Position numbers and translations under genes: made by a program. Below, one piece after another: positions 1 to 59,494 of a stretch of DNA of 59,494 nt. Below the pieces are notes generated by a model, which worked only from the letters and a program-made list of their open reading frames with translations, did not search any database and was not told the DNA's origin. This stretch comes from a virus, in the IMG/VR virus record IMGVR_UViG_3300017708_000345, positions 1 to 59,494 of that record. One strand, given 5' to 3'. Every line of letters starts with the position of its first letter. Position 1 is the first letter of the stretch.

Positions 1-1529
1 CAACTAATTCTTGTTGCAATGGCTGGGAAAGTGATACTTCCTGTAGCAAGTGCAACGTCATTCATAAATACTAGCTTGCCCACTGGAAGATCCGTGGCGC
101 GGGGCTTGAACGGACCAACTTTCTTAGCAAATACTTCGGTGTCTGCTGATGAACCAGATGCAATGTCGAAGCCCTTGTAACGAACAGGGCCGACAACACC
201 AAACGGAAGCACGGTAGTGCTAACACCGTTGTTGTCCACATCCTCGTTCATGATAACACGAACATACTCAGAGCGGTTAGGATAGTCACCGAACTCACGG
301 TATCTTTGCTCACCGTCGTCCCACTCAACAATAGTGTTACCGATTTGTCGTGCAACGTAGTTTACACTATTTGGGTTCAAGTTACAGCTTGAGTAACGCT
401 CGATAACAGTAGGATTAAGGTCGGAATCATCTGCTCGACGAAGAACAACATCGAAAGTTCCGTATGGGATGTTCTCGTTGCTTGAAGCTTTCACATTGTC
501 GATTGAAATCTTGACGTTGTTCTGCAACCAAGCACCGTGGCCGTTGATTCCAACAAACTTGAATAGCTTTTGCTGAGCGTTGTAATCATAAGAACCAGAT
601 GCTGCGTCGAGGTTCTGAGCGAAGAACCATCCTGAGTGAGCATCACGGTAAGGAATTCTTTGATTCTCGTGTGCGAATGTACCTGTAGCAACAGCTAGGA
701 TAGTACCATATAGTTTATTGTCATCTAGAGAAAGTCTCTCGATCTGCCCTTCGAAAGTCTCACCCAACCAGTATGTCTTAAGGTTGGTTGCAGTTGCAAT
801 GGCTGAGTTAACTGACTGTGGGTTGGTGCTAAATACGTTTCGAATGAAATCGTTGCTGGTCTCTTTCAAGGAGAAAGTGGCAGTCTTAACAATGTTGCCG
901 TCTTTGTTTAAAATCTCTGCCTTGAATTTGTTGTTAGCATCTTGCTCGAAGACAGTGCCGATAGAAGCTGTAGTTACACCGGTCTGTCCGCCAACATTAC
1001 CAGAAAGACGAATAGCTCCTGAGTCTAGATACCAAACAGCAGCAAGAGTTCCCGGCTGCTTGACAGTAAGGCTTGCGGCGCCTGATTGGTAGACATAAAG
1101 ACCGAAAGCACCACCGTTGTCGGCAGGGTCTGCGTCGGCTGAGCCTGAGGTGTCCCAACCAGCGAGACCGCCATTAGCTGCTGTAGCCTCCGGTGACTCT
1201 GTTCCCATTAGACGAATAAAGGTAACGGGACCAACGCCTGCTCTTAAGTAAGCCTGTGCTGCGTAGCCACCGTAAGTTGGTGAGGAGTAATTGCCATCGC
1301 GCCACACGTCGCCTTGGCCTCCGTATCCAGAAATGGGGTAACCAAACTTTTCAACGAACTCTGAGAATGAGCTTACCTTGACTGGTGTCATTCCGGGTCC
1401 GCGCTCGGCACGTCCAATGATAACCGGCCCTTCATTATCTGGTAGGGCAGGAACTAGTGATTGATCAATTTCGTTTAAGAAGATTCCGGGTGATACAAAC
1501 CTGAACTTTCTGGCATCAAACTCTGACAT
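1..1529 (-). CDS. 18: Contractile tail sheath protein (gp18-like), 3'-truncated by window edge
   Basis: About 509 residues are visible and the C-terminus lies outside the window. The N-terminus begins MSEFDARKFRFVSPGIFLNE and is followed by a GPVIIGRAERGPGMTPVKV segment, the usual start of myovirus tail sheath proteins (plug-in N-terminal strand, then a domain opening with G-P-x-x-I-G-x-A-x-x-G-P). The sheath polymerises around the tail tube and contracts to drive injection. The start is the ATG at 1527-1529, preceded by GAGGAG. It follows the gp15-like tail completion gene, and an ACTATTTAC motif lies 48 nt upstream. Sheath is known for T4 as gp18; the assignment here is by motif and position. 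Confidence 0.9.
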   Translation of the reverse strand, partial: MSEFDARKFRFVSPGIFLNEIDQSLVPALPDNEGPVIIGRAERGPGMTPVKVSSFSEFVEKFGYPISGYGGQGDVWRDGNYSSPTYGGYAAQAYLRAGVGPVTFIRLMGTESPEATAANGGLAGWDTSGSADADPADNGGAFGLYVYQSGAASLTVKQPGTLAAVWYLDSGAIRLSGNVGGQTGVTTASIGTVFEQDANNKFKAEILNKDGNIVKTATFSLKETSNDFIRNVFSTNPQSVNSAIATATNLKTYWLGETFEGQIERLSLDDNKLYGTILAVATGTFAHENQRIPYRDAHSGWFFAQNLDAASGSYDYNAQQKLFKFVGINGHGAWLQNNVKISIDNVKASSNENIPYGTFDVVLRRADDSDLNPTVIERYSSCNLNPNSVNYVARQIGNTIVEWDDGEQRYREFGDYPNRSEYVRVIMNEDVDNNGVSTTVLPFGVVGPVRYKGFDIASGSSADTEVFAKKVGPFKPRATDLPVGKLVFMNDVALATGSITFPAIATRIS

Positions 1530-1577
1530 CTATATTCTCCTCAATACAGCTATTTGCTTTTTAGCCTTTCTACAAGA

Positions 1578-1586
1578 GTAAATAGT
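1578..1586 (-). promoter_or_regulatory. Candidate late promoter motif (ACTATTTAC) before tail sheath gene
   Basis: On the minus strand the site reads ATACTATTTACTCTTGTAG, in the 79-nt gap between the gp15-like gene and the sheath start. It is a member of a set of eight similar sites (consensus ACTA(T/C)TTA(T/C)) described in the findings. It ends 48 nt before the ATG, the longest spacing of the set. Promoter function is inferred from recurrence and placement. Confidence 0.45.
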
Positions 1587-1608
1587 ATTCTATAAGGGCA
1601 AAAACCTT

Positions 1609-2541
1609 TTACTCTCTATAAAATCCTTTACCTTCTTCGTCTTCACTCAAGAAAGTATTAATGTCCCCCAGAATAACTCTTTCTCTGGGGATCTTAACGT
1701 CTACAACGTTTTCGACAACTGTGAGCTTTGGCTTTTCATCATTTGAGCCTTCACCCATTAAATAACCTAAGATTCTTAATTGTATTTCTGTTTCATATGT
1801 TCTTTCTTCTTCGCCCAACTCAGCAACATTATTAGATTGAGCGAAGTCATCTTCGACAAATCCTTCAAAACGATGACCTTCGTGAGAAATAAAGAAATTA
1901 TTAATTTGCCCTGTCTTCGTGACAAAAGGTTGAAAAACATCGTTCATCTGCTGTAAGTATTCGGTTCGAATCTTAACAGAATACATTGACTTAACATAAA
2001 CTGGAATCGGCTGGTAAATGGTCTCGTACACAACCCTGCTTGGGTCGGTAGCCTTGCTTGGAAAGTTTACCTGTCCATTACCAACCCCTTGGTTTGGCCC
2101 ATACTTTCTTGCTGACCAAGCATTCTTAAAATTAGAAGTTTTACCTTGGTTTATTCTTCTTGCGGCTGGAATATTGACTCTTCTAGCTCTGTGGTAAGAC
2201 TTACCAGAGTCTGGTATATGGGCCTGAAAGGTGCCTTTAAATGTTGGGTCTTTGGTGACTGATGTTCTTTCCACTGTCATGAGAGGCAATCTCAGAGCCC
2301 CATTAGAGTCTCTAAGGTCTTTATCGTTCTTAATTTGGAATGCTCTCTCGGCTGAAACCCAGAGAACAGGGACTTTAGTTCTTCCTTTGTTTGTGGTGAC
2401 GTGAAGATCTAACTCCTCGTCAAGGAAAGTGAAAAGCGCACGGTCAATGGTTTCAAGAGTCGAAGGCATAAATTGAATTTCTTGCAGCTTGCCTTCAACC
2501 CCTTTAATTTCTGTATAACCATAATCTTTTTTACCGGGCAT
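1609..2541 (-). CDS. 15: Tail completion / proximal sheath stabilisation protein (gp15-like)
   Basis: This gene encodes 310 residues. It sits between the gp14-like neck gene and the tail sheath gene, the place expected for the protein that caps the tail and joins it to the neck (T4 gp15). Conserved-looking features are a central beta-rich stretch (YETIYQPIPVYVKSMYSVKI) and an IQLRILGYLMGEG segment near residue 265, resembling the Y/I-x-x-x-G-Y-L-x-G seen in gp15 relatives. I chose the ATG at 2539-2541, preceded by GAGGGA and overlapping the upstream stop by 11 nt. A longer reading from a TTG at 2586 would lie inside the gp14-like gene. The family call rests partly on synteny. Confidence 0.65.
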   Translation of the reverse strand: MPGKKDYGYTEIKGVEGKLQEIQFMPSTLETIDRALFTFLDEELDLHVTTNKGRTKVPVLWVSAERAFQIKNDKDLRDSNGALRLPLMTVERTSVTKDPTFKGTFQAHIPDSGKSYHRARRVNIPAARRINQGKTSNFKNAWSARKYGPNQGVGNGQVNFPSKATDPSRVVYETIYQPIPVYVKSMYSVKIRTEYLQQMNDVFQPFVTKTGQINNFFISHEGHRFEGFVEDDFAQSNNVAELGEEERTYETEIQLRILGYLMGEGSNDEKPKLTVVENVVDVKIPRERVILGDINTFLSEDEEGKGFYRE

Positions 2542-3025
2542 CGAATAGTCCCTCGCGTGCCTTAATGCACTTAGCAGATATTTCAAGTCTGTGATCTATC
2601 TGGCCAAAGAGTTGTCTTGGCTCTGATAGGGTCACGATTTCATAGTGAAGATCACCATAAAGAACAAAGTCGCCTTCTCGCACAAAAAGATCTTGGTCTT
2701 CTGTTAATCTGCGTTTATGAAAGTGTACTGTAATACTTGATTCTTTGTCTAGACCAATATTGGTGCTATACTTTGTATTGATTCCATCAAATTCAACAAG
2801 AGCGTGAACGCGGATAGGAGGAAGAAAGTTCTTTCTTATAGCCTCCCCATAAATGTCATGGTAGTTTGTTCTTTCAATGTCAAGAGGATAATATGCAATA
2901 GTCTGCCCAATGACTCGCTCAATAAGCTCATCATTAACTTGCTTTACAAGATCTCTTTCCTTCTTTCCTGTAAACAGGGGAGGAGGTGGAGCATCTGGTT
3001 GTGACCATTTATTCTTCGTTGACAT
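2531..3025 (-). CDS. 14: Neck protein (gp14-like)
   Basis: The product has 164 residues. It resembles T4-type neck protein 14, which with gp13 closes the filled head and joins it to the tail. After a Pro-rich N-terminus (QPDAPPPPLF) comes IAYYPLDIERTNYHDIYGEA, then an EFDG... GLDKESSITVHFHKRRL beta segment and a VREGDFVLYGDLHYEIV segment. These parallel the 'D-x-x-Y-G-E' and 'F-x-R-x-x-x-x' blocks of gp14 relatives. It is shorter than T4 gp14 (about 256 residues). Placement directly after gp13-like and before gp15-like genes matches the 13-14-15 order of T4. SD AGGGG precedes the ATG. Confidence 0.65.
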   Translation of the reverse strand: MSTKNKWSQPDAPPPPLFTGKKERDLVKQVNDELIERVIGQTIAYYPLDIERTNYHDIYGEAIRKNFLPPIRVHALVEFDGINTKYSTNIGLDKESSITVHFHKRRLTEDQDLFVREGDFVLYGDLHYEIVTLSEPRQLFGQIDHRLEISAKCIKAREGLFDAR

Positions 3026-3029
3026 TCAG

Positions 3030-4346
3030 TTACCCCTGATAAATTAGCATTGGAATCTCACTCTGGACCTTATCAATTGCCTCGACCATTTCAGCGTCTT
3101 GCTGAGCAAGGGCCTTATAAGTCATTTCATCGAGGATTGTCTTGAGTTCATCCTTAAGGGCATCCTGCTCCTTCTCTGCCTGAGATAAAAGATCTGATGC
3201 ATTTAGACTTACATTGTCTCCGGGGATTGGAATGGAATTACCAAACTTACCACGGATTTGTCCTAGCATCTCTTTACATAGGGCCAGAGCATATCTTCTA
3301 ATCCAGTGCTTACCAATTGAGTTGATATTCTTATAAGGAATGTTTTCAAATGGCAACGTGTTCATATTATTGATTCCGTCAACACCTGTTTCCTTATTCG
3401 CGTCTTCTGACCAAGGATCTGTATCAATTGTAAAGTTAATCCAGACATTAGCCGTAAATCTTCCATCTGGAATTGGGAAGATTCTTAATCTATTATTATG
3501 AATTTCATAAGAGAAGTGACTAAGCCTTGTGTAAATATGATCTTCATATGCCATGGCCTGCATCTTGTTCTGCCAAGCTGGGATAATCTCAAAGGTCGAG
3601 TCGTCAGAATATTGCCCATAATAGTTCAAGTTGCCAACAACGTTGAGACCTCCGTAATATCCATAGAACCTCCACATAGCTGCTGGGCTCTTATAAAACA
3701 CTTTTTCAATTCTTATCTTTTTGTTGCCCACAAGTCCAGCGTAATCTACTGGTCCTCCAGCACCCTGATCTTCGTTAAGATTAGCTGCACTGGAAATTAT
3801 AGTTTGAATGTCATAATCCTGAACAGAAGCAGTGGTTGCGAAAGAAGCAGAATACATAGTTCTGTTTCCTCCCACGTTTGCCTCTCCAGCAAATGCATCT
3901 CCGATCCTTCTGGCATATCTAAGCTCATATCTAGGATAAGCAAGGTTTGCAGATGAACCTGAGGCTCCACCACCGGTCATCTGACCATCATGGTCAAACG
4001 TGCCCGTAGCAAAGCCTAGAAGGCTGTTTAGAACGTTCTTAGCCTGATGCTTGTTGATATGGTAGGAATACTCTAGGACAGCCTCCTCGTATGCAGCATA
4101 GACGTTACCGGGGGTGATCTCAATATCAAGAACATCTCCACCAAGCTTTTTGTAGGTATAAGTAACTTGATCTGCTGCGCCCGATATGAAGTTCTCATCA
4201 TACAAGGCTGATGTTGAGTCTGCGTAAAGAGCAAAAGGATAATGTATAGTATTGCCAGCACCATTACCTGTTGTAGCGGTACTACCAGTAGAAGTCAATA
4301 TAACTTTGCTAGTAACACTAGCAGGTGTAAGTGTAGGCTTAGCCAT
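3030..4346 (-). CDS. 13: Neck protein (gp13-like)
   Basis: The product has 438 residues, longer than T4 gp13 (about 309). The N-terminus is Thr/Ser/Ala-rich and low in charge. The middle begins LDIEITPGNVYAAYEEAVLE, typical of gp13 relatives. The C-terminal third has IRRYALALCKEMLGQIRGKF, then GDNVSLNASDLLSQAEKE and a helical tail, the most recognisable part of the family (KE-x-LG-x-x-RGKF, then LN-x-x-x-L-x-x-A). The protein forms part of the neck that seals the portal after packaging. It begins 4 nt after the previous stop region, upstream of gp14-like. Confidence 0.75.
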   Translation of the reverse strand: MAKPTLTPASVTSKVILTSTGSTATTGNGAGNTIHYPFALYADSTSALYDENFISGAADQVTYTYKKLGGDVLDIEITPGNVYAAYEEAVLEYSYHINKHQAKNVLNSLLGFATGTFDHDGQMTGGGASGSSANLAYPRYELRYARRIGDAFAGEANVGGNRTMYSASFATTASVQDYDIQTIISSAANLNEDQGAGGPVDYAGLVGNKKIRIEKVFYKSPAAMWRFYGYYGGLNVVGNLNYYGQYSDDSTFEIIPAWQNKMQAMAYEDHIYTRLSHFSYEIHNNRLRIFPIPDGRFTANVWINFTIDTDPWSEDANKETGVDGINNMNTLPFENIPYKNINSIGKHWIRRYALALCKEMLGQIRGKFGNSIPIPGDNVSLNASDLLSQAEKEQDALKDELKTILDEMTYKALAQQDAEMVEAIDKVQSEIPMLIYQG

Positions 4347-4352
4347 TAGTTA

Positions 4353-4523
4353 TTATTCCTTTGTGGTCTTAGTGGTCTTTTTAACTCTCTTAGCTTTTGG
4401 CTTTGGCTTTGGCTTTACAGCCTTCTCGACTACAGGAGCCTTTTCCTCAACAACTGGAGCCTCTGCTTGCTTGCGGGCTGCTGCTGCCTTTAGTCTAAGT
4501 GCCTTTTTCTTTCTGATATTCAT
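4353..4523 (-). CDS. Small Lys/Ala/Pro-rich basic protein, 56 aa
   Basis: This short gene begins MNIRKKKALRLKAAAARK and ends with a repetitive KPKPKPKAKRVKKTTKTTKE tail. It has a strong SD (AAGGAGG, 6 nt before ATG) and its own upstream ACTACTTAT motif. The motif lies just downstream of the terminator that follows the capsid gene. The composition recalls histone H1-like tails and DNA- or RNA-binding peptides. A role in condensing packaged DNA or binding the capsid interior is possible but not shown. It ends 7 nt before the gp13-like start, so it is probably cotranscribed with the neck genes. Confidence 0.7.
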   Translation of the reverse strand: MNIRKKKALRLKAAAARKQAEAPVVEEKAPVVEKAVKPKPKPKAKRVKKTTKTTKE

Positions 4524-4543
4524 TGAATCAGCCTCCTTCTTAT

Positions 4544-4552
4544 ATAAGTAGT
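4544..4552 (-). promoter_or_regulatory. Candidate late promoter motif (ACTACTTAT) after the capsid terminator
   Basis: The minus strand reads AAACTACTTATATAAG, 20 nt before the ATG of the 56-aa basic gene. It is only about 8 nt downstream of the U-rich end of the capsid terminator. A fresh transcription start is expected there if the neck and tail genes are to be expressed, which makes this the best-supported member of the motif set. Confidence 0.55.
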
Positions 4553-4560
4553 TTTTAAAT

Positions 4561-4597
4561 AAACAAAAGCCCCGGCCTTACTAGAAGACCGAGGCTT
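4561..4597 (-). terminator. Rho-independent terminator downstream of major capsid gene
   Basis: On the minus strand AAGCCTCGGTC (4597-4587) pairs with GGCCGGGGCTT (4577-4567) to form an uninterrupted 11-bp stem with two G-U pairs. The loop is 9 nt and the stem is followed by TTTTGTTT. It lies about 30 nt after the capsid stop codon. A strong terminator directly after the capsid gene would isolate the very abundant capsid mRNA. A second AT-rich palindrome (4599-4615) lies between the stop and this stem. Confidence 0.9.
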
Positions 4598-4625
4598 GAT
4601 TACTATTTTAGTAATCTGTTAGTTA

Positions 4626-6389
4626 TCAGCTTGCGCCAGACTCACCGAGGAGACCGCGACAGATGACAAGACCGTACATGTCAGGACGCACCATCTTCTT
4701 AGCGTACCGGGTCATGACACCCTTGCGAGGCACGAAGTCCTCAGTACCGAAGATAGTAGGAGTGACCTGTAGTGGGACGTAAGGAGCGTAAACGAAGCCG
4801 CTCTCAAGGAAGCTACCACCCTTACGGCCAACAAGAACAACGTTCCGTGGGAAGTAAGGATCGACGTACACGTCGAACTTCTTGGAGAGTGAACCAACGT
4901 TAACAGCACCAACAGTGCCACGGTCAGCATCAGCAGTGACGCTTGCACGGAAGCCAGCGGTGAACTCAAGGATGTTAGCAACTTCAGGTCCGCAGACGAC
5001 GAAGTTAGCCCCACCCCGTAGAGTCTTACGGTGGATCTGAGCAGAGACATCATTGATGGTCTCGATTAGGGTCTCGTACCACTCGGAGACAGTACCGGTG
5101 AAGTCAGGAGCGGCAGCGCCAGCACCAACCTCAACGCCAGTCTCGCGATCAACGAAGAGACCGGGTGAACGTGACCAGTAGAATGTACCGGCAGTTGCAC
5201 CGTTGATGAGATCGCCAAGGATCTCGCGGTCAATCTCAAGAGCAATTTGCTCTGAGAGGATTGAAGTTAGCTCAACCTCGGCGTCGAGGTTGTGGTAAGC
5301 ATTCAAGTCCTGACCAAGCTCTGGTGACCACTTAGCCTTGAGCTTACGAGTCTGAGCTGTAACAGCAACACTGTCAACCTTGATGTCAATCTCAGGGATT
5401 GCATTCTTATCAAGGCTTGAGCCTGCGTTACCAGTTCCGAACCGTGGCTCCTCAAGACCCCAAGTATCTGAACCAACAACAGCACCGATAGCCCCACCAG
5501 CATCGAAATCATCAATGATTGGTAGAGTGACAGCAGCAGGAGCAGTCAATGAAGCTGAGACCTGTGTTGCGGTACGAGTTGGGTGCGTAGCAACAAAGAT
5601 GACACGAGTGCTATCAGTCGGGTCGATCTGAGTTAGGCGACGAACCTGAGTCGCGTCTGAAATACCAGTGATAACGATGTTCGGGAGAAGATCGGCATCA
5701 AAGATACGGTCAGTGGTGCTAAGAGCTGACTTAGCAATTGAAGCAACAGCGAACTGTGAACCACTTGCAAGGTCGGCGTCGAAGCGGAGCAAACGAGTAA
5801 TCTCGTAAGCATCAGTTGACTTAGAACCATCATCGAAGAGTGGCACGCCACCAGCGGTGATAGAACCAGAAACCTTAACATTTCCAGCACCGAAGTCAAC
5901 TGCAACGGAAGCAGTTGGGAGTGAGTAACCAGCAGCCATGTTGTAGAGACCGCCGCCTTCCTCAGTAATGTCGGAGACACCACCGGTTAGCTGGCTGGCA
6001 ACAACACCACCACCGTACACAGACTCACCTGCGCCGTATCCAAGCTTACCTTCTTGATAGGTAAAGTCGAGGAAGAAAATGAGACCTGATGGGAGACTCA
6101 TTGGTTGAACGCTAACAAGGTCGTTAGCGAGTAGGCCGCCGAAAACGCGACGGACTAGTGGGAATGCGACTGAAGCAAAGCCTTCAACGTCGCCAGCGGC
6201 CATAGAAGAAGCCTCTTTTAGAAGCTGCTTGGCTTGGTTTTCGAGAAGACGTGCCATACCATTTTTGGTAACGTCACTGTCAAGACCTTCGAGAAGACCG
6301 GTCTTTTCCCACTTAGAAAGAAGTGCATCACCTTCCTTGCGGAGATCGCGGTTCACGATGCCTTCAGTCAATTTATTTAATACAGACAT
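4626..6389 (-). CDS. 23: Major capsid protein precursor (gp23-like)
   Basis: The product has 587 residues. It contains VRRVFGGLLANDLVSVQPMS near residue 80-100 followed by LPSGLIFFLDFTY. This is the hallmark 'V-R-R-x-x-x-x-L-x-A-x-x-x-x-V-Q-P-M-x-x-P-x-G' block of T4-type capsid proteins, and the family fold is HK97-like. The N-terminal helical segment before it is probably removed by the prohead protease, as in T4. The start is the ATG at 6387-6389, 8 nt after AGGAGG. A GTG three codons earlier overlaps the SD and is rejected. The gene is preceded by the scaffold gene and followed by a terminator. An Ala/Gly/Thr-rich insertion region (about residues 150-300) is longer than in T4. Confidence 0.95.
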   Translation of the reverse strand: MSVLNKLTEGIVNRDLRKEGDALLSKWEKTGLLEGLDSDVTKNGMARLLENQAKQLLKEASSMAAGDVEGFASVAFPLVRRVFGGLLANDLVSVQPMSLPSGLIFFLDFTYQEGKLGYGAGESVYGGGVVASQLTGGVSDITEEGGGLYNMAAGYSLPTASVAVDFGAGNVKVSGSITAGGVPLFDDGSKSTDAYEITRLLRFDADLASGSQFAVASIAKSALSTTDRIFDADLLPNIVITGISDATQVRRLTQIDPTDSTRVIFVATHPTRTATQVSASLTAPAAVTLPIIDDFDAGGAIGAVVGSDTWGLEEPRFGTGNAGSSLDKNAIPEIDIKVDSVAVTAQTRKLKAKWSPELGQDLNAYHNLDAEVELTSILSEQIALEIDREILGDLINGATAGTFYWSRSPGLFVDRETGVEVGAGAAAPDFTGTVSEWYETLIETINDVSAQIHRKTLRGGANFVVCGPEVANILEFTAGFRASVTADADRGTVGAVNVGSLSKKFDVYVDPYFPRNVVLVGRKGGSFLESGFVYAPYVPLQVTPTIFGTEDFVPRKGVMTRYAKKMVRPDMYGLVICRGLLGESGAS

Positions 6390-6422
6390 AATAATCACCT
6401 CCTTTTCGTATTAAACTATGGA

Positions 6423-7445
6423 TTATTCTGCTTTAGCAATACCTGCCAATCTTTGGAACCGATTCTTCAAGACGCTTTCGCGGCTTGCTCTTTCAGTTCT
6501 TCGTCTTGGCATAGTTAGTGAAGGTTTTCTGATAGCTTCGCTCAGTGATTGTGGCTTTGAAGCACCAGCTTCGCCCACTGCGCTTTGAAGGGTCTCAAAG
6601 ATGACCTTCGCCTCTTCAACAGAATCAGCCTTACGAATAGATTCGACAACTTTTGACTTTTGTCGCTCATTCAGGGAGGCGCTATTCAGTGCCTGATTCA
6701 TATAGAGAAGTTTTGCATTTTCCAAGAGGGTTTCTTCAACCTTCTCTTTCAATGCGGAAACAGTTTCACCAAGCTTTTCATTTTGCTTAGTGAGTGATTC
6801 GTTTGTGATGGTAAGACGGTCGTGGGCATCCTGAAGCGCTTTAATTTGCTCTTGGGCCTCAGTTCCGGCACGTCTTGCCAATTCCATTTCTTCAGCGTGT
6901 TGCATCTCGCCTTGTGGAGTTGCAAGCCAGCCAGTCTTAACTGGCATCATGTCAACAATAAGTTCTTCGACCAACTCTTCGATCATGGACTCATCAAAGT
7001 CAACACTCTCTTCGATTTGTGTCTCTTCCTCGGTCACAATTTCAATTTCTTCGTCAATCTCAATTTCTACTTCTTCCTGAAGAGCTTCAGGAGCACCCAT
7101 TGCCATAGCCAACTCTTCTTGTTCCATTGGCTCTTCGTCTTCTGCGTCCATATCGTCAAGAGCTTGCTTTAGAACATCAAGGTTCAAAGAAACCATCTCT
7201 TCGTCTTCAGGACAAGGACAAAGCTTTTCGCCACCTGCGGGTGCTGGTGGGATCTCTGCGACCATCATGGGCTCTTCTCCCATCTCTAGCTCGTCAGTAA
7301 ACATTTCTTCTTGCTCTAGAAGAGTCTCTACTGCGACACGGACTTCGCTTCCATACTTCTCTAGGATAGCAGTCTCTGCATTCTTTAGTGCAGCGTCTCG
7401 TAGGGCCTGAGCATCAATAATAGCTTGTTCTAAAATAGTTGACAT
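6423..7445 (-). CDS. 22: Prohead core scaffold protein (gp22-like)
   Basis: The product has 340 residues. The N-terminal half is extremely acidic, with Glu/Asp/Met-rich runs around residues 40-165. A long coiled coil follows (about 190-260). The next block, SLNERQKSKVVESIRKADSV, is the typical C-terminal helix of gp22-type scaffolds, and a short basic tail (RRRTERASRE) may contact the capsid. The scaffold directs prohead assembly and is destroyed by the protease. I start at the ATG at 7443-7445, which has a GAGG SD. A longer in-frame reading lacks an ATG and would run over the promoter motif. Immediate upstream placement to capsid supports the call. Confidence 0.85.
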   Translation of the reverse strand: MSTILEQAIIDAQALRDAALKNAETAILEKYGSEVRVAVETLLEQEEMFTDELEMGEEPMMVAEIPPAPAGGEKLCPCPEDEEMVSLNLDVLKQALDDMDAEDEEPMEQEELAMAMGAPEALQEEVEIEIDEEIEIVTEEETQIEESVDFDESMIEELVEELIVDMMPVKTGWLATPQGEMQHAEEMELARRAGTEAQEQIKALQDAHDRLTITNESLTKQNEKLGETVSALKEKVEETLLENAKLLYMNQALNSASLNERQKSKVVESIRKADSVEEAKVIFETLQSAVGEAGASKPQSLSEAIRKPSLTMPRRRTERASRESVLKNRFQRLAGIAKAE

Positions 7446-7481
7446 ATTGTTTTCCTCGTGCAAACACCTTGCTTCACACAA

Positions 7482-7490
7482 ATAAGTAGT
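7482..7490 (-). promoter_or_regulatory. Candidate late promoter motif (ACTACTTAT) before scaffold/capsid genes
   Basis: The minus strand reads AATACTACTTATTTGTG, 36 nt before the scaffold ATG in the 97-nt gap after the bS21 homologue. It shares the ACTACTTAT core with the site at 4544-4552. It would serve the scaffold and capsid genes, with the terminator at 4561-4597 closing the unit. Confidence 0.45.
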
Positions 7491-7542
7491 ATTTAAAACT
7501 GACAACTTCCAATAAGTTTTTCATTGGATGTTGATTTTAAAC

Positions 7543-7848
7543 TTATTTGTTCTTCTGAGCAGCTTTTCTAATAGTTTCCGCCCTTTTCATCTTTTCTCTG
7601 CGTCTTTTGACGGAGGGCTTTTCGAAATATTGTCGATTTTTGTACTCTTCAACAATTCTAATTTTCTTGCACTTCTTAAGAAATCTTTTGATTGCTCTTT
7701 CTGGATGTTCACCTTCTCTTACAAAGACTGTAACGTGTGAAGGTCTCTTTCCTTTTGCAACATACTTTGGACGATCATTTCTCTTTCTTCTTCTAGGTCT
7801 TGAATCGTTCCACTGTCTATGTCGCTTATTATCTCTGTTGTAACTCAT
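7543..7848 (-). CDS. rpsU: Ribosomal protein bS21 homologue
   Basis: The product has 101 residues. Residues about 38-97 align by eye with bacterial bS21. VTVFVREGEHPERAIKRFLK matches the 'V-x-V-R-E-x-E-x-x-x-x-A-L-R-R-F-K' start, KNRQYFEKPSVKRRREKMKR matches the 'R-R-R-E-x-Y-E-K-P-x-x-x-R-K-R' block, and a basic helix follows. Residues 1-36 are an extra Arg/Asn/Lys-rich extension not found in host bS21. bS21 sits in the 30S subunit near the mRNA exit and helps initiation. Phage copies are known from uncultured viruses and pelagiphages. The ATG at 7846-7848 has an AGAGGA SD formed partly by the preceding gene's end, suggesting coupled translation with that virion gene. Confidence 0.85.
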   Translation of the reverse strand: MSYNRDNKRHRQWNDSRPRRRKRNDRPKYVAKGKRPSHVTVFVREGEHPERAIKRFLKKCKKIRIVEEYKNRQYFEKPSVKRRREKMKRAETIRKAAQKNK

Positions 7849-7859
7849 TATTCCTCTTA

Positions 7860-8261
7860 TTAGCCGACACCGGCTGAACCAGTCCAATTGGTAAACGCCC
7901 TTACTGGTATAGTTGTCAAACCTGCCACGATTGAAGCAGTCTGCTCTGTGGCACTATCAGATAAAATATAAACTGATTTAACTCTGTAGTCTCCAGAAAG
8001 TGATTCTGAACCAGACAAAATAGCGTAGTTGTTCTGGACAGTTCCTGAGACACCGATTGAAGAGAAGCCTACGCGAATGTCACCGGTTGAAGTTGACTCA
8101 TTTCTAATAATCACAAATTTACTGATGTTTGGAAAGCTAACTTCCAAAGGCTCGGAGCCAAGAGCAGGCACTGTAAGTGAAGCAGTAAGGTAAGGCTTAG
8201 CACTTACTAGGTAAGATCCCACATTGTGAAATCCTGCTGTGTATTTAAAATCGTTTGACAT
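7860..8261 (-). CDS. Small predicted virion protein, possible capsid decoration, 133 aa
   Basis: I do not recognise a named family. The sequence is beta-rich, low in charge and Ser/Gly/Val-rich (FHNVGSYLVSAKPYLTASL; SKFVIIRNESTSTGDIRVGF), without signal peptide or membrane segment. Its location among head genes, between the protease region and the scaffold/capsid pair, suggests a head-surface or head-fibre protein. It has a GAGG-containing leader and a candidate late promoter 17 nt before the ATG. Its stop is 11 nt before the bS21 start. Functional call is inference from context only. Confidence 0.6.
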   Translation of the reverse strand: MSNDFKYTAGFHNVGSYLVSAKPYLTASLTVPALGSEPLEVSFPNISKFVIIRNESTSTGDIRVGFSSIGVSGTVQNNYAILSGSESLSGDYRVKSVYILSDSATEQTASIVAGLTTIPVRAFTNWTGSAGVG

Positions 8262-8278
8262 TTTATACCTCTTCTATA

Positions 8279-8287
8279 ATAAATAGT
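8279..8287 (-). promoter_or_regulatory. Candidate late promoter motif (ACTATTTAT)
   Basis: The minus strand reads AACTATTTATTATAGAAGAGG in a 33-nt gap, with the motif ending 17 nt before the ATG of the 133-aa gene. The downstream TTATAG resembles that at 26788-26796. If it is a promoter, it drives the 133-aa virion gene and the bS21 homologue together. Confidence 0.5.
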
Positions 8288-8294
8288 TAGTTTT

Positions 8295-9029
8295 TTAGAA
8301 ACCGTTCGTCTTAAATCCGTTAGAAACTGTTTTACCGCCTGAGGGTGCTTCAACTTTTGTTGTTGAAAATCCTCTGGCCCCGCCGCGAGTCCTTCTTCTT
8401 CTCTTTCTTCTTAGTTTTGCACGATTTGGGTCAGAAGCAGAAGTATATGAAAGCCTTGGTCTATTGCTGGCAGTAGCATCAGCAAATGTACTAAATTGAG
8501 TAATAGAATTAACGGCTGCTGTTGGGCTAGTTCTTGTATAATCGTCGGCTCCAACTGCCACAAAATCAATACGATCCAAACTTGCCAAATCAGAAAGAGC
8601 TGCGGCGGTCAGACTTATTGTTACAAGGCCGGTGCCAGAAGGAGTAATTAGCCCACTGTACAGTGTTACTCCGTTTGTTTGTAAACTAACCTTAGTATTT
8701 GTATATCCCTGAAGTCTTCCGAAAGATGTAACGGGCTGATCTTGATCATCGAGAAGACTGGCACCTTTTACAAGATAAAAAGGCTCATTTGCATTAGCGG
8801 TAATATTCAATCTTAGCTCAGCAGCAGAGGGGGCGCTTGCTATACCGCTTACATCAAATTGGATGAAAACTCTAGTGCAATCAAAATTGTCTAGCGCAGA
8901 GTTAGCCGATCTTAAAACAAACAATCCTTCATTGACGGTCGTTCCGTTTCGGGGGGCGGACGCAAAGCGCCAACTTGATGCGTTAAAAATTCCCACTGAG
9001 TTATCAAAACCGGTGTTTATATTTGGCAT
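8295..9029 (-). CDS. Beta-sandwich virion protein with basic C-terminal segment, 244 aa
   Basis: Residues about 10-195 look like a DNRLRE-type or carbohydrate-binding beta sandwich: CTRVFIQFDVSGIASAPSAA, ELRLNITANAN, and a final RPRLSYTSAS strand, the order seen in such domains. After that comes an unusual RAKLRRKRRRRTRGGARGFS stretch and a short Gly/Ser/Lys tail. A basic linker of this sort could bind the negatively charged capsid or DNA. It lies in the head cluster and shares one base with the preceding stop (TAATG). I infer a head decoration or fibre role; no specific family is certain. Confidence 0.55.
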   Translation of the reverse strand: MPNINTGFDNSVGIFNASSWRFASAPRNGTTVNEGLFVLRSANSALDNFDCTRVFIQFDVSGIASAPSAAELRLNITANANEPFYLVKGASLLDDQDQPVTSFGRLQGYTNTKVSLQTNGVTLYSGLITPSGTGLVTISLTAAALSDLASLDRIDFVAVGADDYTRTSPTAAVNSITQFSTFADATASNRPRLSYTSASDPNRAKLRRKRRRRTRGGARGFSTTKVEAPSGGKTVSNGFKTNGF

Positions 9030-9436
9030 TAGATAAGGGACTTCCAGTTCTTGCCGCCGAGAGCCATAATCCCTGAAATATCAACGCCGGGATCATCTGG
9101 GTCTTGCCCTGCCATTGGGCTTGCAGGGCCTGAAGACCTTGCCTCAGGTGCGGCTGGGGTTGTACCTTCGAAAAGATTCACTCCGTTGAAAGCGTCTTTA
9201 CCAATAGCATCAAGGAGTTGCTTTCTTTGCCTATTAAGGTTTTCGTTTCTGACCTCCACACTCTTGTCTTCTTGTGGAATAACTTGTTGTCTGGTCTCTG
9301 CAATTACTTGACCTCCACCAAGACCCTGAGCAACCTCAGATACGATACCCGTAAGGAGACCATCCTCGAAAATGGTTTCGTGAATACACTCTTTTACAAT
9401 AGGCTTAATTAGCTTTTTTAATTCTGATCTTTTCAT
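9029..9436 (-). CDS. Small head-region protein with MKRSELKKLIKPIVKE N-terminus, 135 aa
   Basis: This is an unrecognised protein. The first 30 residues form a basic/amphipathic helix (MKRSELKKLIKPIVKECIHE). The middle is Gln/Glu-rich and the C-terminus is Pro/Gly/Ala-rich (APEARSSGPASPMAGQDPDD). It starts in a TAATG overlap with the protease gene stop. A similar N-terminus (MKITKARLKQIIKEEL) starts the 217-aa protein at 21302-21955. The gene lies directly after the prohead protease, in the neighbourhood where T4 keeps core proteins. It could be an internal head protein cleaved by the protease, which is inference. Confidence 0.55.
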   Translation of the reverse strand: MKRSELKKLIKPIVKECIHETIFEDGLLTGIVSEVAQGLGGGQVIAETRQQVIPQEDKSVEVRNENLNRQRKQLLDAIGKDAFNGVNLFEGTTPAAPEARSSGPASPMAGQDPDDPGVDISGIMALGGKNWKSLI

Positions 9437-10050
9437 TAGTCTCTCAAAATATTGTTGAGCATACGATTAATCTTATCTGCTCTTGTAAAAATGTTTGGTT
9501 CTTTGTGCTCATGAATACCAGCCTTGACATGCATGAAAGCACCGGGGGTTGATGGCTCTGAAACAAAATCAAAACAAATAAGTTGAAAATCTTCCTCAAC
9601 CATCATCCTTCCTGCTGATTCTCTAACAGAGCCAAGGCCACGAGATGAGATACCTAGTGTAACACCAGAATTGGCCAATTGTTTTAGAATCTGGCCGGAT
9701 GGTGTATTCAAGATTTCGACCTTGCCCATAAGAGCAGTGCCGTCCCACCACATATCAATAACAAGGTGAGAAGCATTCTTTAAGTTAATTACAGAGTCGT
9801 CAGGGTGATCTAACTCACCTAATGCTCTGCGCTCTCTTACGAGCTTCCGGTAATTGTCTACTTCTCTTTGAAGAATATTCTTAGAATAAACTCTACCATT
9901 ACCATTAGGTGTGTCGTACTTCTGCATACAGCCTGTCATGTAAAACTTCTTGCCTTCGGCCATTAGTTTCTTTTCTTGCTCAGTTAGCAAGTCTTGACAG
10001 ACACCACCGTCACATAGTGCATAGTATTCTCGTAAAAGTTGTTTACTCAT
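9436..10050 (-). CDS. 21: Prohead core protease (gp21-like, peptidase U9)
   Basis: The product has 204 residues. GELDHPDDSVINL places the catalytic His at residue 82, and LGISSRGLGS places the nucleophile Ser at 135 or 136. These are the two diagnostic motifs of herpes/T4-type prohead proteases. The region QLICFDFVSEPSTPGAF near residues 156-172 completes the fold, with D161 a candidate third triad member. T4 gp21 cleaves scaffold, capsid and core proteins after Glu, then degrades itself. The start ATG is preceded by GGAG. A terminator-like hairpin ends only 13 nt before it. Length matches T4 gp21 (about 212). Confidence 0.92.
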   Translation of the reverse strand: MSKQLLREYYALCDGGVCQDLLTEQEKKLMAEGKKFYMTGCMQKYDTPNGNGRVYSKNILQREVDNYRKLVRERRALGELDHPDDSVINLKNASHLVIDMWWDGTALMGKVEILNTPSGQILKQLANSGVTLGISSRGLGSVRESAGRMMVEEDFQLICFDFVSEPSTPGAFMHVKAGIHEHKEPNIFTRADKINRMLNNILRD

Positions 10051-10062
10051 GGTTATCTCCGT

Positions 10063-10086
10063 AAAAAAGGCGGGCGCTACCCGCCC
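10063..10086 (-). terminator. Terminator-like hairpin immediately upstream of protease RBS
   Basis: On the minus strand GGCGGG (10085-10080) pairs with CCCGCC (10074-10069) around a 5-nt loop, followed by six T (10068-10063). The last T is 12 nt from the protease ATG, with the SD GGAG between. The structure is typical of rho-independent termination, but no promoter motif lies between it and the protease gene. It may attenuate or tune protease expression. Confidence 0.75.
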
Positions 10087-10095
10087 GAGCTAAGA

Positions 10096-10112
10096 GCCGC
10101 TACAGCAGCGGC
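10096..10112 (-). other. Second GC-rich hairpin ahead of the terminator
   Basis: GCCGCT (10112-10107) pairs with AGCGGC (10101-10096) around a 5-nt loop on the minus strand. The gene-free interval between the membrane gene stop (10130) and the protease start thus holds two tandem stable hairpins. No coding role is apparent; a 16-codon ATG reading through it is not convincing. Confidence 0.55.
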
Positions 10113-10129
10113 GAACGTCTGGAATATTT

Positions 10130-10450
10130 CTACGTCGCATTGTTTACTCCCTTTATCTTCAAGCCATCATCATCGACAAGCATTGAAAGCATGTAAGATG
10201 TTCCTGAACCAACACACCCACAAATAAGAAAGTTCGCAAGTGTATATTCAAAAGTAAATAGTTCTGTCCAACGGTTTATGACAAACAAAAACCATCCGGC
10301 GTGAAAACCGAAACAAAGAGGGCAATGGAATAATTTTCCAAATCCATTTAGCCACTCTTTACTTGGACGAATTGAATTAAAAATACTGGCATTTACTACG
10401 AGAAAAGTTAGGCCGTAGCAAGCCAGCATAAACCATAATAATTGCGTCAC
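10130..10450 (-). CDS. Small membrane protein with CPLC motif (DUF1360-like)
   Basis: The product has 106 residues. It has about three hydrophobic segments (residues 3-21, 47-60 and 71-91). FHCPLCFGFHAGWF at 42-54 recalls DUF1360-type membrane proteins, where a C-P-x-C-x-G-x-W/H motif starts a membrane helix. Function is unknown. It starts with GTG (10448-10450) overlapping the preceding stop as GTGA, with a GGGG SD. Placement between core proteins and the protease is unexpected for a membrane protein. It may act at the inner membrane where T4-type proheads assemble, but that is speculation. Confidence 0.6.
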   Translation of the reverse strand: MTQLLWFMLACYGLTFLVVNASIFNSIRPSKEWLNGFGKLFHCPLCFGFHAGWFLFVINRWTELFTFEYTLANFLICGCVGSGTSYMLSMLVDDDGLKIKGVNNAT

Positions 10451-11235
10451 ATATCCCCCTTGAGGAAATAGTATCCATGATCCTTGAAAGCCTTCTTGTC
10501 CATAATGTCTTTGCCTTCGCTATCAACTGGTGAGTGTCCGGGGAAAGTTGTCATCAGGGACACAACTGGCTTTTCACCAATCTTGCCAATCTCTGCAACA
10601 ATAATGTTGACTAATTTTGTAGGATTCTGCCTCTTGTCACCGGGTATAACACCAATTTCCTGCTTGATAAAAGATGGTTTATCAGACGCTAGATCTTCCT
10701 CTGTATATGGGCTTCCATCCTGATTTACTAGTTCGTATTTGTTATCAGCGGCGACTTTAGACACAACAGCCCAATCTTTGACTCTATCTGTCATTCCAAA
10801 CTTTTCCAAATCAGTAATTGCTTTGATTGATGGATCGCTTGGATCTGCCTTCTTAAGACTGTCTAGGCCAATATCTTCTTTAGCAGGAACATTTAACCAC
10901 TTGTATTTTTGTACTCCTCTTTCTTCAGCCGCTTTGAAATCTTTTTTTGCCATGATGTCAAGCATCAAGTCTTTAACTTGGTCTTTTGAAATTGTCCAAG
11001 TTGAGATAGGATTCTTTTCATCAAAGTGCTTACTCATGTGTGGAGAATCAAGTGAGTCCTTGAATAATACAAATACAAAAGGACCAGCCTCTTTGACAGT
11101 CTCTGCACTAACCTCACTGGCTTTCCCAGACAAGAACCTATTATCAGCAATCATTTTGCGAACTTGTTCTATTGTATCCGAGGCTTCTTCTGCCTCATTC
11201 AAAAATCTCTTCCAGTTTTCTAACATAAGTTTCAT
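10447..11235 (-). CDS. Putative internal head protein with capsid-targeting-like N-terminus, 262 aa
   Basis: The N-terminus MKLMLENWKRFLNEAEEAS resembles the short helical leaders (for example MKTYQEFIAEA in T4 internal proteins) that direct proteins into the prohead. Those leaders are removed by the gp21-type protease after Glu. The rest is soluble, mixed alpha/beta and Lys/Asp-rich, without recognised domain. SD AGGAGA precedes the ATG by 7 nt. The gene lies two genes from the protease and next to core-region genes, which fits a packaged protein. The targeting role is inference from the leader and context. Confidence 0.6.
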   Translation of the reverse strand: MKLMLENWKRFLNEAEEASDTIEQVRKMIADNRFLSGKASEVSAETVKEAGPFVFVLFKDSLDSPHMSKHFDEKNPISTWTISKDQVKDLMLDIMAKKDFKAAEERGVQKYKWLNVPAKEDIGLDSLKKADPSDPSIKAITDLEKFGMTDRVKDWAVVSKVAADNKYELVNQDGSPYTEEDLASDKPSFIKQEIGVIPGDKRQNPTKLVNIIVAEIGKIGEKPVVSLMTTFPGHSPVDSEGKDIMDKKAFKDHGYYFLKGDM

Positions 11236-11246
11236 AATAATATCTC

Positions 11247-11795
11247 CTAGTAAGTGTATGACATCCAGTAAGGACCGTAGTTATAGCCGGGACGTAGTGC
11301 GCCCTTCTCGGCTTCTTGCGGAACCTCACCTAGTTCTGTTGAGTCTTCTTCATCTGGATCAACATATCGCTCCATCTCCATCTCTTCATACTCATCCATG
11401 AATTCAAAGTACGGACGCTCAGAGTCCATCCATCTGGAGATGTTTACGATGGCCATGTTTTCTGCGTCGAAGTCAGTTGAGTTCTGAATCTTAGCTTCCA
11501 TAGAACCATAAACAGAGCCTGCTTGAATTGATTCAGGTACAACAATGCCTCTTTTGGTCAAGTAAGTAAACAATCTATCCTGAGCACCATATACCAGTTC
11601 TGACATTAAATCCTTGGCAATAGCCAAAATCTTGTTTTTGCCTTTGAGGATTATAATATCAATGTCACTGTGATCAGAAATATAAATGTCTCCGTTTAGA
11701 GACTTTCGAACAACCAACTGAACGTTTATAGAATTATCTTGTTCCTCAGGAGCCAATTCGGGTTTTGGCTCACCGATTCTGACTTTGACAGCCAT
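11247..11795 (-). CDS. Conserved-looking prohead-region protein, 182 aa
   Basis: I do not recognise a family. The N-terminal two-thirds look like a mixed alpha/beta domain (INVQLVVRKSLNGDIYISDH; IDIIILKGKNKILAIAKDLM). The C-terminus is acidic (EYEEMEMERYVDPDEEDSTE) and ends Tyr-rich (YNYGPYWMSYTY). It shares a TAATG junction with the upstream helical gene. In T4 the interval between portal and protease holds the small core proteins 67 and 68. This gene occupies the same interval but shows no clear similarity to them. Confidence 0.6.
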   Translation of the reverse strand: MAVKVRIGEPKPELAPEEQDNSINVQLVVRKSLNGDIYISDHSDIDIIILKGKNKILAIAKDLMSELVYGAQDRLFTYLTKRGIVVPESIQAGSVYGSMEAKIQNSTDFDAENMAIVNISRWMDSERPYFEFMDEYEEMEMERYVDPDEEDSTELGEVPQEAEKGALRPGYNYGPYWMSYTY

Positions 11796-12625
11796 TACTC
11801 TTTACACTCCGCAACAAGAGACTGGATTGACATTATCTTTTCGATCATGCTTGAATCAATCTTCTTCGTTTGGAATCTCCCGACGACTTCCTGAAGTTGA
11901 CCGACTTTATTTAGCATCTGCTCGTCTTGCTTAATGTCCTCGTCCTCTTTTAGGGAAGCAAGGTTCTCTTTAATTCTTCCAAGCTCTTCGTTGACATAAA
12001 CTTTAAACTCAACGTCTTTGCTATCGAAAGAAACAATATATTTGTTTAGAAGCTCTCGCTGCTCGTTTAGTAACTGGCCATCATACTTTTGATTGAAGTT
12101 CTCAATTACTTTCTTAAATACGAGATTATCAATGTGCTCTAGCCTGTCTTCTCTAATTGGTGCAGCAGCAGGCTTAGCAACAAGTCTACCAACAACCCTT
12201 CTCTCAAGAAGAACCTTCTGCTTTGCAGGGAGGCTATCTGTGAAGATCTGTGCGATTGAAGCTAATGTCTTGTAGTTTGGAATAAAGTTCGAGAAAGCAC
12301 TCGCGCCAACAACCTTGTTAATTGATTCAATAAGGGTTGTCTGAGTGTTGAACACTTCGGTGCGGTCTAATTCTGCGAACTGCTTTTTTGTTTCTTGGAT
12401 TAGTCGCTCTGCTGTGTAAACGTCGAGGCGATGAGTCTCGTTTAGTGCCTTGTAGAGTTCTAGCTCTTTCTTTAGGATGGTTCCCTTCGAGAAGAACTCT
12501 TTTACAATCTTAACAATCTCAGACTTGCGCTGAGCGTCCTGTTCAACAACTGCTTTTGTTAATTCCTTTACAAGTGTCTCATACAAAAAAGCGGTATTTC
12601 TTTTTTTATTATGTTTGAGTTTCAT
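11795..12625 (-). CDS. Helical prohead-region protein following the portal, 276 aa
   Basis: The protein begins MKLKHNKKRNTAFLYETLVK and is almost entirely predicted helix, with Glu/Lys/Gln-rich segments and no Cys-based or catalytic motif except a C-terminal AECKE. An Ala/Pro break occurs near residue 155 (VAKPAAAPIRED). It starts inside the last 17 nt of the portal gene, after GGAG, so translation is coupled to the portal. A structural or core (scaffold-accessory) role is suggested by the position; no named family is recognised. Confidence 0.65.
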   Translation of the reverse strand: MKLKHNKKRNTAFLYETLVKELTKAVVEQDAQRKSEIVKIVKEFFSKGTILKKELELYKALNETHRLDVYTAERLIQETKKQFAELDRTEVFNTQTTLIESINKVVGASAFSNFIPNYKTLASIAQIFTDSLPAKQKVLLERRVVGRLVAKPAAAPIREDRLEHIDNLVFKKVIENFNQKYDGQLLNEQRELLNKYIVSFDSKDVEFKVYVNEELGRIKENLASLKEDEDIKQDEQMLNKVGQLQEVVGRFQTKKIDSSMIEKIMSIQSLVAECKE

Positions 12626-14594
12626 TATTTGGCTCCGATGTTTTGGCTAAGCTTTCAATAAGTGTTTTTACTTCCCAACTGGTTTGAAGTATTCTTTCTT
12701 CATCTAGTTGGAAGCCTTCTTTATAATTAGATTCTTGTCCTTCAAACATCCCCTTTGCAAGTGAATCTAATCCACCTACACCCTTTTTACCGGGAACGAT
12801 TGTTCTTGGATCAACATATCCGCCTGCAACGGACTTCATATGTTGCTTTACACCACCCCTGTCGCGCTTATCTCTCTTTACAGGGTAGTATACCTTACCC
12901 TTTGCGCCGGGGGTTAGATAGCCGTCTTCACGACGACCTGCGGGGGCTGCTGTATCTGGAGTTGAAAGCAACACGTCATCACCTGCTCCAAGATCTTCAG
13001 GAGCCTCAGGAGCTTCTGGTTCCGCTGCTGGTGTTTCCTCTGCTCCGAGTCCTGCTCCAAGATCGGCACCAAGGTCACCGCCGAGGTCCGCGCCAAGATC
13101 ATCGCCAAGGCCACCGCCTCCGATACCGGCTGCTTCTTCTTGCATGGCTTCAGCAACGGCTGATAGCTGAGCATCAAACTTGCGATCATAGAATAGCTCG
13201 CGCTGGTTGCGTAGGAATTCTTCGTGTGACATGTTGAATAGGTGCTCTGCAACCCAACGACGTGAGAAGAATCCATCTGTAGCTGCACCAGCAACAGTAA
13301 ACTTCTTGTCCCAATGCTCTAGTTCTTGTAGCTCTGCGATCTTGGATGGGTTGTTTAGTGAAAGATCAAAAGAAAGTAGGTCGTCGCCTCTATATCCGAT
13401 TGTGTAAAGGTGAACCACACCAATCTTCTCTAGCTCAGAAATAGCTGCTCTTTGCAGTCTCTGGATTGTTCTGGCGAATCGAATGTCTTTTTGTGCCAAA
13501 GTTGTCTTGTCTTCTTCTGCTCCCTCGTTGTTTGTAAGGTAGGAAGCAGGAATCTTAAGTGCAGAGAACAACTTATCTCTAAGATACTTGACATCTTCAA
13601 TATCGTTCGCTCTTGCTTGGCCAGCAACATTTGTAATATCTGTCTTGCTGTCTCCACGGACAGGAATGAAATAATCCTCCTCAACAGAGAATGGCTTATA
13701 GCGAAGGTCAACACGGCCTGTGTTCTGGTCGATTACAGTGTTGCGCTTCATTGAAGTAATAACCTTCTGCATGTACTGTTCGACTTCGTTTGGTGGAATC
13801 TGGCCAACGTCGATCTTAAATAGCTTACGATCAGGGGCGCGGACAATACGGTAAGCCATCATCGCGTCTTCCATAAGAGTTAGCTGACGCCAAATACGTC
13901 GTGCTGGCTCTAGAACTGATGTACCATACGGAGCGTACTTGTCGTTTCCAAGGATACGGAAGTGACCAACTTGCCAGTTCTCGAAGGTCATACCGGCTGA
14001 GTTCCACTGGAACTGGTAATAGTTTGCGTTTGTTTCATCTTCGCCCTCTAGTCTCTCGACCTCGTTAGAAGGAAGGCCAATTGCAGACTTGATACCGTAC
14101 TTCTCATCAATGTCTAGATAAAGGAAGAAGTCTCCGTACTTGCACATTGAACGACACCAGCCAAACATGTTGTGCTCGATGTTCAAAACGTTGTGATAAA
14201 GAGAATCAAGAACAGCCTTAATCTCTTCGTTTGGACATTTAATGTTAAGCATCGGAGTGAGCGTAGAGTGAGTTGTCATCTCGTCAGCGTAAATGTCAAG
14301 GGCTGAAGCAATCTCTGGTGTGTACTCCATCTGATCAAAGTCAACATACCGCTCGGTGCGGTTGTGTTGATTCATAATACCTAGTTGAAGGTTGTTGGCT
14401 CCATAAGAGCGTGAAGTCTTAAACGCCTGACCGCTGGCTGAACGGAAATCCGCAGCGTGTTTATCAAGCTGGTATCTTCTTAGTCTTCTGCCTGTCTGAG
14501 TTCTTCGACTGACAAGTGGACCAGAAAAGATTCTTGTTAGTGACTTGAAAAGTTCAGATCTTGGATTTCTTGGATTGTTGTTTCTGTTAGCCAT
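12609..14594 (-). CDS. 20: Portal vertex protein (gp20-like)
   Basis: The product has 661 residues. Diagnostic T4-portal blocks are RYVDFDQMEYTPEIASALDI (near 80-100) with YADEMTTHS, AYRIVRAPDRKLFKIDVGQI (about 245-265), and DIEDVKYLRDKLFSALKIPA followed by SYL (about 335-360). The portal dodecamer is the prohead initiator, DNA entry channel and motor dock. Residues about 490-525 form a Gly/Asp/Ala/Leu repeat (GADLGGDLGADLGAGLGAEE) leading into an acidic Pro/Ala/Glu region, which makes this chain longer than T4 gp20 (524). The gene lies 4 nt after the terminase stop. Confidence 0.93.
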   Translation of the reverse strand: MANRNNNPRNPRSELFKSLTRIFSGPLVSRRTQTGRRLRRYQLDKHAADFRSASGQAFKTSRSYGANNLQLGIMNQHNRTERYVDFDQMEYTPEIASALDIYADEMTTHSTLTPMLNIKCPNEEIKAVLDSLYHNVLNIEHNMFGWCRSMCKYGDFFLYLDIDEKYGIKSAIGLPSNEVERLEGEDETNANYYQFQWNSAGMTFENWQVGHFRILGNDKYAPYGTSVLEPARRIWRQLTLMEDAMMAYRIVRAPDRKLFKIDVGQIPPNEVEQYMQKVITSMKRNTVIDQNTGRVDLRYKPFSVEEDYFIPVRGDSKTDITNVAGQARANDIEDVKYLRDKLFSALKIPASYLTNNEGAEEDKTTLAQKDIRFARTIQRLQRAAISELEKIGVVHLYTIGYRGDDLLSFDLSLNNPSKIAELQELEHWDKKFTVAGAATDGFFSRRWVAEHLFNMSHEEFLRNQRELFYDRKFDAQLSAVAEAMQEEAAGIGGGGLGDDLGADLGGDLGADLGAGLGAEETPAAEPEAPEAPEDLGAGDDVLLSTPDTAAPAGRREDGYLTPGAKGKVYYPVKRDKRDRGGVKQHMKSVAGGYVDPRTIVPGKKGVGGLDSLAKGMFEGQESNYKEGFQLDEERILQTSWEVKTLIESLAKTSEPNNETQT

Positions 14595-14598
14595 TTAT

Positions 14599-16182
14599 CT
14601 ATCCCTTGATTAACCAAACAAATTGTTCGTAGTTCTTTTTTTGTTGCTTCATCTCGTCACTGTAAGAGTCTTGACGATAACCTTCCATGCCCGGAATTGC
14701 TGTGTTGAGAGTTTTTCTGCTTGTTTGAATTGAGCCGATCATTGCTTTTCTATAATCCATGTCTCTCTGATTCACTGTTAAGGCAGTATCTCTTACCCAA
14801 CAACCAATTGCCAAAGCCATTACTAAATCATCGTGGTAACTCCTCATAGCTTCCGCTCTGTTGTTATTCCAGATAAAAGTCTTGAATTCGTCTATGATTC
14901 GTGAAGAATACACATTAATTAGTTTATTTCTGATGAACTCTTCCATTTTAGCAACGATTAGTGGTCTTGTCTTAGCGGAAGTTGTAAAACCGGGTACTGA
15001 GTTCGTTATAGACTCGGCTCTTAGTTGGTCAACATACTCGTGCGTTCCCTTAATAGAGAAATAAAGATTTGGATAAAGTCCGTCTTGTAGTTTCTCTAAA
15101 ACTGAAATCCCAAGGCTGTTGTTTTCAACCACCAGCAAACAATTACCAAATTCTCTGCCTGTACTGTCAAGTATAGAAGAAAATTGTCCCAAGTTCGGTT
15201 TCCCGCGATATTCACCTATAACCTCCATAGTCTCTAATTTAATTATATGGAAAACAGAAAAATCTGCTCCGTCTCCTCTTGCAACGTCAGCAACAAGCAA
15301 GTAAGTTGAGTCTGGTGAATATTGTTCCCACAACCAAAGGTTTCGATCAAAGCCAGTTCTGTATACTGGAGGCTTGACTCCTGCTACTAATCTTTCTAAG
15401 TCTTCTGGGTGGACTACTGTCTCGCCTGAAGCGTTGAAAGAGCACTCAAGCTCTTGTGCAATTTGGCGGCGGGACATGTTTCTGGTTTCTTTCTCAAACC
15501 ATTCTTTGTCTCTTTCTGGGTGGACATCCCAAGGTAAGTTAACTGGGAAGAAATCGTTTTCTTCTGTTTCTGCCTCAACATATGTTTTGTGGAACCAATT
15601 ACCAACACCGTTTGGTGTAGATAGTGCGATACAGCGACCACCAGTTGATAGCGTAGGATACAAGCCGGTCCACAACTCTTCTAGGCCGTCAACGTGCGCG
15701 GCCTCGTCAATAACAAGCAAAGATAGTGCCTCTGAACGGCCAGCGTCGCCTGATGTAGACGCAGCCTTAACTTCTGAACCATTGGTTAGCACGAAAGAAG
15801 TTCTGTTATCAATTTTAATTTCTGCGATTCTAAGCCAAGGCGGAACATTCATCATAATGTTTTTGACTTTCTTGACCAAGTTGGCAGCGGTAGCAAACTT
15901 TGTAGCAATAACCAAGACATTCTTGTCTCGGTAGAAAAGCATAAGCCAAACAATATAAGCGGCAGTGATGGTAGAAATACCAAGCTGCCGTGCCTTAAGG
16001 ACAATAACAAAACGATGGTCATTGAATTCGTTTAGAATATCGTCCTGATAAGGATATGTCTTGAAGGCAATCAAACCCTTCATTGGGTGTGAGATCTTAG
16101 CGTAGTTGTTTATAAAATAAGATGCGTCTTTACCGCACTTAACAATCTCAGCTATAATCTCTTTTCTGCTTAACGATGGCAT
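14599..16182 (-). CDS. 17: Terminase large subunit (gp17-like packaging ATPase/nuclease)
   Basis: The product has 527 residues. The ATPase domain has Walker A KARQLGIST at 63-71, Walker B LLVIDEAAH at 155-163 (D159, E160) and coupling motif STP at 188-190. The RNase H-like nuclease domain has VADVARGDGADFS (D299), VVENNSLG (E353) and HDDLVMALA (D451/D452). All key residues are present. The motor packages DNA into the prohead and cuts it. The start is the ATG at 16180-16182 sharing bases with the upstream stop (TGATG); a TTG one codon earlier is less likely. It is followed at once by the portal gene. Confidence 0.96.
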   Translation of the reverse strand: MPSLSRKEIIAEIVKCGKDASYFINNYAKISHPMKGLIAFKTYPYQDDILNEFNDHRFVIVLKARQLGISTITAAYIVWLMLFYRDKNVLVIATKFATAANLVKKVKNIMMNVPPWLRIAEIKIDNRTSFVLTNGSEVKAASTSGDAGRSEALSLLVIDEAAHVDGLEELWTGLYPTLSTGGRCIALSTPNGVGNWFHKTYVEAETEENDFFPVNLPWDVHPERDKEWFEKETRNMSRRQIAQELECSFNASGETVVHPEDLERLVAGVKPPVYRTGFDRNLWLWEQYSPDSTYLLVADVARGDGADFSVFHIIKLETMEVIGEYRGKPNLGQFSSILDSTGREFGNCLLVVENNSLGISVLEKLQDGLYPNLYFSIKGTHEYVDQLRAESITNSVPGFTTSAKTRPLIVAKMEEFIRNKLINVYSSRIIDEFKTFIWNNNRAEAMRSYHDDLVMALAIGCWVRDTALTVNQRDMDYRKAMIGSIQTSRKTLNTAIPGMEGYRQDSYSDEMKQQKKNYEQFVWLIKG

Positions 16183-16697
16183 CAATCAGCCTTGAGGCCA
16201 CCTTGTTCTAAGAAGTCACGGAAATTAGCATCGAGAGTCTTACGGTCATCGCTACCAGCGTTAACCATCTCTGGTGCATCGGAAGCACCGCCAATATCAT
16301 ACATGCAGTTAGCCTGAACCCAAGAGCGAACGCGAGAAGTATTTTGCACAATTGCCTTCATCTCTCCGTCTTTGGTAAGTGTCAAGCTTTCGCCAGTAAC
16401 CTTTCTGTACTCTTTCTTGAGGAAAGAAGCAATATCTTCAATCATCTGCTCTAGGTCGGACTCAAAACCGTTTGCATAGACTTCCTTGAGTTGGACCTCA
16501 GCGTGATAGTGGATACCAAGCTTTGGACCGTGGAAAGAAACCTTAAAACCGTCCATGACACGAGAGTCAAGGATTGGGTGTCCTTCTTCGCGCTTTAATC
16601 CAATCTTAACGGGCTCGCCGTTTTCGTCTAGAGCACCATCATAGGTATTTGCCATTACCTGTGAAATACCTCTTACAATTTCCATAGTTGTGGCCAT
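16182..16697 (-). CDS. Unknown protein in the small-terminase position, 171 aa
   Basis: The protein starts MATTMEIVRGISQVMANTYD and contains a helical middle (LEQMIEDIASFLKKEYRKVT) flanked by beta segments (GFKVSFHGPKLGIHYHAEVQ). No helix-turn-helix typical of terminase small subunits is evident. In T4 the gene before gp17 is the small terminase gp16, so this or the next gene upstream is the positional candidate. Position alone is weak evidence. It is coupled to terminase through a TGATG junction. Confidence 0.6.
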   Translation of the reverse strand: MATTMEIVRGISQVMANTYDGALDENGEPVKIGLKREEGHPILDSRVMDGFKVSFHGPKLGIHYHAEVQLKEVYANGFESDLEQMIEDIASFLKKEYRKVTGESLTLTKDGEMKAIVQNTSRVRSWVQANCMYDIGGASDAPEMVNAGSDDRKTLDANFRDFLEQGGLKAD

Positions 16698-17093
16698 TTA
16701 TCTGTTCTCCTTTTCTGGTCTCCAGCCGGTGAGCCAACGCTCTTCTCTTCCTTCAACATACTGGATATAGCAACTATAGCAACAATCGAACTTATTCATG
16801 AATACATCATCTCTAATCTTATGAGAATAGGTGCTGCATACAGGACAGACTCTTTTAGTTGCTTCTCTAGTAAGTAGTTTTTTAGAGATGAAAAATCCAT
16901 CTTGTTCTACTTTATCGTCCTTTTCTTCAAAAGAACGCTCTTTTTCTGCGAGTTTTTTAATTTGCTCTTGGTAAGCTTTCTCTTTTTCGTCGTTCCAGTG
17001 CTTTCTAGGATTCTCTATAGCCTCCGGCCCATACTTCTTTGAAATTGCTTTTTCAAACCTAGCAATATCATTTAAATCAAAATCTTTTTTCAT
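16698..17093 (-). CDS. Zinc-ribbon-like small protein, 131 aa
   Basis: The N-terminal 60 residues are charged and helical (KAISKKYGPEAIENPRKHWN). The C-terminal half has CPVC (C83, C86) and CCYSC (C104, C105, C108), spaced like a zinc ribbon. It may bind nucleic acid or stabilise a protein partner. No family name is certain. It lies between the lysis-like genes and the packaging genes, with its stop adjacent to the next ATG, and could belong to either unit. A small-terminase role cannot be excluded. Confidence 0.6.
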   Translation of the reverse strand: MKKDFDLNDIARFEKAISKKYGPEAIENPRKHWNDEKEKAYQEQIKKLAEKERSFEEKDDKVEQDGFFISKKLLTREATKRVCPVCSTYSHKIRDDVFMNKFDCCYSCYIQYVEGREERWLTGWRPEKENR

Positions 17094-17543
17094 TTAATTC
17101 AACGCTCTGTCAATAGCATAGGCGCTACCGATACCAATAGCAATACCTGTGACGACTCCACCTGCGATAACAAGTGGAATGTTTAATTTTCTATCTTTCT
17201 TGATGATTCCTCTGAGATCTTCTATTTCTTCGTCTCTGAGTCTCACCATCTCTTCGAATCTTATTGTAGATTCTTCAAACTTAATATTAAGAGTGTCTAT
17301 TTCAAACTGCAATTCATTTCTTTGTAGACCAAGCTCTAGGTCCAACTTGTTCTGAAATTCTTTCTGCTGGAATTCTTTCCAAGTCATCAGCCTTGCTGTT
17401 GCAATGTTATCAAAGCAAGTTGCCTCAAACGGAGTTACACCGCCCTTAGGCAAAAAAGTAAAGTTCCCGTTGTCCCCTGCATTTGCAGGAGGGCTCCACA
17501 AAAGTAAAGCCAGACTTGATATTATTGCAATTTTATTCCACAT
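17094..17543 (-). CDS. Secreted coiled-coil protein with C-terminal membrane anchor (lysis-region)
   Basis: From the ATG at 17541-17543 the product has 149 residues. A Sec signal peptide (WNKIAIISSLALLLWSPPAN, likely cut at ANA/G) is followed by a short globular part, a coiled coil (about 55-115) and a C-terminal hydrophobic helix (IPLVIAGGVVTGIAIGIGSA). The protein should be periplasmic and anchored in a membrane. It follows the spanin-like gene with an 11-nt overlap, so it may act with it at the envelope during lysis. It lacks a lipobox Cys, so it is not a standard o-spanin. A TTG four codons earlier is an alternative start. Confidence 0.6.
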   Translation of the reverse strand: MWNKIAIISSLALLLWSPPANAGDNGNFTFLPKGGVTPFEATCFDNIATARLMTWKEFQQKEFQNKLDLELGLQRNELQFEIDTLNIKFEESTIRFEEMVRLRDEEIEDLRGIIKKDRKLNIPLVIAGGVVTGIAIGIGSAYAIDRALN

Positions 17544-17907
17544 ATTCAAATCCAAACTGCTCTTCTATCTGACGGGCGAGTGCTTGCGGATCATTCATAC
17601 GCAAACGCTCAAGCTCACCAATTCTTTTCTCTCTCAGCTTTTCAAGCTCGCGCTCACGCTCATCAAAATCTTTTTGGAGATCACTTAGCATTCTCTTATA
17701 ATCTTCAATAAGCTCTCTCTTCTTTAATTCCTCACGCTCATGCGATTCCTTGATCACTGTGAGTTCTTGTTCGTGCCTCTCAATTGCAGCATCCATAGCC
17801 TCAATTAAAGACGCACGATCAAAATACCAGAATGCAGACATACCAGTAAGCATGACTGCGATAAGAATCTCTCTCCAATACTTTTGCAAAATCAACCAAA
17901 GAGGCAT
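17533..17907 (-). CDS. Inner-membrane spanin-like protein (Rz-like topology)
   Basis: The product has 124 residues. It has one N-terminal membrane segment (REILIAVMLTGMSAFWYF) followed by a long charged coiled coil to residue 105 and a short tail ending FGFEYVE. This N-in single-anchor plus coiled-coil layout is that of inner-membrane spanins, which with an outer partner fuse the two membranes at lysis. Sequence families of spanins are very diverse, so the call depends on topology and the neighbouring holin. Start is ATG 17905-17907 in a TGATG overlap with the holin stop. Confidence 0.55.
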   Translation of the reverse strand: MPLWLILQKYWREILIAVMLTGMSAFWYFDRASLIEAMDAAIERHEQELTVIKESHEREELKKRELIEDYKRMLSDLQKDFDERERELEKLREKRIGELERLRMNDPQALARQIEEQFGFEYVE

Positions 17908-18098
17908 CAAGCCGCCTTAAGTTTTACGATAGCATCAATAACAGACTGACCGCCAAGGTAGAGGGCGGAAATAGTTACCCAATCACCACTGGTTAAGAAA
18001 CCACCAGCGGCCAAACCTGTTGCTGTGGTCCATACAAGAAGTTTTCTGGATAGAACTTTCTCTAATCCTTTATCAATAAAAGCTTTTGCCATTGTCAT
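17907..18098 (-). CDS. Putative holin, 63 aa
   Basis: The protein is small, with a basic amphipathic N-terminus (MTMAKAFIDKGLEKVLSRKL), two closely spaced hydrophobic segments (about 21-38 and 42-58) and a basic C-terminus (VKLKAA). Size and layout fit phage holins that form the lesion timing lysis. It is the first gene of the unit containing the spanin-like gene. It has a strong SD (GGAGGT) and an upstream ACTATTTAT motif, so late expression is expected. No endolysin gene is adjacent. The second ATG (codon 3) is a possible alternative start. Confidence 0.6.
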   Translation of the reverse strand: MTMAKAFIDKGLEKVLSRKLLVWTTATGLAAGGFLTSGDWVTISALYLGGQSVIDAIVKLKAA

Positions 18099-18119
18099 TG
18101 TACCTCCAATGTTACAACT

Positions 18120-18128
18120 ATAAATAGT
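18120..18128 (-). promoter_or_regulatory. Candidate late promoter motif (ACTATTTAT) before lysis genes
   Basis: The minus strand reads AACTATTTATAGTTGTAAC, 21 nt before the holin ATG and touching the last base of the SbcDC stop codon. The flanks make a dyad (AACTA/TAGTT). Its place separates the early replication block from the lysis and packaging genes, where a late start would be useful. Confidence 0.5.
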
Positions 18129-21100
18129 TATTGATTCACAAAAGCGAATCCTTCTCTCTTAGAAATGTCTAGCGTTGTATCTACTACATCCTTGAGCGAA
18201 TCTAGGTGAGAGATAAGCAAAATTGTCTTAAAATAGCTCTTAATCATGTCTAAAAGCTGCGTGAAAGACTGCAAATGCTCTTCATCAAGTGCTGTACCCG
18301 GCTCGTCCAGAACCATAATGTCACCTGTAGGAAGGTTAGAGACTGCCAAGAACGCCAAGCGAATAGCCATAGCAGCCATTGTCTTCTCTGCGCCTGAGGC
18401 CATAGAAAGAGGGCGCGGATCATGCTGTGGATGCTTGATTAAAATATCAAGCTTGTTTCCGCTTTCCTCAAACAAAACCTCGAATGTAGTTAAGTTAGCC
18501 AAGACCTTTGCAACTTCTTGATTGATAACTGGAAGCTTCTTTTTGATAACATCGTAAGCAATACCGTTTGGATGCATACAACGCATGTAAAGATCGTAGG
18601 CTGCGAACTGTTCACGAAGTTCTTGATATTCGTCCTTTTGATCTTTAATATTTTGAACCTTTTGCTCAAGTGACCCAACTGATCTGTGATGCACTACAAT
18701 CTTACCTTCGCAGGTTTCCAAAGACTTTTGTGCCTCTGCAAGCTGACTGTTAAGGCCATCCTTCTCAGACAGTAGCGCCTCAAGGTTTTCAATTGCTTCT
18801 TTGTTATCTTCGTATGCCTGCTCTTTACTCCTAAGGTCTGTTAGCTCATTGGTCATACGATCAATTTTATTCTGACTGCGAGCAATCAACAATTCAGTAT
18901 TTGTGATCTCTCGTGAGGTTTCGTCCTTCTTGCGAGCCAAAGACTGGTATTGCTCTATTCTCTTCTTAGTCTCGTCATGCTTCATTGCCCTGTGTTCTTC
19001 AGAATAAATTGTAGCTTTTTCTTCTAGAGTTGGCTTCTTACTTAGGGCCTGCTCTGCTTCATGTAAGCACTTACATCCTTTAAGGAAACCCGGATCGTTA
19101 AGAGAAGCAACTTTATGATTTATACTTTCTAGTTCTCTGTTTAGCTCTGCAATTGTGAGGAGCAAATTGTTTGCTCTTTCGTTTTCTTTCTTAAGGTCTT
19201 CAATATCGTAGCTTTGCAAGAACTCCTCAATCTTGGAGACCAAGCTTTTCTTTTCTTCCAAAGTCTCTTTGTTCTCACTCAGGCTGTTACGAGATGACTG
19301 AAGATTATTTTCTCTGATCTGAATGCCCTTCTTAACTTCAACAATATTAATTATCTCTGCTGGAATGGAATCAATCTTTGCGTCAATCTTGGCTATTTCA
19401 GAAATAAATTCTTGGACTTCCTTGGTGAAGTCTCGGCACTTTGCTTCCTGAATGATAAGGTCTTTTTCTGCTTGATAAAGCTCGGTCTCTGCTTCTTTGA
19501 TCTCAGCATCGTGGTCACGTTGACCGATACGACGTAGGGCACCCTTTAGATCGGAGGAGTCTTCTTTTGCGAGTCTGAACTTCTTTTCGAAGATTTCAAG
19601 ATCGAGGAATTTCGCAAGAATCTTCTTCCTTTCTGTGCTGCCTTCCCTAATAAAGGAAAGACTATCCAACTGGCTAGACAAACTAGTGAGAAGGAAGTCA
19701 TCAAGAGTTCCGAAGACTTTTCTGATATTCTTGTCCGTATCGTTTCGCGTGAGGCCATTTAAACTTACCCTTTCTCCGTTCTTGTCGATCTTATAAAAGT
19801 CGAGTTCTGTTTTGGCTTCAAGCGTCTCTTCGCCTTTTAGTCTCTTTGTATACTTAGTTGAAGTTCTAGAAACATAATATTGCTCTTCGCCAATAGAAAT
19901 CATAACTTCACCAGTTCCCTCTTCTCGGTTCTGGTTAATAATGTTTACATTCTTTCTTTCGTTCTTTGAAGTTGTGTTGAAAAGAGTGAAAAGAAGAGAG
20001 TCAATAATAGACGACTTACCAGAGTAATTCTTTCCAAAGATACCAACGGTGCCATTCATATTATCAAAGTTGATTCTGTTGTCTTCTCCGTAGTTGAAAA
20101 GATTGCTCCACTGAAGCTCTCGAAGATTCCATTTAATGTTTCTAGAAATCTCTTCTGTTTCTTCTGCTTTCTGGATATACATGGCATTGAGATCAAGAAC
20201 TTTCTTCATCAGGTTCTCTTCTACTTGATAATCCGAAAGATACTCACGAATAAGCTCTTCTTGAACTGCCGGATCTCGCATGTTATCTTGGTTAATAGAA
20301 TCAGCAAGCTCTTCGACATTCCCCCGTTCGCCTGCTGCTCTGTTTAGGAAGGCAATGGTATCGGGCTTGAAGCGATGCTGAGCGACTTCTTTAGCCTTCC
20401 GCATAGCTTCAAGAGACAAATTGTTATTAGACACGAGCCTTAGCCTACAACCCTTTGGCACATTCAAGCCTCTGGGCATACGCCCGGTGGGGGTTAGATT
20501 GACTGTTATAAAAGGCTTGGGGTTGGGAATGACAACGTGCTCACAAATAAAGTCATCTTTACTCTGAATGTTCCAGAGCAAGAATCCTTTATCATTTGTC
20601 TCACCAAAGTTCTGTTGAACCGTGGAGCCCGGATACCTAATTCTTCCTTCGTGATCAATGATCTGGTTTGTTTTGTGAATATCACCCAAGAAAACATAAT
20701 CGAATGGTTGGAATACCTCGATTGGGTGATCTCCGTGAGTCATGGTCCAGCCAGTATCTGTCTTGACACCTGAGATGGCTCCATGATAAAGACCGATATT
20801 AATCTTGTCTTCATCAGTTGGTGCTACCCAGTTGTTTTCGTCAAACACTGATAGGACGTTTAGAACTACGTCATTGCCTACATCAACCTCTCCTGCACTC
20901 TTCAGTAGGTGCAGTTGGGAGTGGTTAAGGGCCTTGACAATTGGCGTAATTGCATCTTGTCGTCTTTCATTCTTTAGATTACCATCATGGTTTCCAAGAA
21001 TGATATAAGTCGGTGCAATATCCGCTAGATTTTGTAGGAAAGATGCCGCAAGATCAAAATACTCTGGCGACAACTGTGTTTTTGTGTGAGCCAAATCGCC

Positions 21101-21226
21101 ACAATGGACGATAAGGTCAACACTTTCTTCTCTTAGTCTATCGTAGATTTGTTCAAAAACCTGACGATATTCTCTGTGATATTTATAGTTTCGGACGTGC
21201 GTGTCCGCAATGTGTGCGATCTTCAA
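18128..21226 (-). CDS. Fused SbcD-SbcC (gp47-gp46) recombination nuclease/ATPase
   Basis: One 1032-residue chain carries both subunits of the Mre11-Rad50 complex. Residues 1-about 340 are the Mre11/SbcD phosphoesterase: MKIAHIADTH (D8, H10), HCGDLAH (D44), LGNHDG (N79, H80) and GDIHKTNQ. Residues about 365-1032 are the Rad50/SbcC part: Walker A GKNYSGKSS near 400, a split coiled coil with a reduced hook (CKC near 717), signature SMASGAEKTMAAMAI near 939 and Walker B MVLDEPGTALDEEH near 972. In T4, gp46 and gp47 are separate and drive recombination-dependent replication and host DNA degradation. The start codon is TTG (21224-21226) with SD AGGGG. A strong sigma70 promoter lies upstream. Confidence 0.95.
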   Translation of the reverse strand: MKIAHIADTHVRNYKYHREYRQVFEQIYDRLREESVDLIVHCGDLAHTKTQLSPEYFDLAASFLQNLADIAPTYIILGNHDGNLKNERRQDAITPIVKALNHSQLHLLKSAGEVDVGNDVVLNVLSVFDENNWVAPTDEDKINIGLYHGAISGVKTDTGWTMTHGDHPIEVFQPFDYVFLGDIHKTNQIIDHEGRIRYPGSTVQQNFGETNDKGFLLWNIQSKDDFICEHVVIPNPKPFITVNLTPTGRMPRGLNVPKGCRLRLVSNNNLSLEAMRKAKEVAQHRFKPDTIAFLNRAAGERGNVEELADSINQDNMRDPAVQEELIREYLSDYQVEENLMKKVLDLNAMYIQKAEETEEISRNIKWNLRELQWSNLFNYGEDNRINFDNMNGTVGIFGKNYSGKSSIIDSLLFTLFNTTSKNERKNVNIINQNREEGTGEVMISIGEEQYYVSRTSTKYTKRLKGEETLEAKTELDFYKIDKNGERVSLNGLTRNDTDKNIRKVFGTLDDFLLTSLSSQLDSLSFIREGSTERKKILAKFLDLEIFEKKFRLAKEDSSDLKGALRRIGQRDHDAEIKEAETELYQAEKDLIIQEAKCRDFTKEVQEFISEIAKIDAKIDSIPAEIINIVEVKKGIQIRENNLQSSRNSLSENKETLEEKKSLVSKIEEFLQSYDIEDLKKENERANNLLLTIAELNRELESINHKVASLNDPGFLKGCKCLHEAEQALSKKPTLEEKATIYSEEHRAMKHDETKKRIEQYQSLARKKDETSREITNTELLIARSQNKIDRMTNELTDLRSKEQAYEDNKEAIENLEALLSEKDGLNSQLAEAQKSLETCEGKIVVHHRSVGSLEQKVQNIKDQKDEYQELREQFAAYDLYMRCMHPNGIAYDVIKKKLPVINQEVAKVLANLTTFEVLFEESGNKLDILIKHPQHDPRPLSMASGAEKTMAAMAIRLAFLAVSNLPTGDIMVLDEPGTALDEEHLQSFTQLLDMIKSYFKTILLISHLDSLKDVVDTTLDISKREGFAFVNQ

Positions 21227-21252
21227 GCTAACCCCTGCTCAGATATATAAAT

Positions 21253-21281
21253 AATATAACACATACAGTCAGATGTGTCAA
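21253..21281 (-). promoter_or_regulatory. Sigma70-type promoter upstream of the SbcDC gene
   Basis: On the minus strand TTGACA (21281-21276) is followed after exactly 17 nt by TATATT (21258-21253). The start of transcription is expected near 21246, about 20 nt before the TTG start codon. Both hexamers and spacing are near consensus for the bacterial housekeeping sigma, so host polymerase could read it early in infection. Confidence 0.8.
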
Positions 21282-21301
21282 GGATTATTTCTAAGCCAGT
21301 A

Positions 21302-21955
21302 TCACTCTTGACCTTGGTCAGCTTTGCCTGCTCGCATATCTCTAAGTCTTTGAATAAGGTGAACTAAAACCTTGTCCTTTTCAGAGTCTGTGAAATCTGA
21401 TGGATTTTCGGCTTGCACCAGTTCCAACATACCCACCATTAATCCAATAACTTCCTCAACATCATCCTGTGTTCTTAGAAAATTAGACAATCTAGTTTGG
21501 AATGCTTGCAATGTGTTTAAAGTGCTTTTTGGCATTTCACCAGCGGCTTCTTTTACAGGTCTCTTTGGAGACTGAGCAATAAGCTCTTGAAAATTTTCGA
21601 TGGCCTCGGCCTCTTTGGGCGCGGTGTTTTTAAGCTTTTTAAGTTCTCTTTCAAACTGATCCAAATTAAGCTTGCGTGCCTTTTCCTGATGAGCACGAGT
21701 AATCTCGTAGCCGCCCATGTTTTTAGCGGACTTGTCGCCAAAGTACGCTCCCGCCGCACCGGCAAGGACTGCTGGGGAGAGGTTTACTGCCATATCAACA
21801 AAGCTAAGAAGTATGATTGCGGTGTCGCTGAGTGTTGATGGGTCAATCCCAAGCATCCCTGACAGGCCACCAATCTCGTTTACCTGCTCTTTTTGTTTTG
21901 ATACATCAAGTTCTTCCTTGATGATTTGCTTTAGTCTTGCTTTTGTGATTTTCAT
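21302..21955 (-). CDS. Unknown protein with MKITKARLKQIIKEEL leader, 217 aa
   Basis: The first 20 residues form a basic amphipathic helix followed by KEEL. A hydrophobic Ala/Gly-rich segment (about 43-72: AIILLSFVDMAVNLSPAVLA) could cross or insert into a membrane. The remainder is charged helix with a Lys-rich middle and an acidic C-terminal region. The leader recalls the 135-aa head-region protein, so it may be packaged into the head as an ejected protein, which is inference. It lies between primase and SbcDC genes but has its own ACTATTTAT motif 44 nt upstream and an AGGAG SD. Confidence 0.55.
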   Translation of the reverse strand: MKITKARLKQIIKEELDVSKQKEQVNEIGGLSGMLGIDPSTLSDTAIILLSFVDMAVNLSPAVLAGAAGAYFGDKSAKNMGGYEITRAHQEKARKLNLDQFERELKKLKNTAPKEAEAIENFQELIAQSPKRPVKEAAGEMPKSTLNTLQAFQTRLSNFLRTQDDVEEVIGLMVGMLELVQAENPSDFTDSEKDKVLVHLIQRLRDMRAGKADQGQE

Positions 21956-21976
21956 AATAATTAAACTCCTAAACGG

Positions 21977-22906
21977 CTACAGCGCCATTAACCTCTCCAA
22001 TAAATAGTTGTCTTTGCCTATAATGGATGCATTTTCTTTTCTTTGAAGAAAAACCTCTTTTGTCATTTCTCCAACATCTTCATAATCTGAAGTATCAATT
22101 TTATACACTGGAATATTGTAAGAAATCAAGAGGTTTGCTATCTTTCTTTCCTTGTCAGCAGCATCGGAGTCAAGAGCTAAATAAACCTTTTGTTTTGACT
22201 TTACAATAGCCTCGAACAACTTGCTTGTTGGTCGAAGTGTCGAGCCAAGAAGCGGAATGCCGTTTCCTGCTTTAATTGCATCAAACACGCCTTCAACAAT
22301 TACAATGTCCTGACCCCAGTCCACATAAAGTTCATTGAAAACAATATTCCGACTCACGGGAGGATTTTTGTACCGTGGCCACTCTTTGCCACATGAACGG
22401 GCAACATAATAGTTGGCCCATCCATCCCTGCTGAAAGAAGGAATAATCACACGACCTGCCCAATCACCTTCGTTGCAAAACCCAATCTTCCACTTCAGAA
22501 TATCCTCTTTACCAATCCCTCGTTTAGAAAGGTATCTCAGAGCGTCTTGAGAGCCCTCAGGAGGCGTTCGGGCCGCAAGGCTATAGAACCCTTCGGGAAG
22601 ACTCACGCGCTGCTCTAGGGGCATCTCAGGCTCCGAAAACAGGAAATCAAAGTCTGTTATCTCAACCTGATCTTCCCACTTGGACCATTCGTCCCTAGTT
22701 TGGCGATCACCATACTTTCGAACAACATATCCAATATCTCTGCCAGACTTATCACAAATCCAGCATTTGAACACGCCTTTCTCAATATTAACAGAGAACT
22801 TTCTTTTATGATGCTTGCAAAAAGGACAATGGAAAAGCACCTCTCCACCTGAAGAGTACGGCCTTCCCAGAACTTCTTTTAAGACTTTAAGTTTTTCTGC
22901 TCGCAT
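21977..22906 (-). CDS. 61: DnaG-type DNA primase (gp61-like)
   Basis: The product has 309 residues. An N-terminal zinc ribbon uses C27, C30, C48 and C51 (CPFC ... CWIC), in place of the Cys3His set of bacterial DnaG. A TOPRIM catalytic core follows, with IVIVEGVFDAIKAG near 202-215 (metal-binding Glu) and LALDSDAADKERK near 243-255 (DxD). It makes the RNA primers for lagging-strand synthesis with a gp41-type helicase, which is outside the window. Length fits T4 gp61 (342). The ATG lies inside the last 28 nt of the resolvase gene, so the two are translated in a coupled fashion. Confidence 0.92.
   Translation of the reverse strand: MRAEKLKVLKEVLGRPYSSGGEVLFHCPFCKHHKRKFSVNIEKGVFKCWICDKSGRDIGYVVRKYGDRQTRDEWSKWEDQVEITDFDFLFSEPEMPLEQRVSLPEGFYSLAARTPPEGSQDALRYLSKRGIGKEDILKWKIGFCNEGDWAGRVIIPSFSRDGWANYYVARSCGKEWPRYKNPPVSRNIVFNELYVDWGQDIVIVEGVFDAIKAGNGIPLLGSTLRPTSKLFEAIVKSKQKVYLALDSDAADKERKIANLLISYNIPVYKIDTSDYEDVGEMTKEVFLQRKENASIIGKDNYLLERLMAL
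22000..22008 (-). promoter_or_regulatory. Candidate late promoter motif inside the primase 3' end (ACTATTTAT)
   Basis: The minus strand reads CAACTATTTATTGGAGAGG, within the last ten codons of the primase gene and 44 nt before the start of the 217-aa gene. It encodes the residues N-Y-L-L-E-R, so chance origin through coding is possible. It is listed because the next gene has a virion-like leader. Confidence 0.3.
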
Positions 22907-23409
22907 ACAACCCCCGCTTTGGCAATCACAATAGAGTCTGCTTTATCATATGACTCAGGCTTTGGATTTCCATTACGAGTATACTCTATCACGAAACCGG
23001 GTTGGTTGTCAAGTAAAAATTTCAAGACGACTGGCTTAGCCTTTTCGCCTCTTGGGATTTTAATGCCGCATAACTTTCGAGCCGACGTTGCTGCAATATA
23101 TTCCGGCGTAACCTTGTATTGGTCGTATATAAACCAAGATACAATCCCATTAAATCGAGAAAGAGTCGAAAGCGTTTTAGCAGATGAAAAGCCTGAACGG
23201 AACGATTGTAGCGACTGTTCAATATAAACTGCCTTAATCTCGCCTCCGTATTGGTTATATATTTGTTTAAGACCTTCACAAACAACCTCTGCTTTCTTAA
23301 AAAAATCTTTATATTTTCTTGTGTCCCAAGCTCCATTGAGAATCATCTTATCATCATCAAAGATGGTATAACCAGTTATGCTGGTCGAAACGTCTAAACC
23401 AAGTATCAT
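22879..23409 (-). CDS. RuvC-like Holliday junction resolvase
   Basis: The product has 176 residues of RNase H fold. MILGLDVSTSITGYTIF gives catalytic D6, KAVYIEQ gives E64, and the C-terminal ESYDKADSIVIAKAG gives D155 and D158, the order and spacing of the RuvC-type active site. It would cut branched DNA before packaging, the job T4 gives to the unrelated endonuclease VII (gp49). No clear SD precedes the ATG. The sigma70 promoter immediately upstream predicts transcription starting at or within a few bases of the ATG. The gene is followed by the primase gene with a 28-nt overlap. Confidence 0.88.
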   Translation of the reverse strand: MILGLDVSTSITGYTIFDDDKMILNGAWDTRKYKDFFKKAEVVCEGLKQIYNQYGGEIKAVYIEQSLQSFRSGFSSAKTLSTLSRFNGIVSWFIYDQYKVTPEYIAATSARKLCGIKIPRGEKAKPVVLKFLLDNQPGFVIEYTRNGNPKPESYDKADSIVIAKAGVVCEQKNLKS

Positions 23410-23414
23410 ATATA

Positions 23415-24662
23415 CTATATATCCATTTTAAGCTTGAATGTCAAGTCTCTTTCTTCAGTTTTCTTGACAGGCTTCGCCACTGAGGCAATTCCAATGAGCC
23501 GTTTACTCTCGTCGTAGATCCCAACTTTTGTAATATAAGTTGTCTTTTTTAAACTTCCTGTAGGATCGGCGTAGGATGCAGAGCTTATATTCTTAATTGT
23601 TAGCTCACGCTCACTGTAAAGGTAAGATGCTGTGACAGGATTATAAGATGCTGTGTTTACTTGGTACTCAATGTAAGTTGGGTTGTTAGAATAATTTAGT
23701 TCGCCTCTGTCAGCATGAGCCAGCATTGTCACATTAGGGACTCTCTGTGTCCCTGCGAATTGAAGGTCATACGAAGCAGATCCGTTAGTTACGCTTGAAC
23801 CTCCGGCAACTTGGTCGTTCGCGCCAAGTGCAAATCGAATCCATCTTGGATTTGAGTTTGTTGCAACTGTACTATCATATCTATCATTTAAAGTCGGACC
23901 TGAGTCTAGATCCCAAGATCCTGTCAAAATGACGAACCCTTCATTATAAAGAACAACACCTGCGATCTGTCCGTCTTGAGCAGAAGAGTAAGCTCCTGAT
24001 TCTTGTATCAGTGCTCCGTTATATCTGCTATCTCGTAGACGGGCAGCAAGAGTTCCAGTAATATAAAAGTCAAGCTGAACTGACCCCTTCTTGATCTCGG
24101 AACCATAAAAGATTGATGGAATCTTAATAAAGTTAGTATCGACACTGGAGCCTGATGGGAAGTCGTAATGTTGGCCCAGCCTCTTAGCATAATCTAAACT
24201 ATTCCTAATCGCACTACCTGTAAGGCTTACGTCGTTGAAACCCTCTGAGGCGGGAAATAATTGCCTAACAATACTTGCTGATAGCTGGTAACTACCAGTA
24301 ATAATGTCACCAAGATCAAAGTCATTGGTGTACTGAAGTCTTGTATAGTTCTTAGGTGCCAAGCCCTGACTTGTCTTAGGAACCCAAGGAAAAATCACCC
24401 CAGTATCAGGAACATTCTTGGCTGCTGTTGAAGAAGACACTCCAATAACGCGCCCAGTGTCCGATGCAACACGGTCAACATTGAGTTCGAGCAAACTGAC
24501 ATGACCTACAGGAACGCCCGGAGTGTTATCGACAAAAGCACCGGGCTGTTCTGAGGTGTTATTCAGATAAATTTTAGAGTCGTATATGAAAAAGGAGCTA
24601 CTAGGATGTGTTTTAATGCTGTTGTAAAATACATCGCCCGCTCCAAACTTATAGAGAGGCAT
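23415..24662 (-). CDS. Virion structural protein, paralogue of the next gene, 415 aa
   Basis: This is an unrecognised tail-region protein. The C-terminal third contains ELNYSNNPTYIEYQV, TTYITKVGIYDESKRLIGIA and SVAKPVKKTEERDLTFKL. The same order of blocks appears in the 382-aa neighbour (DFNYSSNPTYLS; SYITTVGLYSADNELLAVAK; LSEPLKK). The middle also shares a 'K-K-G-S-x-x-L-(D/E)-(F/L)' strand. Both proteins are beta-rich and Ser/Gly/Tyr-rich, as expected for tail or baseplate appendage proteins. The SD AGGAGG is strong. It ends 6 nt before the resolvase start, with the resolvase promoter embedded in its end. Confidence 0.7.
   Translation of the reverse strand: MPLYKFGAGDVFYNSIKTHPSSSFFIYDSKIYLNNTSEQPGAFVDNTPGVPVGHVSLLELNVDRVASDTGRVIGVSSSTAAKNVPDTGVIFPWVPKTSQGLAPKNYTRLQYTNDFDLGDIITGSYQLSASIVRQLFPASEGFNDVSLTGSAIRNSLDYAKRLGQHYDFPSGSSVDTNFIKIPSIFYGSEIKKGSVQLDFYITGTLAARLRDSRYNGALIQESGAYSSAQDGQIAGVVLYNEGFVILTGSWDLDSGPTLNDRYDSTVATNSNPRWIRFALGANDQVAGGSSVTNGSASYDLQFAGTQRVPNVTMLAHADRGELNYSNNPTYIEYQVNTASYNPVTASYLYSERELTIKNISSASYADPTGSLKKTTYITKVGIYDESKRLIGIASVAKPVKKTEERDLTFKLKMDI
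23416..23444 (-). promoter_or_regulatory. Sigma70-type promoter abutting the resolvase start
   Basis: On the minus strand TTGACA (23444-23439) is followed after 17 nt by TATATA (23421-23416). The expected transcription start, about 7 nt after the -10, falls near 23409, which is the A of the ATG. The -35 and spacer lie inside the 3' end of the preceding structural gene. The downstream AT-rich run (TATATAGTATATATG) leaves room for alternative -10 placements. Confidence 0.75.
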
Positions 24663-24672
24663 AACACACCTC

Positions 24673-25821
24673 CTAGTAGTCTAGTCTTACTCTAAGCGTG
24701 ATCTCGTTTGTGGGATCCTTCTTAAGTGGCTCGGAAAGCTTAGCAACGGCCAAAAGCTCGTTGTCAGCAGAGTAGAGGCCGACAGTTGTGATATAGCTCA
24801 CAGGAGTGTCGCTTGCTCTGGTCTTCACGCGAATCTCACTTGCGCTAAGGTAAGTTGGGTTTGAGCTATAGTTGAAGTCGTTGTGCCCAACACGGCAGAA
24901 GTAAATTGTTGAATTCAATTCAGTGGTGTTGTTGTAAGCAATATCGTATGTTCTGTTTCTTAGGCCATCAGCCATCTGGGAGATCGTAGCACCAGTCACA
25001 GCAGGGGTAAAGCCGACAGTTGTAGCATCCCCGAGATTAACAATCTTAGGATCATTTACAAATGTGGCAGTTTTTAGCACGCCGCCATCTGAAGCCTGAG
25101 TGAAGATAGAAGCCGAAACAACTGCTACACCAGCCTGATAGTAAAGCAAGCCAACCGCTGGGTTTGTTGCAGCATTTCCTAGTACCTCACCTTCTAGCTG
25201 GGCACCATGAGTTCCTGCCGATGTGGAAGCAAAGAGAACACCGTACTCACCCGCTGGAGAGTCTACATAGTAACCGTTCGAGCCGCTAGTATCTGTTAAC
25301 TTAATTCTATCGGAGAAGGTAGTTCCTGTCTCAACAAAAGTAGATGTACCTGAGACTGCAAGCTCCAGTCTAAATGAACCTTTCTTGACCTCATCTTTGG
25401 TCAAGAGGCGTGCAAACGGAATGAAATAGCAGTCTTTCATGATACTATCATCAGTTGGCAAGGTAAACTTCTTAATGCTACCAGTTGTATCATACCCAAC
25501 GAGGTACTGAGCCATCTGGTTATAAATGTTTGCCTTTTTAGCATTCTGAGTGGTTGCTGATCCTGAGCCTTGTGCGCCATTCGCGAGACCAACTGCAATA
25601 TCAAAGATATGGTTTGCAGATGAGGAAAGGTAAGGATAATCATATACAGACTCAAACATGCCGTGACCGTAAGTCTTAATGTTCGGATCTGAGCTTAAAT
25701 CTACGGTGCTTACTCCGTAAGTACCAGAAACAAGGGAGCCAGTAATTGGGATGGCCTCGTGAAGAAGCGTCCTTGTATTAGCAATGTCGTTACTCAAAAA
25801 ATTCTTGAATGTTGTAGCCAT
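24673..25821 (-). CDS. Virion structural protein, paralogue of the preceding gene, 382 aa
   Basis: The protein begins MATTFKNFLSNDIANTRTLL and ends with NEITLRVRLDY. Its C-terminal blocks (HNDFNYSSNPTYLS, PVSYITTVGLYSADNELLAV, AKLSEPLKKD) match those of the 415-aa protein, and both have a KKGSFRLELAVSG-type strand midway. Tandem duplication followed by divergence is the simplest explanation. The gene sits in the long virion-structural block. No enzymatic motif is visible. A tail or baseplate appendage role is inferred from composition and position. Confidence 0.7.
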   Translation of the reverse strand: MATTFKNFLSNDIANTRTLLHEAIPITGSLVSGTYGVSTVDLSSDPNIKTYGHGMFESVYDYPYLSSSANHIFDIAVGLANGAQGSGSATTQNAKKANIYNQMAQYLVGYDTTGSIKKFTLPTDDSIMKDCYFIPFARLLTKDEVKKGSFRLELAVSGTSTFVETGTTFSDRIKLTDTSGSNGYYVDSPAGEYGVLFASTSAGTHGAQLEGEVLGNAATNPAVGLLYYQAGVAVVSASIFTQASDGGVLKTATFVNDPKIVNLGDATTVGFTPAVTGATISQMADGLRNRTYDIAYNNTTELNSTIYFCRVGHNDFNYSSNPTYLSASEIRVKTRASDTPVSYITTVGLYSADNELLAVAKLSEPLKKDPTNEITLRVRLDY

Positions 25822-25837
25822 GTTGTTATCCTATCCT

Positions 25838-26761
25838 TTATGCCTTCTTCACGAACTTAACTGGAATGTCAATTCTATATCCTGTGTTGACGCCAGTTAG
25901 TCTAATGTTTGAACTAATAACCTTGAAGCTGTTTGAACCGGTCTTGCCGGTAAAGTCTTCAGTTGTTCCAATTGTATCAAAAAGATAATCGCTAGTGTTT
26001 AGTTCCAGAGAAGCTTGAACCTTGAATACAATTCTTGTACCTCTTGGGCCAGCAATAGCTTGTTGAGCACTGTTGCTAGAATCGGTAATATCGTTAACAT
26101 ACTCAGAATCAGTTCCTCGTGAGAGGTAGTATGTTGCAATAGAGTCATCATCGACAAAAGAAACGGATGCTCTGTTTGAGTCGTCTCGTGAAACAACACT
26201 TCCTAGTCTGTTATCCATCTCCACCATATACTGAGTCTCGACGAGAAGCGGGTCAAGAGTGCGACCGGGGGAAATCTGAGTAGTATCTAAGCCCTGATCC
26301 ACTCGAATGCGGTTTCCGCCTCGACTTGGAGTCTCGCCCATCAAGACACCATCAATAGAAACACCGGCTGACGTGACTTCCAACTCAGTCTCGGAGGCAT
26401 CATCTACGGCAATAAGGAATGTATCATCTGTAAAACGCTTGGTAGAAGCGTCAAAAACTTCGTTTAACTTAAGGGTTGGCAAGAAAAGTAGATTGTTTCT
26501 TGGAATAGAAATAAGTTTAGACTTCATGCTCGCAGCGTTATCTGTGAACGCTTCGAGAACGGGAGTCTGTAGAATGCTTAGATCGTAATAAGCAGATCCA
26601 CTTGCATTGTTCTTATCATAAAGTTCATAGTTAATCTCATCGTCTCCAAGAGCGAACTTCACAATCTTGAAAGAACCGTCACCTCGGGCGAGTCTCATTC
26701 GGCCCGTGTCTGTAAGAACCGCGTCGAGAATAATGTCGCCCGAATTATCTAAAAATGCCAT
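25838..26761 (-). CDS. Virion structural protein with 'LDxxLTxxGR' N-terminal domain, 307 aa
   Basis: The N-terminus (MAFLDNSGDIILDAVLTDTG, then RMRLARGDGSFKIVKFALGD and DEINYELYD) has the same pattern as the 340-aa protein at 32866-33888. That pattern is I-L-D-x-x-L-T-x-x-G-R-x-x-L-x-x-G, then an aromatic strand, then D-E-x-x-Y-(D/E). The rest is beta-rich with a Val/Thr/Asp-rich character and a C-terminal RIDIPVKFVKKA strand. The function is unknown; a tail-assembly adaptor is possible. Start ATG has AGGAGA and an ACTATTTAT motif 26 nt upstream. Confidence 0.7.
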   Translation of the reverse strand: MAFLDNSGDIILDAVLTDTGRMRLARGDGSFKIVKFALGDDEINYELYDKNNASGSAYYDLSILQTPVLEAFTDNAASMKSKLISIPRNNLLFLPTLKLNEVFDASTKRFTDDTFLIAVDDASETELEVTSAGVSIDGVLMGETPSRGGNRIRVDQGLDTTQISPGRTLDPLLVETQYMVEMDNRLGSVVSRDDSNRASVSFVDDDSIATYYLSRGTDSEYVNDITDSSNSAQQAIAGPRGTRIVFKVQASLELNTSDYLFDTIGTTEDFTGKTGSNSFKVISSNIRLTGVNTGYRIDIPVKFVKKA

Positions 26762-26787
26762 ACTTGCTTCTCCTAAAAGATACTATA

Positions 26788-26796
26788 ATAAATAGT
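26788..26796 (-). promoter_or_regulatory. Candidate late promoter motif (ACTATTTAT) in structural block
   Basis: The minus strand reads ATACTATTTATTATAGTATC within the 54-nt gap before the 307-aa gene, 26 nt from the ATG. The flanks make a perfect dyad (ATACTA/TAGTAT), the most symmetrical copy of the motif. The gap is otherwise gene-free. Confidence 0.5.
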
Positions 26797-26815
26797 ATAC
26801 TAAAACAGTTTATCT

Positions 26816-29098
26816 CTATTCAATTTCGCTTCTAACTCTATTTGTGTTGAAATCTACATTTATATCTACCTTTTTACCAGTAGATCTAGATGTGAGTCTA
26901 ATTTTAAATTTCTTACCTTCTTTTACTCCATATCCTGATGTCGCTGCGAAAAGCGGTTCATCTTCAAGACCTAAAGCAATATTGGTTTTTCCCGCTGCTG
27001 AGTTAGAAGGGTCCAAGTTCGAAGCGTCAGTATTTAAAAACGCTTGAGATATTCTTGGCACAATTTGAATTAGCTTGCGGGCTGACTTTGTTGATGTTTT
27101 AGGGTCTATTGGAGTAAAGTCGTACTTTCTAATAATTGGGTAGCCTGCGCCACCATCATTATATAGTTCAATTTCATAAACTTCACTTGGATTCGATAAC
27201 AACCCGTGAACATCTACTGATCTAAACATATAATAATACTTTTTGTTCGTTACCTGTTTTATAACGATATTAGCAGAACCTGCATCTTTTTCACTTCCAA
27301 GGCCGTCGCCAACTGTAGACACTGATGTTAGCAAGTTTCTCTCAAAGTCTTGATAGCTAACTGGCCTCTCTGCCATTCTATAAATATTGTAAGCTCTATT
27401 ATAATCGTCGGTTTGGAAGGTAATGAGGCCGTCATTCCTTCTTTGATTTATAGCTATTTGTTGAGCGTCTTCTGCTTCCTGTAAGTTTAATGATACAGGC
27501 TCTAAATCTTCAGTACCAAGGTTTGTATTCATATGGAATAATATAAGATCAGTCTTGCCTCTGAAAGGTATAAAGTTTAGCTCGGGACTTAAAGGTGGAT
27601 CTGATAGGATCCTACCTGAGACTTGGAAATAAGGAAGCTCAACCAGCTTGACATATGGTTTAGTTTCCACTTCTATCTCAACAACGTTTTGACGAAGGTT
27701 TGCTTCTGTGTATGCATACCTATTGGCTAGAACTGCTTGAATAGCTGTAACTGAATAAGTATATGTTTGGTTATACTTGACCTGAGTGTCAATGAAGGAT
27801 ATTTTGTCTCTGTTTAGTTCACTTTCAAGATCTTGCGAGTTCATAAAATAAAAAGTTTGGATGGGAGTGTCGATGCCTTCTCCAAGATATTTCACAACTT
27901 TGTACATCAAGATTTCCGAATAACACACCTCTCCATTGATCATATTCTCAAAAGTCAAGACTCTCCTATTTCTAACTGAGGCTGGTGGGCCTGCTCCCAG
28001 AAAGTTGTCAATGGAGTTTTCCAATATTGAAACGCCATTCTGGAATTTTATAGGATTAGCCTCCTGAGATAGAAGAGCTTCATCACTATCGGGTCCAAAG
28101 AAAGAGTAATCTTCTGGTAAAGGAATTCCTCCAACCCATCCACCTAAATCGTTAGAAATCCAAAATTCAAGGTCAAGAGTGGTGCTATTCACAATTGCGT
28201 TGTCAACTCTTCTTGTTCCGGTCGCATCATAGTAAGTATAAGAATAGTCAAACCCTTGTCCTTGCGATGCTATTGGTGCGCCATATACTGTAGAATCATA
28301 AATCCCAAAATAGTCCCTTATCAGGCAAGCACTTAAATCTGAATTCATCAATGCAGACGAAACCTTGTTACCTCCACGGAACGGCATGTTTATCTGGCAG
28401 TACATTGGAAACAAAAATTTGTTTGCCTCATACTCTCTAACATAATCATTGTTTTTACCAGTAATAATCTGATTGGTTAGCTCGGTTCTGGGCATCAACA
28501 AGGCACGCTCAATGTTGTCTGTCAAAATCTCCGAGGTTGGGGCAGTTAATTTGTTTTCAACAATAGTGCCCTCGAAGTCAACTACAAGAGTATCGTCCAA
28601 TAACTCATACATACTGGGTATTAAGTTATGGTCTGTAACGTCCGCTAGAATTCTTTCATACTCAGTGTCCAAATAGCTGTACTCAAAATCTACTCCCAAT
28701 AAATCGTCTGTTGGGTCGATACCTGTTGACAACGACTCTTCATAAGTCAAGTTTGTAGAATTGGTGGCAACAAAATAATCAAAGCTTTTGCCAATAGAAT
28801 TTTCTCGAACAAACTGTAGAAATTCTTCAGCATTCAAGTCTGCATCAGGTTGTGGCTCTACAGTAATGGTTTGTCGAACAACCTCAGTTAGAGCTAAGCC
28901 TAGCTGAAGTGGGTTCTGGAAAACAGATGTTTGACTGACTGTTCTGGTTGGGGATCCGTAATCTGTTATCACATATTTAACAGTTCGGTTTTGAGTAAAC
29001 TCTATGCCTTCGTCCGTCAAACCCCACTCACCTTGATCTGCTCGCAATGGGTCTCTATTGATGTTACCTAATTGAGTAATTGTAGTCTTCTTGGTCAT
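26816..29098 (-). CDS. Virion structural protein with fibronectin-like segments, 760 aa
   Basis: No family is recognised for the full chain. The N-terminal region is acidic and helical/beta mixed. Two segments resemble fibronectin-type strands: TQVKYNQTYTYSVTAIQAVL near residue 440-460, and TNKKYYYMFRSVDVHGLLSN, then PSEVYEIELYND near 625-655. The C-terminus has a KKFKIRLTSRSTGKKVDINV beta/basic segment. It starts in a TAATG overlap with the stop of the 1244-aa gene and belongs to the same tail-structural unit. Surface-exposed tail or baseplate protein is a reasonable inference. Confidence 0.65.
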   Translation of the reverse strand: MTKKTTITQLGNINRDPLRADQGEWGLTDEGIEFTQNRTVKYVITDYGSPTRTVSQTSVFQNPLQLGLALTEVVRQTITVEPQPDADLNAEEFLQFVRENSIGKSFDYFVATNSTNLTYEESLSTGIDPTDDLLGVDFEYSYLDTEYERILADVTDHNLIPSMYELLDDTLVVDFEGTIVENKLTAPTSEILTDNIERALLMPRTELTNQIITGKNNDYVREYEANKFLFPMYCQINMPFRGGNKVSSALMNSDLSACLIRDYFGIYDSTVYGAPIASQGQGFDYSYTYYDATGTRRVDNAIVNSTTLDLEFWISNDLGGWVGGIPLPEDYSFFGPDSDEALLSQEANPIKFQNGVSILENSIDNFLGAGPPASVRNRRVLTFENMINGEVCYSEILMYKVVKYLGEGIDTPIQTFYFMNSQDLESELNRDKISFIDTQVKYNQTYTYSVTAIQAVLANRYAYTEANLRQNVVEIEVETKPYVKLVELPYFQVSGRILSDPPLSPELNFIPFRGKTDLILFHMNTNLGTEDLEPVSLNLQEAEDAQQIAINQRRNDGLITFQTDDYNRAYNIYRMAERPVSYQDFERNLLTSVSTVGDGLGSEKDAGSANIVIKQVTNKKYYYMFRSVDVHGLLSNPSEVYEIELYNDGGAGYPIIRKYDFTPIDPKTSTKSARKLIQIVPRISQAFLNTDASNLDPSNSAAGKTNIALGLEDEPLFAATSGYGVKEGKKFKIRLTSRSTGKKVDINVDFNTNRVRSEIE

Positions 29099-32000
29099 TA
29101 GTAGCCTCCACCAGAGGTATTATTTCTAGTTGTCACTGGTGAACTCATAGGCGTAGAGCTGCCGTTAGGAGAGTCACTGCGAGCTGCTGTTGATGTCCGT
29201 GTTGTAGGGCTACTTTGATTTTGTCTAAAGATTCTATTCTGAACGTTTGCGGTATTAGCATTAACTGTTTCAGGGATTTTCTCTCTTGAGCTAAATGTAG
29301 TTCCTACTCTAGTTACCGATCTTGGTTGTTGTACAACTGTTGTACTGGAAAACTCTACCGGGAGTTGGTCTTGATCCACCAAGGATGTAACTGATTCTTG
29401 GAGTAGCCGTCTACCAGTCAGATTTAAGTTCACACTTTGAACCAAAGTCTCGGAAGCCGCCACCTCTCTTTGCTCAGGTTCCACAAAATCACTAGCAGTT
29501 TGGAACACTGCCACAGACCGCTCTTCTGGCTCTATTCTGTCGGATTGTTTTGGAGCAAGCAAAAACACACTATCAAATTCCGGTAGTCTCATCTTTTGGC
29601 TTTTCTTAAACCCAAGAACATTATTGCGATAAGGCACCATTCTGCACATTACAGTAAGATTTTCATTCTGAATTCTTCTGAATATATCCGCTGTCAATTT
29701 TCTGTATATTGGTTTTGAGATTTGAGCCTTGCCCATTTTATTTGTTTCAAACCCAACCATAACTTCAATAGTATTGATGTGGTTATATAAAAAGTAGAAT
29801 AAACCTGTATACTCAGGAGAGTCAATAATGTCTAGCCCCGTATTTTGTTTCTCTTGTGTCCAGTCTTTTCTGGTTTGGCCGTCAGATGAAAGAATCAAAG
29901 ATTTGATTTGGTTGGGCAAATTGCGGAAGAACCTACTTCGCTTATCTTGCCCCTCTTGACGGCTTTCAAAATACTCATCCACAACATTATCTTCGTTTGT
30001 TAGAATCAAATCTTCTATTGCTTTAATTTTCTTTTTCCCCTTCCTAGAGAAAACAGACTGATTAGAATCTATCAAAGAATTAATAACCGAATTGGCGACT
30101 CCTGTCAAGTCTTTTTCTTCTTCAATGCCAACTATTTTTAAATCTTCGGTATAAACAATATCTTCCTTGCTAAGTCGATCTGTAGAAAATTTAACACTAC
30201 TACCCAAAACAGAGTCTGCGTTTCTAAATTTGCGCTTATCTACTTCCAGCCCGTCAGAAGAGTCTTTTAGCACCATTTTTGTTTTATAGCTGTTAGCAGA
30301 AGAGATAGTAACATTTAAAGAATCCAAAATTACAAGATTGCTTAAATTTTCTTCATATATCTCACGAGAGACTTTGGTTTTGGAGTCTTTATACCCTGAT
30401 CCCAAAAAGAAGACTGGGCTCAGATCATATTCTGGCTCAGTAGGATCTGTTCTAGACCCTAGTCTGCTAGTAGTAGAACCAATATTAGGCTTAACCCGAA
30501 GGATCTCTGAGAGCATCAAGTTATACTGCTTTCTTGCAAATAATCCAGCATTCCTATTGATAGTTCTTAGTGTGTTCTTATCTCCCATCTCAATCACTGC
30601 TGGCGTTAAGTAGGAATAAAAAGCTGATCCAAGATCAAGTTCCTCTGAAGAAACAGCCCCTGTGTCTGTTGCATTCTCTTGCTCTTCCAATCTGGCGTCA
30701 TAAGGAACAGAGAAATATTTTTGGTTTTCAGAATTTAGGCGGTCTTCTAGCTGTTCTGTAGTGAGTCGTCGTGGACCAACAGAGCGACGAGAGGCGCCAC
30801 CCAAGAAATCGTACCCAACATTGTTTTGTATATTGCTGTCGTGGATAGTCTTGAATGCCTTAACCAGTTTAAATGTGTTGTTCGGCAGCTTACCTTTAAA
30901 TGCTGAAGTTCTTTCTTGATAATCTACACTACCCATTCGAGCATCTAAATTACCCAACTTTAACGTAATTTCAGATTCCAAATTACGAATTAGATTTATT
31001 ATTACTTGGATACTCTGAAGAGTCGCTGTCTCGGGATTACACAAGTTGTTGAGAACTTTCATAGCCCTGCTTAACTTTCTGTACCTTATTGCTGAGGTGT
31101 TGCCTAGAACGTCTAGAAACCTTGATGTGGCATTGAGCCAAGGCGAAGAAGCTACGCTTTGACCTAGTAACTCAGCATTCTGTTGAGTAGTGTTATTAGT
31201 AATCTCTTCTTCAGTTGGCACACGATACTGCTGTTGTTTTAGAGCGATGAACTCTGGGCTTAGTTTTCCTGTTTGTGGAATGAAGTTACCCTCTCTTGAT
31301 GATTCATTTAGGTACTCTTGCATCAACCTCTCTGCGTTTGCCAATTGATCAAGTTGATCTTTAACAAACTGGACAGTACCATCTTCAATCTCTAGCTCTA
31401 CCTTGTATCGGTAAAGTCCATCAGTTTCCCTAGCCATATCGTAATCTGTAACACCAAAAGACCTAATACCATTCCCTGCAACTGGGGTTAGATAAACTTC
31501 TCTTATCGCACCGACTCGAACTTTTTGCGACTTCTCTTCCCCTGTCTGAATACTTCTTTTTGTCACTGACCTTTGTAGGAAGCCAGCGTCTCTCTCAGAA
31601 GAATTGGCAATAAGCTCAGTTCTATTTTCATAATCGACTGGTTTTACTTTGCCTCTTCGCAAGCCTCGAACTACCCTCTCTCTATAAACAGAGAAGTTCT
31701 TGATTATGCATCTTTGTAGAATATCAGCTTTAGCTTTCTTGTCTGCTGTTTTCAGCAAAGCACCGTACTGGGTGTTTTCACGAATAATCTTTTCGTGATC
31801 AACGTGAAAAACAAACTTAATTACATTTTGTGCATCTGATGAATAAATGGGTTCTGTGATGTAGGCTTCGCTCTTAATCACTCTAATATCTTGCGAAGTC
31901 TTGATAGAACCGGCTGGGGTTCTTCTTGGACGCACAGGATGTAGCATCAATTCTGGCTCTGCTAGGTCATCAAGTATTCTATAATCTTCAATCAAGAAGT

Positions 32001-32832
32001 TGCTGACCTTGCTTGCCGTAAGCGTAGAGTGCCGATCTTGAGTGTGAAATGCACCTGCCATAGTCTGGCCTTCGGGACCGATGTGGATTGGGCCTGCCCA
32101 CACCTTGCCATTTGGCAATTTATACACAAAAGCATTATTTACCACACTACTATCGACTAAGATACGCTGTGCGGTTGAGTTACCTTGAATATATCTTCTT
32201 CTATTTGATCTTGAAATTACGTTTTTATCTCTTAAAACTTCATTCAAGTCTTGAAAAACGTGAGCAAATACAGCTATATTCTTAGGATTTGCATTAGGAA
32301 GGTAGAAAGAGGTTGAATAAGTTACGTCATATGTTTCTTGGCCATCTACTGTGACCGCAGTTTCACTCTTTAGGGAAGAATCACGAACCTTTTGAAGATT
32401 GATTATATTTTCTTCAAACTTGCCTTGTAGTCTAGCCCTCTTAAGGTAATCTGGACTAAACTCTCCGTTTATAAGATCTTCTGTGATAGCCTTTCTTTTC
32501 GATAGAACGACTCTAAGATTTAGATATTTAAGAATTTCGTCTCGTTCAAACCAAAATGATTTACCGCTCTGGCTGTAACGATCCTTAAGAACAAGGTCTA
32601 CAGTTACTATTAAGCCGTTAGAACCTCTAGGGATATTCTCAAAGTCCACCGAAGAAGGATTGGGCTGACTTTTGCCGAACTGATTCTTCTCCAATTGATC
32701 TAGCGCAGATGGGTCGTACTCGACACCGCGACGTGAACCAGCCAAAACAGAAGGAGCGAGCGTAACCTTCTTAACATACACGTTTGGTAAAACGGTATCA
32801 AAAATACTAGAAATGTCTACTTCAGTTGCCAT
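29098..32832 (-). CDS. Large virion structural protein, 1244 aa
   Basis: I do not recognise this protein. The N-terminal 120 residues (MATEVDISSIFDTVLPNVYV; FENIPRGSNGLIVTVDLVLK) look like a beta-rich docking domain. The middle contains many charged helical segments and repeated Arg/Lys-rich pairs. Residues about 330-470 include HVDHEKIIRENTQYGALLKT. The last 150 residues are low-complexity Ser/Thr/Arg/Asn with Pro and end NTSGGGY, typical of a flexible tail. There is a TAATG overlap with the next gene and an ACTATTTAT motif 17 nt before the ATG. Length and context indicate a tail/baseplate component. Confidence 0.65.
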   Translation of the reverse strand: MATEVDISSIFDTVLPNVYVKKVTLAPSVLAGSRRGVEYDPSALDQLEKNQFGKSQPNPSSVDFENIPRGSNGLIVTVDLVLKDRYSQSGKSFWFERDEILKYLNLRVVLSKRKAITEDLINGEFSPDYLKRARLQGKFEENIINLQKVRDSSLKSETAVTVDGQETYDVTYSTSFYLPNANPKNIAVFAHVFQDLNEVLRDKNVISRSNRRRYIQGNSTAQRILVDSSVVNNAFVYKLPNGKVWAGPIHIGPEGQTMAGAFHTQDRHSTLTASKVSNFLIEDYRILDDLAEPELMLHPVRPRRTPAGSIKTSQDIRVIKSEAYITEPIYSSDAQNVIKFVFHVDHEKIIRENTQYGALLKTADKKAKADILQRCIIKNFSVYRERVVRGLRRGKVKPVDYENRTELIANSSERDAGFLQRSVTKRSIQTGEEKSQKVRVGAIREVYLTPVAGNGIRSFGVTDYDMARETDGLYRYKVELEIEDGTVQFVKDQLDQLANAERLMQEYLNESSREGNFIPQTGKLSPEFIALKQQQYRVPTEEEITNNTTQQNAELLGQSVASSPWLNATSRFLDVLGNTSAIRYRKLSRAMKVLNNLCNPETATLQSIQVIINLIRNLESEITLKLGNLDARMGSVDYQERTSAFKGKLPNNTFKLVKAFKTIHDSNIQNNVGYDFLGGASRRSVGPRRLTTEQLEDRLNSENQKYFSVPYDARLEEQENATDTGAVSSEELDLGSAFYSYLTPAVIEMGDKNTLRTINRNAGLFARKQYNLMLSEILRVKPNIGSTTSRLGSRTDPTEPEYDLSPVFFLGSGYKDSKTKVSREIYEENLSNLVILDSLNVTISSANSYKTKMVLKDSSDGLEVDKRKFRNADSVLGSSVKFSTDRLSKEDIVYTEDLKIVGIEEEKDLTGVANSVINSLIDSNQSVFSRKGKKKIKAIEDLILTNEDNVVDEYFESRQEGQDKRSRFFRNLPNQIKSLILSSDGQTRKDWTQEKQNTGLDIIDSPEYTGLFYFLYNHINTIEVMVGFETNKMGKAQISKPIYRKLTADIFRRIQNENLTVMCRMVPYRNNVLGFKKSQKMRLPEFDSVFLLAPKQSDRIEPEERSVAVFQTASDFVEPEQREVAASETLVQSVNLNLTGRRLLQESVTSLVDQDQLPVEFSSTTVVQQPRSVTRVGTTFSSREKIPETVNANTANVQNRIFRQNQSSPTTRTSTAARSDSPNGSSTPMSSPVTTRNNTSGGGY

Positions 32833-32849
32833 TCTTTGGGGCCTCTAAG

Positions 32850-32858
32850 ATAAATAGT
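32850..32858 (-). promoter_or_regulatory. Candidate late promoter motif (ACTATTTAT) before 1244-aa gene
   Basis: The minus strand reads GAAACTATTTATCTTAGAGG in a 33-nt gap, 17 nt before the ATG. The spacing is identical to the copy at 8279-8287. The GAGG that follows is the ribosome-binding site, so a transcript starting here would have a leader of roughly 10-15 nt. Confidence 0.5.
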
Positions 32859-32865
32859 TTCATAT

Positions 32866-33888
32866 TTAATTATCCAAGCACTCATCGTCTTCTGCATCAG
32901 AGAAGTAAATGTTAGATCGGATTGGATCAACAATATCTGGGCATTCAATCGGGGAATCTATCAGAATGTCTTTTGCCTTCAGTTTCGAGATGGCTCGGCA
33001 AATCATATTCTCATCAATTTCTTCATCTACGTTAACATCAAAATAATACTGAACACACGTTGGGTCTAGCTCCGGGGCCTGCCCATTGACACGCCCTGCC
33101 ATCTCTTCTGCTTCTTCACGATCTATCAATAGATTATTTTTAACCATTTCGACTGGCTTAATGAAAGATAGCTGTTTTAACACTTGCTCATTTAGTGGGC
33201 CAATCTCATCTGTTATTTCAAAAACCTCAATATCAAAGTTCTTATAATCAAAAGGAGCATTGTTTTCATCAACTATTAACAATAGTTGTTCAGGCCCCAC
33301 TGCGATCTCTAAGCCATCCGCATAGATTGTTCCATTTGTTAGTTCTGGATCCACCTCGAAAGAAACCTTTGGGTTATTTGGATCAAAAGCAGTTATTTTG
33401 AATTCAACATCTGTTTTAATCTGCGGTATTTTTATGAGTTGATGGGAGCGTGACTTAATCTTTCCTGCTGGAGCAGTCCCCGATAGATTATTTTCCAAGT
33501 CGTTAATTTCACCTTCTAAAAATTGAATATTAAAAGCGGGTGTTTTTGATGAATCAAGAGTTGTTGTACCTAGGGGGTAGTTAAAAACATTCAACTTCTC
33601 ATAAGCTCCAATTAGCTCTTTCTCCGAAGCGTCATTAACATCATCAAATAAATATTCGTCTCTTCCCGTAAAGCCAACCTGTGTATGTAGTAGAGGAGTT
33701 TCTTCTTGGATTCTTGGTTCTGCTGAATTTTTTGCCTCTGCTACGCCACCGTAATTGGCATCATAAAGAATGTTTTCATCAAAGAAGGCGTAATAAGTGG
33801 GCTTCCACTCCCCTTTTGACAACAAATGGCGACCATACTGGGTTAGTTGAATATCTAAGATCTCTTCTTTTGGATCAAAAAACTTCAT
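32866..33888 (-). CDS. Virion structural protein sharing N-terminal domain with the 307-aa protein, 340 aa
   Basis: The N-terminus (MKFFDPKEEILDIQLTQYGR, then HLLSKGEWKPTYYAFFDENI and LYD) matches the 307-aa protein pattern: I-L-D-x-x-L-T-x-x-G-R-x-x-L-x-x-G, then an aromatic strand and D-E/D-x-I-x-Y-D. The remainder is acidic (pI clearly low), with a C-terminal half rich in Asp/Glu and ending DAEDDECLDN. It overlaps the 3197-aa gene by 4 nt (ATGA), so it is translated directly after it and may help assemble or attach that giant protein. Function is otherwise unknown. Confidence 0.7.
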   Translation of the reverse strand: MKFFDPKEEILDIQLTQYGRHLLSKGEWKPTYYAFFDENILYDANYGGVAEAKNSAEPRIQEETPLLHTQVGFTGRDEYLFDDVNDASEKELIGAYEKLNVFNYPLGTTTLDSSKTPAFNIQFLEGEINDLENNLSGTAPAGKIKSRSHQLIKIPQIKTDVEFKITAFDPNNPKVSFEVDPELTNGTIYADGLEIAVGPEQLLLIVDENNAPFDYKNFDIEVFEITDEIGPLNEQVLKQLSFIKPVEMVKNNLLIDREEAEEMAGRVNGQAPELDPTCVQYYFDVNVDEEIDENMICRAISKLKAKDILIDSPIECPDIVDPIRSNIYFSDAEDDECLDN

Positions 33889-36800
33889 CTATCTTCTCCA
33901 CTGTTAAGGGTAGGGAATGGATTAGTCAGGTTAGTGTCTACACCATCAGTATTTAATTGAGTATTATTTCCGGTTCTGCTAACTTCATTAGGGTCTATAT
34001 CAAGAGTCTGCCCAGATGCAGGGGTGCTAGGAACCTGTCCTGATGGAGTTCGTACATCAGCGTCTGGGTTCAATCTTTTTGACTCAATCGTCTCTGCTGG
34101 AACGACAGGTATAGATGCTGGTTCTTGCTTGAGGATTGTTGATCCTATTGTTACATCTGACTGAACCTGAGCCAACTCAACCAATGAGAAGTTATCATAA
34201 GGCCAGTTAAATGTGTAGAAAGGTGTTTCCTCAACGTCTCGCTGACCAATGGCTTTGAAGTAATCTCTCTTGGCTCTCTTCTTAACCTTGAACACCATCC
34301 ACTTAAGCTTCTCAGGTAATTCAATGTGGTGAGGCAACAATCCTTGGGTTATGGCGTCAATAGCTTCAGTTGTGTCTCCCAACAACTCGTTAACGAGCAG
34401 TGGATGCTCCACCGTTGCCAAGGCTGCTTCTGCCTGAACACCAATCTTCGGATTCAAGTTTTGCCAAATGTGTGAGAGATCGTCAGAATCAAGATCATGG
34501 AAGAACTCAAAGATATACATGGCAACTGGGTCAACACTTGGATTTGCAACAAAGTCCATCGCAGGTGGGAAAATATATTTACCCATAAGCTCTACTTGCC
34601 TTTTAACGCTTGGCCCTGCTACTGAGTTGAATAGTGCTGATCTTGGATCTAGTATATTGAAGAACTTTCTCTCGCCTTCTTCTTCGACGAAAGGAACGGC
34701 TACAATTGCTTCACTAATTCTCTTCTTGTTTCTCATTCTACCAACCTTAACAGGCTCTGTATCGAATCCGCAGATGTCTACAAGAGAAAGGGGCTTAGGC
34801 GTAGTATGTGTACTTCCGTCGTCTGTGCCAAGAAGGTCTTTGCCTGCTCCGTCAATTGGGATTCTATATCCTTGCAGAGAAGATCTAATGTTTTCCACCT
34901 CAGCACTTGTAAAGTCCGTGGCGGACCCTGTAGAGATTCTATTGCGGAAGTCGAACAAGCCAGATGGATCGTTAACAATGGAGCTTGATGGATGGTTTTC
35001 AAGCCAGTTAGATGGAATATCTGTTACTTGAATGTAAACACCTTCGTCATCCAGAGGCAATCTTCCGAACTGGTGCCACATGCCACGAGGAATAACAGAG
35101 TTGGCTCCTCCATTTGATATAGTCTCACTAGAAGCAACTTGAGTAATATCAGAATCAGTAAGGTAGTTGAAGTTCAGCATTGGAGTCTCGAACTTAGTTT
35201 GGATCTTCCATCTTCTACCTTGCTTCTCAAAAAGGTTTAAACTTGCATCGGCTTGCATCGCCCAAGCATTTGCCCATGGGCCAGCCATTGGACCATACTC
35301 AGAGGCTGTTTGGAAGTAACTACTTCCAGCATACGGGGAAAGGGCTTCTTGGTCAAAGCGCCATTTTCTAATGTAGGTTCCTTGAAGTCCAATTCTGGCA
35401 TCGTTGGAGCCCTCGTTCCCAAACACACTGTTTGGTCCGCCACCCGGATTATCACGGTCGCCCGTCTGGTCATCTGTTCCAATTCTTGCAATTGTGTGCA
35501 GATCGTTAAGCGTAGGAACGAATTCACCAGAAGCATTGAGAGCAGTTGTAGAAATGCTTGCACTTGGATAGAAAACAATATCAATCCAAGCTTCGCCGTC
35601 GTAATACGGTGGCGTGTGTGAGGCATAGACTGCGTTAACAGGCGAGAACTCACTGGAACCAGTGTTGTAGTACCCATCTAGACCGTCTGTTGCAGACCCA
35701 GAATGCACTGCTACGGGAGGACCAAAAGCAGAAGGTCGGCTGTACATGGTGAAGTTAGTATTCACTGTTCCTGATAAATTCTGAGGTATTGAATACTCGC
35801 CCCACGAACCTGTTGGCGGCTTGGCACCTGTTGTACTCCGGTACATTTTAATTCTCATACCATAAGGCTGGCCCGGAATCATTGGCTTCCACTGACCTGA
35901 GGGCTTAGAAACAAGCTTGGTGCATTCGCCCTTTCTCAAGAAGAAGTCAATTGATTCTGCCAAGAAGTTATGCATCATATTGTTGTATTTTCTGTTAACC
36001 AACTGCCCATCCCAAGAAGCAGTGGCAGAAAGTATTCCAAACTTAGAGGGCTCGTCATTAACTATATTTACACCTGCAAGGTATCTTTCTGGTTCTACAA
36101 GGGCTTCAAATGGAACACGATAGTCCCAACCATCAGCGTGCGATACTCCACTAGCTTCTGGGCGAATGACTCCGGCCCCAAGGCCAGTTTTAGATTGTTT
36201 TGTTGAGTTTGAATAAATTGCGAATGAAGCTGTTGTTGCATATCTCTCAGTAGCATTACTTTCCAAACCATACAAAGGAGCCACATCGTATGCCCCAGTC
36301 ATAATCGGATAGTCTACAGCAAGCCCTGACTTGATTGTGTTGAAAAGAATGCCGGGGGAGAAAAATGGCTTGTTAAAGATGTTTTGCTTGGCCTTCTCTG
36401 CATTTGCATTATCTAATGTGAAGTTCAAGTATTGTCCAACAGAGCCTGAGAATCTTTGAGCTAACAACCTAGTTCGCTCGGCAGGGTAAAATCCGTTGTA
36501 TGGAACAAACTTCTTAACAGCTTTGCACTTAAGCTTGATTGAGTTAGGGGCTGCGAAGTCTTCGTGGTCGTCACGAATAACTTCAAAATATTTCATGAAA
36601 TCTGAATTTGTAAAGACAGTGAAGAAACTATCGTCTTTACTGTTACCGGGAACAGAGGTTCCATCTTGGGCCAAAGAAACATTTCCAGTCGGTGTGCCGA
36701 CAATTCTTAGCATTCTTTCGTTTTCAACTAAGAAGTCATTATCTCTCATATCGTAAAAATCGAGATGATCAGAGATTCTAAATTCAGGAAGAACTGAATA

Positions 36801-39800
36801 TCCTTGGCCAAGTGCCTTGATGTCCGCAAAGAAGTCATCGTACCTGTCATAAAACGGCTTTCTTTCCTCTTTAATAAAATCAGGAGGGGCGGAACCAGAA
36901 AGATTACCTTCTGCATCTAGGCGTCGGTCGCCGCCGCCCTCATACTTGCCTGCAAGAGTTGGCGCATCCCAGAAAGCGGTGCCTCGGCCAACAGAAGCTG
37001 TCGGCAACAACCTACTGTCTAGAACACTAGAAGTAATTGGTATTTGATCTCTCATTTGCCAAGGCGGCGTGACAGAGCTGCTAAAAGGCATAATATGCTT
37101 TCTAGCGTACAGGATACCTTTTTGTTTGTTTAGATTTCCGTAATCTGGACCAAGAGGGTTGCTGTTAGGGTTTTGTCTTTGTGTGAAGTGAACGTACATG
37201 TTTTGTAGTTCGCCAGATTTGTGCCCGTCTTCATTGTTGCCCGGATTGTTTGGATAAGTTCCAGCACCGAAAAGACCTCCGTAAGCTTTAGGCTGTGCCT
37301 CGGTGGCGAAATCTTCAATAGCATCCAAAACCCAAATACTCTGTCCGGGGGTGACACCCATTGAGTTTCTTATTTTTTCGAAGAGCGCACTTTTAGCTCC
37401 ATTGGTTGTAAAGTCATCTACTGGGTATCCGAAACCTTTGTTATGACGATATAGAACATATCTGTTCTTGTTTCTTTCTAGTCGGTCATCGCGCCAGAAG
37501 TCATTATAGTAGTTAGTTCTACCTCGAACCTTATTTGTGCCCATGTTTTCATTTGAAGGGTAAACAACTTCTGAGTAAACAATCTTATTTACAGCAACAA
37601 CTGGGCTGGCCGGATCGTCTAAAGCACCCTCAAGATAAAGACCTTTAATCTGCTCATAAGCAGTGTCTTCAATATTTGAATTCAAGTTAATTGCATTTGC
37701 AAATTCTTCATTATCAAAAGTAGTTAATGAGTTTCCAAAAGTGGATTCAATAACAACAGTGCTTACCTTGTCTCGGCCTCTTCTAGTTTTGCCAGTTTTA
37801 ATCTGTAGTTCGTGAACAAGGGGTCTAAATCTTGTTGTCGCAACTGATTGAGAAATTTGTAGAGTTGCACCGTATCTTCCTCGGACCTGTGTTGTGCCCC
37901 CTACTACTGGGACGTTAATAGTATCGCCTCCATCGGGAGTATGACTATAGATATTATTATTGCGGTAAAATCTTCCTAGTGGGCCTTGGCCTACTCGAAT
38001 TTGCTTCCAAGTTGGGTAACCATAGGGGCCTTGACGATGTGAAATGATTTGATTTAATGCAATAGCCCTGAAAGATCCAATATCACTATATGTGCCTGTG
38101 ACCTGTGTACCGGGACTAAACAACTCAATGAATCCGCCGTGGAGAACAGTAGTCTTAGAACCAAGTTTTGAAATATCTGAGTGGTTGTAATATCTTAAGG
38201 TGCTAAGATTAAGATTAAAGCCAGTGGTTTGCTCGGCTGGATCAATCTTTTCAATAATATTAGAATTTAGGCCCGCAAAGTCTGTAGGAACAAAACTTCC
38301 ACTAGAGATGCCTGAAGCGTGTTCCCAATTTGGATTTTTAATAGAGGGAAGTCTTACCTCGCCATTAGTCTTGATAGCATTTGAACTGAAGATCGCGAAT
38401 GAACCTACATCACTGGCGCTTGCAAAGTTTATAGCTCCGACAAGGCCAGCAGACGTAGAGACATGCCCATCATAAGGGAAGTATCCGTAAATATTTGTAT
38501 TTGAAGAAATATAAGAAGCAGTAATCCAAGCGTATTGATAATCTGATCTTGGAATCATATGTTGGACGTAGTAGTTATCAAAAGTTGATGCAGTTAGGGC
38601 AACAGTCTGAGAAGAAGCACTCAATTCGAGCCTCTTGAGTGGGTTTCTGTTAACCTTGTGATAAGATGCGTCAACAGTGTAATCTAGAGCAGATACTGAA
38701 GAGCCTGATCTTATACCAAACTGTTCACTCCGCTCTGTAAGAAGAGTTTGCAAAGGCTGTCGAACAGTAAGGTTTCTGTAATTAAGGTTATTATAAGGTG
38801 AGAACTGAGCAGATGGAAGGTCTAAACCTGCACCACCTTGGTTGTCTCCAGATGTCTCAGGGCCACCGGGGGCAGAGAAGCGTTCGACAATAACATGCTT
38901 GTAAGCGTCTCTGGTTGGCTTTGTATAGTCAACCACACCAGTGATGGCTGTTGAGAGAATACTTGCTGAACCAAAGCCTTCTGCTTTAACAAACGCGCTA
39001 TTATTGAGACTGCGATCTGATGTTTGCACGAACTCGTATACTTCATTGTAGTTGCCCATTGCAACTGTGCCGTTTGAAGCTGTTGTGTGTTTAATATTTT
39101 TAATGCTTACAGGACGCTTAGCAATCTGATCACGGCGATATTGTGGACGGCTTGAGGTTTCTGTTTCAATACCAACACTTGCATCTGACTCGGGAATAAA
39201 GAATAGTGTTTGGGTGTTTTCCCTGAATAAACCATAAGCTTCGGGTCTTGTTGTGGCAGTATCAGAACCTCGATTTACATCAACGTGCCTATGGCGATGG
39301 CCACCAACATGTTTTTCAGTAAACGGCCCTTGCATTGGAATCTCGTAAGAATCTCCATAAGAGTCATTATGCCACCCTGCTAGTTCAGCATTATTTTTAA
39401 GAAGCGGGATACCATCAGTGTCCCTTGTATGACTAGCAGCTTCTTTCGAGTAACCATTTTCTGTCTGCGCCGAAGAACTAAATGGCACAAATGGCATAAC
39501 ATACTTTGAGCCTTCAATATTATCTGGAAGATTTGTTGTGCTGGTAGTGTTTTCAGATGGTGAAATAGCGACTCTTCTCTTTTCTTGTTTCAATACTGGT
39601 CGCAATTCTGGCGTAGCTATATCTGGCGTTCCACCAATAATTCTAGTTTTAAGGCCCTTAGAATTTCTAAGAATAGAGAATATGGCATCAGGCTTTTGTC
39701 CTCTTGGGTAGTTGTAACCACCCTTGATCTCTGGGGATATGCTTGGAGTAATGCGTACAGGCTGAGCAAATCGGCGTAGGGCGTAAGTTGAACCTTCGTA

Positions 39801-42800
39801 GTTGCCAGATGAGCCAACGAATGTTTCTGCTGAAGCAGAGTTGAAGCTAAGAATAATATCGTTTATTGATTGTCTCGCGCTGTCAATAGCCGCAGGAGTT
39901 GCAAAAGTGGCATTATCTCGCTTAGCTCGCTCTTTCCACCATTTTGCATTTGTGTCCTGACTATCATTAAGTGGAGCATGGCCAAACTCCCAGCTATAAG
40001 TCAACTCTTCAATTCTCTGTACACGAGCTTCTAGCTTAGCTTCATCGCCACCAAATCTCTGGTTGCCCTTGTAGTCAAGGAGAGGGTACTGATGTCGGTA
40101 CTTGGACCTACCAAGAATGTGGTCTTCAATCATAACTCGAATTTCGTCGCTAACATCGGCTGAAGCTGGAACAAGTTGTTGCAAGAAAATAGCAAGTGAT
40201 TGATCAATCCACTTGTAGAAGTCAATAAATTTATCAAGATCTGGGTTGTTATCGACCTTTTCAAAGAAAAGGTTGCGAAGCTTGTCAAGACCCTTGTAGT
40301 TATCTCTGTACTTGTGGACCATATCCCCGATAAGATTGTTGAAGTCAACAATTGTACCAAACATATCAACCATTTCTTGCGAAATGACACCATACATACT
40401 CTTTTCGAAAGCAAAGAACATTTGAGAAATAGCTGCGTCTCTTGGGAAGAATTCGTCGTCCCCTGTCATCACGTTGACAGAATCGGCAGTATTGACAACC
40501 TCTGGGAGTCTTGTCTTAGCTGTTGGAATAAATTCTTTATTGATTACTCCGGTAGAAGATACAGCATCGGGGAAGTAACCAACACCTGCGTACTGGTTAG
40601 CCAAGATGTGCGATACATCAGTTGCATTTGGGTATCTGTCTCTTAAGCTGACAGAGCCCGAAGAAGCATCATTAACAGCAAACTCGCCTGAGGCGTTAGA
40701 TGCAGTTACTTGTGAATAATCCCAGTTTAGGGCAAGTGACGCCGCCTCTGGAATATAAACATTGACTTCGCCTGTAGATGTGGTATTTGTTCCGAAAAGA
40801 ATATTTCTTGATGGATTCTTTGTTCCAATATTCTCTGGATCTCTAGCATGGGCTTCAATAACAGAATTATCTAGGTAGCCAAGGTAGTGTCGAAGCGAAG
40901 ACACTCTAACATCAGAGTTAGTTATCACTGAGCCACTAAAGTTAGTTCTGTCTGCTCCAACATAATATCTTCTTCTGCTGCTTAGGTAACCGTTGTGTAG
41001 CCCAGTCGTTGAAAGCTCGAAGCGGTTCTTGACTACACCATACTCCATATTTATGCCATACCACTCTAGAACTCCGTCACCGGTCACGCCAGAGCCAGTG
41101 ATCCCGTTTGAGTATGGCCAGAACTTGTCTTTTATCCTGACAGCAAAGTTCCACTTTTGATTATCATACACATTGCTATAAACATCCGAAGTTAGTGTAA
41201 AATTACCTGCTCGGTCTTTAAGAACAAAGAAAACGTCTTTTGATTCGTAGTTTGTTCTTACTGCGTAAAGCTGGAAGTTTCTATCTTGTGCAGTAGCAGC
41301 AGTGAAGTTAAAGTCAGAATGGCTTGACGCAGCCGCGTGGTGGCCAAAGATAGAAGAACTGAGAAAGTTAGTATCAAAATGCTGTTCATTTGATCTGTCA
41401 AACTTTCTTGGGAATATAACTTCAATCTCGGTAGTTGTTGCAAAGTTAGCATTTGTACCAGAGATATAAGTTACATCTGTTGTGTTGGCATTATTAAGTG
41501 AAGAACTTTGATAAACGATGCCGCCAAAACGGTCTGGAGAGTTAAAATCCACATAGTTCTTTCGTGTTGTGGTGTCATAGAAAGTGTCCTCAAATTTGAA
41601 TTCTGTGTTGTTGCCGTATGCATTGAATTTTACAATCTCGTCTCCAATGCCGTAACAACGGATGAGGTTTCTGAAAGCCTTTTCAGTTCCCTTGGACTTG
41701 TAGATATAGCTGAGGTTGTTGTAAATGTTTTGGTAAATTAAGTTCTTAACTTCATGAATGTCAATTGAGTAAGCTTCGTCTGATGACCTATTCCCAAAGT
41801 ATTCTAAAAGTGTAGCATCAACAAAAATCTCAGGAGCTGCTAGACCTTTTGATGTTAATAACCTTTGGGCAAATGGAAGAGGCTTGACACTTGCACTATC
41901 ATAAGTTGTATCCGTTAAGTTAGGAAGCCTTTCAACTTGAAGCTGCAAGGTATCAAAATAAGAACCCACAATCTGAGTTAATTTCTTGAGGTCTCCGTTG
42001 CCTTTCGTCTCATCCTCGTCAACCATCCAACTTGGAAGAGAGTCTTTGATACTTGCTTGGTTTTCGAAGTCATGGATACTTCCAGTAACTTCAAGCTCTG
42101 TTCTTAGAGTCTGAACGTCTGGGTGAAAATCATAAATAATAGGGTCTCGATACTCAACTGTGCCAGCAGTAACCGATGTTGCCTCATTTATAGCAGACCC
42201 GGTTGATCTAGCACCAGAAGCGTATCCTGTCCAAGTTCCGTTCGTAATGCGGCCAGAGTAATCCAAAACAGTTGAGTCAGTGGAAGAAACACCTGTAATC
42301 CCTTCATTGAACTTGTAATAAACGCCAAGTTCTGCGTTTGCAATTTCGTTGTTAGTTCCACCTCGGACCTGTGTCCAATAGTTCTCTTGAATCTGCTTTT
42401 CAGTTCTCAGAGACTTCCAGTATCTGAACTCATCTAATGATCCAGAAAGCTTTCCTGCACCTGCAACTGCGGAGGAACCACTTGGGCTTGTTATAAGAGC
42501 ACCAATGCGGGCTCGGAGCGCACCAGTAACTTCCTGTATATCTAGGGCACTTTCTAGAGAACTAACAGAAGTACCATCAACATAAACTTTAAGTGCGGAA
42601 GTGCCAGAGGTATTCTTAAAACTGATTGCGTAATGACGCCAAGCGCCATCGGCCAATGTACTGTCTGTCAACCCGGTGTCCAAGTTAACATTGGCAAACC
42701 CAGTTGTACCGGACATTATGTTTAATCTTAGCGGGGTAGAAGAAGCAGTTAAGAAAACCGTCAGTCTTCCGTAAGATACACTACCAGAATCTTCTCCGTT

Positions 42801-43478
42801 CCATAGATCAAAAAGAACCTCTTTTTCAGTAAGACTTGGAATAAACTCGTCTTTTTTCAGCCAAAACTCAACTGTCTGTCCTGTTGTCCAGTCAAACTTT
42901 AGATTTGATTCTCTTGAGCCTACTCTTCCTAGTGCAAGAGTTCCTTCAGTGTTGTAAATATCTGTGTCATAGTAGTTTGAGCCAGTAAACTTCTGATGTA
43001 GCTTACCTGTTGGCATTCCACCGGATGCAGTATTTGGACCACCTTTTAATTCAATATATTCTGGGTTTGACGATCTACCATAACCATCGGCTACACTTGA
43101 TTGTGCTCCCCAACCGTTGGCAGAAAAAATAGCATAACCAGTTGTTCTTGGGTATCTCGAATCAAAAACGTACTTGTCAATGTAGTTTGATTCGTTTTGG
43201 AAGCGAGTGATCTCTTCTTCTGAGCCATCATATGGATACTCTCTAATAATTCTTGAGATAGTATCTTCATAATACTGCTGTGCTGAGCCATAGCGGGCAA
43301 AGTTCTCTGGTTTTGAAAAATCTACCTGAGGTATAAAGCGATTGATTCGCTCGATCTGCTCTCGAACATTATCGGCAGATTCTAATTCAGGTGCATTTTT
43401 TACAACTTCTTCTTCAAGATTTGTGGAGACAAGAACCGCACTTGGCTTGTTTTTGTCAAAAAGCTTCTTAATGCTCAT
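33885..43478 (-). CDS. Giant virion protein with LamG/concanavalin-like domain, 3197 aa
   Basis: This single 9.6-kb gene fills about 16 percent of the window. The N-terminal 110 residues include FARYGSAQQYYEDTISRIIR and YPYDGSEEE, then YIDKYVFDSRYPRTTGYAIF. Residues about 185-365 form a LamG-type jelly roll: QTVEFWLKK, WRHYAISFKNTSGTSALKVY and LSGSLDEFRYW. Later regions are Asn/Tyr/Ser/Gly-rich beta structure. KHVGGHRHRHVDVNRGS near 1385-1400 is a metal-binding-like His cluster. The C-terminal 200 residues carry a Pro/Ser/Thr/Asn-rich tail. LamG domains often bind glycans, so a cell-binding tail fibre or baseplate appendage is plausible. There is no internal stop or frameshift. Confidence 0.8.
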   Translation of the reverse strand: MSIKKLFDKNKPSAVLVSTNLEEEVVKNAPELESADNVREQIERINRFIPQVDFSKPENFARYGSAQQYYEDTISRIIREYPYDGSEEEITRFQNESNYIDKYVFDSRYPRTTGYAIFSANGWGAQSSVADGYGRSSNPEYIELKGGPNTASGGMPTGKLHQKFTGSNYYDTDIYNTEGTLALGRVGSRESNLKFDWTTGQTVEFWLKKDEFIPSLTEKEVLFDLWNGEDSGSVSYGRLTVFLTASSTPLRLNIMSGTTGFANVNLDTGLTDSTLADGAWRHYAISFKNTSGTSALKVYVDGTSVSSLESALDIQEVTGALRARIGALITSPSGSSAVAGAGKLSGSLDEFRYWKSLRTEKQIQENYWTQVRGGTNNEIANAELGVYYKFNEGITGVSSTDSTVLDYSGRITNGTWTGYASGARSTGSAINEATSVTAGTVEYRDPIIYDFHPDVQTLRTELEVTGSIHDFENQASIKDSLPSWMVDEDETKGNGDLKKLTQIVGSYFDTLQLQVERLPNLTDTTYDSASVKPLPFAQRLLTSKGLAAPEIFVDATLLEYFGNRSSDEAYSIDIHEVKNLIYQNIYNNLSYIYKSKGTEKAFRNLIRCYGIGDEIVKFNAYGNNTEFKFEDTFYDTTTRKNYVDFNSPDRFGGIVYQSSSLNNANTTDVTYISGTNANFATTTEIEVIFPRKFDRSNEQHFDTNFLSSSIFGHHAAASSHSDFNFTAATAQDRNFQLYAVRTNYESKDVFFVLKDRAGNFTLTSDVYSNVYDNQKWNFAVRIKDKFWPYSNGITGSGVTGDGVLEWYGINMEYGVVKNRFELSTTGLHNGYLSSRRRYYVGADRTNFSGSVITNSDVRVSSLRHYLGYLDNSVIEAHARDPENIGTKNPSRNILFGTNTTSTGEVNVYIPEAASLALNWDYSQVTASNASGEFAVNDASSGSVSLRDRYPNATDVSHILANQYAGVGYFPDAVSSTGVINKEFIPTAKTRLPEVVNTADSVNVMTGDDEFFPRDAAISQMFFAFEKSMYGVISQEMVDMFGTIVDFNNLIGDMVHKYRDNYKGLDKLRNLFFEKVDNNPDLDKFIDFYKWIDQSLAIFLQQLVPASADVSDEIRVMIEDHILGRSKYRHQYPLLDYKGNQRFGGDEAKLEARVQRIEELTYSWEFGHAPLNDSQDTNAKWWKERAKRDNATFATPAAIDSARQSINDIILSFNSASAETFVGSSGNYEGSTYALRRFAQPVRITPSISPEIKGGYNYPRGQKPDAIFSILRNSKGLKTRIIGGTPDIATPELRPVLKQEKRRVAISPSENTTSTTNLPDNIEGSKYVMPFVPFSSSAQTENGYSKEAASHTRDTDGIPLLKNNAELAGWHNDSYGDSYEIPMQGPFTEKHVGGHRHRHVDVNRGSDTATTRPEAYGLFRENTQTLFFIPESDASVGIETETSSRPQYRRDQIAKRPVSIKNIKHTTASNGTVAMGNYNEVYEFVQTSDRSLNNSAFVKAEGFGSASILSTAITGVVDYTKPTRDAYKHVIVERFSAPGGPETSGDNQGGAGLDLPSAQFSPYNNLNYRNLTVRQPLQTLLTERSEQFGIRSGSSVSALDYTVDASYHKVNRNPLKRLELSASSQTVALTASTFDNYYVQHMIPRSDYQYAWITASYISSNTNIYGYFPYDGHVSTSAGLVGAINFASASDVGSFAIFSSNAIKTNGEVRLPSIKNPNWEHASGISSGSFVPTDFAGLNSNIIEKIDPAEQTTGFNLNLSTLRYYNHSDISKLGSKTTVLHGGFIELFSPGTQVTGTYSDIGSFRAIALNQIISHRQGPYGYPTWKQIRVGQGPLGRFYRNNNIYSHTPDGGDTINVPVVGGTTQVRGRYGATLQISQSVATTRFRPLVHELQIKTGKTRRGRDKVSTVVIESTFGNSLTTFDNEEFANAINLNSNIEDTAYEQIKGLYLEGALDDPASPVVAVNKIVYSEVVYPSNENMGTNKVRGRTNYYNDFWRDDRLERNKNRYVLYRHNKGFGYPVDDFTTNGAKSALFEKIRNSMGVTPGQSIWVLDAIEDFATEAQPKAYGGLFGAGTYPNNPGNNEDGHKSGELQNMYVHFTQRQNPNSNPLGPDYGNLNKQKGILYARKHIMPFSSSVTPPWQMRDQIPITSSVLDSRLLPTASVGRGTAFWDAPTLAGKYEGGGDRRLDAEGNLSGSAPPDFIKEERKPFYDRYDDFFADIKALGQGYSVLPEFRISDHLDFYDMRDNDFLVENERMLRIVGTPTGNVSLAQDGTSVPGNSKDDSFFTVFTNSDFMKYFEVIRDDHEDFAAPNSIKLKCKAVKKFVPYNGFYPAERTRLLAQRFSGSVGQYLNFTLDNANAEKAKQNIFNKPFFSPGILFNTIKSGLAVDYPIMTGAYDVAPLYGLESNATERYATTASFAIYSNSTKQSKTGLGAGVIRPEASGVSHADGWDYRVPFEALVEPERYLAGVNIVNDEPSKFGILSATASWDGQLVNRKYNNMMHNFLAESIDFFLRKGECTKLVSKPSGQWKPMIPGQPYGMRIKMYRSTTGAKPPTGSWGEYSIPQNLSGTVNTNFTMYSRPSAFGPPVAVHSGSATDGLDGYYNTGSSEFSPVNAVYASHTPPYYDGEAWIDIVFYPSASISTTALNASGEFVPTLNDLHTIARIGTDDQTGDRDNPGGGPNSVFGNEGSNDARIGLQGTYIRKWRFDQEALSPYAGSSYFQTASEYGPMAGPWANAWAMQADASLNLFEKQGRRWKIQTKFETPMLNFNYLTDSDITQVASSETISNGGANSVIPRGMWHQFGRLPLDDEGVYIQVTDIPSNWLENHPSSSIVNDPSGLFDFRNRISTGSATDFTSAEVENIRSSLQGYRIPIDGAGKDLLGTDDGSTHTTPKPLSLVDICGFDTEPVKVGRMRNKKRISEAIVAVPFVEEEGERKFFNILDPRSALFNSVAGPSVKRQVELMGKYIFPPAMDFVANPSVDPVAMYIFEFFHDLDSDDLSHIWQNLNPKIGVQAEAALATVEHPLLVNELLGDTTEAIDAITQGLLPHHIELPEKLKWMVFKVKKRAKRDYFKAIGQRDVEETPFYTFNWPYDNFSLVELAQVQSDVTIGSTILKQEPASIPVVPAETIESKRLNPDADVRTPSGQVPSTPASGQTLDIDPNEVSRTGNNTQLNTDGVDTNLTNPFPTLNSGEDR

Positions 43479-43480
43479 TA

Positions 43481-44980
43481 CTAACTCTGCCTCTTGGTTT
43501 CAACCTTGAATTTAAAAGCGTCTGGTTGCTCCACCCATTCTCCTATATCTTGATTGTAGAAAGCAAAATTAATTCCGTACATGTACCCGGACTCTAACAT
43601 TCCCATGTCCAAATCAAAATAGGAGCCTGATGCGTCATAGGAGAGAATAGTGTGATTATCGCTCCCTGTACCATATGGAATGACTTTGAGATCATCAACA
43701 ACTCGATAAATTTCATAGGATCCACTCTCAACGATATATACCTCTGGTGTGGCTACCGCTCTAGTATAAATAGTGGGATTCCAATCTTTTTGTCTCGTGA
43801 ATAATCTAAAACGTGCTGTCTCATCTGGACGATAAGCTTCTTTAAGATTTGTTATTGAGATGACGTATTCATCATCTGGTGCTGTCAAAGAATTAGCTAA
43901 TACTTCAGGACTGATTGTGCCGGTCTGGAACTGCGTTGTAAGGTCTCCGTTATGCCAGACGTCGTACAGTGTCTCGATTGGCGTTGCGGCTGCTGTAAGG
44001 GCCACTGAGGCTGAATAAATGCCTGTTGAGACGTAGCCTCCTGTAACCACAGTTTGCAACGCTGACCGGACGTGTGTTCCGTCTGCCACCAAAGTGATAG
44101 CACTTCCAGAGGGCGCTGTATCGTCGGCGGACCCTGAAAAGAAACTCACATAAATATTACCTGTACCTATTGAAGGAATATTTCTTAGACGGCCTCTGAA
44201 GTAATTGTAAAAATAAATTGTATTTAAGTTTTCTGCGGCGGTTGCGAGAGAGCTGGAATAGTAGAAGTTTCCTCTATCATCTTCGATAGATGAGTTCCAG
44301 CGTGCTTCTAATACAGGCTTTTTGAAATGGAACTCTGTACCTCGTGCAAAAAACTTTTTAGTGTAGTAAGATCGAGCAGCCTCTTCAAGAGATGAAGTTA
44401 AAAAGATGCCAAATCCATAATTATCAATAGTACCAGCCAACCAATCTTCTACGATAACAGAAACATCTATCTCAAGATCTTCAGTCCCATCATCAAAAGC
44501 TTGTGATTTAACGTATCTAAGTGGCTGGGATACTGATCCCGTTAAGTAATCTCCGCCTGCGGTTGTCCATGCTGCTGTTGAACTTGCTGAAACCCAGTTA
44601 GATTTGCCAATATCTTTGTATAACTCCATATCAAGCCCGGTGCCCTCGTTCCAAGAAGCTGAAACAGGCTGTGCCATTAGGGTGAAAGACTTGGGCAAAG
44701 TTTGCCCATGCGGGGCATTAGATAGCTTAAGGTAAAAAGAAACATTGCCTGAAGCTGGTAAAACATTATTAGTTCTATCCGTGGAAAGCTCTGAGGTATC
44801 AAATTCTACCAGAACGCGAGAAAGCTCAGAAGAAGCCGAATTAGCTTGACCGTAAATTGAGAATACTTCTAGAATATCTGACGCACCCATGTTGGAGGTT
44901 GTTGCGCGTGAAGTAAGGTTCTCTTTAAAAGCGTTTGTTATAGTGTTGTCTTTTATAGCAAAGTATCTTTTAATAGCCAT
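43481..44980 (-). CDS. DNRLRE-like virion structural protein, 499 aa
   Basis: The N-terminal half resembles DNRLRE/disaggregatase-type beta sandwiches. MAIKRYFAIKDNTITNAF is followed by GASDILEVFSIYG, LSRVLVEFDTSELS, FYLKLSNAPHG and a DVSVIVEDWLAGTIDNYGFG block. That order (D-x-x-I, then S-R-x-L-x-x-F-D, then V-x-x-W-x-x-G-x-x-N-x-G-x-x-I) is typical. The C-terminal half is another beta-rich region ending with an immunoglobulin-like FKFKVETKRQS strand. It lies between gp6-like wedge and the 3197-aa giant and has a TAATG junction with gp6-like, suggesting a linker between baseplate and appendage. Confidence 0.7.
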   Translation of the reverse strand: MAIKRYFAIKDNTITNAFKENLTSRATTSNMGASDILEVFSIYGQANSASSELSRVLVEFDTSELSTDRTNNVLPASGNVSFYLKLSNAPHGQTLPKSFTLMAQPVSASWNEGTGLDMELYKDIGKSNWVSASSTAAWTTAGGDYLTGSVSQPLRYVKSQAFDDGTEDLEIDVSVIVEDWLAGTIDNYGFGIFLTSSLEEAARSYYTKKFFARGTEFHFKKPVLEARWNSSIEDDRGNFYYSSSLATAAENLNTIYFYNYFRGRLRNIPSIGTGNIYVSFFSGSADDTAPSGSAITLVADGTHVRSALQTVVTGGYVSTGIYSASVALTAAATPIETLYDVWHNGDLTTQFQTGTISPEVLANSLTAPDDEYVISITNLKEAYRPDETARFRLFTRQKDWNPTIYTRAVATPEVYIVESGSYEIYRVVDDLKVIPYGTGSDNHTILSYDASGSYFDLDMGMLESGYMYGINFAFYNQDIGEWVEQPDAFKFKVETKRQS

Positions 44981-46770
44981 TATTTAACAGTTCCTCTTAT
45001 GTCAATAGTAGGAAACTTGATTTCTAGAATTACGTTATCTGGAACAGAGAGGTAACGCCCATCAAGTGACATGTACTTGTCTATATTAAATGTTGATTGG
45101 GAATAATTTCCGCCCGACTTATTAACTAGTTTTACGTTGACCGTATCTACAACGCCTCGTACCTTATTTAGCTCAGTAAATACGTCTGTAACATAGAATC
45201 TTTCGCCAATATACATTGTTTTATTGAACTTATTTATAAGGGCCTGCGTTGCATTATCAAGAACTTCAAATCTGTTGACATCCTCACTGGAAACAACTTC
45301 AAATTCTATTCCAATATTAACAATCTTGGCGTTTAAAATATCAACTGTGTCATTGATCATTCTATATCGGTTCAACCAGACTTTCAAATTATCCTTGAGA
45401 GCAGAATTAGACTGGATGAGCTTACCCGTTGCGTCTTCTGAGATCACATACATATTTAGATTTCTTTTTAGAGAATCTTGGTCTCTGACCACTCTACAAC
45501 GCTTGACAGCGCCGAAATGCGATGGCATAGCGTAAGTAATCGCTTCATAATCAGTAGAGGTAACTGCTCTGTTTTGCGTTGGAAACAGATTCATAGCCTG
45601 CATTCTGATCTCTTCAACATCAGGATTTCGAACTGATCCAACAATAGGCTCCTCGTTGTAACACTCAAGACTTGTTATGACCGTTGTCGCCGCAGTTGTA
45701 CCTGCAATAGTTGGATCATTAAACTCAAATTGTGGAGTAACTATTTTATTAACAGCGCCAATGGCTGCGTTGGCTGACTCCGTGTTGTTTGATCTGTATG
45801 TTATGGTAAGAATGGTGTCGGCAGGCCCGATGCCTAACTTATCCGTACCTACAAGGTCGGAAGGATCAAAAGATGTGTCACTAACATAATCTTTAGCGAA
45901 TCTCTGAAGAACAACATTAGATGGCTCAGCCATGGAGGGGGTGGTAACTTCGGTCTCGGACCCGTAACCAAATTGTAATGTAACAGAGTTTCTAGTTTTT
46001 TCAGTTGTGAATCTTCTTGCGGCGATAAACGGACGGATAATAGAAGGAGCATTGTCCCTAGTATTTTCGTCTCTGTTAGGTATTGATTTGTATACAACAT
46101 CGTGAGTCAAGTAATCTACTTCGAAGTATTCGTTACCTTCAGCGTCAAAGACACTAACAACCTCTACAATATTGCTAACGTTTAATTGTACTTTTTTAAA
46201 TCTTTCAAAAGTTCCAACAGAAACGGTCTCTACACCGAAACGTCCTGAGATAACTTGGCCAACAGCTTTAACTGCGTAGCTTGTAGGTACGCCATTAGCA
46301 TCTTGTCTCGCGGCAACTGTTTCGTTGTTTGGATCATCAAATCTTACGTCTTCTGTAAGAATAAAACTAGCGCCTGCACTTGATAAAATCGTATTTCTCT
46401 TAAGGATTGGCATGTATCTAATATCTGGACCCAATCCGGTTGTGTTCGCTGGGATTATCGCGTAGATACTAACCATTCCGGTCGTAGACGGAGAGCCCTT
46501 GAACTTATAACCCATCTGCTTAGCAATTCTAATAATATTGTCATATTCAACTGATGTATCAAGGAAAGACTCATTAACTTGATAATCCAAATAGAATGAC
46601 ATAATGTCGCCAACGTAGGAGACAGTATCGAGCATTAAAGAGCCAAAAGAAGCTTCAGTAAAGTCCTTAAAGGTGTCAGGATAATATCGCTTAGCGTAAT
46701 CAACTAGATCTTCACGAATTGAGTCAAAATCTCTGCTTGTATATTTTATCGGGACGTTTCTTTTAGCCAT
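44980..46770 (-). CDS. 6: Baseplate wedge protein (gp6-like)
   Basis: The product has 596 residues. The N-terminus (IKYTSRDFDSIREDLVDYAK; FTEASFGSLMLDTVSYVGDI; MSFYLDYQVNESFLDT) is the conserved opening of gp6/J-type wedge proteins. There the F-x-x-I-x-x-x-L and 'L-D-x-x-x-x-x-x-D-x-x-x-F-Y-x-x' blocks start the fold. The C-terminal third has RFYVTDVFTELNKVRGVVDT and a DNVILEIKFPTIDIRG strand. gp6 forms the inner ring of the wedge that triggers sheath contraction. It follows gp25-like directly. A 34-nt gap precedes the start and contains an AT-rich sequence. Confidence 0.88.
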   Translation of the reverse strand: MAKRNVPIKYTSRDFDSIREDLVDYAKRYYPDTFKDFTEASFGSLMLDTVSYVGDIMSFYLDYQVNESFLDTSVEYDNIIRIAKQMGYKFKGSPSTTGMVSIYAIIPANTTGLGPDIRYMPILKRNTILSSAGASFILTEDVRFDDPNNETVAARQDANGVPTSYAVKAVGQVISGRFGVETVSVGTFERFKKVQLNVSNIVEVVSVFDAEGNEYFEVDYLTHDVVYKSIPNRDENTRDNAPSIIRPFIAARRFTTEKTRNSVTLQFGYGSETEVTTPSMAEPSNVVLQRFAKDYVSDTSFDPSDLVGTDKLGIGPADTILTITYRSNNTESANAAIGAVNKIVTPQFEFNDPTIAGTTAATTVITSLECYNEEPIVGSVRNPDVEEIRMQAMNLFPTQNRAVTSTDYEAITYAMPSHFGAVKRCRVVRDQDSLKRNLNMYVISEDATGKLIQSNSALKDNLKVWLNRYRMINDTVDILNAKIVNIGIEFEVVSSEDVNRFEVLDNATQALINKFNKTMYIGERFYVTDVFTELNKVRGVVDTVNVKLVNKSGGNYSQSTFNIDKYMSLDGRYLSVPDNVILEIKFPTIDIRGTVK

Positions 46771-46804
46771 TTAAGGATCTCCATCAGTAATTAGTATTTA
46801 TCTA

Positions 46805-47209
46805 TTATATTTCTACTGGTATTGATAAATTAGATACAATGTTAGCACCCGGCACACGGAATCTTATATAAATATTTAATCTATTCTGTTCTGTCTCGTT
46901 TGGAAGGCCGCCGACAACAGGCGGGCTAGAAACATTTAGTTCGTCAATTACGATATAAGGAGCGTATTTTGCAACCTGATCTCGGATAGCCCTTCTGATT
47001 GTATCTTGAGTGCCTTGAGAATTTTGTTCAAATAAATAGTTCCGAACACCAACGCCGAAGTCTGGAATCATAATTCTTTCGCCGGGTGCTGTTAAAATTA
47101 TTGTTTTAAGATTTTGCTGAGCAAGTGCTTCCAAATCTTTGTGAAGACCATATGCGCCATCGACAAGATCAACAAAAAGTGGTAATTTTACTCCTAATCC
47201 TTCAGACAT
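46805..47209 (-). CDS. 25: Baseplate wedge protein (gp25-like)
   Basis: The product has 134 residues, matching T4 gp25 (132). Key blocks are DLEALAQQNLKTIILTAPGE, RIMIPDFGVGVRNYLFEQ and TIRRAIRDQVAKYAPYIVID. The middle one carries the 'E-R-x-x-x-P-x-F-G-x-x-x-x-x-x-L-F-E' signature of the gp25/W family. Despite an old lysozyme-like label for the family it is structural, and nucleates sheath assembly by templating the first sheath ring. It sits directly between the 2517-aa giant and gp6-like, has SD GGGGGA, and its product would contact gp6. Confidence 0.92.
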   Translation of the reverse strand: MSEGLGVKLPLFVDLVDGAYGLHKDLEALAQQNLKTIILTAPGERIMIPDFGVGVRNYLFEQNSQGTQDTIRRAIRDQVAKYAPYIVIDELNVSSPPVVGGLPNETEQNRLNIYIRFRVPGANIVSNLSIPVEI

Positions 47210-47220
47210 ATAAAGTCCCC

Positions 47221-50200
47221 CTATTCATCTGGACATTCGTCGCCGTCTTGGTCAAACGGTCTATTCTTAAGCCTTCTGCCGCGTTGCCACCATCGCAAAC
47301 CATCTTCAAAGTTGAGAAGAGGTCGCAGGGCCTCACGGACAGAATCAGGTCTTGATCTGTGGTTGTAATTATTTTCTTCCTTGAAGTCAATAGATGCTGC
47401 TGAATCATACAGGGAAGTAAAGATGTCTCTTGCATCATCCCTAGTTTTATCATATACATCATCGTCTCCTCTGGCCCACTTTCTGAATGTTGGACCAATT
47501 GACTTCTTGCCTCCTGCAACTTCCCACATATCGCCGCCATCTGCCGGGTATCCGGGGGTTCCAAGTGAAGCAAAGAAGCCTTCAGATATATAAATAGCCA
47601 TCAAGGAAGTAAATCGAGATAGCGGGAACATATATCTAAACCAAGCTTTATATTCCACAGTCTTAATTAGTTCTTTGATTAAGCAATATACATCGTAAGA
47701 TTCTGGATCAAAAAGTGTAAACTCTTGGTCTGGAATTGGTAGTTCTGCTGAAGCAATTGGAATAATATATTTTGGTCCCTCTGGGCTGTCTAAAATGTAA
47801 GACTTGTCCAATAGAGATTTATCGGCAGAAATTGTATTCATAATCTCTTCAAAAACTTCTCTTTGGTCGTCTTCAAACTTATAAGACAAGCGCAAACCAA
47901 ACCTCCAACCTGTCACTTCTATTTCATGACGGTGGCCGTCATCATCGCTATTTAGGTTAGCTCTCTCAAGAACACCGTCTTTAATAATGTGGTAGTGCTC
48001 AGCGCCACTAATGTCAATGTGTGCAGAAGTTACTCCGTTACCATTTTCATCAATTTCGTAAGTGTGAACATGGTCTTCAATCTTTGTAGTTTGGCCATTG
48101 TTTGAAGGTTCTCCCCAAAGTTTTGAGATGTCACCTGAGAGTCCTTCAGCCTTCTTTGCTCGAACAAAATCGTCCCAGTCTTCTATATTCACAATGTTAT
48201 ACAGATTCTCTGAACGGCCAGAAATGTCGGCTGATGGCTCAAGCTTGTCTTCAATCTTTATATATCTTTCTAGAACAAAAGGCCAATTCCTGTTTGACTC
48301 TTCGTAAACTGTCTTGAGGGCAGTGGCAAATGGAGAACCAGCGGGGCCGACAGACTCAAGTTCATTAATCCTGTCCTGAACTGAAGGCGGTAACCCAACC
48401 TTAATGTTATGAGTTTCGGGATTGCTAGGATCTGACTGGACGTCAAAAGGTCCGCTTCCAAACACTCCACCATTTACCCAAGCATCGCTCATTAAGAAAA
48501 GGTGATCAATATCATAAACAAAAGAACGAATGTTGTCTTGGTAGAGTTGGCGTAGAGATTCAAATTCTTCTCGAATGTACCTTTCTAAGAAAACCAAAGC
48601 TTGATCTTCAGTTCTGTTCATGACCTCTCTAAATGCAGTATCCTTTGCAGCCTTGGCTCTGAGCTTGTTGAAACTTGCTGAACCATAACCTAAACCGATA
48701 GCTGTCTTGGCTGCCGGTGTGGACAGTGCTCTCTTCATGTAATTTTGGCTAGTTATTGCTGCACTAGAAAGGGCCTCTTCCTTTCCGTCAAAGACATCAT
48801 AGAAGTTTTGGATTTCTTGCTCAATAACAAACCTTGCAGCACGCTCTTTCTCAGTCAAATCTGTTTCTGGATTTAGCAAGCCAGACGCGATCTTTCTTCT
48901 AATTGTATTGTAAGCTTGCTCAATAACTCGGTAGTAGTAAGTATCGCTGGCTCTACCATTGAAGAGGCGACCGTCACTAGCAAGTCCGGCTTTAATTTTC
49001 TGAGCTACATAAGCGGGTAGGAGATCATCGTAGTTTTCTTCCGTCATCGCAAACATGATAAATGCCGGTGTCGCCCGGATAAATATATCAACAATATAAA
49101 TTCTAGCGATGGCACGGATCGCTCCATCAATATTTGAAGCAGGCCCGTTTTCAAGAATTTTATCATATGGAGCTTCTTGAGCACAAAGTGGATCAGATTT
49201 TAGTCTGTCATCTAGTGTAAGCTTCCCACAAAGCTCTGCTGCCCTCTTAGACACATCTTCTAGCTTATAGAGGGGTACTCTAGCAGGTTCACACCCATCG
49301 ACCTCAGGGACCAATCTAGCGGCCAAATCGAGCCATCCACCAAGCTCTTGTTCTTGAACATAAAATGGTTTAGGAACTCTCTCAGGATCAACGCCTGCTT
49401 TAATCAAGTTTCTGGCGAATAATCCACCATACTTTTCTGGATCCAAATATTCGATTACTGGCTCTAGATAAGGATCGTAGCCATACTGGAATGCCGGGGA
49501 TATTGTGTTGAGGGCAATCTTGGCGGCCTTTTCTCTTTCTCTCCTGTTTTGACTATCTACTGGATCAATATCTGGTTCTGGGGGCTCTAGGAAGCCGGAA
49601 TCTTCGTCTTCGTTACTTCTATCAAGAGGAATATCTGACCGTCCCAGAGCAATAGATTGGGAAACCCTCTTTAAGAATCCTGTAGATACTTTATCGTATG
49701 CTCCATTACTTTGATCAGAGAAGTACCGACGAATCAAATCATCTCCATCTAGAATCTGATTGACCTTCTCAGGATCGCTTGATACCTGAAGGAATCTTCT
49801 TACAAAGAATTTATACATAGACTCAATCTGATATGAATCAGTCACATCTGTGTCAGATGCTTTAAGATCCGGTACAAGGGCACCCAATACTGTTGCTTCA
49901 GTGGGCAATTGTTGCAAAGGACTGCCGTAAGTTCCCAAGTTAACCAAATAATTCTCTACTTCTTGGTCTACTGAGCCCTTGGATGTAATTTCAAATTTTG
50001 TATAAGTGTAATCTGGGTCATCTAGAATTGAAGGCGGAATTTCAACATCTCCGTTTCTTCTGAGTTGTCTTCTAGATAGAGTTTTGCCGCTAGGGCTACT
50101 ATAAGTAACATCTACACGAACAGCGTACTCATTATCTCTTTTTAATTTTCCAGATTCATCAAATAAATTATAATCATAATTTAACTCAAAACTATACAAA

Positions 50201-53200
50201 GGATTCGGAGGAGGAGAGCCCTCTGATTGTTGGGGGTCATCACCAAAGTCTCTGAAGTTAAGTTGAATATCAGAAGATGATACGTCTGGGTATTCTTCTA
50301 GCTTGGCACGAACTGGAAAAGCGTCAACAAAGTCTTGGCCGTTTGTGCCTGCTGCTCGTCGATTCTCGGTAGACCATTTAGAAAGCTTTTTACCACCAAC
50401 CAACTGGCCTGCAACGCTTATGTCTTTCCCGTTTAGGACTCTCCAGACACGATTCTTTCCACTTGTGTCTGGTGCTCGGGGGTCGTCTGTCAAGCTTTCT
50501 CCGGTAAAGATTTTATCTTTAGCAGCCTGAAGCATTTCGCTTTTTGCCGTGGCAAACTTTTGTGGAGATTTGATTGCCAGAGGTCCACCTGCATCGAATT
50601 CAAACTCATTGAAAAATGCATTTAGGTAATTTATTCTTAGTTGAATCCTATCTTGATTGATGGCGTCGGCTTGACGCCAAGCATCTCTCGCTTCACTTGG
50701 AGATGTAAAGCCTTCAGGAGAAAGTTGAGTCTTTACAGAGGGATTTAAATCTCTTAGCTGCTTACACATCCATGCACCAACCGTTGGAGGATAGCCTCCA
50801 TACGACTTTCCGCCAAGTGAAATACCAAAATCTTTACCGCGTAAATTGTTGCCGTAAATATCCGTTGCCGGGGCAGCGCGACCTTTGTAAGGTTCTCTAA
50901 TCGCATTGTTAGAATAGAACTCAAATAGCCCCAAGTCTTGCGAGTTAGGAGATCCAAATGAACCAACTAACCAATTGTGGTGCTTCCAAGGTCTACCTCT
51001 AGTATCTGCGAGAACAGCGTTTAGGACACCGCCTCTACCGTTAACCAAGTTTATTGGCCTCATTAAGTCTCTTAAATGAGACTCTTCCAGCTTTTGGAAT
51101 AGTGTTTCAGAAATTGAAGCATTAAGATCCGCCACTAATGGATCAATTTGTGGGTAAAATCCATCAGGAGGACAACCGGGGCCGCTCGCAAGTGGCGGGA
51201 AGTTAGCAAATGGGCCATTCTGCAAAATATCGGCCAAGTCTTGCAAGTCCTGAATCGCCTCATCCTTCAAATCATTAATTTGATCTCGGCATTCTTGAGG
51301 GCTTAAGCCTTTTTCTGTTAGAAGATCACACCTAAGGTCGTCAAGAATATCAGCAATATCGTCTGGGCAAGGGAAGGTATTCCTGCTACCAGCGCCCGGA
51401 GCTAGAACCTCCACAAGCTCATCTAGATTAGGAATAAAGAAGCCTAGAGCTGGGAAGAAGGTAGCAAAAGCGTCTGGATTGGAGAAAATCTCTCTGATAC
51501 ATTCGGAATCACTTGTAGCCGCAACCTCAAGAGCAAGTCTCATAGTTTCTTCGCTTGCTGTTCCAGTCAAAAGCTGAATTACCTGACCCTGTGTTAACAT
51601 CAAGGAAATGTCATCAATAAAGCTGCTCATCTCAGCGTTTGTTAGGGTTTCCAAACAAGTAGCGTCGGGGCCTGATGCTGCGGCGAGAATGGCTTGGAGT
51701 GCGTCTAACAACTGGTCATCTGTTGCATCTGGGCATAAGTTATCTTTCAGAAGGTCTCTAAAGTGATCGGACCCTGAGAACAAGTCTAGTAGATTGGCCC
51801 CAAGCGTAGCAATTGAATCACAAGCAACGCTAAGAATCTTGTCTAATATGCGCTTTAGGATTTCCATTGTCATAGCTAGAGCTGCTTGTTTTAGGGCTTC
51901 ATAAATAGCAAGCCCAAGTATTCTAGCCAAGTTAAGAAGGCCCTCTACGAAGGTCAATTCGCCATTGACTCCTATTGGGTTTAGGCAAGGAAGAGTTATA
52001 TCGCCATCCCACTTACACAGGTCGGCTTCTATTGTATTTAAAAAGGAATCCAAACGAGGGCTGAACGAGAGAAGGGGTAGTGGTACAGCGCATGGATTAT
52101 ACTTGGCAGACGCAATCAATCCTGCAACAATGGGAGCACCGGGAAGTTTATTAAGTTCGTTCAAAAGCTGATCTACTTCGAGAACATCTAGCAAAGCTGC
52201 CCTGTATGAGTCAACAATTTGCTTTTGAATGTTACCTAGAGAAGTCCCAAGAGCATCACCAGAGCCGGGTGATTGGCTACCAAATTGTAGATCTGCTCCG
52301 GGTATTTCAATCCCACCAAACGATGGACCTGTTGGTGTAGGCACAATCTGACTCTGCCTTTCTAGTTGTCGTGCGTCGCGACGCGCTTCACGATCCTGCT
52401 CGCGCTGCTCACTAAAGGCTTCAGGATCTGACTGTCTTAGTTCTCTATCTGCACGTCGTTCTTGTTTATTTTGTTCTTTTCTTTCATTTAGCTCAGCAAA
52501 AGTAATGCCGGGACCATTGATATACCCAATGTCCCATGGAGCAGGAACACTGCCTAGTTCACTTCTAATGTTACTAAAGATTGCCTCTTGTTGCTCTGGT
52601 GGTAGTCCTACGAAGATGCGCTCTAGGTGTACATCTTCCATTGCGTTAAAAGCCACATCGGTAAGAGCTTTAGTAGCTGTTTCTTCTCCAAGGCCCTTGG
52701 CAACACAATCTGCTGTTGCAAGAATTAAATCCAAAAACCCACACACACCAAGTCTGTTAAGTATGGATTGCCACACCTCTTCTACAGTTATCTTGTTTGT
52801 TTTGTCTTTTCGTGCTTGCTTTCTGTTTTTTCGCTTAGTTAAGTCTTCACCTGCTTTTGCCTGTGCAGTACCAAGCTTCTGCGCTTGTAATTGATTAGTC
52901 CTCTTGTTCTGCGAAACAGCCTTTTGTATTTCTTCAATAATAATATCAAATGTTGGATCTTGAATAGCTATTTTTTCTGAGCTTGCTATTTGCTTAATTC
53001 TTTGAAGTTGCTTTCTATATTGCTCCGCATACTCTTTCCCATCACGACCAGAATCAATCTTTTCATATTCTGCTAACAGTTCTTCCGTAGACATACATGA
53101 TTTATTTTTAAAGTTAGCTACTATGGCATCTGGGATGTTTAAGCCAATATCTAAGGCAGAATTTAAAATGTCTGTTAGGAAATCAGTATTTGGATTTAAG

Positions 53201-54774
53201 CCGGGGCCTAAAGCTGCGTTCGCTAGACATTGTAAAGAATTGGGATCGTTTAACATTGTGTTTGGATTCGAGCCGTAAAAAACCTCTACTTGTGGATAGA
53301 GATACTTAACAACAAACTCCAACCACGGTGGCTGCTCCCTAGCTTGCAAGTCTGTATCAATATCTGGCAGTGCGCCAATAAAGAAAAGTAGTCTAGAGTC
53401 CAGTGATTTGTTGTCTGTAATATTGTTTACAAATAATTGTCCTGTTTTGAACTCTTCTTGGCTAGTTTCGGAGAAAATAATATCTGGACAGCCAAACTTG
53501 TTTACAATAATTTCTTTTATTTCTAATTGAACTCCATCGTCCTTGAGATCAAACTTGAATGTAATCTTCTCTAAGTTTTGATTGCTAAAGTTGCCTCGGA
53601 ACGTCGCAGGGTCTTCGAAAGTAAGGCCCGAACCGTCTTTAATCATTTGCTCAATTAGCTTAGCAAAGTTAAGAACCCTTTCGCCTTCTTGCCTCAAGTT
53701 TACATATACTTCATCTGTATCGTCTGGATTGCCGTATGGGTCTCTGGCTGCGTTATTACGCTCAATAATCTTTCCGCCGTCTAAAGTAGTCCACCTATCA
53801 TACTTGTTCTTGAAAGTTGCCATAGCTCGCTTAAAGCGACGAGCCATTGGGAAAAAGTCTCTCCCTGCTATTGTGACTTCGAGATCAGTTTGGAACTTTG
53901 CTGTTGGTTGGGATAAAAGTCTGTTTGGCACCCTGTCTAGATATTCAACAGGAATTGAAACAAGGATTCTTGTTCTCGCGTTTCTTTGTGGAGGAATTTT
54001 AAAAGCAAGATCTGTGTATGGAAGAATTTCTTCTACAACGTCTCTTTCTTCAGACTCTAGATCATATCCTTTCTTTGGTTGAGGTATTTGCCCTGCTGTG
54101 ACGCCCGATCCAATACCCTGCCCTATTAAGCCTCCTACTACTGTTGGCAAGATGCCAGCCGACGCGAAGCCTAAAATACCACCTACAACCCTGCCTGCTG
54201 TACGTCCGGGTCTGTTTTCTTTCTGAACGTAGTAATAGACCGTGGCGACATCTGATTTATTAAAGTAATCTAGTAATAGCCTGATGCCTCTTCTTCTGTA
54301 TTCTTCTTGGAAAGCTTGAGAGTTTAGAGTTTCAACGTTTGGACCGGGATCACCATTTAGAACAGGAGAGTTTACAGTAATTACAACATTTTGAGTACAG
54401 TTCTTTCCATTAAAAAATGTATCGCCGTTATCTAACAATCCCCAATCTGGAACATACGCGAATGGATTTTCTCTACAAACTGGGCAGGGCTCGGGCTCTT
54501 CACCGGGTAGCAGCGGGTCACACTCTAGAAACTTAAATTGATCAAGTGTTTGTGAGTGTTTATCACCTAGATCTTCACCTGTAGCTGTCAATAAACTACT
54601 TGGCCCGTCACTTTCAGGACTTAGAGAGAGTCTTTCGTTTTCATTTGGAAAAGTTGATGATGCAGCTTGCTGCATACTAAGAGTTTGATCAGTGGCTTCT
54701 GTCTCTAGTCCTTGACCTTCTACTCCAAACTCTTCTAATGATTCGCGGCCTGATGGCTTCCTAATTTTACCCAT
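47221..54774 (-). CDS. Giant virion/baseplate-region protein, 2517 aa
   Basis: This 7.6-kb gene has no single recognised family. Residues 1-95 are Ser/Glu/Pro-rich, with CPVC near 96. Residues about 185-235 are hydrophobic Gly/Ala/Val-rich (VVGGILGFASAGILPTVVGG), able to insert in a membrane. A very charged coiled coil lies at about 760-810 (RRADRELRQSDPEAF region). A His cluster (HVHTYEI; HIDISGAEHYHI; GHRHEIEV) lies at about 2230-2285. It follows the spike-like gene and precedes gp25, a position where baseplate hub or tape-measure proteins occur. Length and the membrane-like segment make a hub/tape-measure role possible but unproven. No gp29-, gp48- or gp54-like gene is seen. Confidence 0.75.
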   Translation of the reverse strand: MGKIRKPSGRESLEEFGVEGQGLETEATDQTLSMQQAASSTFPNENERLSLSPESDGPSSLLTATGEDLGDKHSQTLDQFKFLECDPLLPGEEPEPCPVCRENPFAYVPDWGLLDNGDTFFNGKNCTQNVVITVNSPVLNGDPGPNVETLNSQAFQEEYRRRGIRLLLDYFNKSDVATVYYYVQKENRPGRTAGRVVGGILGFASAGILPTVVGGLIGQGIGSGVTAGQIPQPKKGYDLESEERDVVEEILPYTDLAFKIPPQRNARTRILVSIPVEYLDRVPNRLLSQPTAKFQTDLEVTIAGRDFFPMARRFKRAMATFKNKYDRWTTLDGGKIIERNNAARDPYGNPDDTDEVYVNLRQEGERVLNFAKLIEQMIKDGSGLTFEDPATFRGNFSNQNLEKITFKFDLKDDGVQLEIKEIIVNKFGCPDIIFSETSQEEFKTGQLFVNNITDNKSLDSRLLFFIGALPDIDTDLQAREQPPWLEFVVKYLYPQVEVFYGSNPNTMLNDPNSLQCLANAALGPGLNPNTDFLTDILNSALDIGLNIPDAIVANFKNKSCMSTEELLAEYEKIDSGRDGKEYAEQYRKQLQRIKQIASSEKIAIQDPTFDIIIEEIQKAVSQNKRTNQLQAQKLGTAQAKAGEDLTKRKNRKQARKDKTNKITVEEVWQSILNRLGVCGFLDLILATADCVAKGLGEETATKALTDVAFNAMEDVHLERIFVGLPPEQQEAIFSNIRSELGSVPAPWDIGYINGPGITFAELNERKEQNKQERRADRELRQSDPEAFSEQREQDREARRDARQLERQSQIVPTPTGPSFGGIEIPGADLQFGSQSPGSGDALGTSLGNIQKQIVDSYRAALLDVLEVDQLLNELNKLPGAPIVAGLIASAKYNPCAVPLPLLSFSPRLDSFLNTIEADLCKWDGDITLPCLNPIGVNGELTFVEGLLNLARILGLAIYEALKQAALAMTMEILKRILDKILSVACDSIATLGANLLDLFSGSDHFRDLLKDNLCPDATDDQLLDALQAILAAASGPDATCLETLTNAEMSSFIDDISLMLTQGQVIQLLTGTASEETMRLALEVAATSDSECIREIFSNPDAFATFFPALGFFIPNLDELVEVLAPGAGSRNTFPCPDDIADILDDLRCDLLTEKGLSPQECRDQINDLKDEAIQDLQDLADILQNGPFANFPPLASGPGCPPDGFYPQIDPLVADLNASISETLFQKLEESHLRDLMRPINLVNGRGGVLNAVLADTRGRPWKHHNWLVGSFGSPNSQDLGLFEFYSNNAIREPYKGRAAPATDIYGNNLRGKDFGISLGGKSYGGYPPTVGAWMCKQLRDLNPSVKTQLSPEGFTSPSEARDAWRQADAINQDRIQLRINYLNAFFNEFEFDAGGPLAIKSPQKFATAKSEMLQAAKDKIFTGESLTDDPRAPDTSGKNRVWRVLNGKDISVAGQLVGGKKLSKWSTENRRAAGTNGQDFVDAFPVRAKLEEYPDVSSSDIQLNFRDFGDDPQQSEGSPPPNPLYSFELNYDYNLFDESGKLKRDNEYAVRVDVTYSSPSGKTLSRRQLRRNGDVEIPPSILDDPDYTYTKFEITSKGSVDQEVENYLVNLGTYGSPLQQLPTEATVLGALVPDLKASDTDVTDSYQIESMYKFFVRRFLQVSSDPEKVNQILDGDDLIRRYFSDQSNGAYDKVSTGFLKRVSQSIALGRSDIPLDRSNEDEDSGFLEPPEPDIDPVDSQNRREREKAAKIALNTISPAFQYGYDPYLEPVIEYLDPEKYGGLFARNLIKAGVDPERVPKPFYVQEQELGGWLDLAARLVPEVDGCEPARVPLYKLEDVSKRAAELCGKLTLDDRLKSDPLCAQEAPYDKILENGPASNIDGAIRAIARIYIVDIFIRATPAFIMFAMTEENYDDLLPAYVAQKIKAGLASDGRLFNGRASDTYYYRVIEQAYNTIRRKIASGLLNPETDLTEKERAARFVIEQEIQNFYDVFDGKEEALSSAAITSQNYMKRALSTPAAKTAIGLGYGSASFNKLRAKAAKDTAFREVMNRTEDQALVFLERYIREEFESLRQLYQDNIRSFVYDIDHLFLMSDAWVNGGVFGSGPFDVQSDPSNPETHNIKVGLPPSVQDRINELESVGPAGSPFATALKTVYEESNRNWPFVLERYIKIEDKLEPSADISGRSENLYNIVNIEDWDDFVRAKKAEGLSGDISKLWGEPSNNGQTTKIEDHVHTYEIDENGNGVTSAHIDISGAEHYHIIKDGVLERANLNSDDDGHRHEIEVTGWRFGLRLSYKFEDDQREVFEEIMNTISADKSLLDKSYILDSPEGPKYIIPIASAELPIPDQEFTLFDPESYDVYCLIKELIKTVEYKAWFRYMFPLSRFTSLMAIYISEGFFASLGTPGYPADGGDMWEVAGGKKSIGPTFRKWARGDDDVYDKTRDDARDIFTSLYDSAASIDFKEENNYNHRSRPDSVREALRPLLNFEDGLRWWQRGRRLKNRPFDQDGDECPDE

Positions 54775-55755
54775 TTAGTTCACCCTATTATGACGACTAT
54801 TGATATACTTGCAGCCAGAAACATTTAAGAAGTCTCCCTTTGCTGCATTAATCGCCTTCCTTTGAATTTCAAGATCAACAGCCTGTCTCTGAAGATCCGT
54901 CATGATTGTGGTTGCGGTTCCTATCCCTGCCGTCAAAGTAGCAACAACTGGCCCACCAGCGTTTGCCCCGGTGCGGGGTTCTAAAACTAAAGATACCATT
55001 TTTTGCATGTTTACAGTGATAGAAGTTAGCATATGATTAAGCCCTTCAATTCTTTCCATCATTGTTTCAAGGGCTGCTTGAAGATTTTCGCCTTTTGGAA
55101 TTGGTTGCAGAACTGGTCTCCTAGGAGCTTCGGTTGGTAGTTTTCTACCAGTATCTTCATCTTTGTTACCAGCAATAATATCAATTCCATGTATAATTCT
55201 AATTTTGCCGCCTCGTGAGTTTCTTGTGGCAGTTGTTCCAGAAACAATCTTAATACCTTTGCGAGCGACAATTCTGATTTGATCGGCACACATGCCAATT
55301 GCAGATTCAGCTACCGAGTTTCCTACATTACCCTCAGCTAAATCAAAGTATTGGTCAATATCTGCTCTCTGAGAGATATAAATTCTTGCAGCATCACCGG
55401 GGAGTCCCTTGCCTATGCTTCCAAAGTTTTTTGAAGCCTCAGCACCAATCCAAGTTTCTCCGTCTTCGTCAAATTTACCGCCCTCGGCAGGATCCCAGCC
55501 TTGCAAACCAACCACAAGGTCAATTGCTCCGCACATGGTATGGCCTCTTCCACCGTATCCTGAAGTAATGTCTGCATTTCTATCTCTGCCAATAATGATT
55601 CTTGCATTATTTCGAACTTCTTTTGGATAAACAATTTCAGCTTCAGCCCGTGCATATCTCGGCTGCTTTTCATCTAGCTTAGTATTGTCTAACCCTGCAA
55701 CGGGATTATTTCCTAATTTATGTTCAAATGGACTTAAAGTTTTTTTGTTTGACAT
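54775..55755 (-). CDS. Baseplate spike-like protein, 326 aa
   Basis: The middle of the protein (about residues 120-215) has strand repeats such as DAARIYISQRADIDQYFDLA, SAIGMCADQIRIVARKGIKI and GGKIRIIHGIDIIAG. These short V/I-x-G-x-x-I-x-I repeats resemble the beta-helical spike of gp5-type or PAAR-tipped proteins. The C-terminus has a helical region (ETMMERIEGLNHMLTSITVN) and ends at a small Cys/Tyr motif. It lies between the peptidoglycan hydrolase and the giant baseplate-region protein. A cell-puncturing or spike-associated role is inferred. SD is weak (AAGG, 13 nt before ATG). Confidence 0.6.
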   Translation of the reverse strand: MSNKKTLSPFEHKLGNNPVAGLDNTKLDEKQPRYARAEAEIVYPKEVRNNARIIIGRDRNADITSGYGGRGHTMCGAIDLVVGLQGWDPAEGGKFDEDGETWIGAEASKNFGSIGKGLPGDAARIYISQRADIDQYFDLAEGNVGNSVAESAIGMCADQIRIVARKGIKIVSGTTATRNSRGGKIRIIHGIDIIAGNKDEDTGRKLPTEAPRRPVLQPIPKGENLQAALETMMERIEGLNHMLTSITVNMQKMVSLVLEPRTGANAGGPVVATLTAGIGTATTIMTDLQRQAVDLEIQRKAINAAKGDFLNVSGCKYINSRHNRVN

Positions 55756-55782
55756 TTTTAGTGTTTTACCTTAATATTAAAA

Positions 55783-57015
55783 TTATAGAGAGGAGGTTGC
55801 GTCTCTATCACTAGCGTTCTTTTTGACAACAACTAAATATCGACCCGTGCTGATGGGAGTTCCGTCTGCATTCAAAGGTATTGTCATACCTTTTTTAACG
55901 GTAGAGCTTAGATTACCTCCTGCCAAATAAGCAATACCATCTTTAACAAGGTAAACAATATCTCCATGAGAGACGAAATCATCACCCGGACGGGGCCTTA
56001 CCAAAACATCTCCAACTTGCAAAACTACTCTTTCTCTTACTAAAGAATATAGACGCCACGGGCCTCCATCTGTTTGTCTATTCTCAAGTGCTGTTTGGCA
56101 GTAGGCTCGGTGTTTGGAGCTACCGGGGAACTCACCAGCATTTTTAAGAATCCAGCTAATAAAAGCCGCTGACCAAGCGGTCCATGTTTTGGGATCTCCA
56201 GTAGTAATAAATCCTGTGCCAAACTTGGGCGCGGAGCTATCATTAAAATATTTATTTAAAACAGATCGCATACCTGAACTATTTGTCTGTTTACCTGACC
56301 AAAGGGTAGCCTCGCCATCCACTCTTGATTTAATATCTGATATTTCGTCAGAAACCCAAGTTGTTCCGTAGGCTGGCTCTATAGCTGCTTCATATTCGAT
56401 TATTTTGTTTGTTGGTGAAGTACCGGGTTCTAAAGCAGTACCGCCCACAGTGGGGCCTTCACCATGCGCTGTTCGGGAGCCGCCTGCGGCGGAATCCAGC
56501 AGAGTATAATCGTCTTGCTGAGCAGCGTAAATAACATTAGTTATCTTGCCACTTCTGTAAGAAAAATTATCAAAAGCGACTGATACAATTGAATTTTTCC
56601 CCGGAAGATCAGGCTCAGAATCTGAATCAGGGGTATATTTCAGAACAGGATGCATCAAAATAAAAGATATTCTTTTGAGCGGGTCTGAATAAGAATTGGG
56701 ATCTGGTATATGTCCGTGGATTTCAGGAACTCTACAAAAGCAAAAAGCCTCTTTAACCCCTGTTCCTCTTTGGGCACTAGGAAGAATAGCTTTAATCAAT
56801 TTGTATAATAAGCTGTCTTTCTCTGGTGTACTAAAAGAAAGAAGCACTTGAGCATCAAAATTGAGGCGACTTTGAAGTATATCCTCATTCATTAAATTAG
56901 AGATAGATTCATTGTAAACAGCCGAAGCGTTGTCTTGAATCTGATCTCTAGTGACTGTAGGGACTTTCCTTCTTTGTGTTGTAGCGTTAAGCTCTCCGCG
57001 CTTAATCTGCGACAT
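55783..57015 (-). CDS. Tail-associated peptidoglycan hydrolase (DUF2272 domain)
   Basis: The product has 410 residues from the ATG at 57013-57015, 9 nt after GGAGG. The C-terminal 150 residues match the DUF2272 (NlpC/P60-like) layout. TWTAWSAAFISWILKNAGEF carries the W-S-A-A-F-I-S-W block, SSKHRAYC follows, then VLQVGDVLVRPRPGDDFVSH and GDIVYLVKDGIAYLAGGNLS, the 'G-D-x-V ... H-x-D-I-V ... G-G-N' order. Members hydrolyse cell-wall peptides. The N-terminal 260 residues are a virion-type region. By position beside the spike-like gene it replaces the lysozyme domain of T4 gp5, opening the wall during injection. It overlaps the preceding gene by 14 nt. Confidence 0.75.
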   Translation of the reverse strand: MSQIKRGELNATTQRRKVPTVTRDQIQDNASAVYNESISNLMNEDILQSRLNFDAQVLLSFSTPEKDSLLYKLIKAILPSAQRGTGVKEAFCFCRVPEIHGHIPDPNSYSDPLKRISFILMHPVLKYTPDSDSEPDLPGKNSIVSVAFDNFSYRSGKITNVIYAAQQDDYTLLDSAAGGSRTAHGEGPTVGGTALEPGTSPTNKIIEYEAAIEPAYGTTWVSDEISDIKSRVDGEATLWSGKQTNSSGMRSVLNKYFNDSSAPKFGTGFITTGDPKTWTAWSAAFISWILKNAGEFPGSSKHRAYCQTALENRQTDGGPWRLYSLVRERVVLQVGDVLVRPRPGDDFVSHGDIVYLVKDGIAYLAGGNLSSTVKKGMTIPLNADGTPISTGRYLVVVKKNASDRDATSSL

Positions 57016-57301
57016 CTTCTGAGCCTCCCTGTAACATATCAAAGATCTCGGCTCTATCAGTGTCTGACAGACCAGTATCACCAGCCTGTTGCTTGTAAAT
57101 TAAACTAGACACCTTCACCAATTGCTCGTTTGACCGTTGCAGGGTTTCAACATATTTGGCAGCAGTTTGGCCCACCACCTTGTGGTGCTCTTCGTCTTTA
57201 CTGATATAACGAATAACGTCATCAAGAAGCTCTCTTGTAACTTCCCTATCGTCTTGGATGTTTTTGATTGCTTCTTCTAGGTAGTGGTCCAGCTTTTTCA
57301 T
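57002..57301 (-). CDS. Small helical protein after the late sigma gene, 99 aa
   Basis: The protein is nearly all charged helix (MKKLDHYLEEAIKNIQDDRE; AAKYVETLQRSNEQLVKVSS) with no zinc or catalytic motif. It shares ATGA with the sigma factor stop and overlaps the hydrolase start by 14 nt, so the three are translationally linked. In T4 the gp55 sigma needs the coactivator gp33 and clamp gp45. This protein is a positional candidate for an accessory factor, but sequence similarity to gp33 is not visible. A role in tail assembly, as partner of the hydrolase, is equally possible. Confidence 0.65.
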   Translation of the reverse strand: MKKLDHYLEEAIKNIQDDREVTRELLDDVIRYISKDEEHHKVVGQTAAKYVETLQRSNEQLVKVSSLIYKQQAGDTGLSDTDRAEIFDMLQGGSEDVAD

Positions 57302-58011
57302 ATGTCGCCCTTATCCCAACGCTCACGGAAAACACGGTACTTGATACGCAACTTGTTTAGGTTATTAACAACTTGCTTCGTATTAAGACCTGTGATCTCC
57401 CGCATATATAAATAAATAGCTTTCTTATTAAAAATTTCTATATCTTCGGCACTTTCAAACAACATACGGATAGCATTTAGAACCTTTTCTTCGTTTGTCT
57501 TCATTTTATCGTGTTCCCAAGAATCAATCTCGTTCTTGAGGAAGTCAAAGAATTCAGAGTGCTCGCGCTTTTTATGATAAGGGTTGGTTGTTGAAATGTA
57601 CTTTAATTCTAGATCTTTTGGAAGATCAATAAACTCAATCTCTGTTCTGGTGCGCTTGCTTTGCTTCTTTACCTTGTGAATAAACCAATTCTTAGTGATA
57701 ACTGAGAAGTACGAGAAAGCTTTTGAGCCTCGGTTCACATCGTACTTGTCTAGGATAGTAATAAGCCAAACCTTGCACTCCTCTCTCAGAGAGTCAATAT
57801 TTGGGAGGGTTGTAAACTTATAGGTGAAAACGATTTTATCAACCATTTCATCAAACACTGGGCCGATAAATCTTGTGTATAGATATGTGCGCTCTTTTAC
57901 GTCTCTAGTGGCCACATAGTCAAGGATAGCCTTCTCATGCACTTCAGTGAAATACTTCTTCCCAGTGCCTCTTCTACGCCGTCTACGGACAGGTCTCTTC
58001 TCACTCGACAT
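57298..58011 (-). CDS. 55: Late transcription sigma factor (gp55-like)
   Basis: The product has 237 residues, longer than T4 gp55 (185). A basic N-terminus (RPVRRRRRRGTGKKYF) precedes the sigma region 2 core. LREECKVWLITILDKYDVNR is followed by GSKAFSYFSVITKNWFIHKV, matching the 'A-F-x-Y-F-x-x-I-x-x-N-x-F' signature of region 2 helices that bind core polymerase and the -10. The C-terminal part (INKKAIYLYMREITGLNTK-like helices near 200-225) resembles a helix-turn-helix (IYLYMREITGLNTKQVVNNL). It should direct host RNA polymerase to phage late promoters. Confidence 0.9.
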   Translation of the reverse strand: MSSEKRPVRRRRRRGTGKKYFTEVHEKAILDYVATRDVKERTYLYTRFIGPVFDEMVDKIVFTYKFTTLPNIDSLREECKVWLITILDKYDVNRGSKAFSYFSVITKNWFIHKVKKQSKRTRTEIEFIDLPKDLELKYISTTNPYHKKREHSEFFDFLKNEIDSWEHDKMKTNEEKVLNAIRMLFESAEDIEIFNKKAIYLYMREITGLNTKQVVNNLNKLRIKYRVFRERWDKGDI

Positions 58012-58324
58012 CTTGATCGTCCTCCTCTAGTAGGTCTTCGTTGCCTTCGAAAAGGGCAACAATATCAACGAAGTCTTCCAGTGTTGCAATCAAATCTTTA
58101 GAGTGATTAATTAATCCACCAAGAACGTCATCGCCATAAAACATTTCAAGTTCATGGACTGATACCAAGTGAGCTGAAAAAGCTAACACCTGCTCCACTA
58201 GGGAACCAAGGTTGTCGGACATGTAATATAAATCATTTAATAGCTTTCTTCCATACCAGATAAAGAAAACATTTAGTCCGACAGAAGCGATCAGCAAGCT
58301 AGTAAGTATGAATATCTCAGTCAT
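58001..58324 (-). CDS. Small membrane-anchored protein, 107 aa
   Basis: One N-terminal membrane segment (ILTSLLIASVGLNVFFIWYG) is followed by a conserved-looking cytoplasmic helical region (LLNDLYYMSDNLGSLVEQVL; HELEMFYGDDVLGGLINHSK) and an acidic tail (NEDLLEEDDQDVE). No enzyme motif is visible. It overlaps the sigma factor start by 11 nt and the zinc-ribbon gene by 8 nt. The function is unknown; it may act at the inner membrane in take-over or assembly. Confidence 0.7.
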   Translation of the reverse strand: MTEIFILTSLLIASVGLNVFFIWYGRKLLNDLYYMSDNLGSLVEQVLAFSAHLVSVHELEMFYGDDVLGGLINHSKDLIATLEDFVDIVALFEGNEDLLEEDDQDVE

Positions 58325-58565
58325 TCTCCAGCCCCCTCATCATTTCTTCTTTTTGCGCTTGCACTTCTCGCTTTGTATCTTCGATAAATTCCTTCACAAC
58401 CTCTCCTGCTTTCTGCTTCTTGTGGGAAACACAAAAAGGCAAAGAAGGAACCCTAGTTAAAGAACCCTCTTTACCACACTCGCAAAAAGCTAACTTTTCA
58501 GAAATTGAATGGATTTTTTCGAGATGGTCACCACAGACATCGCACCTATAAGTATACTTTGGCAT
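58317..58565 (-). CDS. FmdB-type zinc ribbon protein, 82 aa
   Basis: The first 35 residues, MPKYTYRCDVCGDHLEKIHS then CECGKEG, fit the FmdB/CxxC-CxxC putative regulatory zinc ribbon. The Cys pairs are C8/C11 and C28/C30, so the second pair is CxC rather than the usual CxxC. The rest is a Lys/Glu-rich helix (EFIEDTKREVQAQKEEMMRG). The role in phages is unknown; nucleic acid or polymerase binding is possible. The gene lies one position upstream of the membrane protein that precedes the late sigma factor. Confidence 0.75.
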   Translation of the reverse strand: MPKYTYRCDVCGDHLEKIHSISEKLAFCECGKEGSLTRVPSLPFCVSHKKQKAGEVVKEFIEDTKREVQAQKEEMMRGLEND

Positions 58566-58566
58566 A

Positions 58567-58761
58567 TTATTCAGCCAAACTTTCTTCTTCTTCGTTAAGC
58601 TTCACAAGCGGAGGGTTCATCACCACAAGTCCCTGCTCCGAAAGCTTAAATCGGAATCCCTTTAGAACTGGAACAATGTCGGACTGTTCCATTAGGGACT
58701 TTTGCAAGGCCATCATAAGCGATCCCATAGCCTGATCTGATAATGTCATTTCGTTATTCAT
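58567..58761 (-). CDS. Small conserved-looking protein, 64 aa
   Basis: The product is MNNEMTLSDQAMGSLMMALQ, then KSLMEQSDIVPVLKGFRFKL and a beta strand with an acidic tail. It has a helical N-terminal half with Met/Leu faces and no known domain. SD AAGGAG precedes the ATG by 8 nt, and the start overlaps the stop of the epimerase gene by 8 nt. It ends 1 nt before the zinc-ribbon gene's start codon. Regular ribosome-binding site and tight spacing support it as real; its function is unknown. Confidence 0.75.
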   Translation of the reverse strand: MNNEMTLSDQAMGSLMMALQKSLMEQSDIVPVLKGFRFKLSEQGLVVMNPPLVKLNEEEESLAE

Positions 58762-59494
58762 TTGTAATCTCCTTAATATAATCTGATAGAATAGTTTTGG
58801 CTCTCCAGCCTAGTTTTTCATTTGCATCTCTGGTGTCTGCCAGAGTTTCTTTTGATTCTCCCGGTCTTGCGGGTATATGCTTGATGTTATCACCAAACAT
58901 TTTTGCCACTTCGTTGAGAGAATAATTTTTACCTGTTCCTAAATTAAATATTTCTGCTTTCCAGTCACTCTTAGACATGAGATAAAGACCCTCGCAAATG
59001 TCTTGAACATGTGTAAAGTCCCTTCTCTGTTCTCCGTCTCCGACAACTGTCAAAGGTTGACCCTTCTTGAATTGCTGTTCAAATTTAGCAATCACTGGTG
59101 TGAACTCACCGATCAGCGGGTTTCTTGGTCCGTAAACGTTAAAGAACCTAGCGATAACTGTTGATAGGCCATAAATTTTCGAGTACATCTCACAGACTTC
59201 TTCTGAAAGCTTTTTACTGAAAGTGTAAGGGTTTTTATACTTGCCACCATAACAAGATGAAGAGCCAGCAAGCACCACTCTGGTATTGTAACGCCTAGCA
59301 AACTCACACACTGCAACAGTGCCTTGAACGTTGGTTTGCATCCACAGTTCAGGATTCTTGAAGCTAGGCTGTATCCTAGCCTCCGCCGCTAGATGGAAAA
59401 TACAATCATAATTTCTCTCTTGGAGTTTTGTAGTGATTAATTTAATATCTCCAATGAAGTTGTTGGCTTTGCTGTTTTCGTTTTCAATAAATCC
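58754..59494 (-). CDS. NAD-dependent sugar epimerase/dehydratase, 5'-truncated
   Basis: The first 51 visible codons run off the right edge, so the start and NAD-binding GxxGxxG lie outside. Visible features are CIFHLAAEARIQPSF (substrate/NAD loop), VVLAGSSSCYGG, NPYTFSKKLSEE with the catalytic Tyr and Lys (Y-x-x-x-K), ARFFNVYGPRNP, and GDGEQRRDFTHVQDICEGLY. These are typical of extended SDR enzymes such as UDP-glucose/UDP-GlcNAc 4-epimerases. An in-frame ATG at 59341 is internal, not the start. A phage copy could alter host surface polysaccharide or supply sugars for modification. Confidence 0.88.
   Translation of the reverse strand, partial: GFIENENSKANNFIGDIKLITTKLQERNYDCIFHLAAEARIQPSFKNPELWMQTNVQGTVAVCEFARRYNTRVVLAGSSSCYGGKYKNPYTFSKKLSEEVCEMYSKIYGLSTVIARFFNVYGPRNPLIGEFTPVIAKFEQQFKKGQPLTVVGDGEQRRDFTHVQDICEGLYLMSKSDWKAEIFNLGTGKNYSLNEVAKMFGDNIKHIPARPGESKETLADTRDANEKLGWRAKTILSDYIKEITNE

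Follow-up and report, generated by a model that had tools for sequence, protein, structure and literature searches.

In phage T4, the late sigma factor gp55 flips the adenines at positions -12, -9 and -8 of the promoter into pockets of Y97, N13/H95 and T99, respectively (PMC7892883). Variants of the late box in T4-related phages have been described in silico, namely NATAAATA of the cyanophage S-PM2 type (PMC2984593) and, for Aeromonas phage Aeh1, a box with a/gC at -13/-12 (PMC2988020). A late promoter consisting of two parts, GTAAtg-(16)-aCTA, was mapped experimentally in phage 7-11, where it belongs to the sigma factor SaPh711_gp47; this late sigma has a region 4, and its relative phi32_gp36, without region 4, has a single-element promoter (PMC8948821). 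A survey of Far-T4 phages from 2015 found no T4 core transcription-control genes and left the question of transcription open; promoter, sigma factor and gp55 are not mentioned there (PMC4360716).

The stretch of DNA analysed here (the window) is a 59.5-kb contig from an uncultured virus of bacteria, whose recognised genes are all encoded on the minus strand. It contains T4-like genes for head and packaging (gp23 capsid, gp21 protease, gp20 portal, gp17 terminase) and for the tail (gp18 sheath, gp6 and gp25 baseplate), genes for gp46/47-like SbcCD and a gp61-like primase, and a weak match to a late sigma factor. A short box is repeated in front of its genes, which is in all likelihood the late-gene promoter of a large clade of Far-T4 myoviruses, opened by the host polymerase with a gp55-like sigma factor. 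The box would very probably be the switch that turns on the virion genes late in infection. As judged from the sequences compared, it is common to a large group of aquatic T4 relatives and differs from the T4 box in its sequence and, at many sites, by a second part upstream. A near-identity DNA search of phage records with the window sequence gave no match, and literature text searches yielded no paper describing the box.

For comparison, two sets of relatives were collected from IMG/VR: 80 loci with a related capsid gene (60–81% identity; 952 kb) and 80 loci with a related gp55 (1,489 kb, i.e., about 1.5 times the DNA of the capsid loci). The upstream regions compared numbered 488 from the capsid loci and 249 near gp55; T4 and the cyanophage S-SSM7 were carried through the same procedure as controls. 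Motif, strand, position, conservation, second block and purine peak were all read from these sequences. Fifteen coding sites in one missed small gene (orthologous, encoding a TELFT peptide) were removed before the logo was made.

Twelve exact matches to ACTAYTTAY are present on the minus strand of the window, which is the transcribed direction, and none on the other strand; shuffled sequences gave 1.95 ± 1.41 for both strands, and no shuffle reached 12. The eight sites named in the original prediction were exact in position and letters. The first, the -10-like box ACTATTTAC at 1578–1586, is located 48 nt before the tail-sheath gene (3–1529) and has a partial upstream block (-35 score 4.1); transcription is predicted to start there at about 1572–1573. 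The box ACTACTTAT occurs at 4544–4552, 20 nt before a gene at 4353–4523 which is followed by the head-tail adaptor gene (3030–4346), and also at 7482–7490, 36 nt before a scaffold-like gene (6423–7445) that precedes the capsid gene. The form ACTATTTAT is found, together with TATAG, at 8279–8287 (17 nt before 7860–8261, which is followed by the bS21 gene) and further at 18120–18128 (21 nt before a small gene, 17907–18098, then an Rz-like spanin), 22000–22008 (44 nt before 21302–21955), 26788–26796 (26 nt before 25838–26761) and 32850–32858 (17 nt before 29098–32832). The box at 18120 adjoins the stop of the SbcCD-like gene, a position which is the same in the relative G004, and in G004 and G036 the orthologues of 25838–26761 carry a box as well. 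The distances between motif end and start codon, given here in coordinate order, agree with the 17–48 nt of the original prediction. The box at 22000 does overlap the end of the primase gene, and the copy at 4544 does follow a strong terminator, as had been claimed: a Rho-independent terminator of 13 pairs (4597–4567, minus strand) stands after the capsid gene. The putative 4544 promoter shares its -35 block with the 3' arm and T-run of this terminator, which thereby supplies a full upstream block, GGGCTTTT, in register (score 8.7).

Location in gaps was also confirmed: gene-free gaps account for 1.3% of the window, and seven of the 12 copies fall into them (binomial p = 5e-11); eight of the 12 are situated 10–70 nt before a start (p = 1e-8). 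Four copies had not been listed (10254–10262, 16870–16878, 43766–43774 and 47032–47040), all of them within coding sequence. At 10254 the copy codes for TELFT, which is part of a small conserved protein. The copy at 16870, ACTACTTAC, is a possible intragenic promoter on the minus strand inside 16698–17093, 172 nt before 16182–16697; it combines an initiator with an upstream block that is full (score 6.7). Another possible intragenic promoter is TCTAATTAT at 12723–12731 (minus strand), at the 3' end of the portal gene and 97 nt before 11795–12625; CTAnTTA is present here in 13 of 13 orthologues and doubles as code for a conserved [ST]NY peptide. A relaxed ninth site, ACTAATTAC at 46787–46795 (minus strand), had been overlooked. 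It is followed after 16 nt by the gp6-like baseplate wedge gene (44980–46770) and was recognised because relatives carry a box before this gene; in the orthologues of G004 and G036 the box is 20–23 nt upstream.

The same strand preference was seen in the relatives. The capsid loci contained 223 sense and 5 antisense copies of the motif, the gp55 loci 37 and 9, and all of 43 large related records, searched whole, carried it, with about 447 copies on one strand vs 25 on the other; the motif-rich strand was the gp55 strand in the large records compared. Equal frequency in coding sequence, which the original prediction had named as speaking against a promoter, was clearly not found, since 199 of the 223 sense copies were intergenic, 15 belonged to the missed small gene and 9 to called genes. 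All intergenic sites kept a distance of at least 10 nt from the start that follows; the median was 33 nt, and the range extended to more than 70 nt. In a de novo search for 7-mers, CTATTTA ranked first, with 236 upstream regions vs 11 expected. CTAnTTA was present in the upstream regions of the 80 capsid loci in 331 of 488 cases in the sense and in 11 in the antisense direction, as compared to 50 of 249 regions near gp55 (Fisher p = 7e-36). The T4 box TATAAATA was found in the sense direction in 6 of the same 488 regions.

The box was present before the orthologues of sheath (47/47), scaffold (54/54), head-tail adaptor (67/73) and the gene preceding bS21 (13/17). Before the capsid gene it was found in 0 of 76 orthologues, and before most other genes in 0–4%. 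Transcription of the capsid gene evidently begins at the putative scaffold promoter. Two large relatives (172 and 186 kb) were arranged alike, and in them the gp6-like baseplate gene and the tail tube were likewise preceded by boxes. The genes served are in part non-structural, PhoH being an example, and many are of no known function.

In a comparison of variants differing in one letter, none of the letters C, T, A, T, T and A was dispensable, and free choice was confined to positions four and eight (CTAnTTAn). The element of the original prediction was retained, and its exact form, ACTA(T/C)TTA(T/C), was replaced by the core CTAnTTA, in which the box is usually ACTATTTAT. A fixed purine peak (G/A, then A) follows 5–6 nt after the 9-mer, at +13/+14 from the A of the motif, where RNA should begin, as expected for a transcription start. 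In the register proposed here, with T4 numbering, the box would share T-13, A-12 and A-8, and usually also T-11 and T-7, with TATAAATA; the AA at -10/-9 would be changed to TT, and an invariant C would be added at -14. Inversion of the T4 box (TATTTATA being its reverse complement) was considered as an origin of the box and is unneeded, given the bases shared in direct register.

A second block, GGCnTTT, was detected 15 nt upstream of TAnTTA, some 35 nt before the start predicted for the RNA; to our knowledge, its combination with CTAnTTA is a new observation. Counted from the first A of the motif, the logo reads G-20 G-19 C/A-18 n T-16 T-15 T-14. The block was in register (> 3 bits) at 60% of CTATTTA sites vs 0 of 64 coding or antisense controls. 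At CTAATTA and CTAGTTA sites, which were mostly outside the training set, it was found at 53% and 35%, respectively, vs 21% and 0% in the controls, the 21% being largely due to the conserved intragenic portal site, which may itself be a promoter. Often the block is identical with the 3' arm and T-run of the terminator closing the preceding operon. An explanation as mere terminator remains was rejected, since the block is also found in register where no terminator could be detected (GGNNTTT in 33 of 133 at one offset, with a mean of 0.67 at other offsets). In the window, a strong block is present only at the 4544 box and a moderate one at 1578, 5 of the 9 boxes score near or below zero, and the intragenic site at 16870 has a full block. 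Since it is strong at few sites of the window and frequent in the clade, the block is, from the sequences at hand, a property of the clade which is optional at each site. The late promoter of the original prediction is supported and has to be extended, since the version of the clade is often bipartite.

The gp55-like late sigma factor of the window (57298–58011, minus strand, 237 aa) comprises sigma region 2 (residues ~20–123) and a C-terminal helix-turn-helix domain (~172–234). Profile comparison with T4-type gp55 (hhalign) gave E = 1.7e-8, and PHROG 234, late sigma, was matched by 49 of 52 clade members. AlphaFold2 modelling showed sigma region 2 and the separate C-terminal domain, which was modelled as a helix-turn-helix with high confidence (pLDDT 90.6). 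The best Foldseek matches of the full-length model were sigma factors (E = 0.03); the C-terminal domain alone matched DNA-binding helix-turn-helix folds, including a sigmaA domain 4 complex (TMt 0.62), with E ≥ 2 and none significant. T4 gp55 is without such a domain. The clade protein ends in this domain and RxFKxKWxxGxI, and a hydrophobic-acidic C-terminal clamp-binding motif (SLDFLYE-like) was not recognised when judged by eye. A gp45-like clamp was matched neither by Pfam DNA_PPF nor by cyanophage gp45, a query that finds T4 gp45; these searches are weak and would miss divergent clamps. As to the residues of the base pockets, Y97 is kept in 84 of 84 sequences, T99 is replaced by S in 83 of 84, H95 by F in 84 of 84 and N13 by T in 78 of 84. 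If TA of CTA is placed at -13/-12, A-12 and A-8 would be kept and -9 would become T, matching the pocket residues kept and changed, which is suggestive and not proof. The change of H95 to F was dropped as a specificity switch, because the gp55 of a cyanophage with a T4-like box also has F and the exchange is thus not diagnostic.

From these data a mechanism can be proposed. Host RNA polymerase with the phage gp55-like sigma factor would open the box, the core CTAnTTA serving as -10-like element, and RNA would start about 5–6 nt downstream of the 9-mer. GGCnTTT, at more than half of the clade sites, would occupy the position of a -35 element, for which the terminator of the previous operon would often do double duty. 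It is speculative that the extra helix-turn-helix domain of gp55 reads GGCnTTT. In the isolates immuto and Mel-JY01, gp55 shares the extra domain, and the boxes, TATTTAT, come with no clear upstream block; therefore the domain need not read the block. The complete scheme, with a two-domain Far-T4 gp55 whose region 2 opens CTAnTTA and whose region-4-like domain reads GGCnTTT at -35, and with the terminator of one late operon being the -35 element of the next promoter, is put forward tentatively, as somewhat less than an even chance.

Promoter function, late timing and gp55 as the reader are what we infer, and other explanations have to be considered. The promoter could be read by a host sigma factor or another phage factor instead of the gp55-like protein, which appears unlikely. 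The link to gp55 is comparative only, and the layout of a -10-like box with GGCnTTT resembles ordinary two-element sigma promoters; yet each large gp55-bearing record examined carries the motif, the box retains the two adenines whose pockets gp55 conserves, no TTGACA-TATAAT pair was present in the upstream regions of the capsid loci, and the density of the box is far higher in virion regions than around gp55. Enrichment by chance of a word rich in A and T, within gaps that are indeed AT-rich, might be suspected from the window by itself, holding just eight or nine sites; with the shuffles, the strand asymmetry of 331 vs 11, the conservation in orthologues and a base-order control, its probability becomes negligible.

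The box is strand-specific and located in leaders, as an RNA element would be, such as a translation enhancer or a regulatory or processing site. Such a role is very improbable: the distance between box and start varies from 10 to more than 70 nt, boxes stand directly behind terminators, where RNA from upstream would mostly have ended, a separate Shine-Dalgarno sequence is present besides the box, the leaders tested folded no better than shuffles, the terminator apart, and the capsid genes, probably the most translated, are without a box (0/76). An operator for a repressor or activator, which the original prediction had offered as an alternative on account of dyad flanks, must be rated as highly improbable. 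Partly self-complementary flanks, CTATTTATTATAG, do exist at 8279 and 26788, but they are no general feature; at 198 sites of relatives, flank pairing equalled the shuffled value, with no excess at any centre, and TAG at 11–13 occurred in 8 of 198. Strict orientation, a fixed purine peak and a fixed second block are likewise promoter-like rather than operator-like. The original proposal of a non-T4 late promoter read by a gp55-like sigma factor is thus the best explanation, its link to gp55 being drawn from comparison of sequences.

These results describe a likely sigma factor, its putative box and the operon map of a Far-T4 group that is large and widespread. The clean co-conservation offers a natural case for testing how a late sigma factor changes its DNA specificity, and the box should enable prediction of operons in many uncultured contigs. 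In the isolate immuto the box can be tested directly, which does not hold for the -35 block. Should the two-domain reading of gp55 be true, the T4 lineage would have two late-promoter architectures, the single-box, clamp-dependent form of T4 being one.

Compared with known systems, the putative promoter of the clade resembles that of T4 in having a short -10-like box (17–73 nt before late virion genes in the T4 control) and a gp55 homologue as proposed reader; as in T4-type late promoters, the boxes are found a short distance upstream of late virion genes, in gaps or behind terminators. It differs in the upstream block, since T4 is without one of the -35 type (PMC2988020) and many clade sites have one, in the extra C-terminal domain of gp55 combined with the lack of a recognisable T4-type C-terminal clamp motif, and in the capsid gene, for which T4 has the promoter P23 (PMC7892883). 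The S-PM2-type and Aeh1 boxes keep AAATA or alter -13/-12, whereas the clade box keeps -13/-12 and changes -10/-9. In the sense direction, the controls T4 and S-SSM7 gave TATAAATA or ATAAATA, and the box of the clade was not seen in them; S-SSM7 had ATAAATA and no CTATTTAT. Phage 7-11 is similar with respect to a two-part late promoter and ACTA in the -10 box, but it is a podovirus with an unrelated sigma factor, a different -35 sequence and an experimentally mapped promoter. Similar boxes are present in isolates. Flavobacterium phage immuto and Microcystis phage Mel-JY01, which encode a similar gp55 annotated as hypothetical, have TATTTAT in the sense direction in 14 of 22 and 9 of 13 upstream regions of the virion region, respectively, preceded by A or C instead of the fixed C of the clade. 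A possible likeness is also seen in Rhodothermus phage RM378, with TATTTAA in 7 of 14 upstream regions.

Some matches to the proposed late-promoter box fall within genes of the window. The motif copy at 10254–10262 (region 10130–10450) encodes the residues TELFT of a protein of about 100 amino acids, conserved in 20 related loci, and because of this position it is no promoter. At 12723–12731, within the 3' end of the portal gene, a CTAATTA sequence with a -35-like block encodes a conserved [ST]NY peptide and was kept in 13 of 13 orthologues; the codon choice there suggests selection for a candidate promoter. The box at 16870–16878 has the best complete combination of -35, -10 and initiator elements among window sites outside the gaps, and this candidate intragenic promoter may drive the terminase genes. 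A strong terminator (10068–10087) ends about 18 nt upstream of the start of the protease gene (9436–10050), and no box lies between the two.

Immediately 3' of gp55 lies a small gene (57002–57301), which in relatives is as well conserved as gp55 itself (70% and 58% identity); its product is possibly a partner of the sigma factor. Flavobacterium phage immuto carries TATTTAT boxes upstream of many of its genes, and so does Microcystis phage Mel-JY01. The gp55 homologues of these phages (L175, L176, L170 and L169) are annotated as hypothetical. In Rhodothermus phage RM378, upstream regions favoured TATTTAA, and an annotated RNA polymerase sigma factor (L171:981–1580) is encoded next to the capsid gene. 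On visual inspection, this factor seems to be of the ECF type, with an HTH at its C terminus, and not gp55-like.

Two very large tail-region proteins, of 3197 amino acids (33885–43478) and 2517 amino acids (47221–54774), are uncharacterised. A single chain of 1032 amino acids (18128–21226) matched SbcD-like and SbcC-like PHROG families, i.e., gp47 and gp46 are joined in one protein. The virion gene block includes a phage-encoded ribosomal protein bS21 (7543–7848; Pfam S21, E = 4e-15), which is likewise encoded by Mel-JY01.
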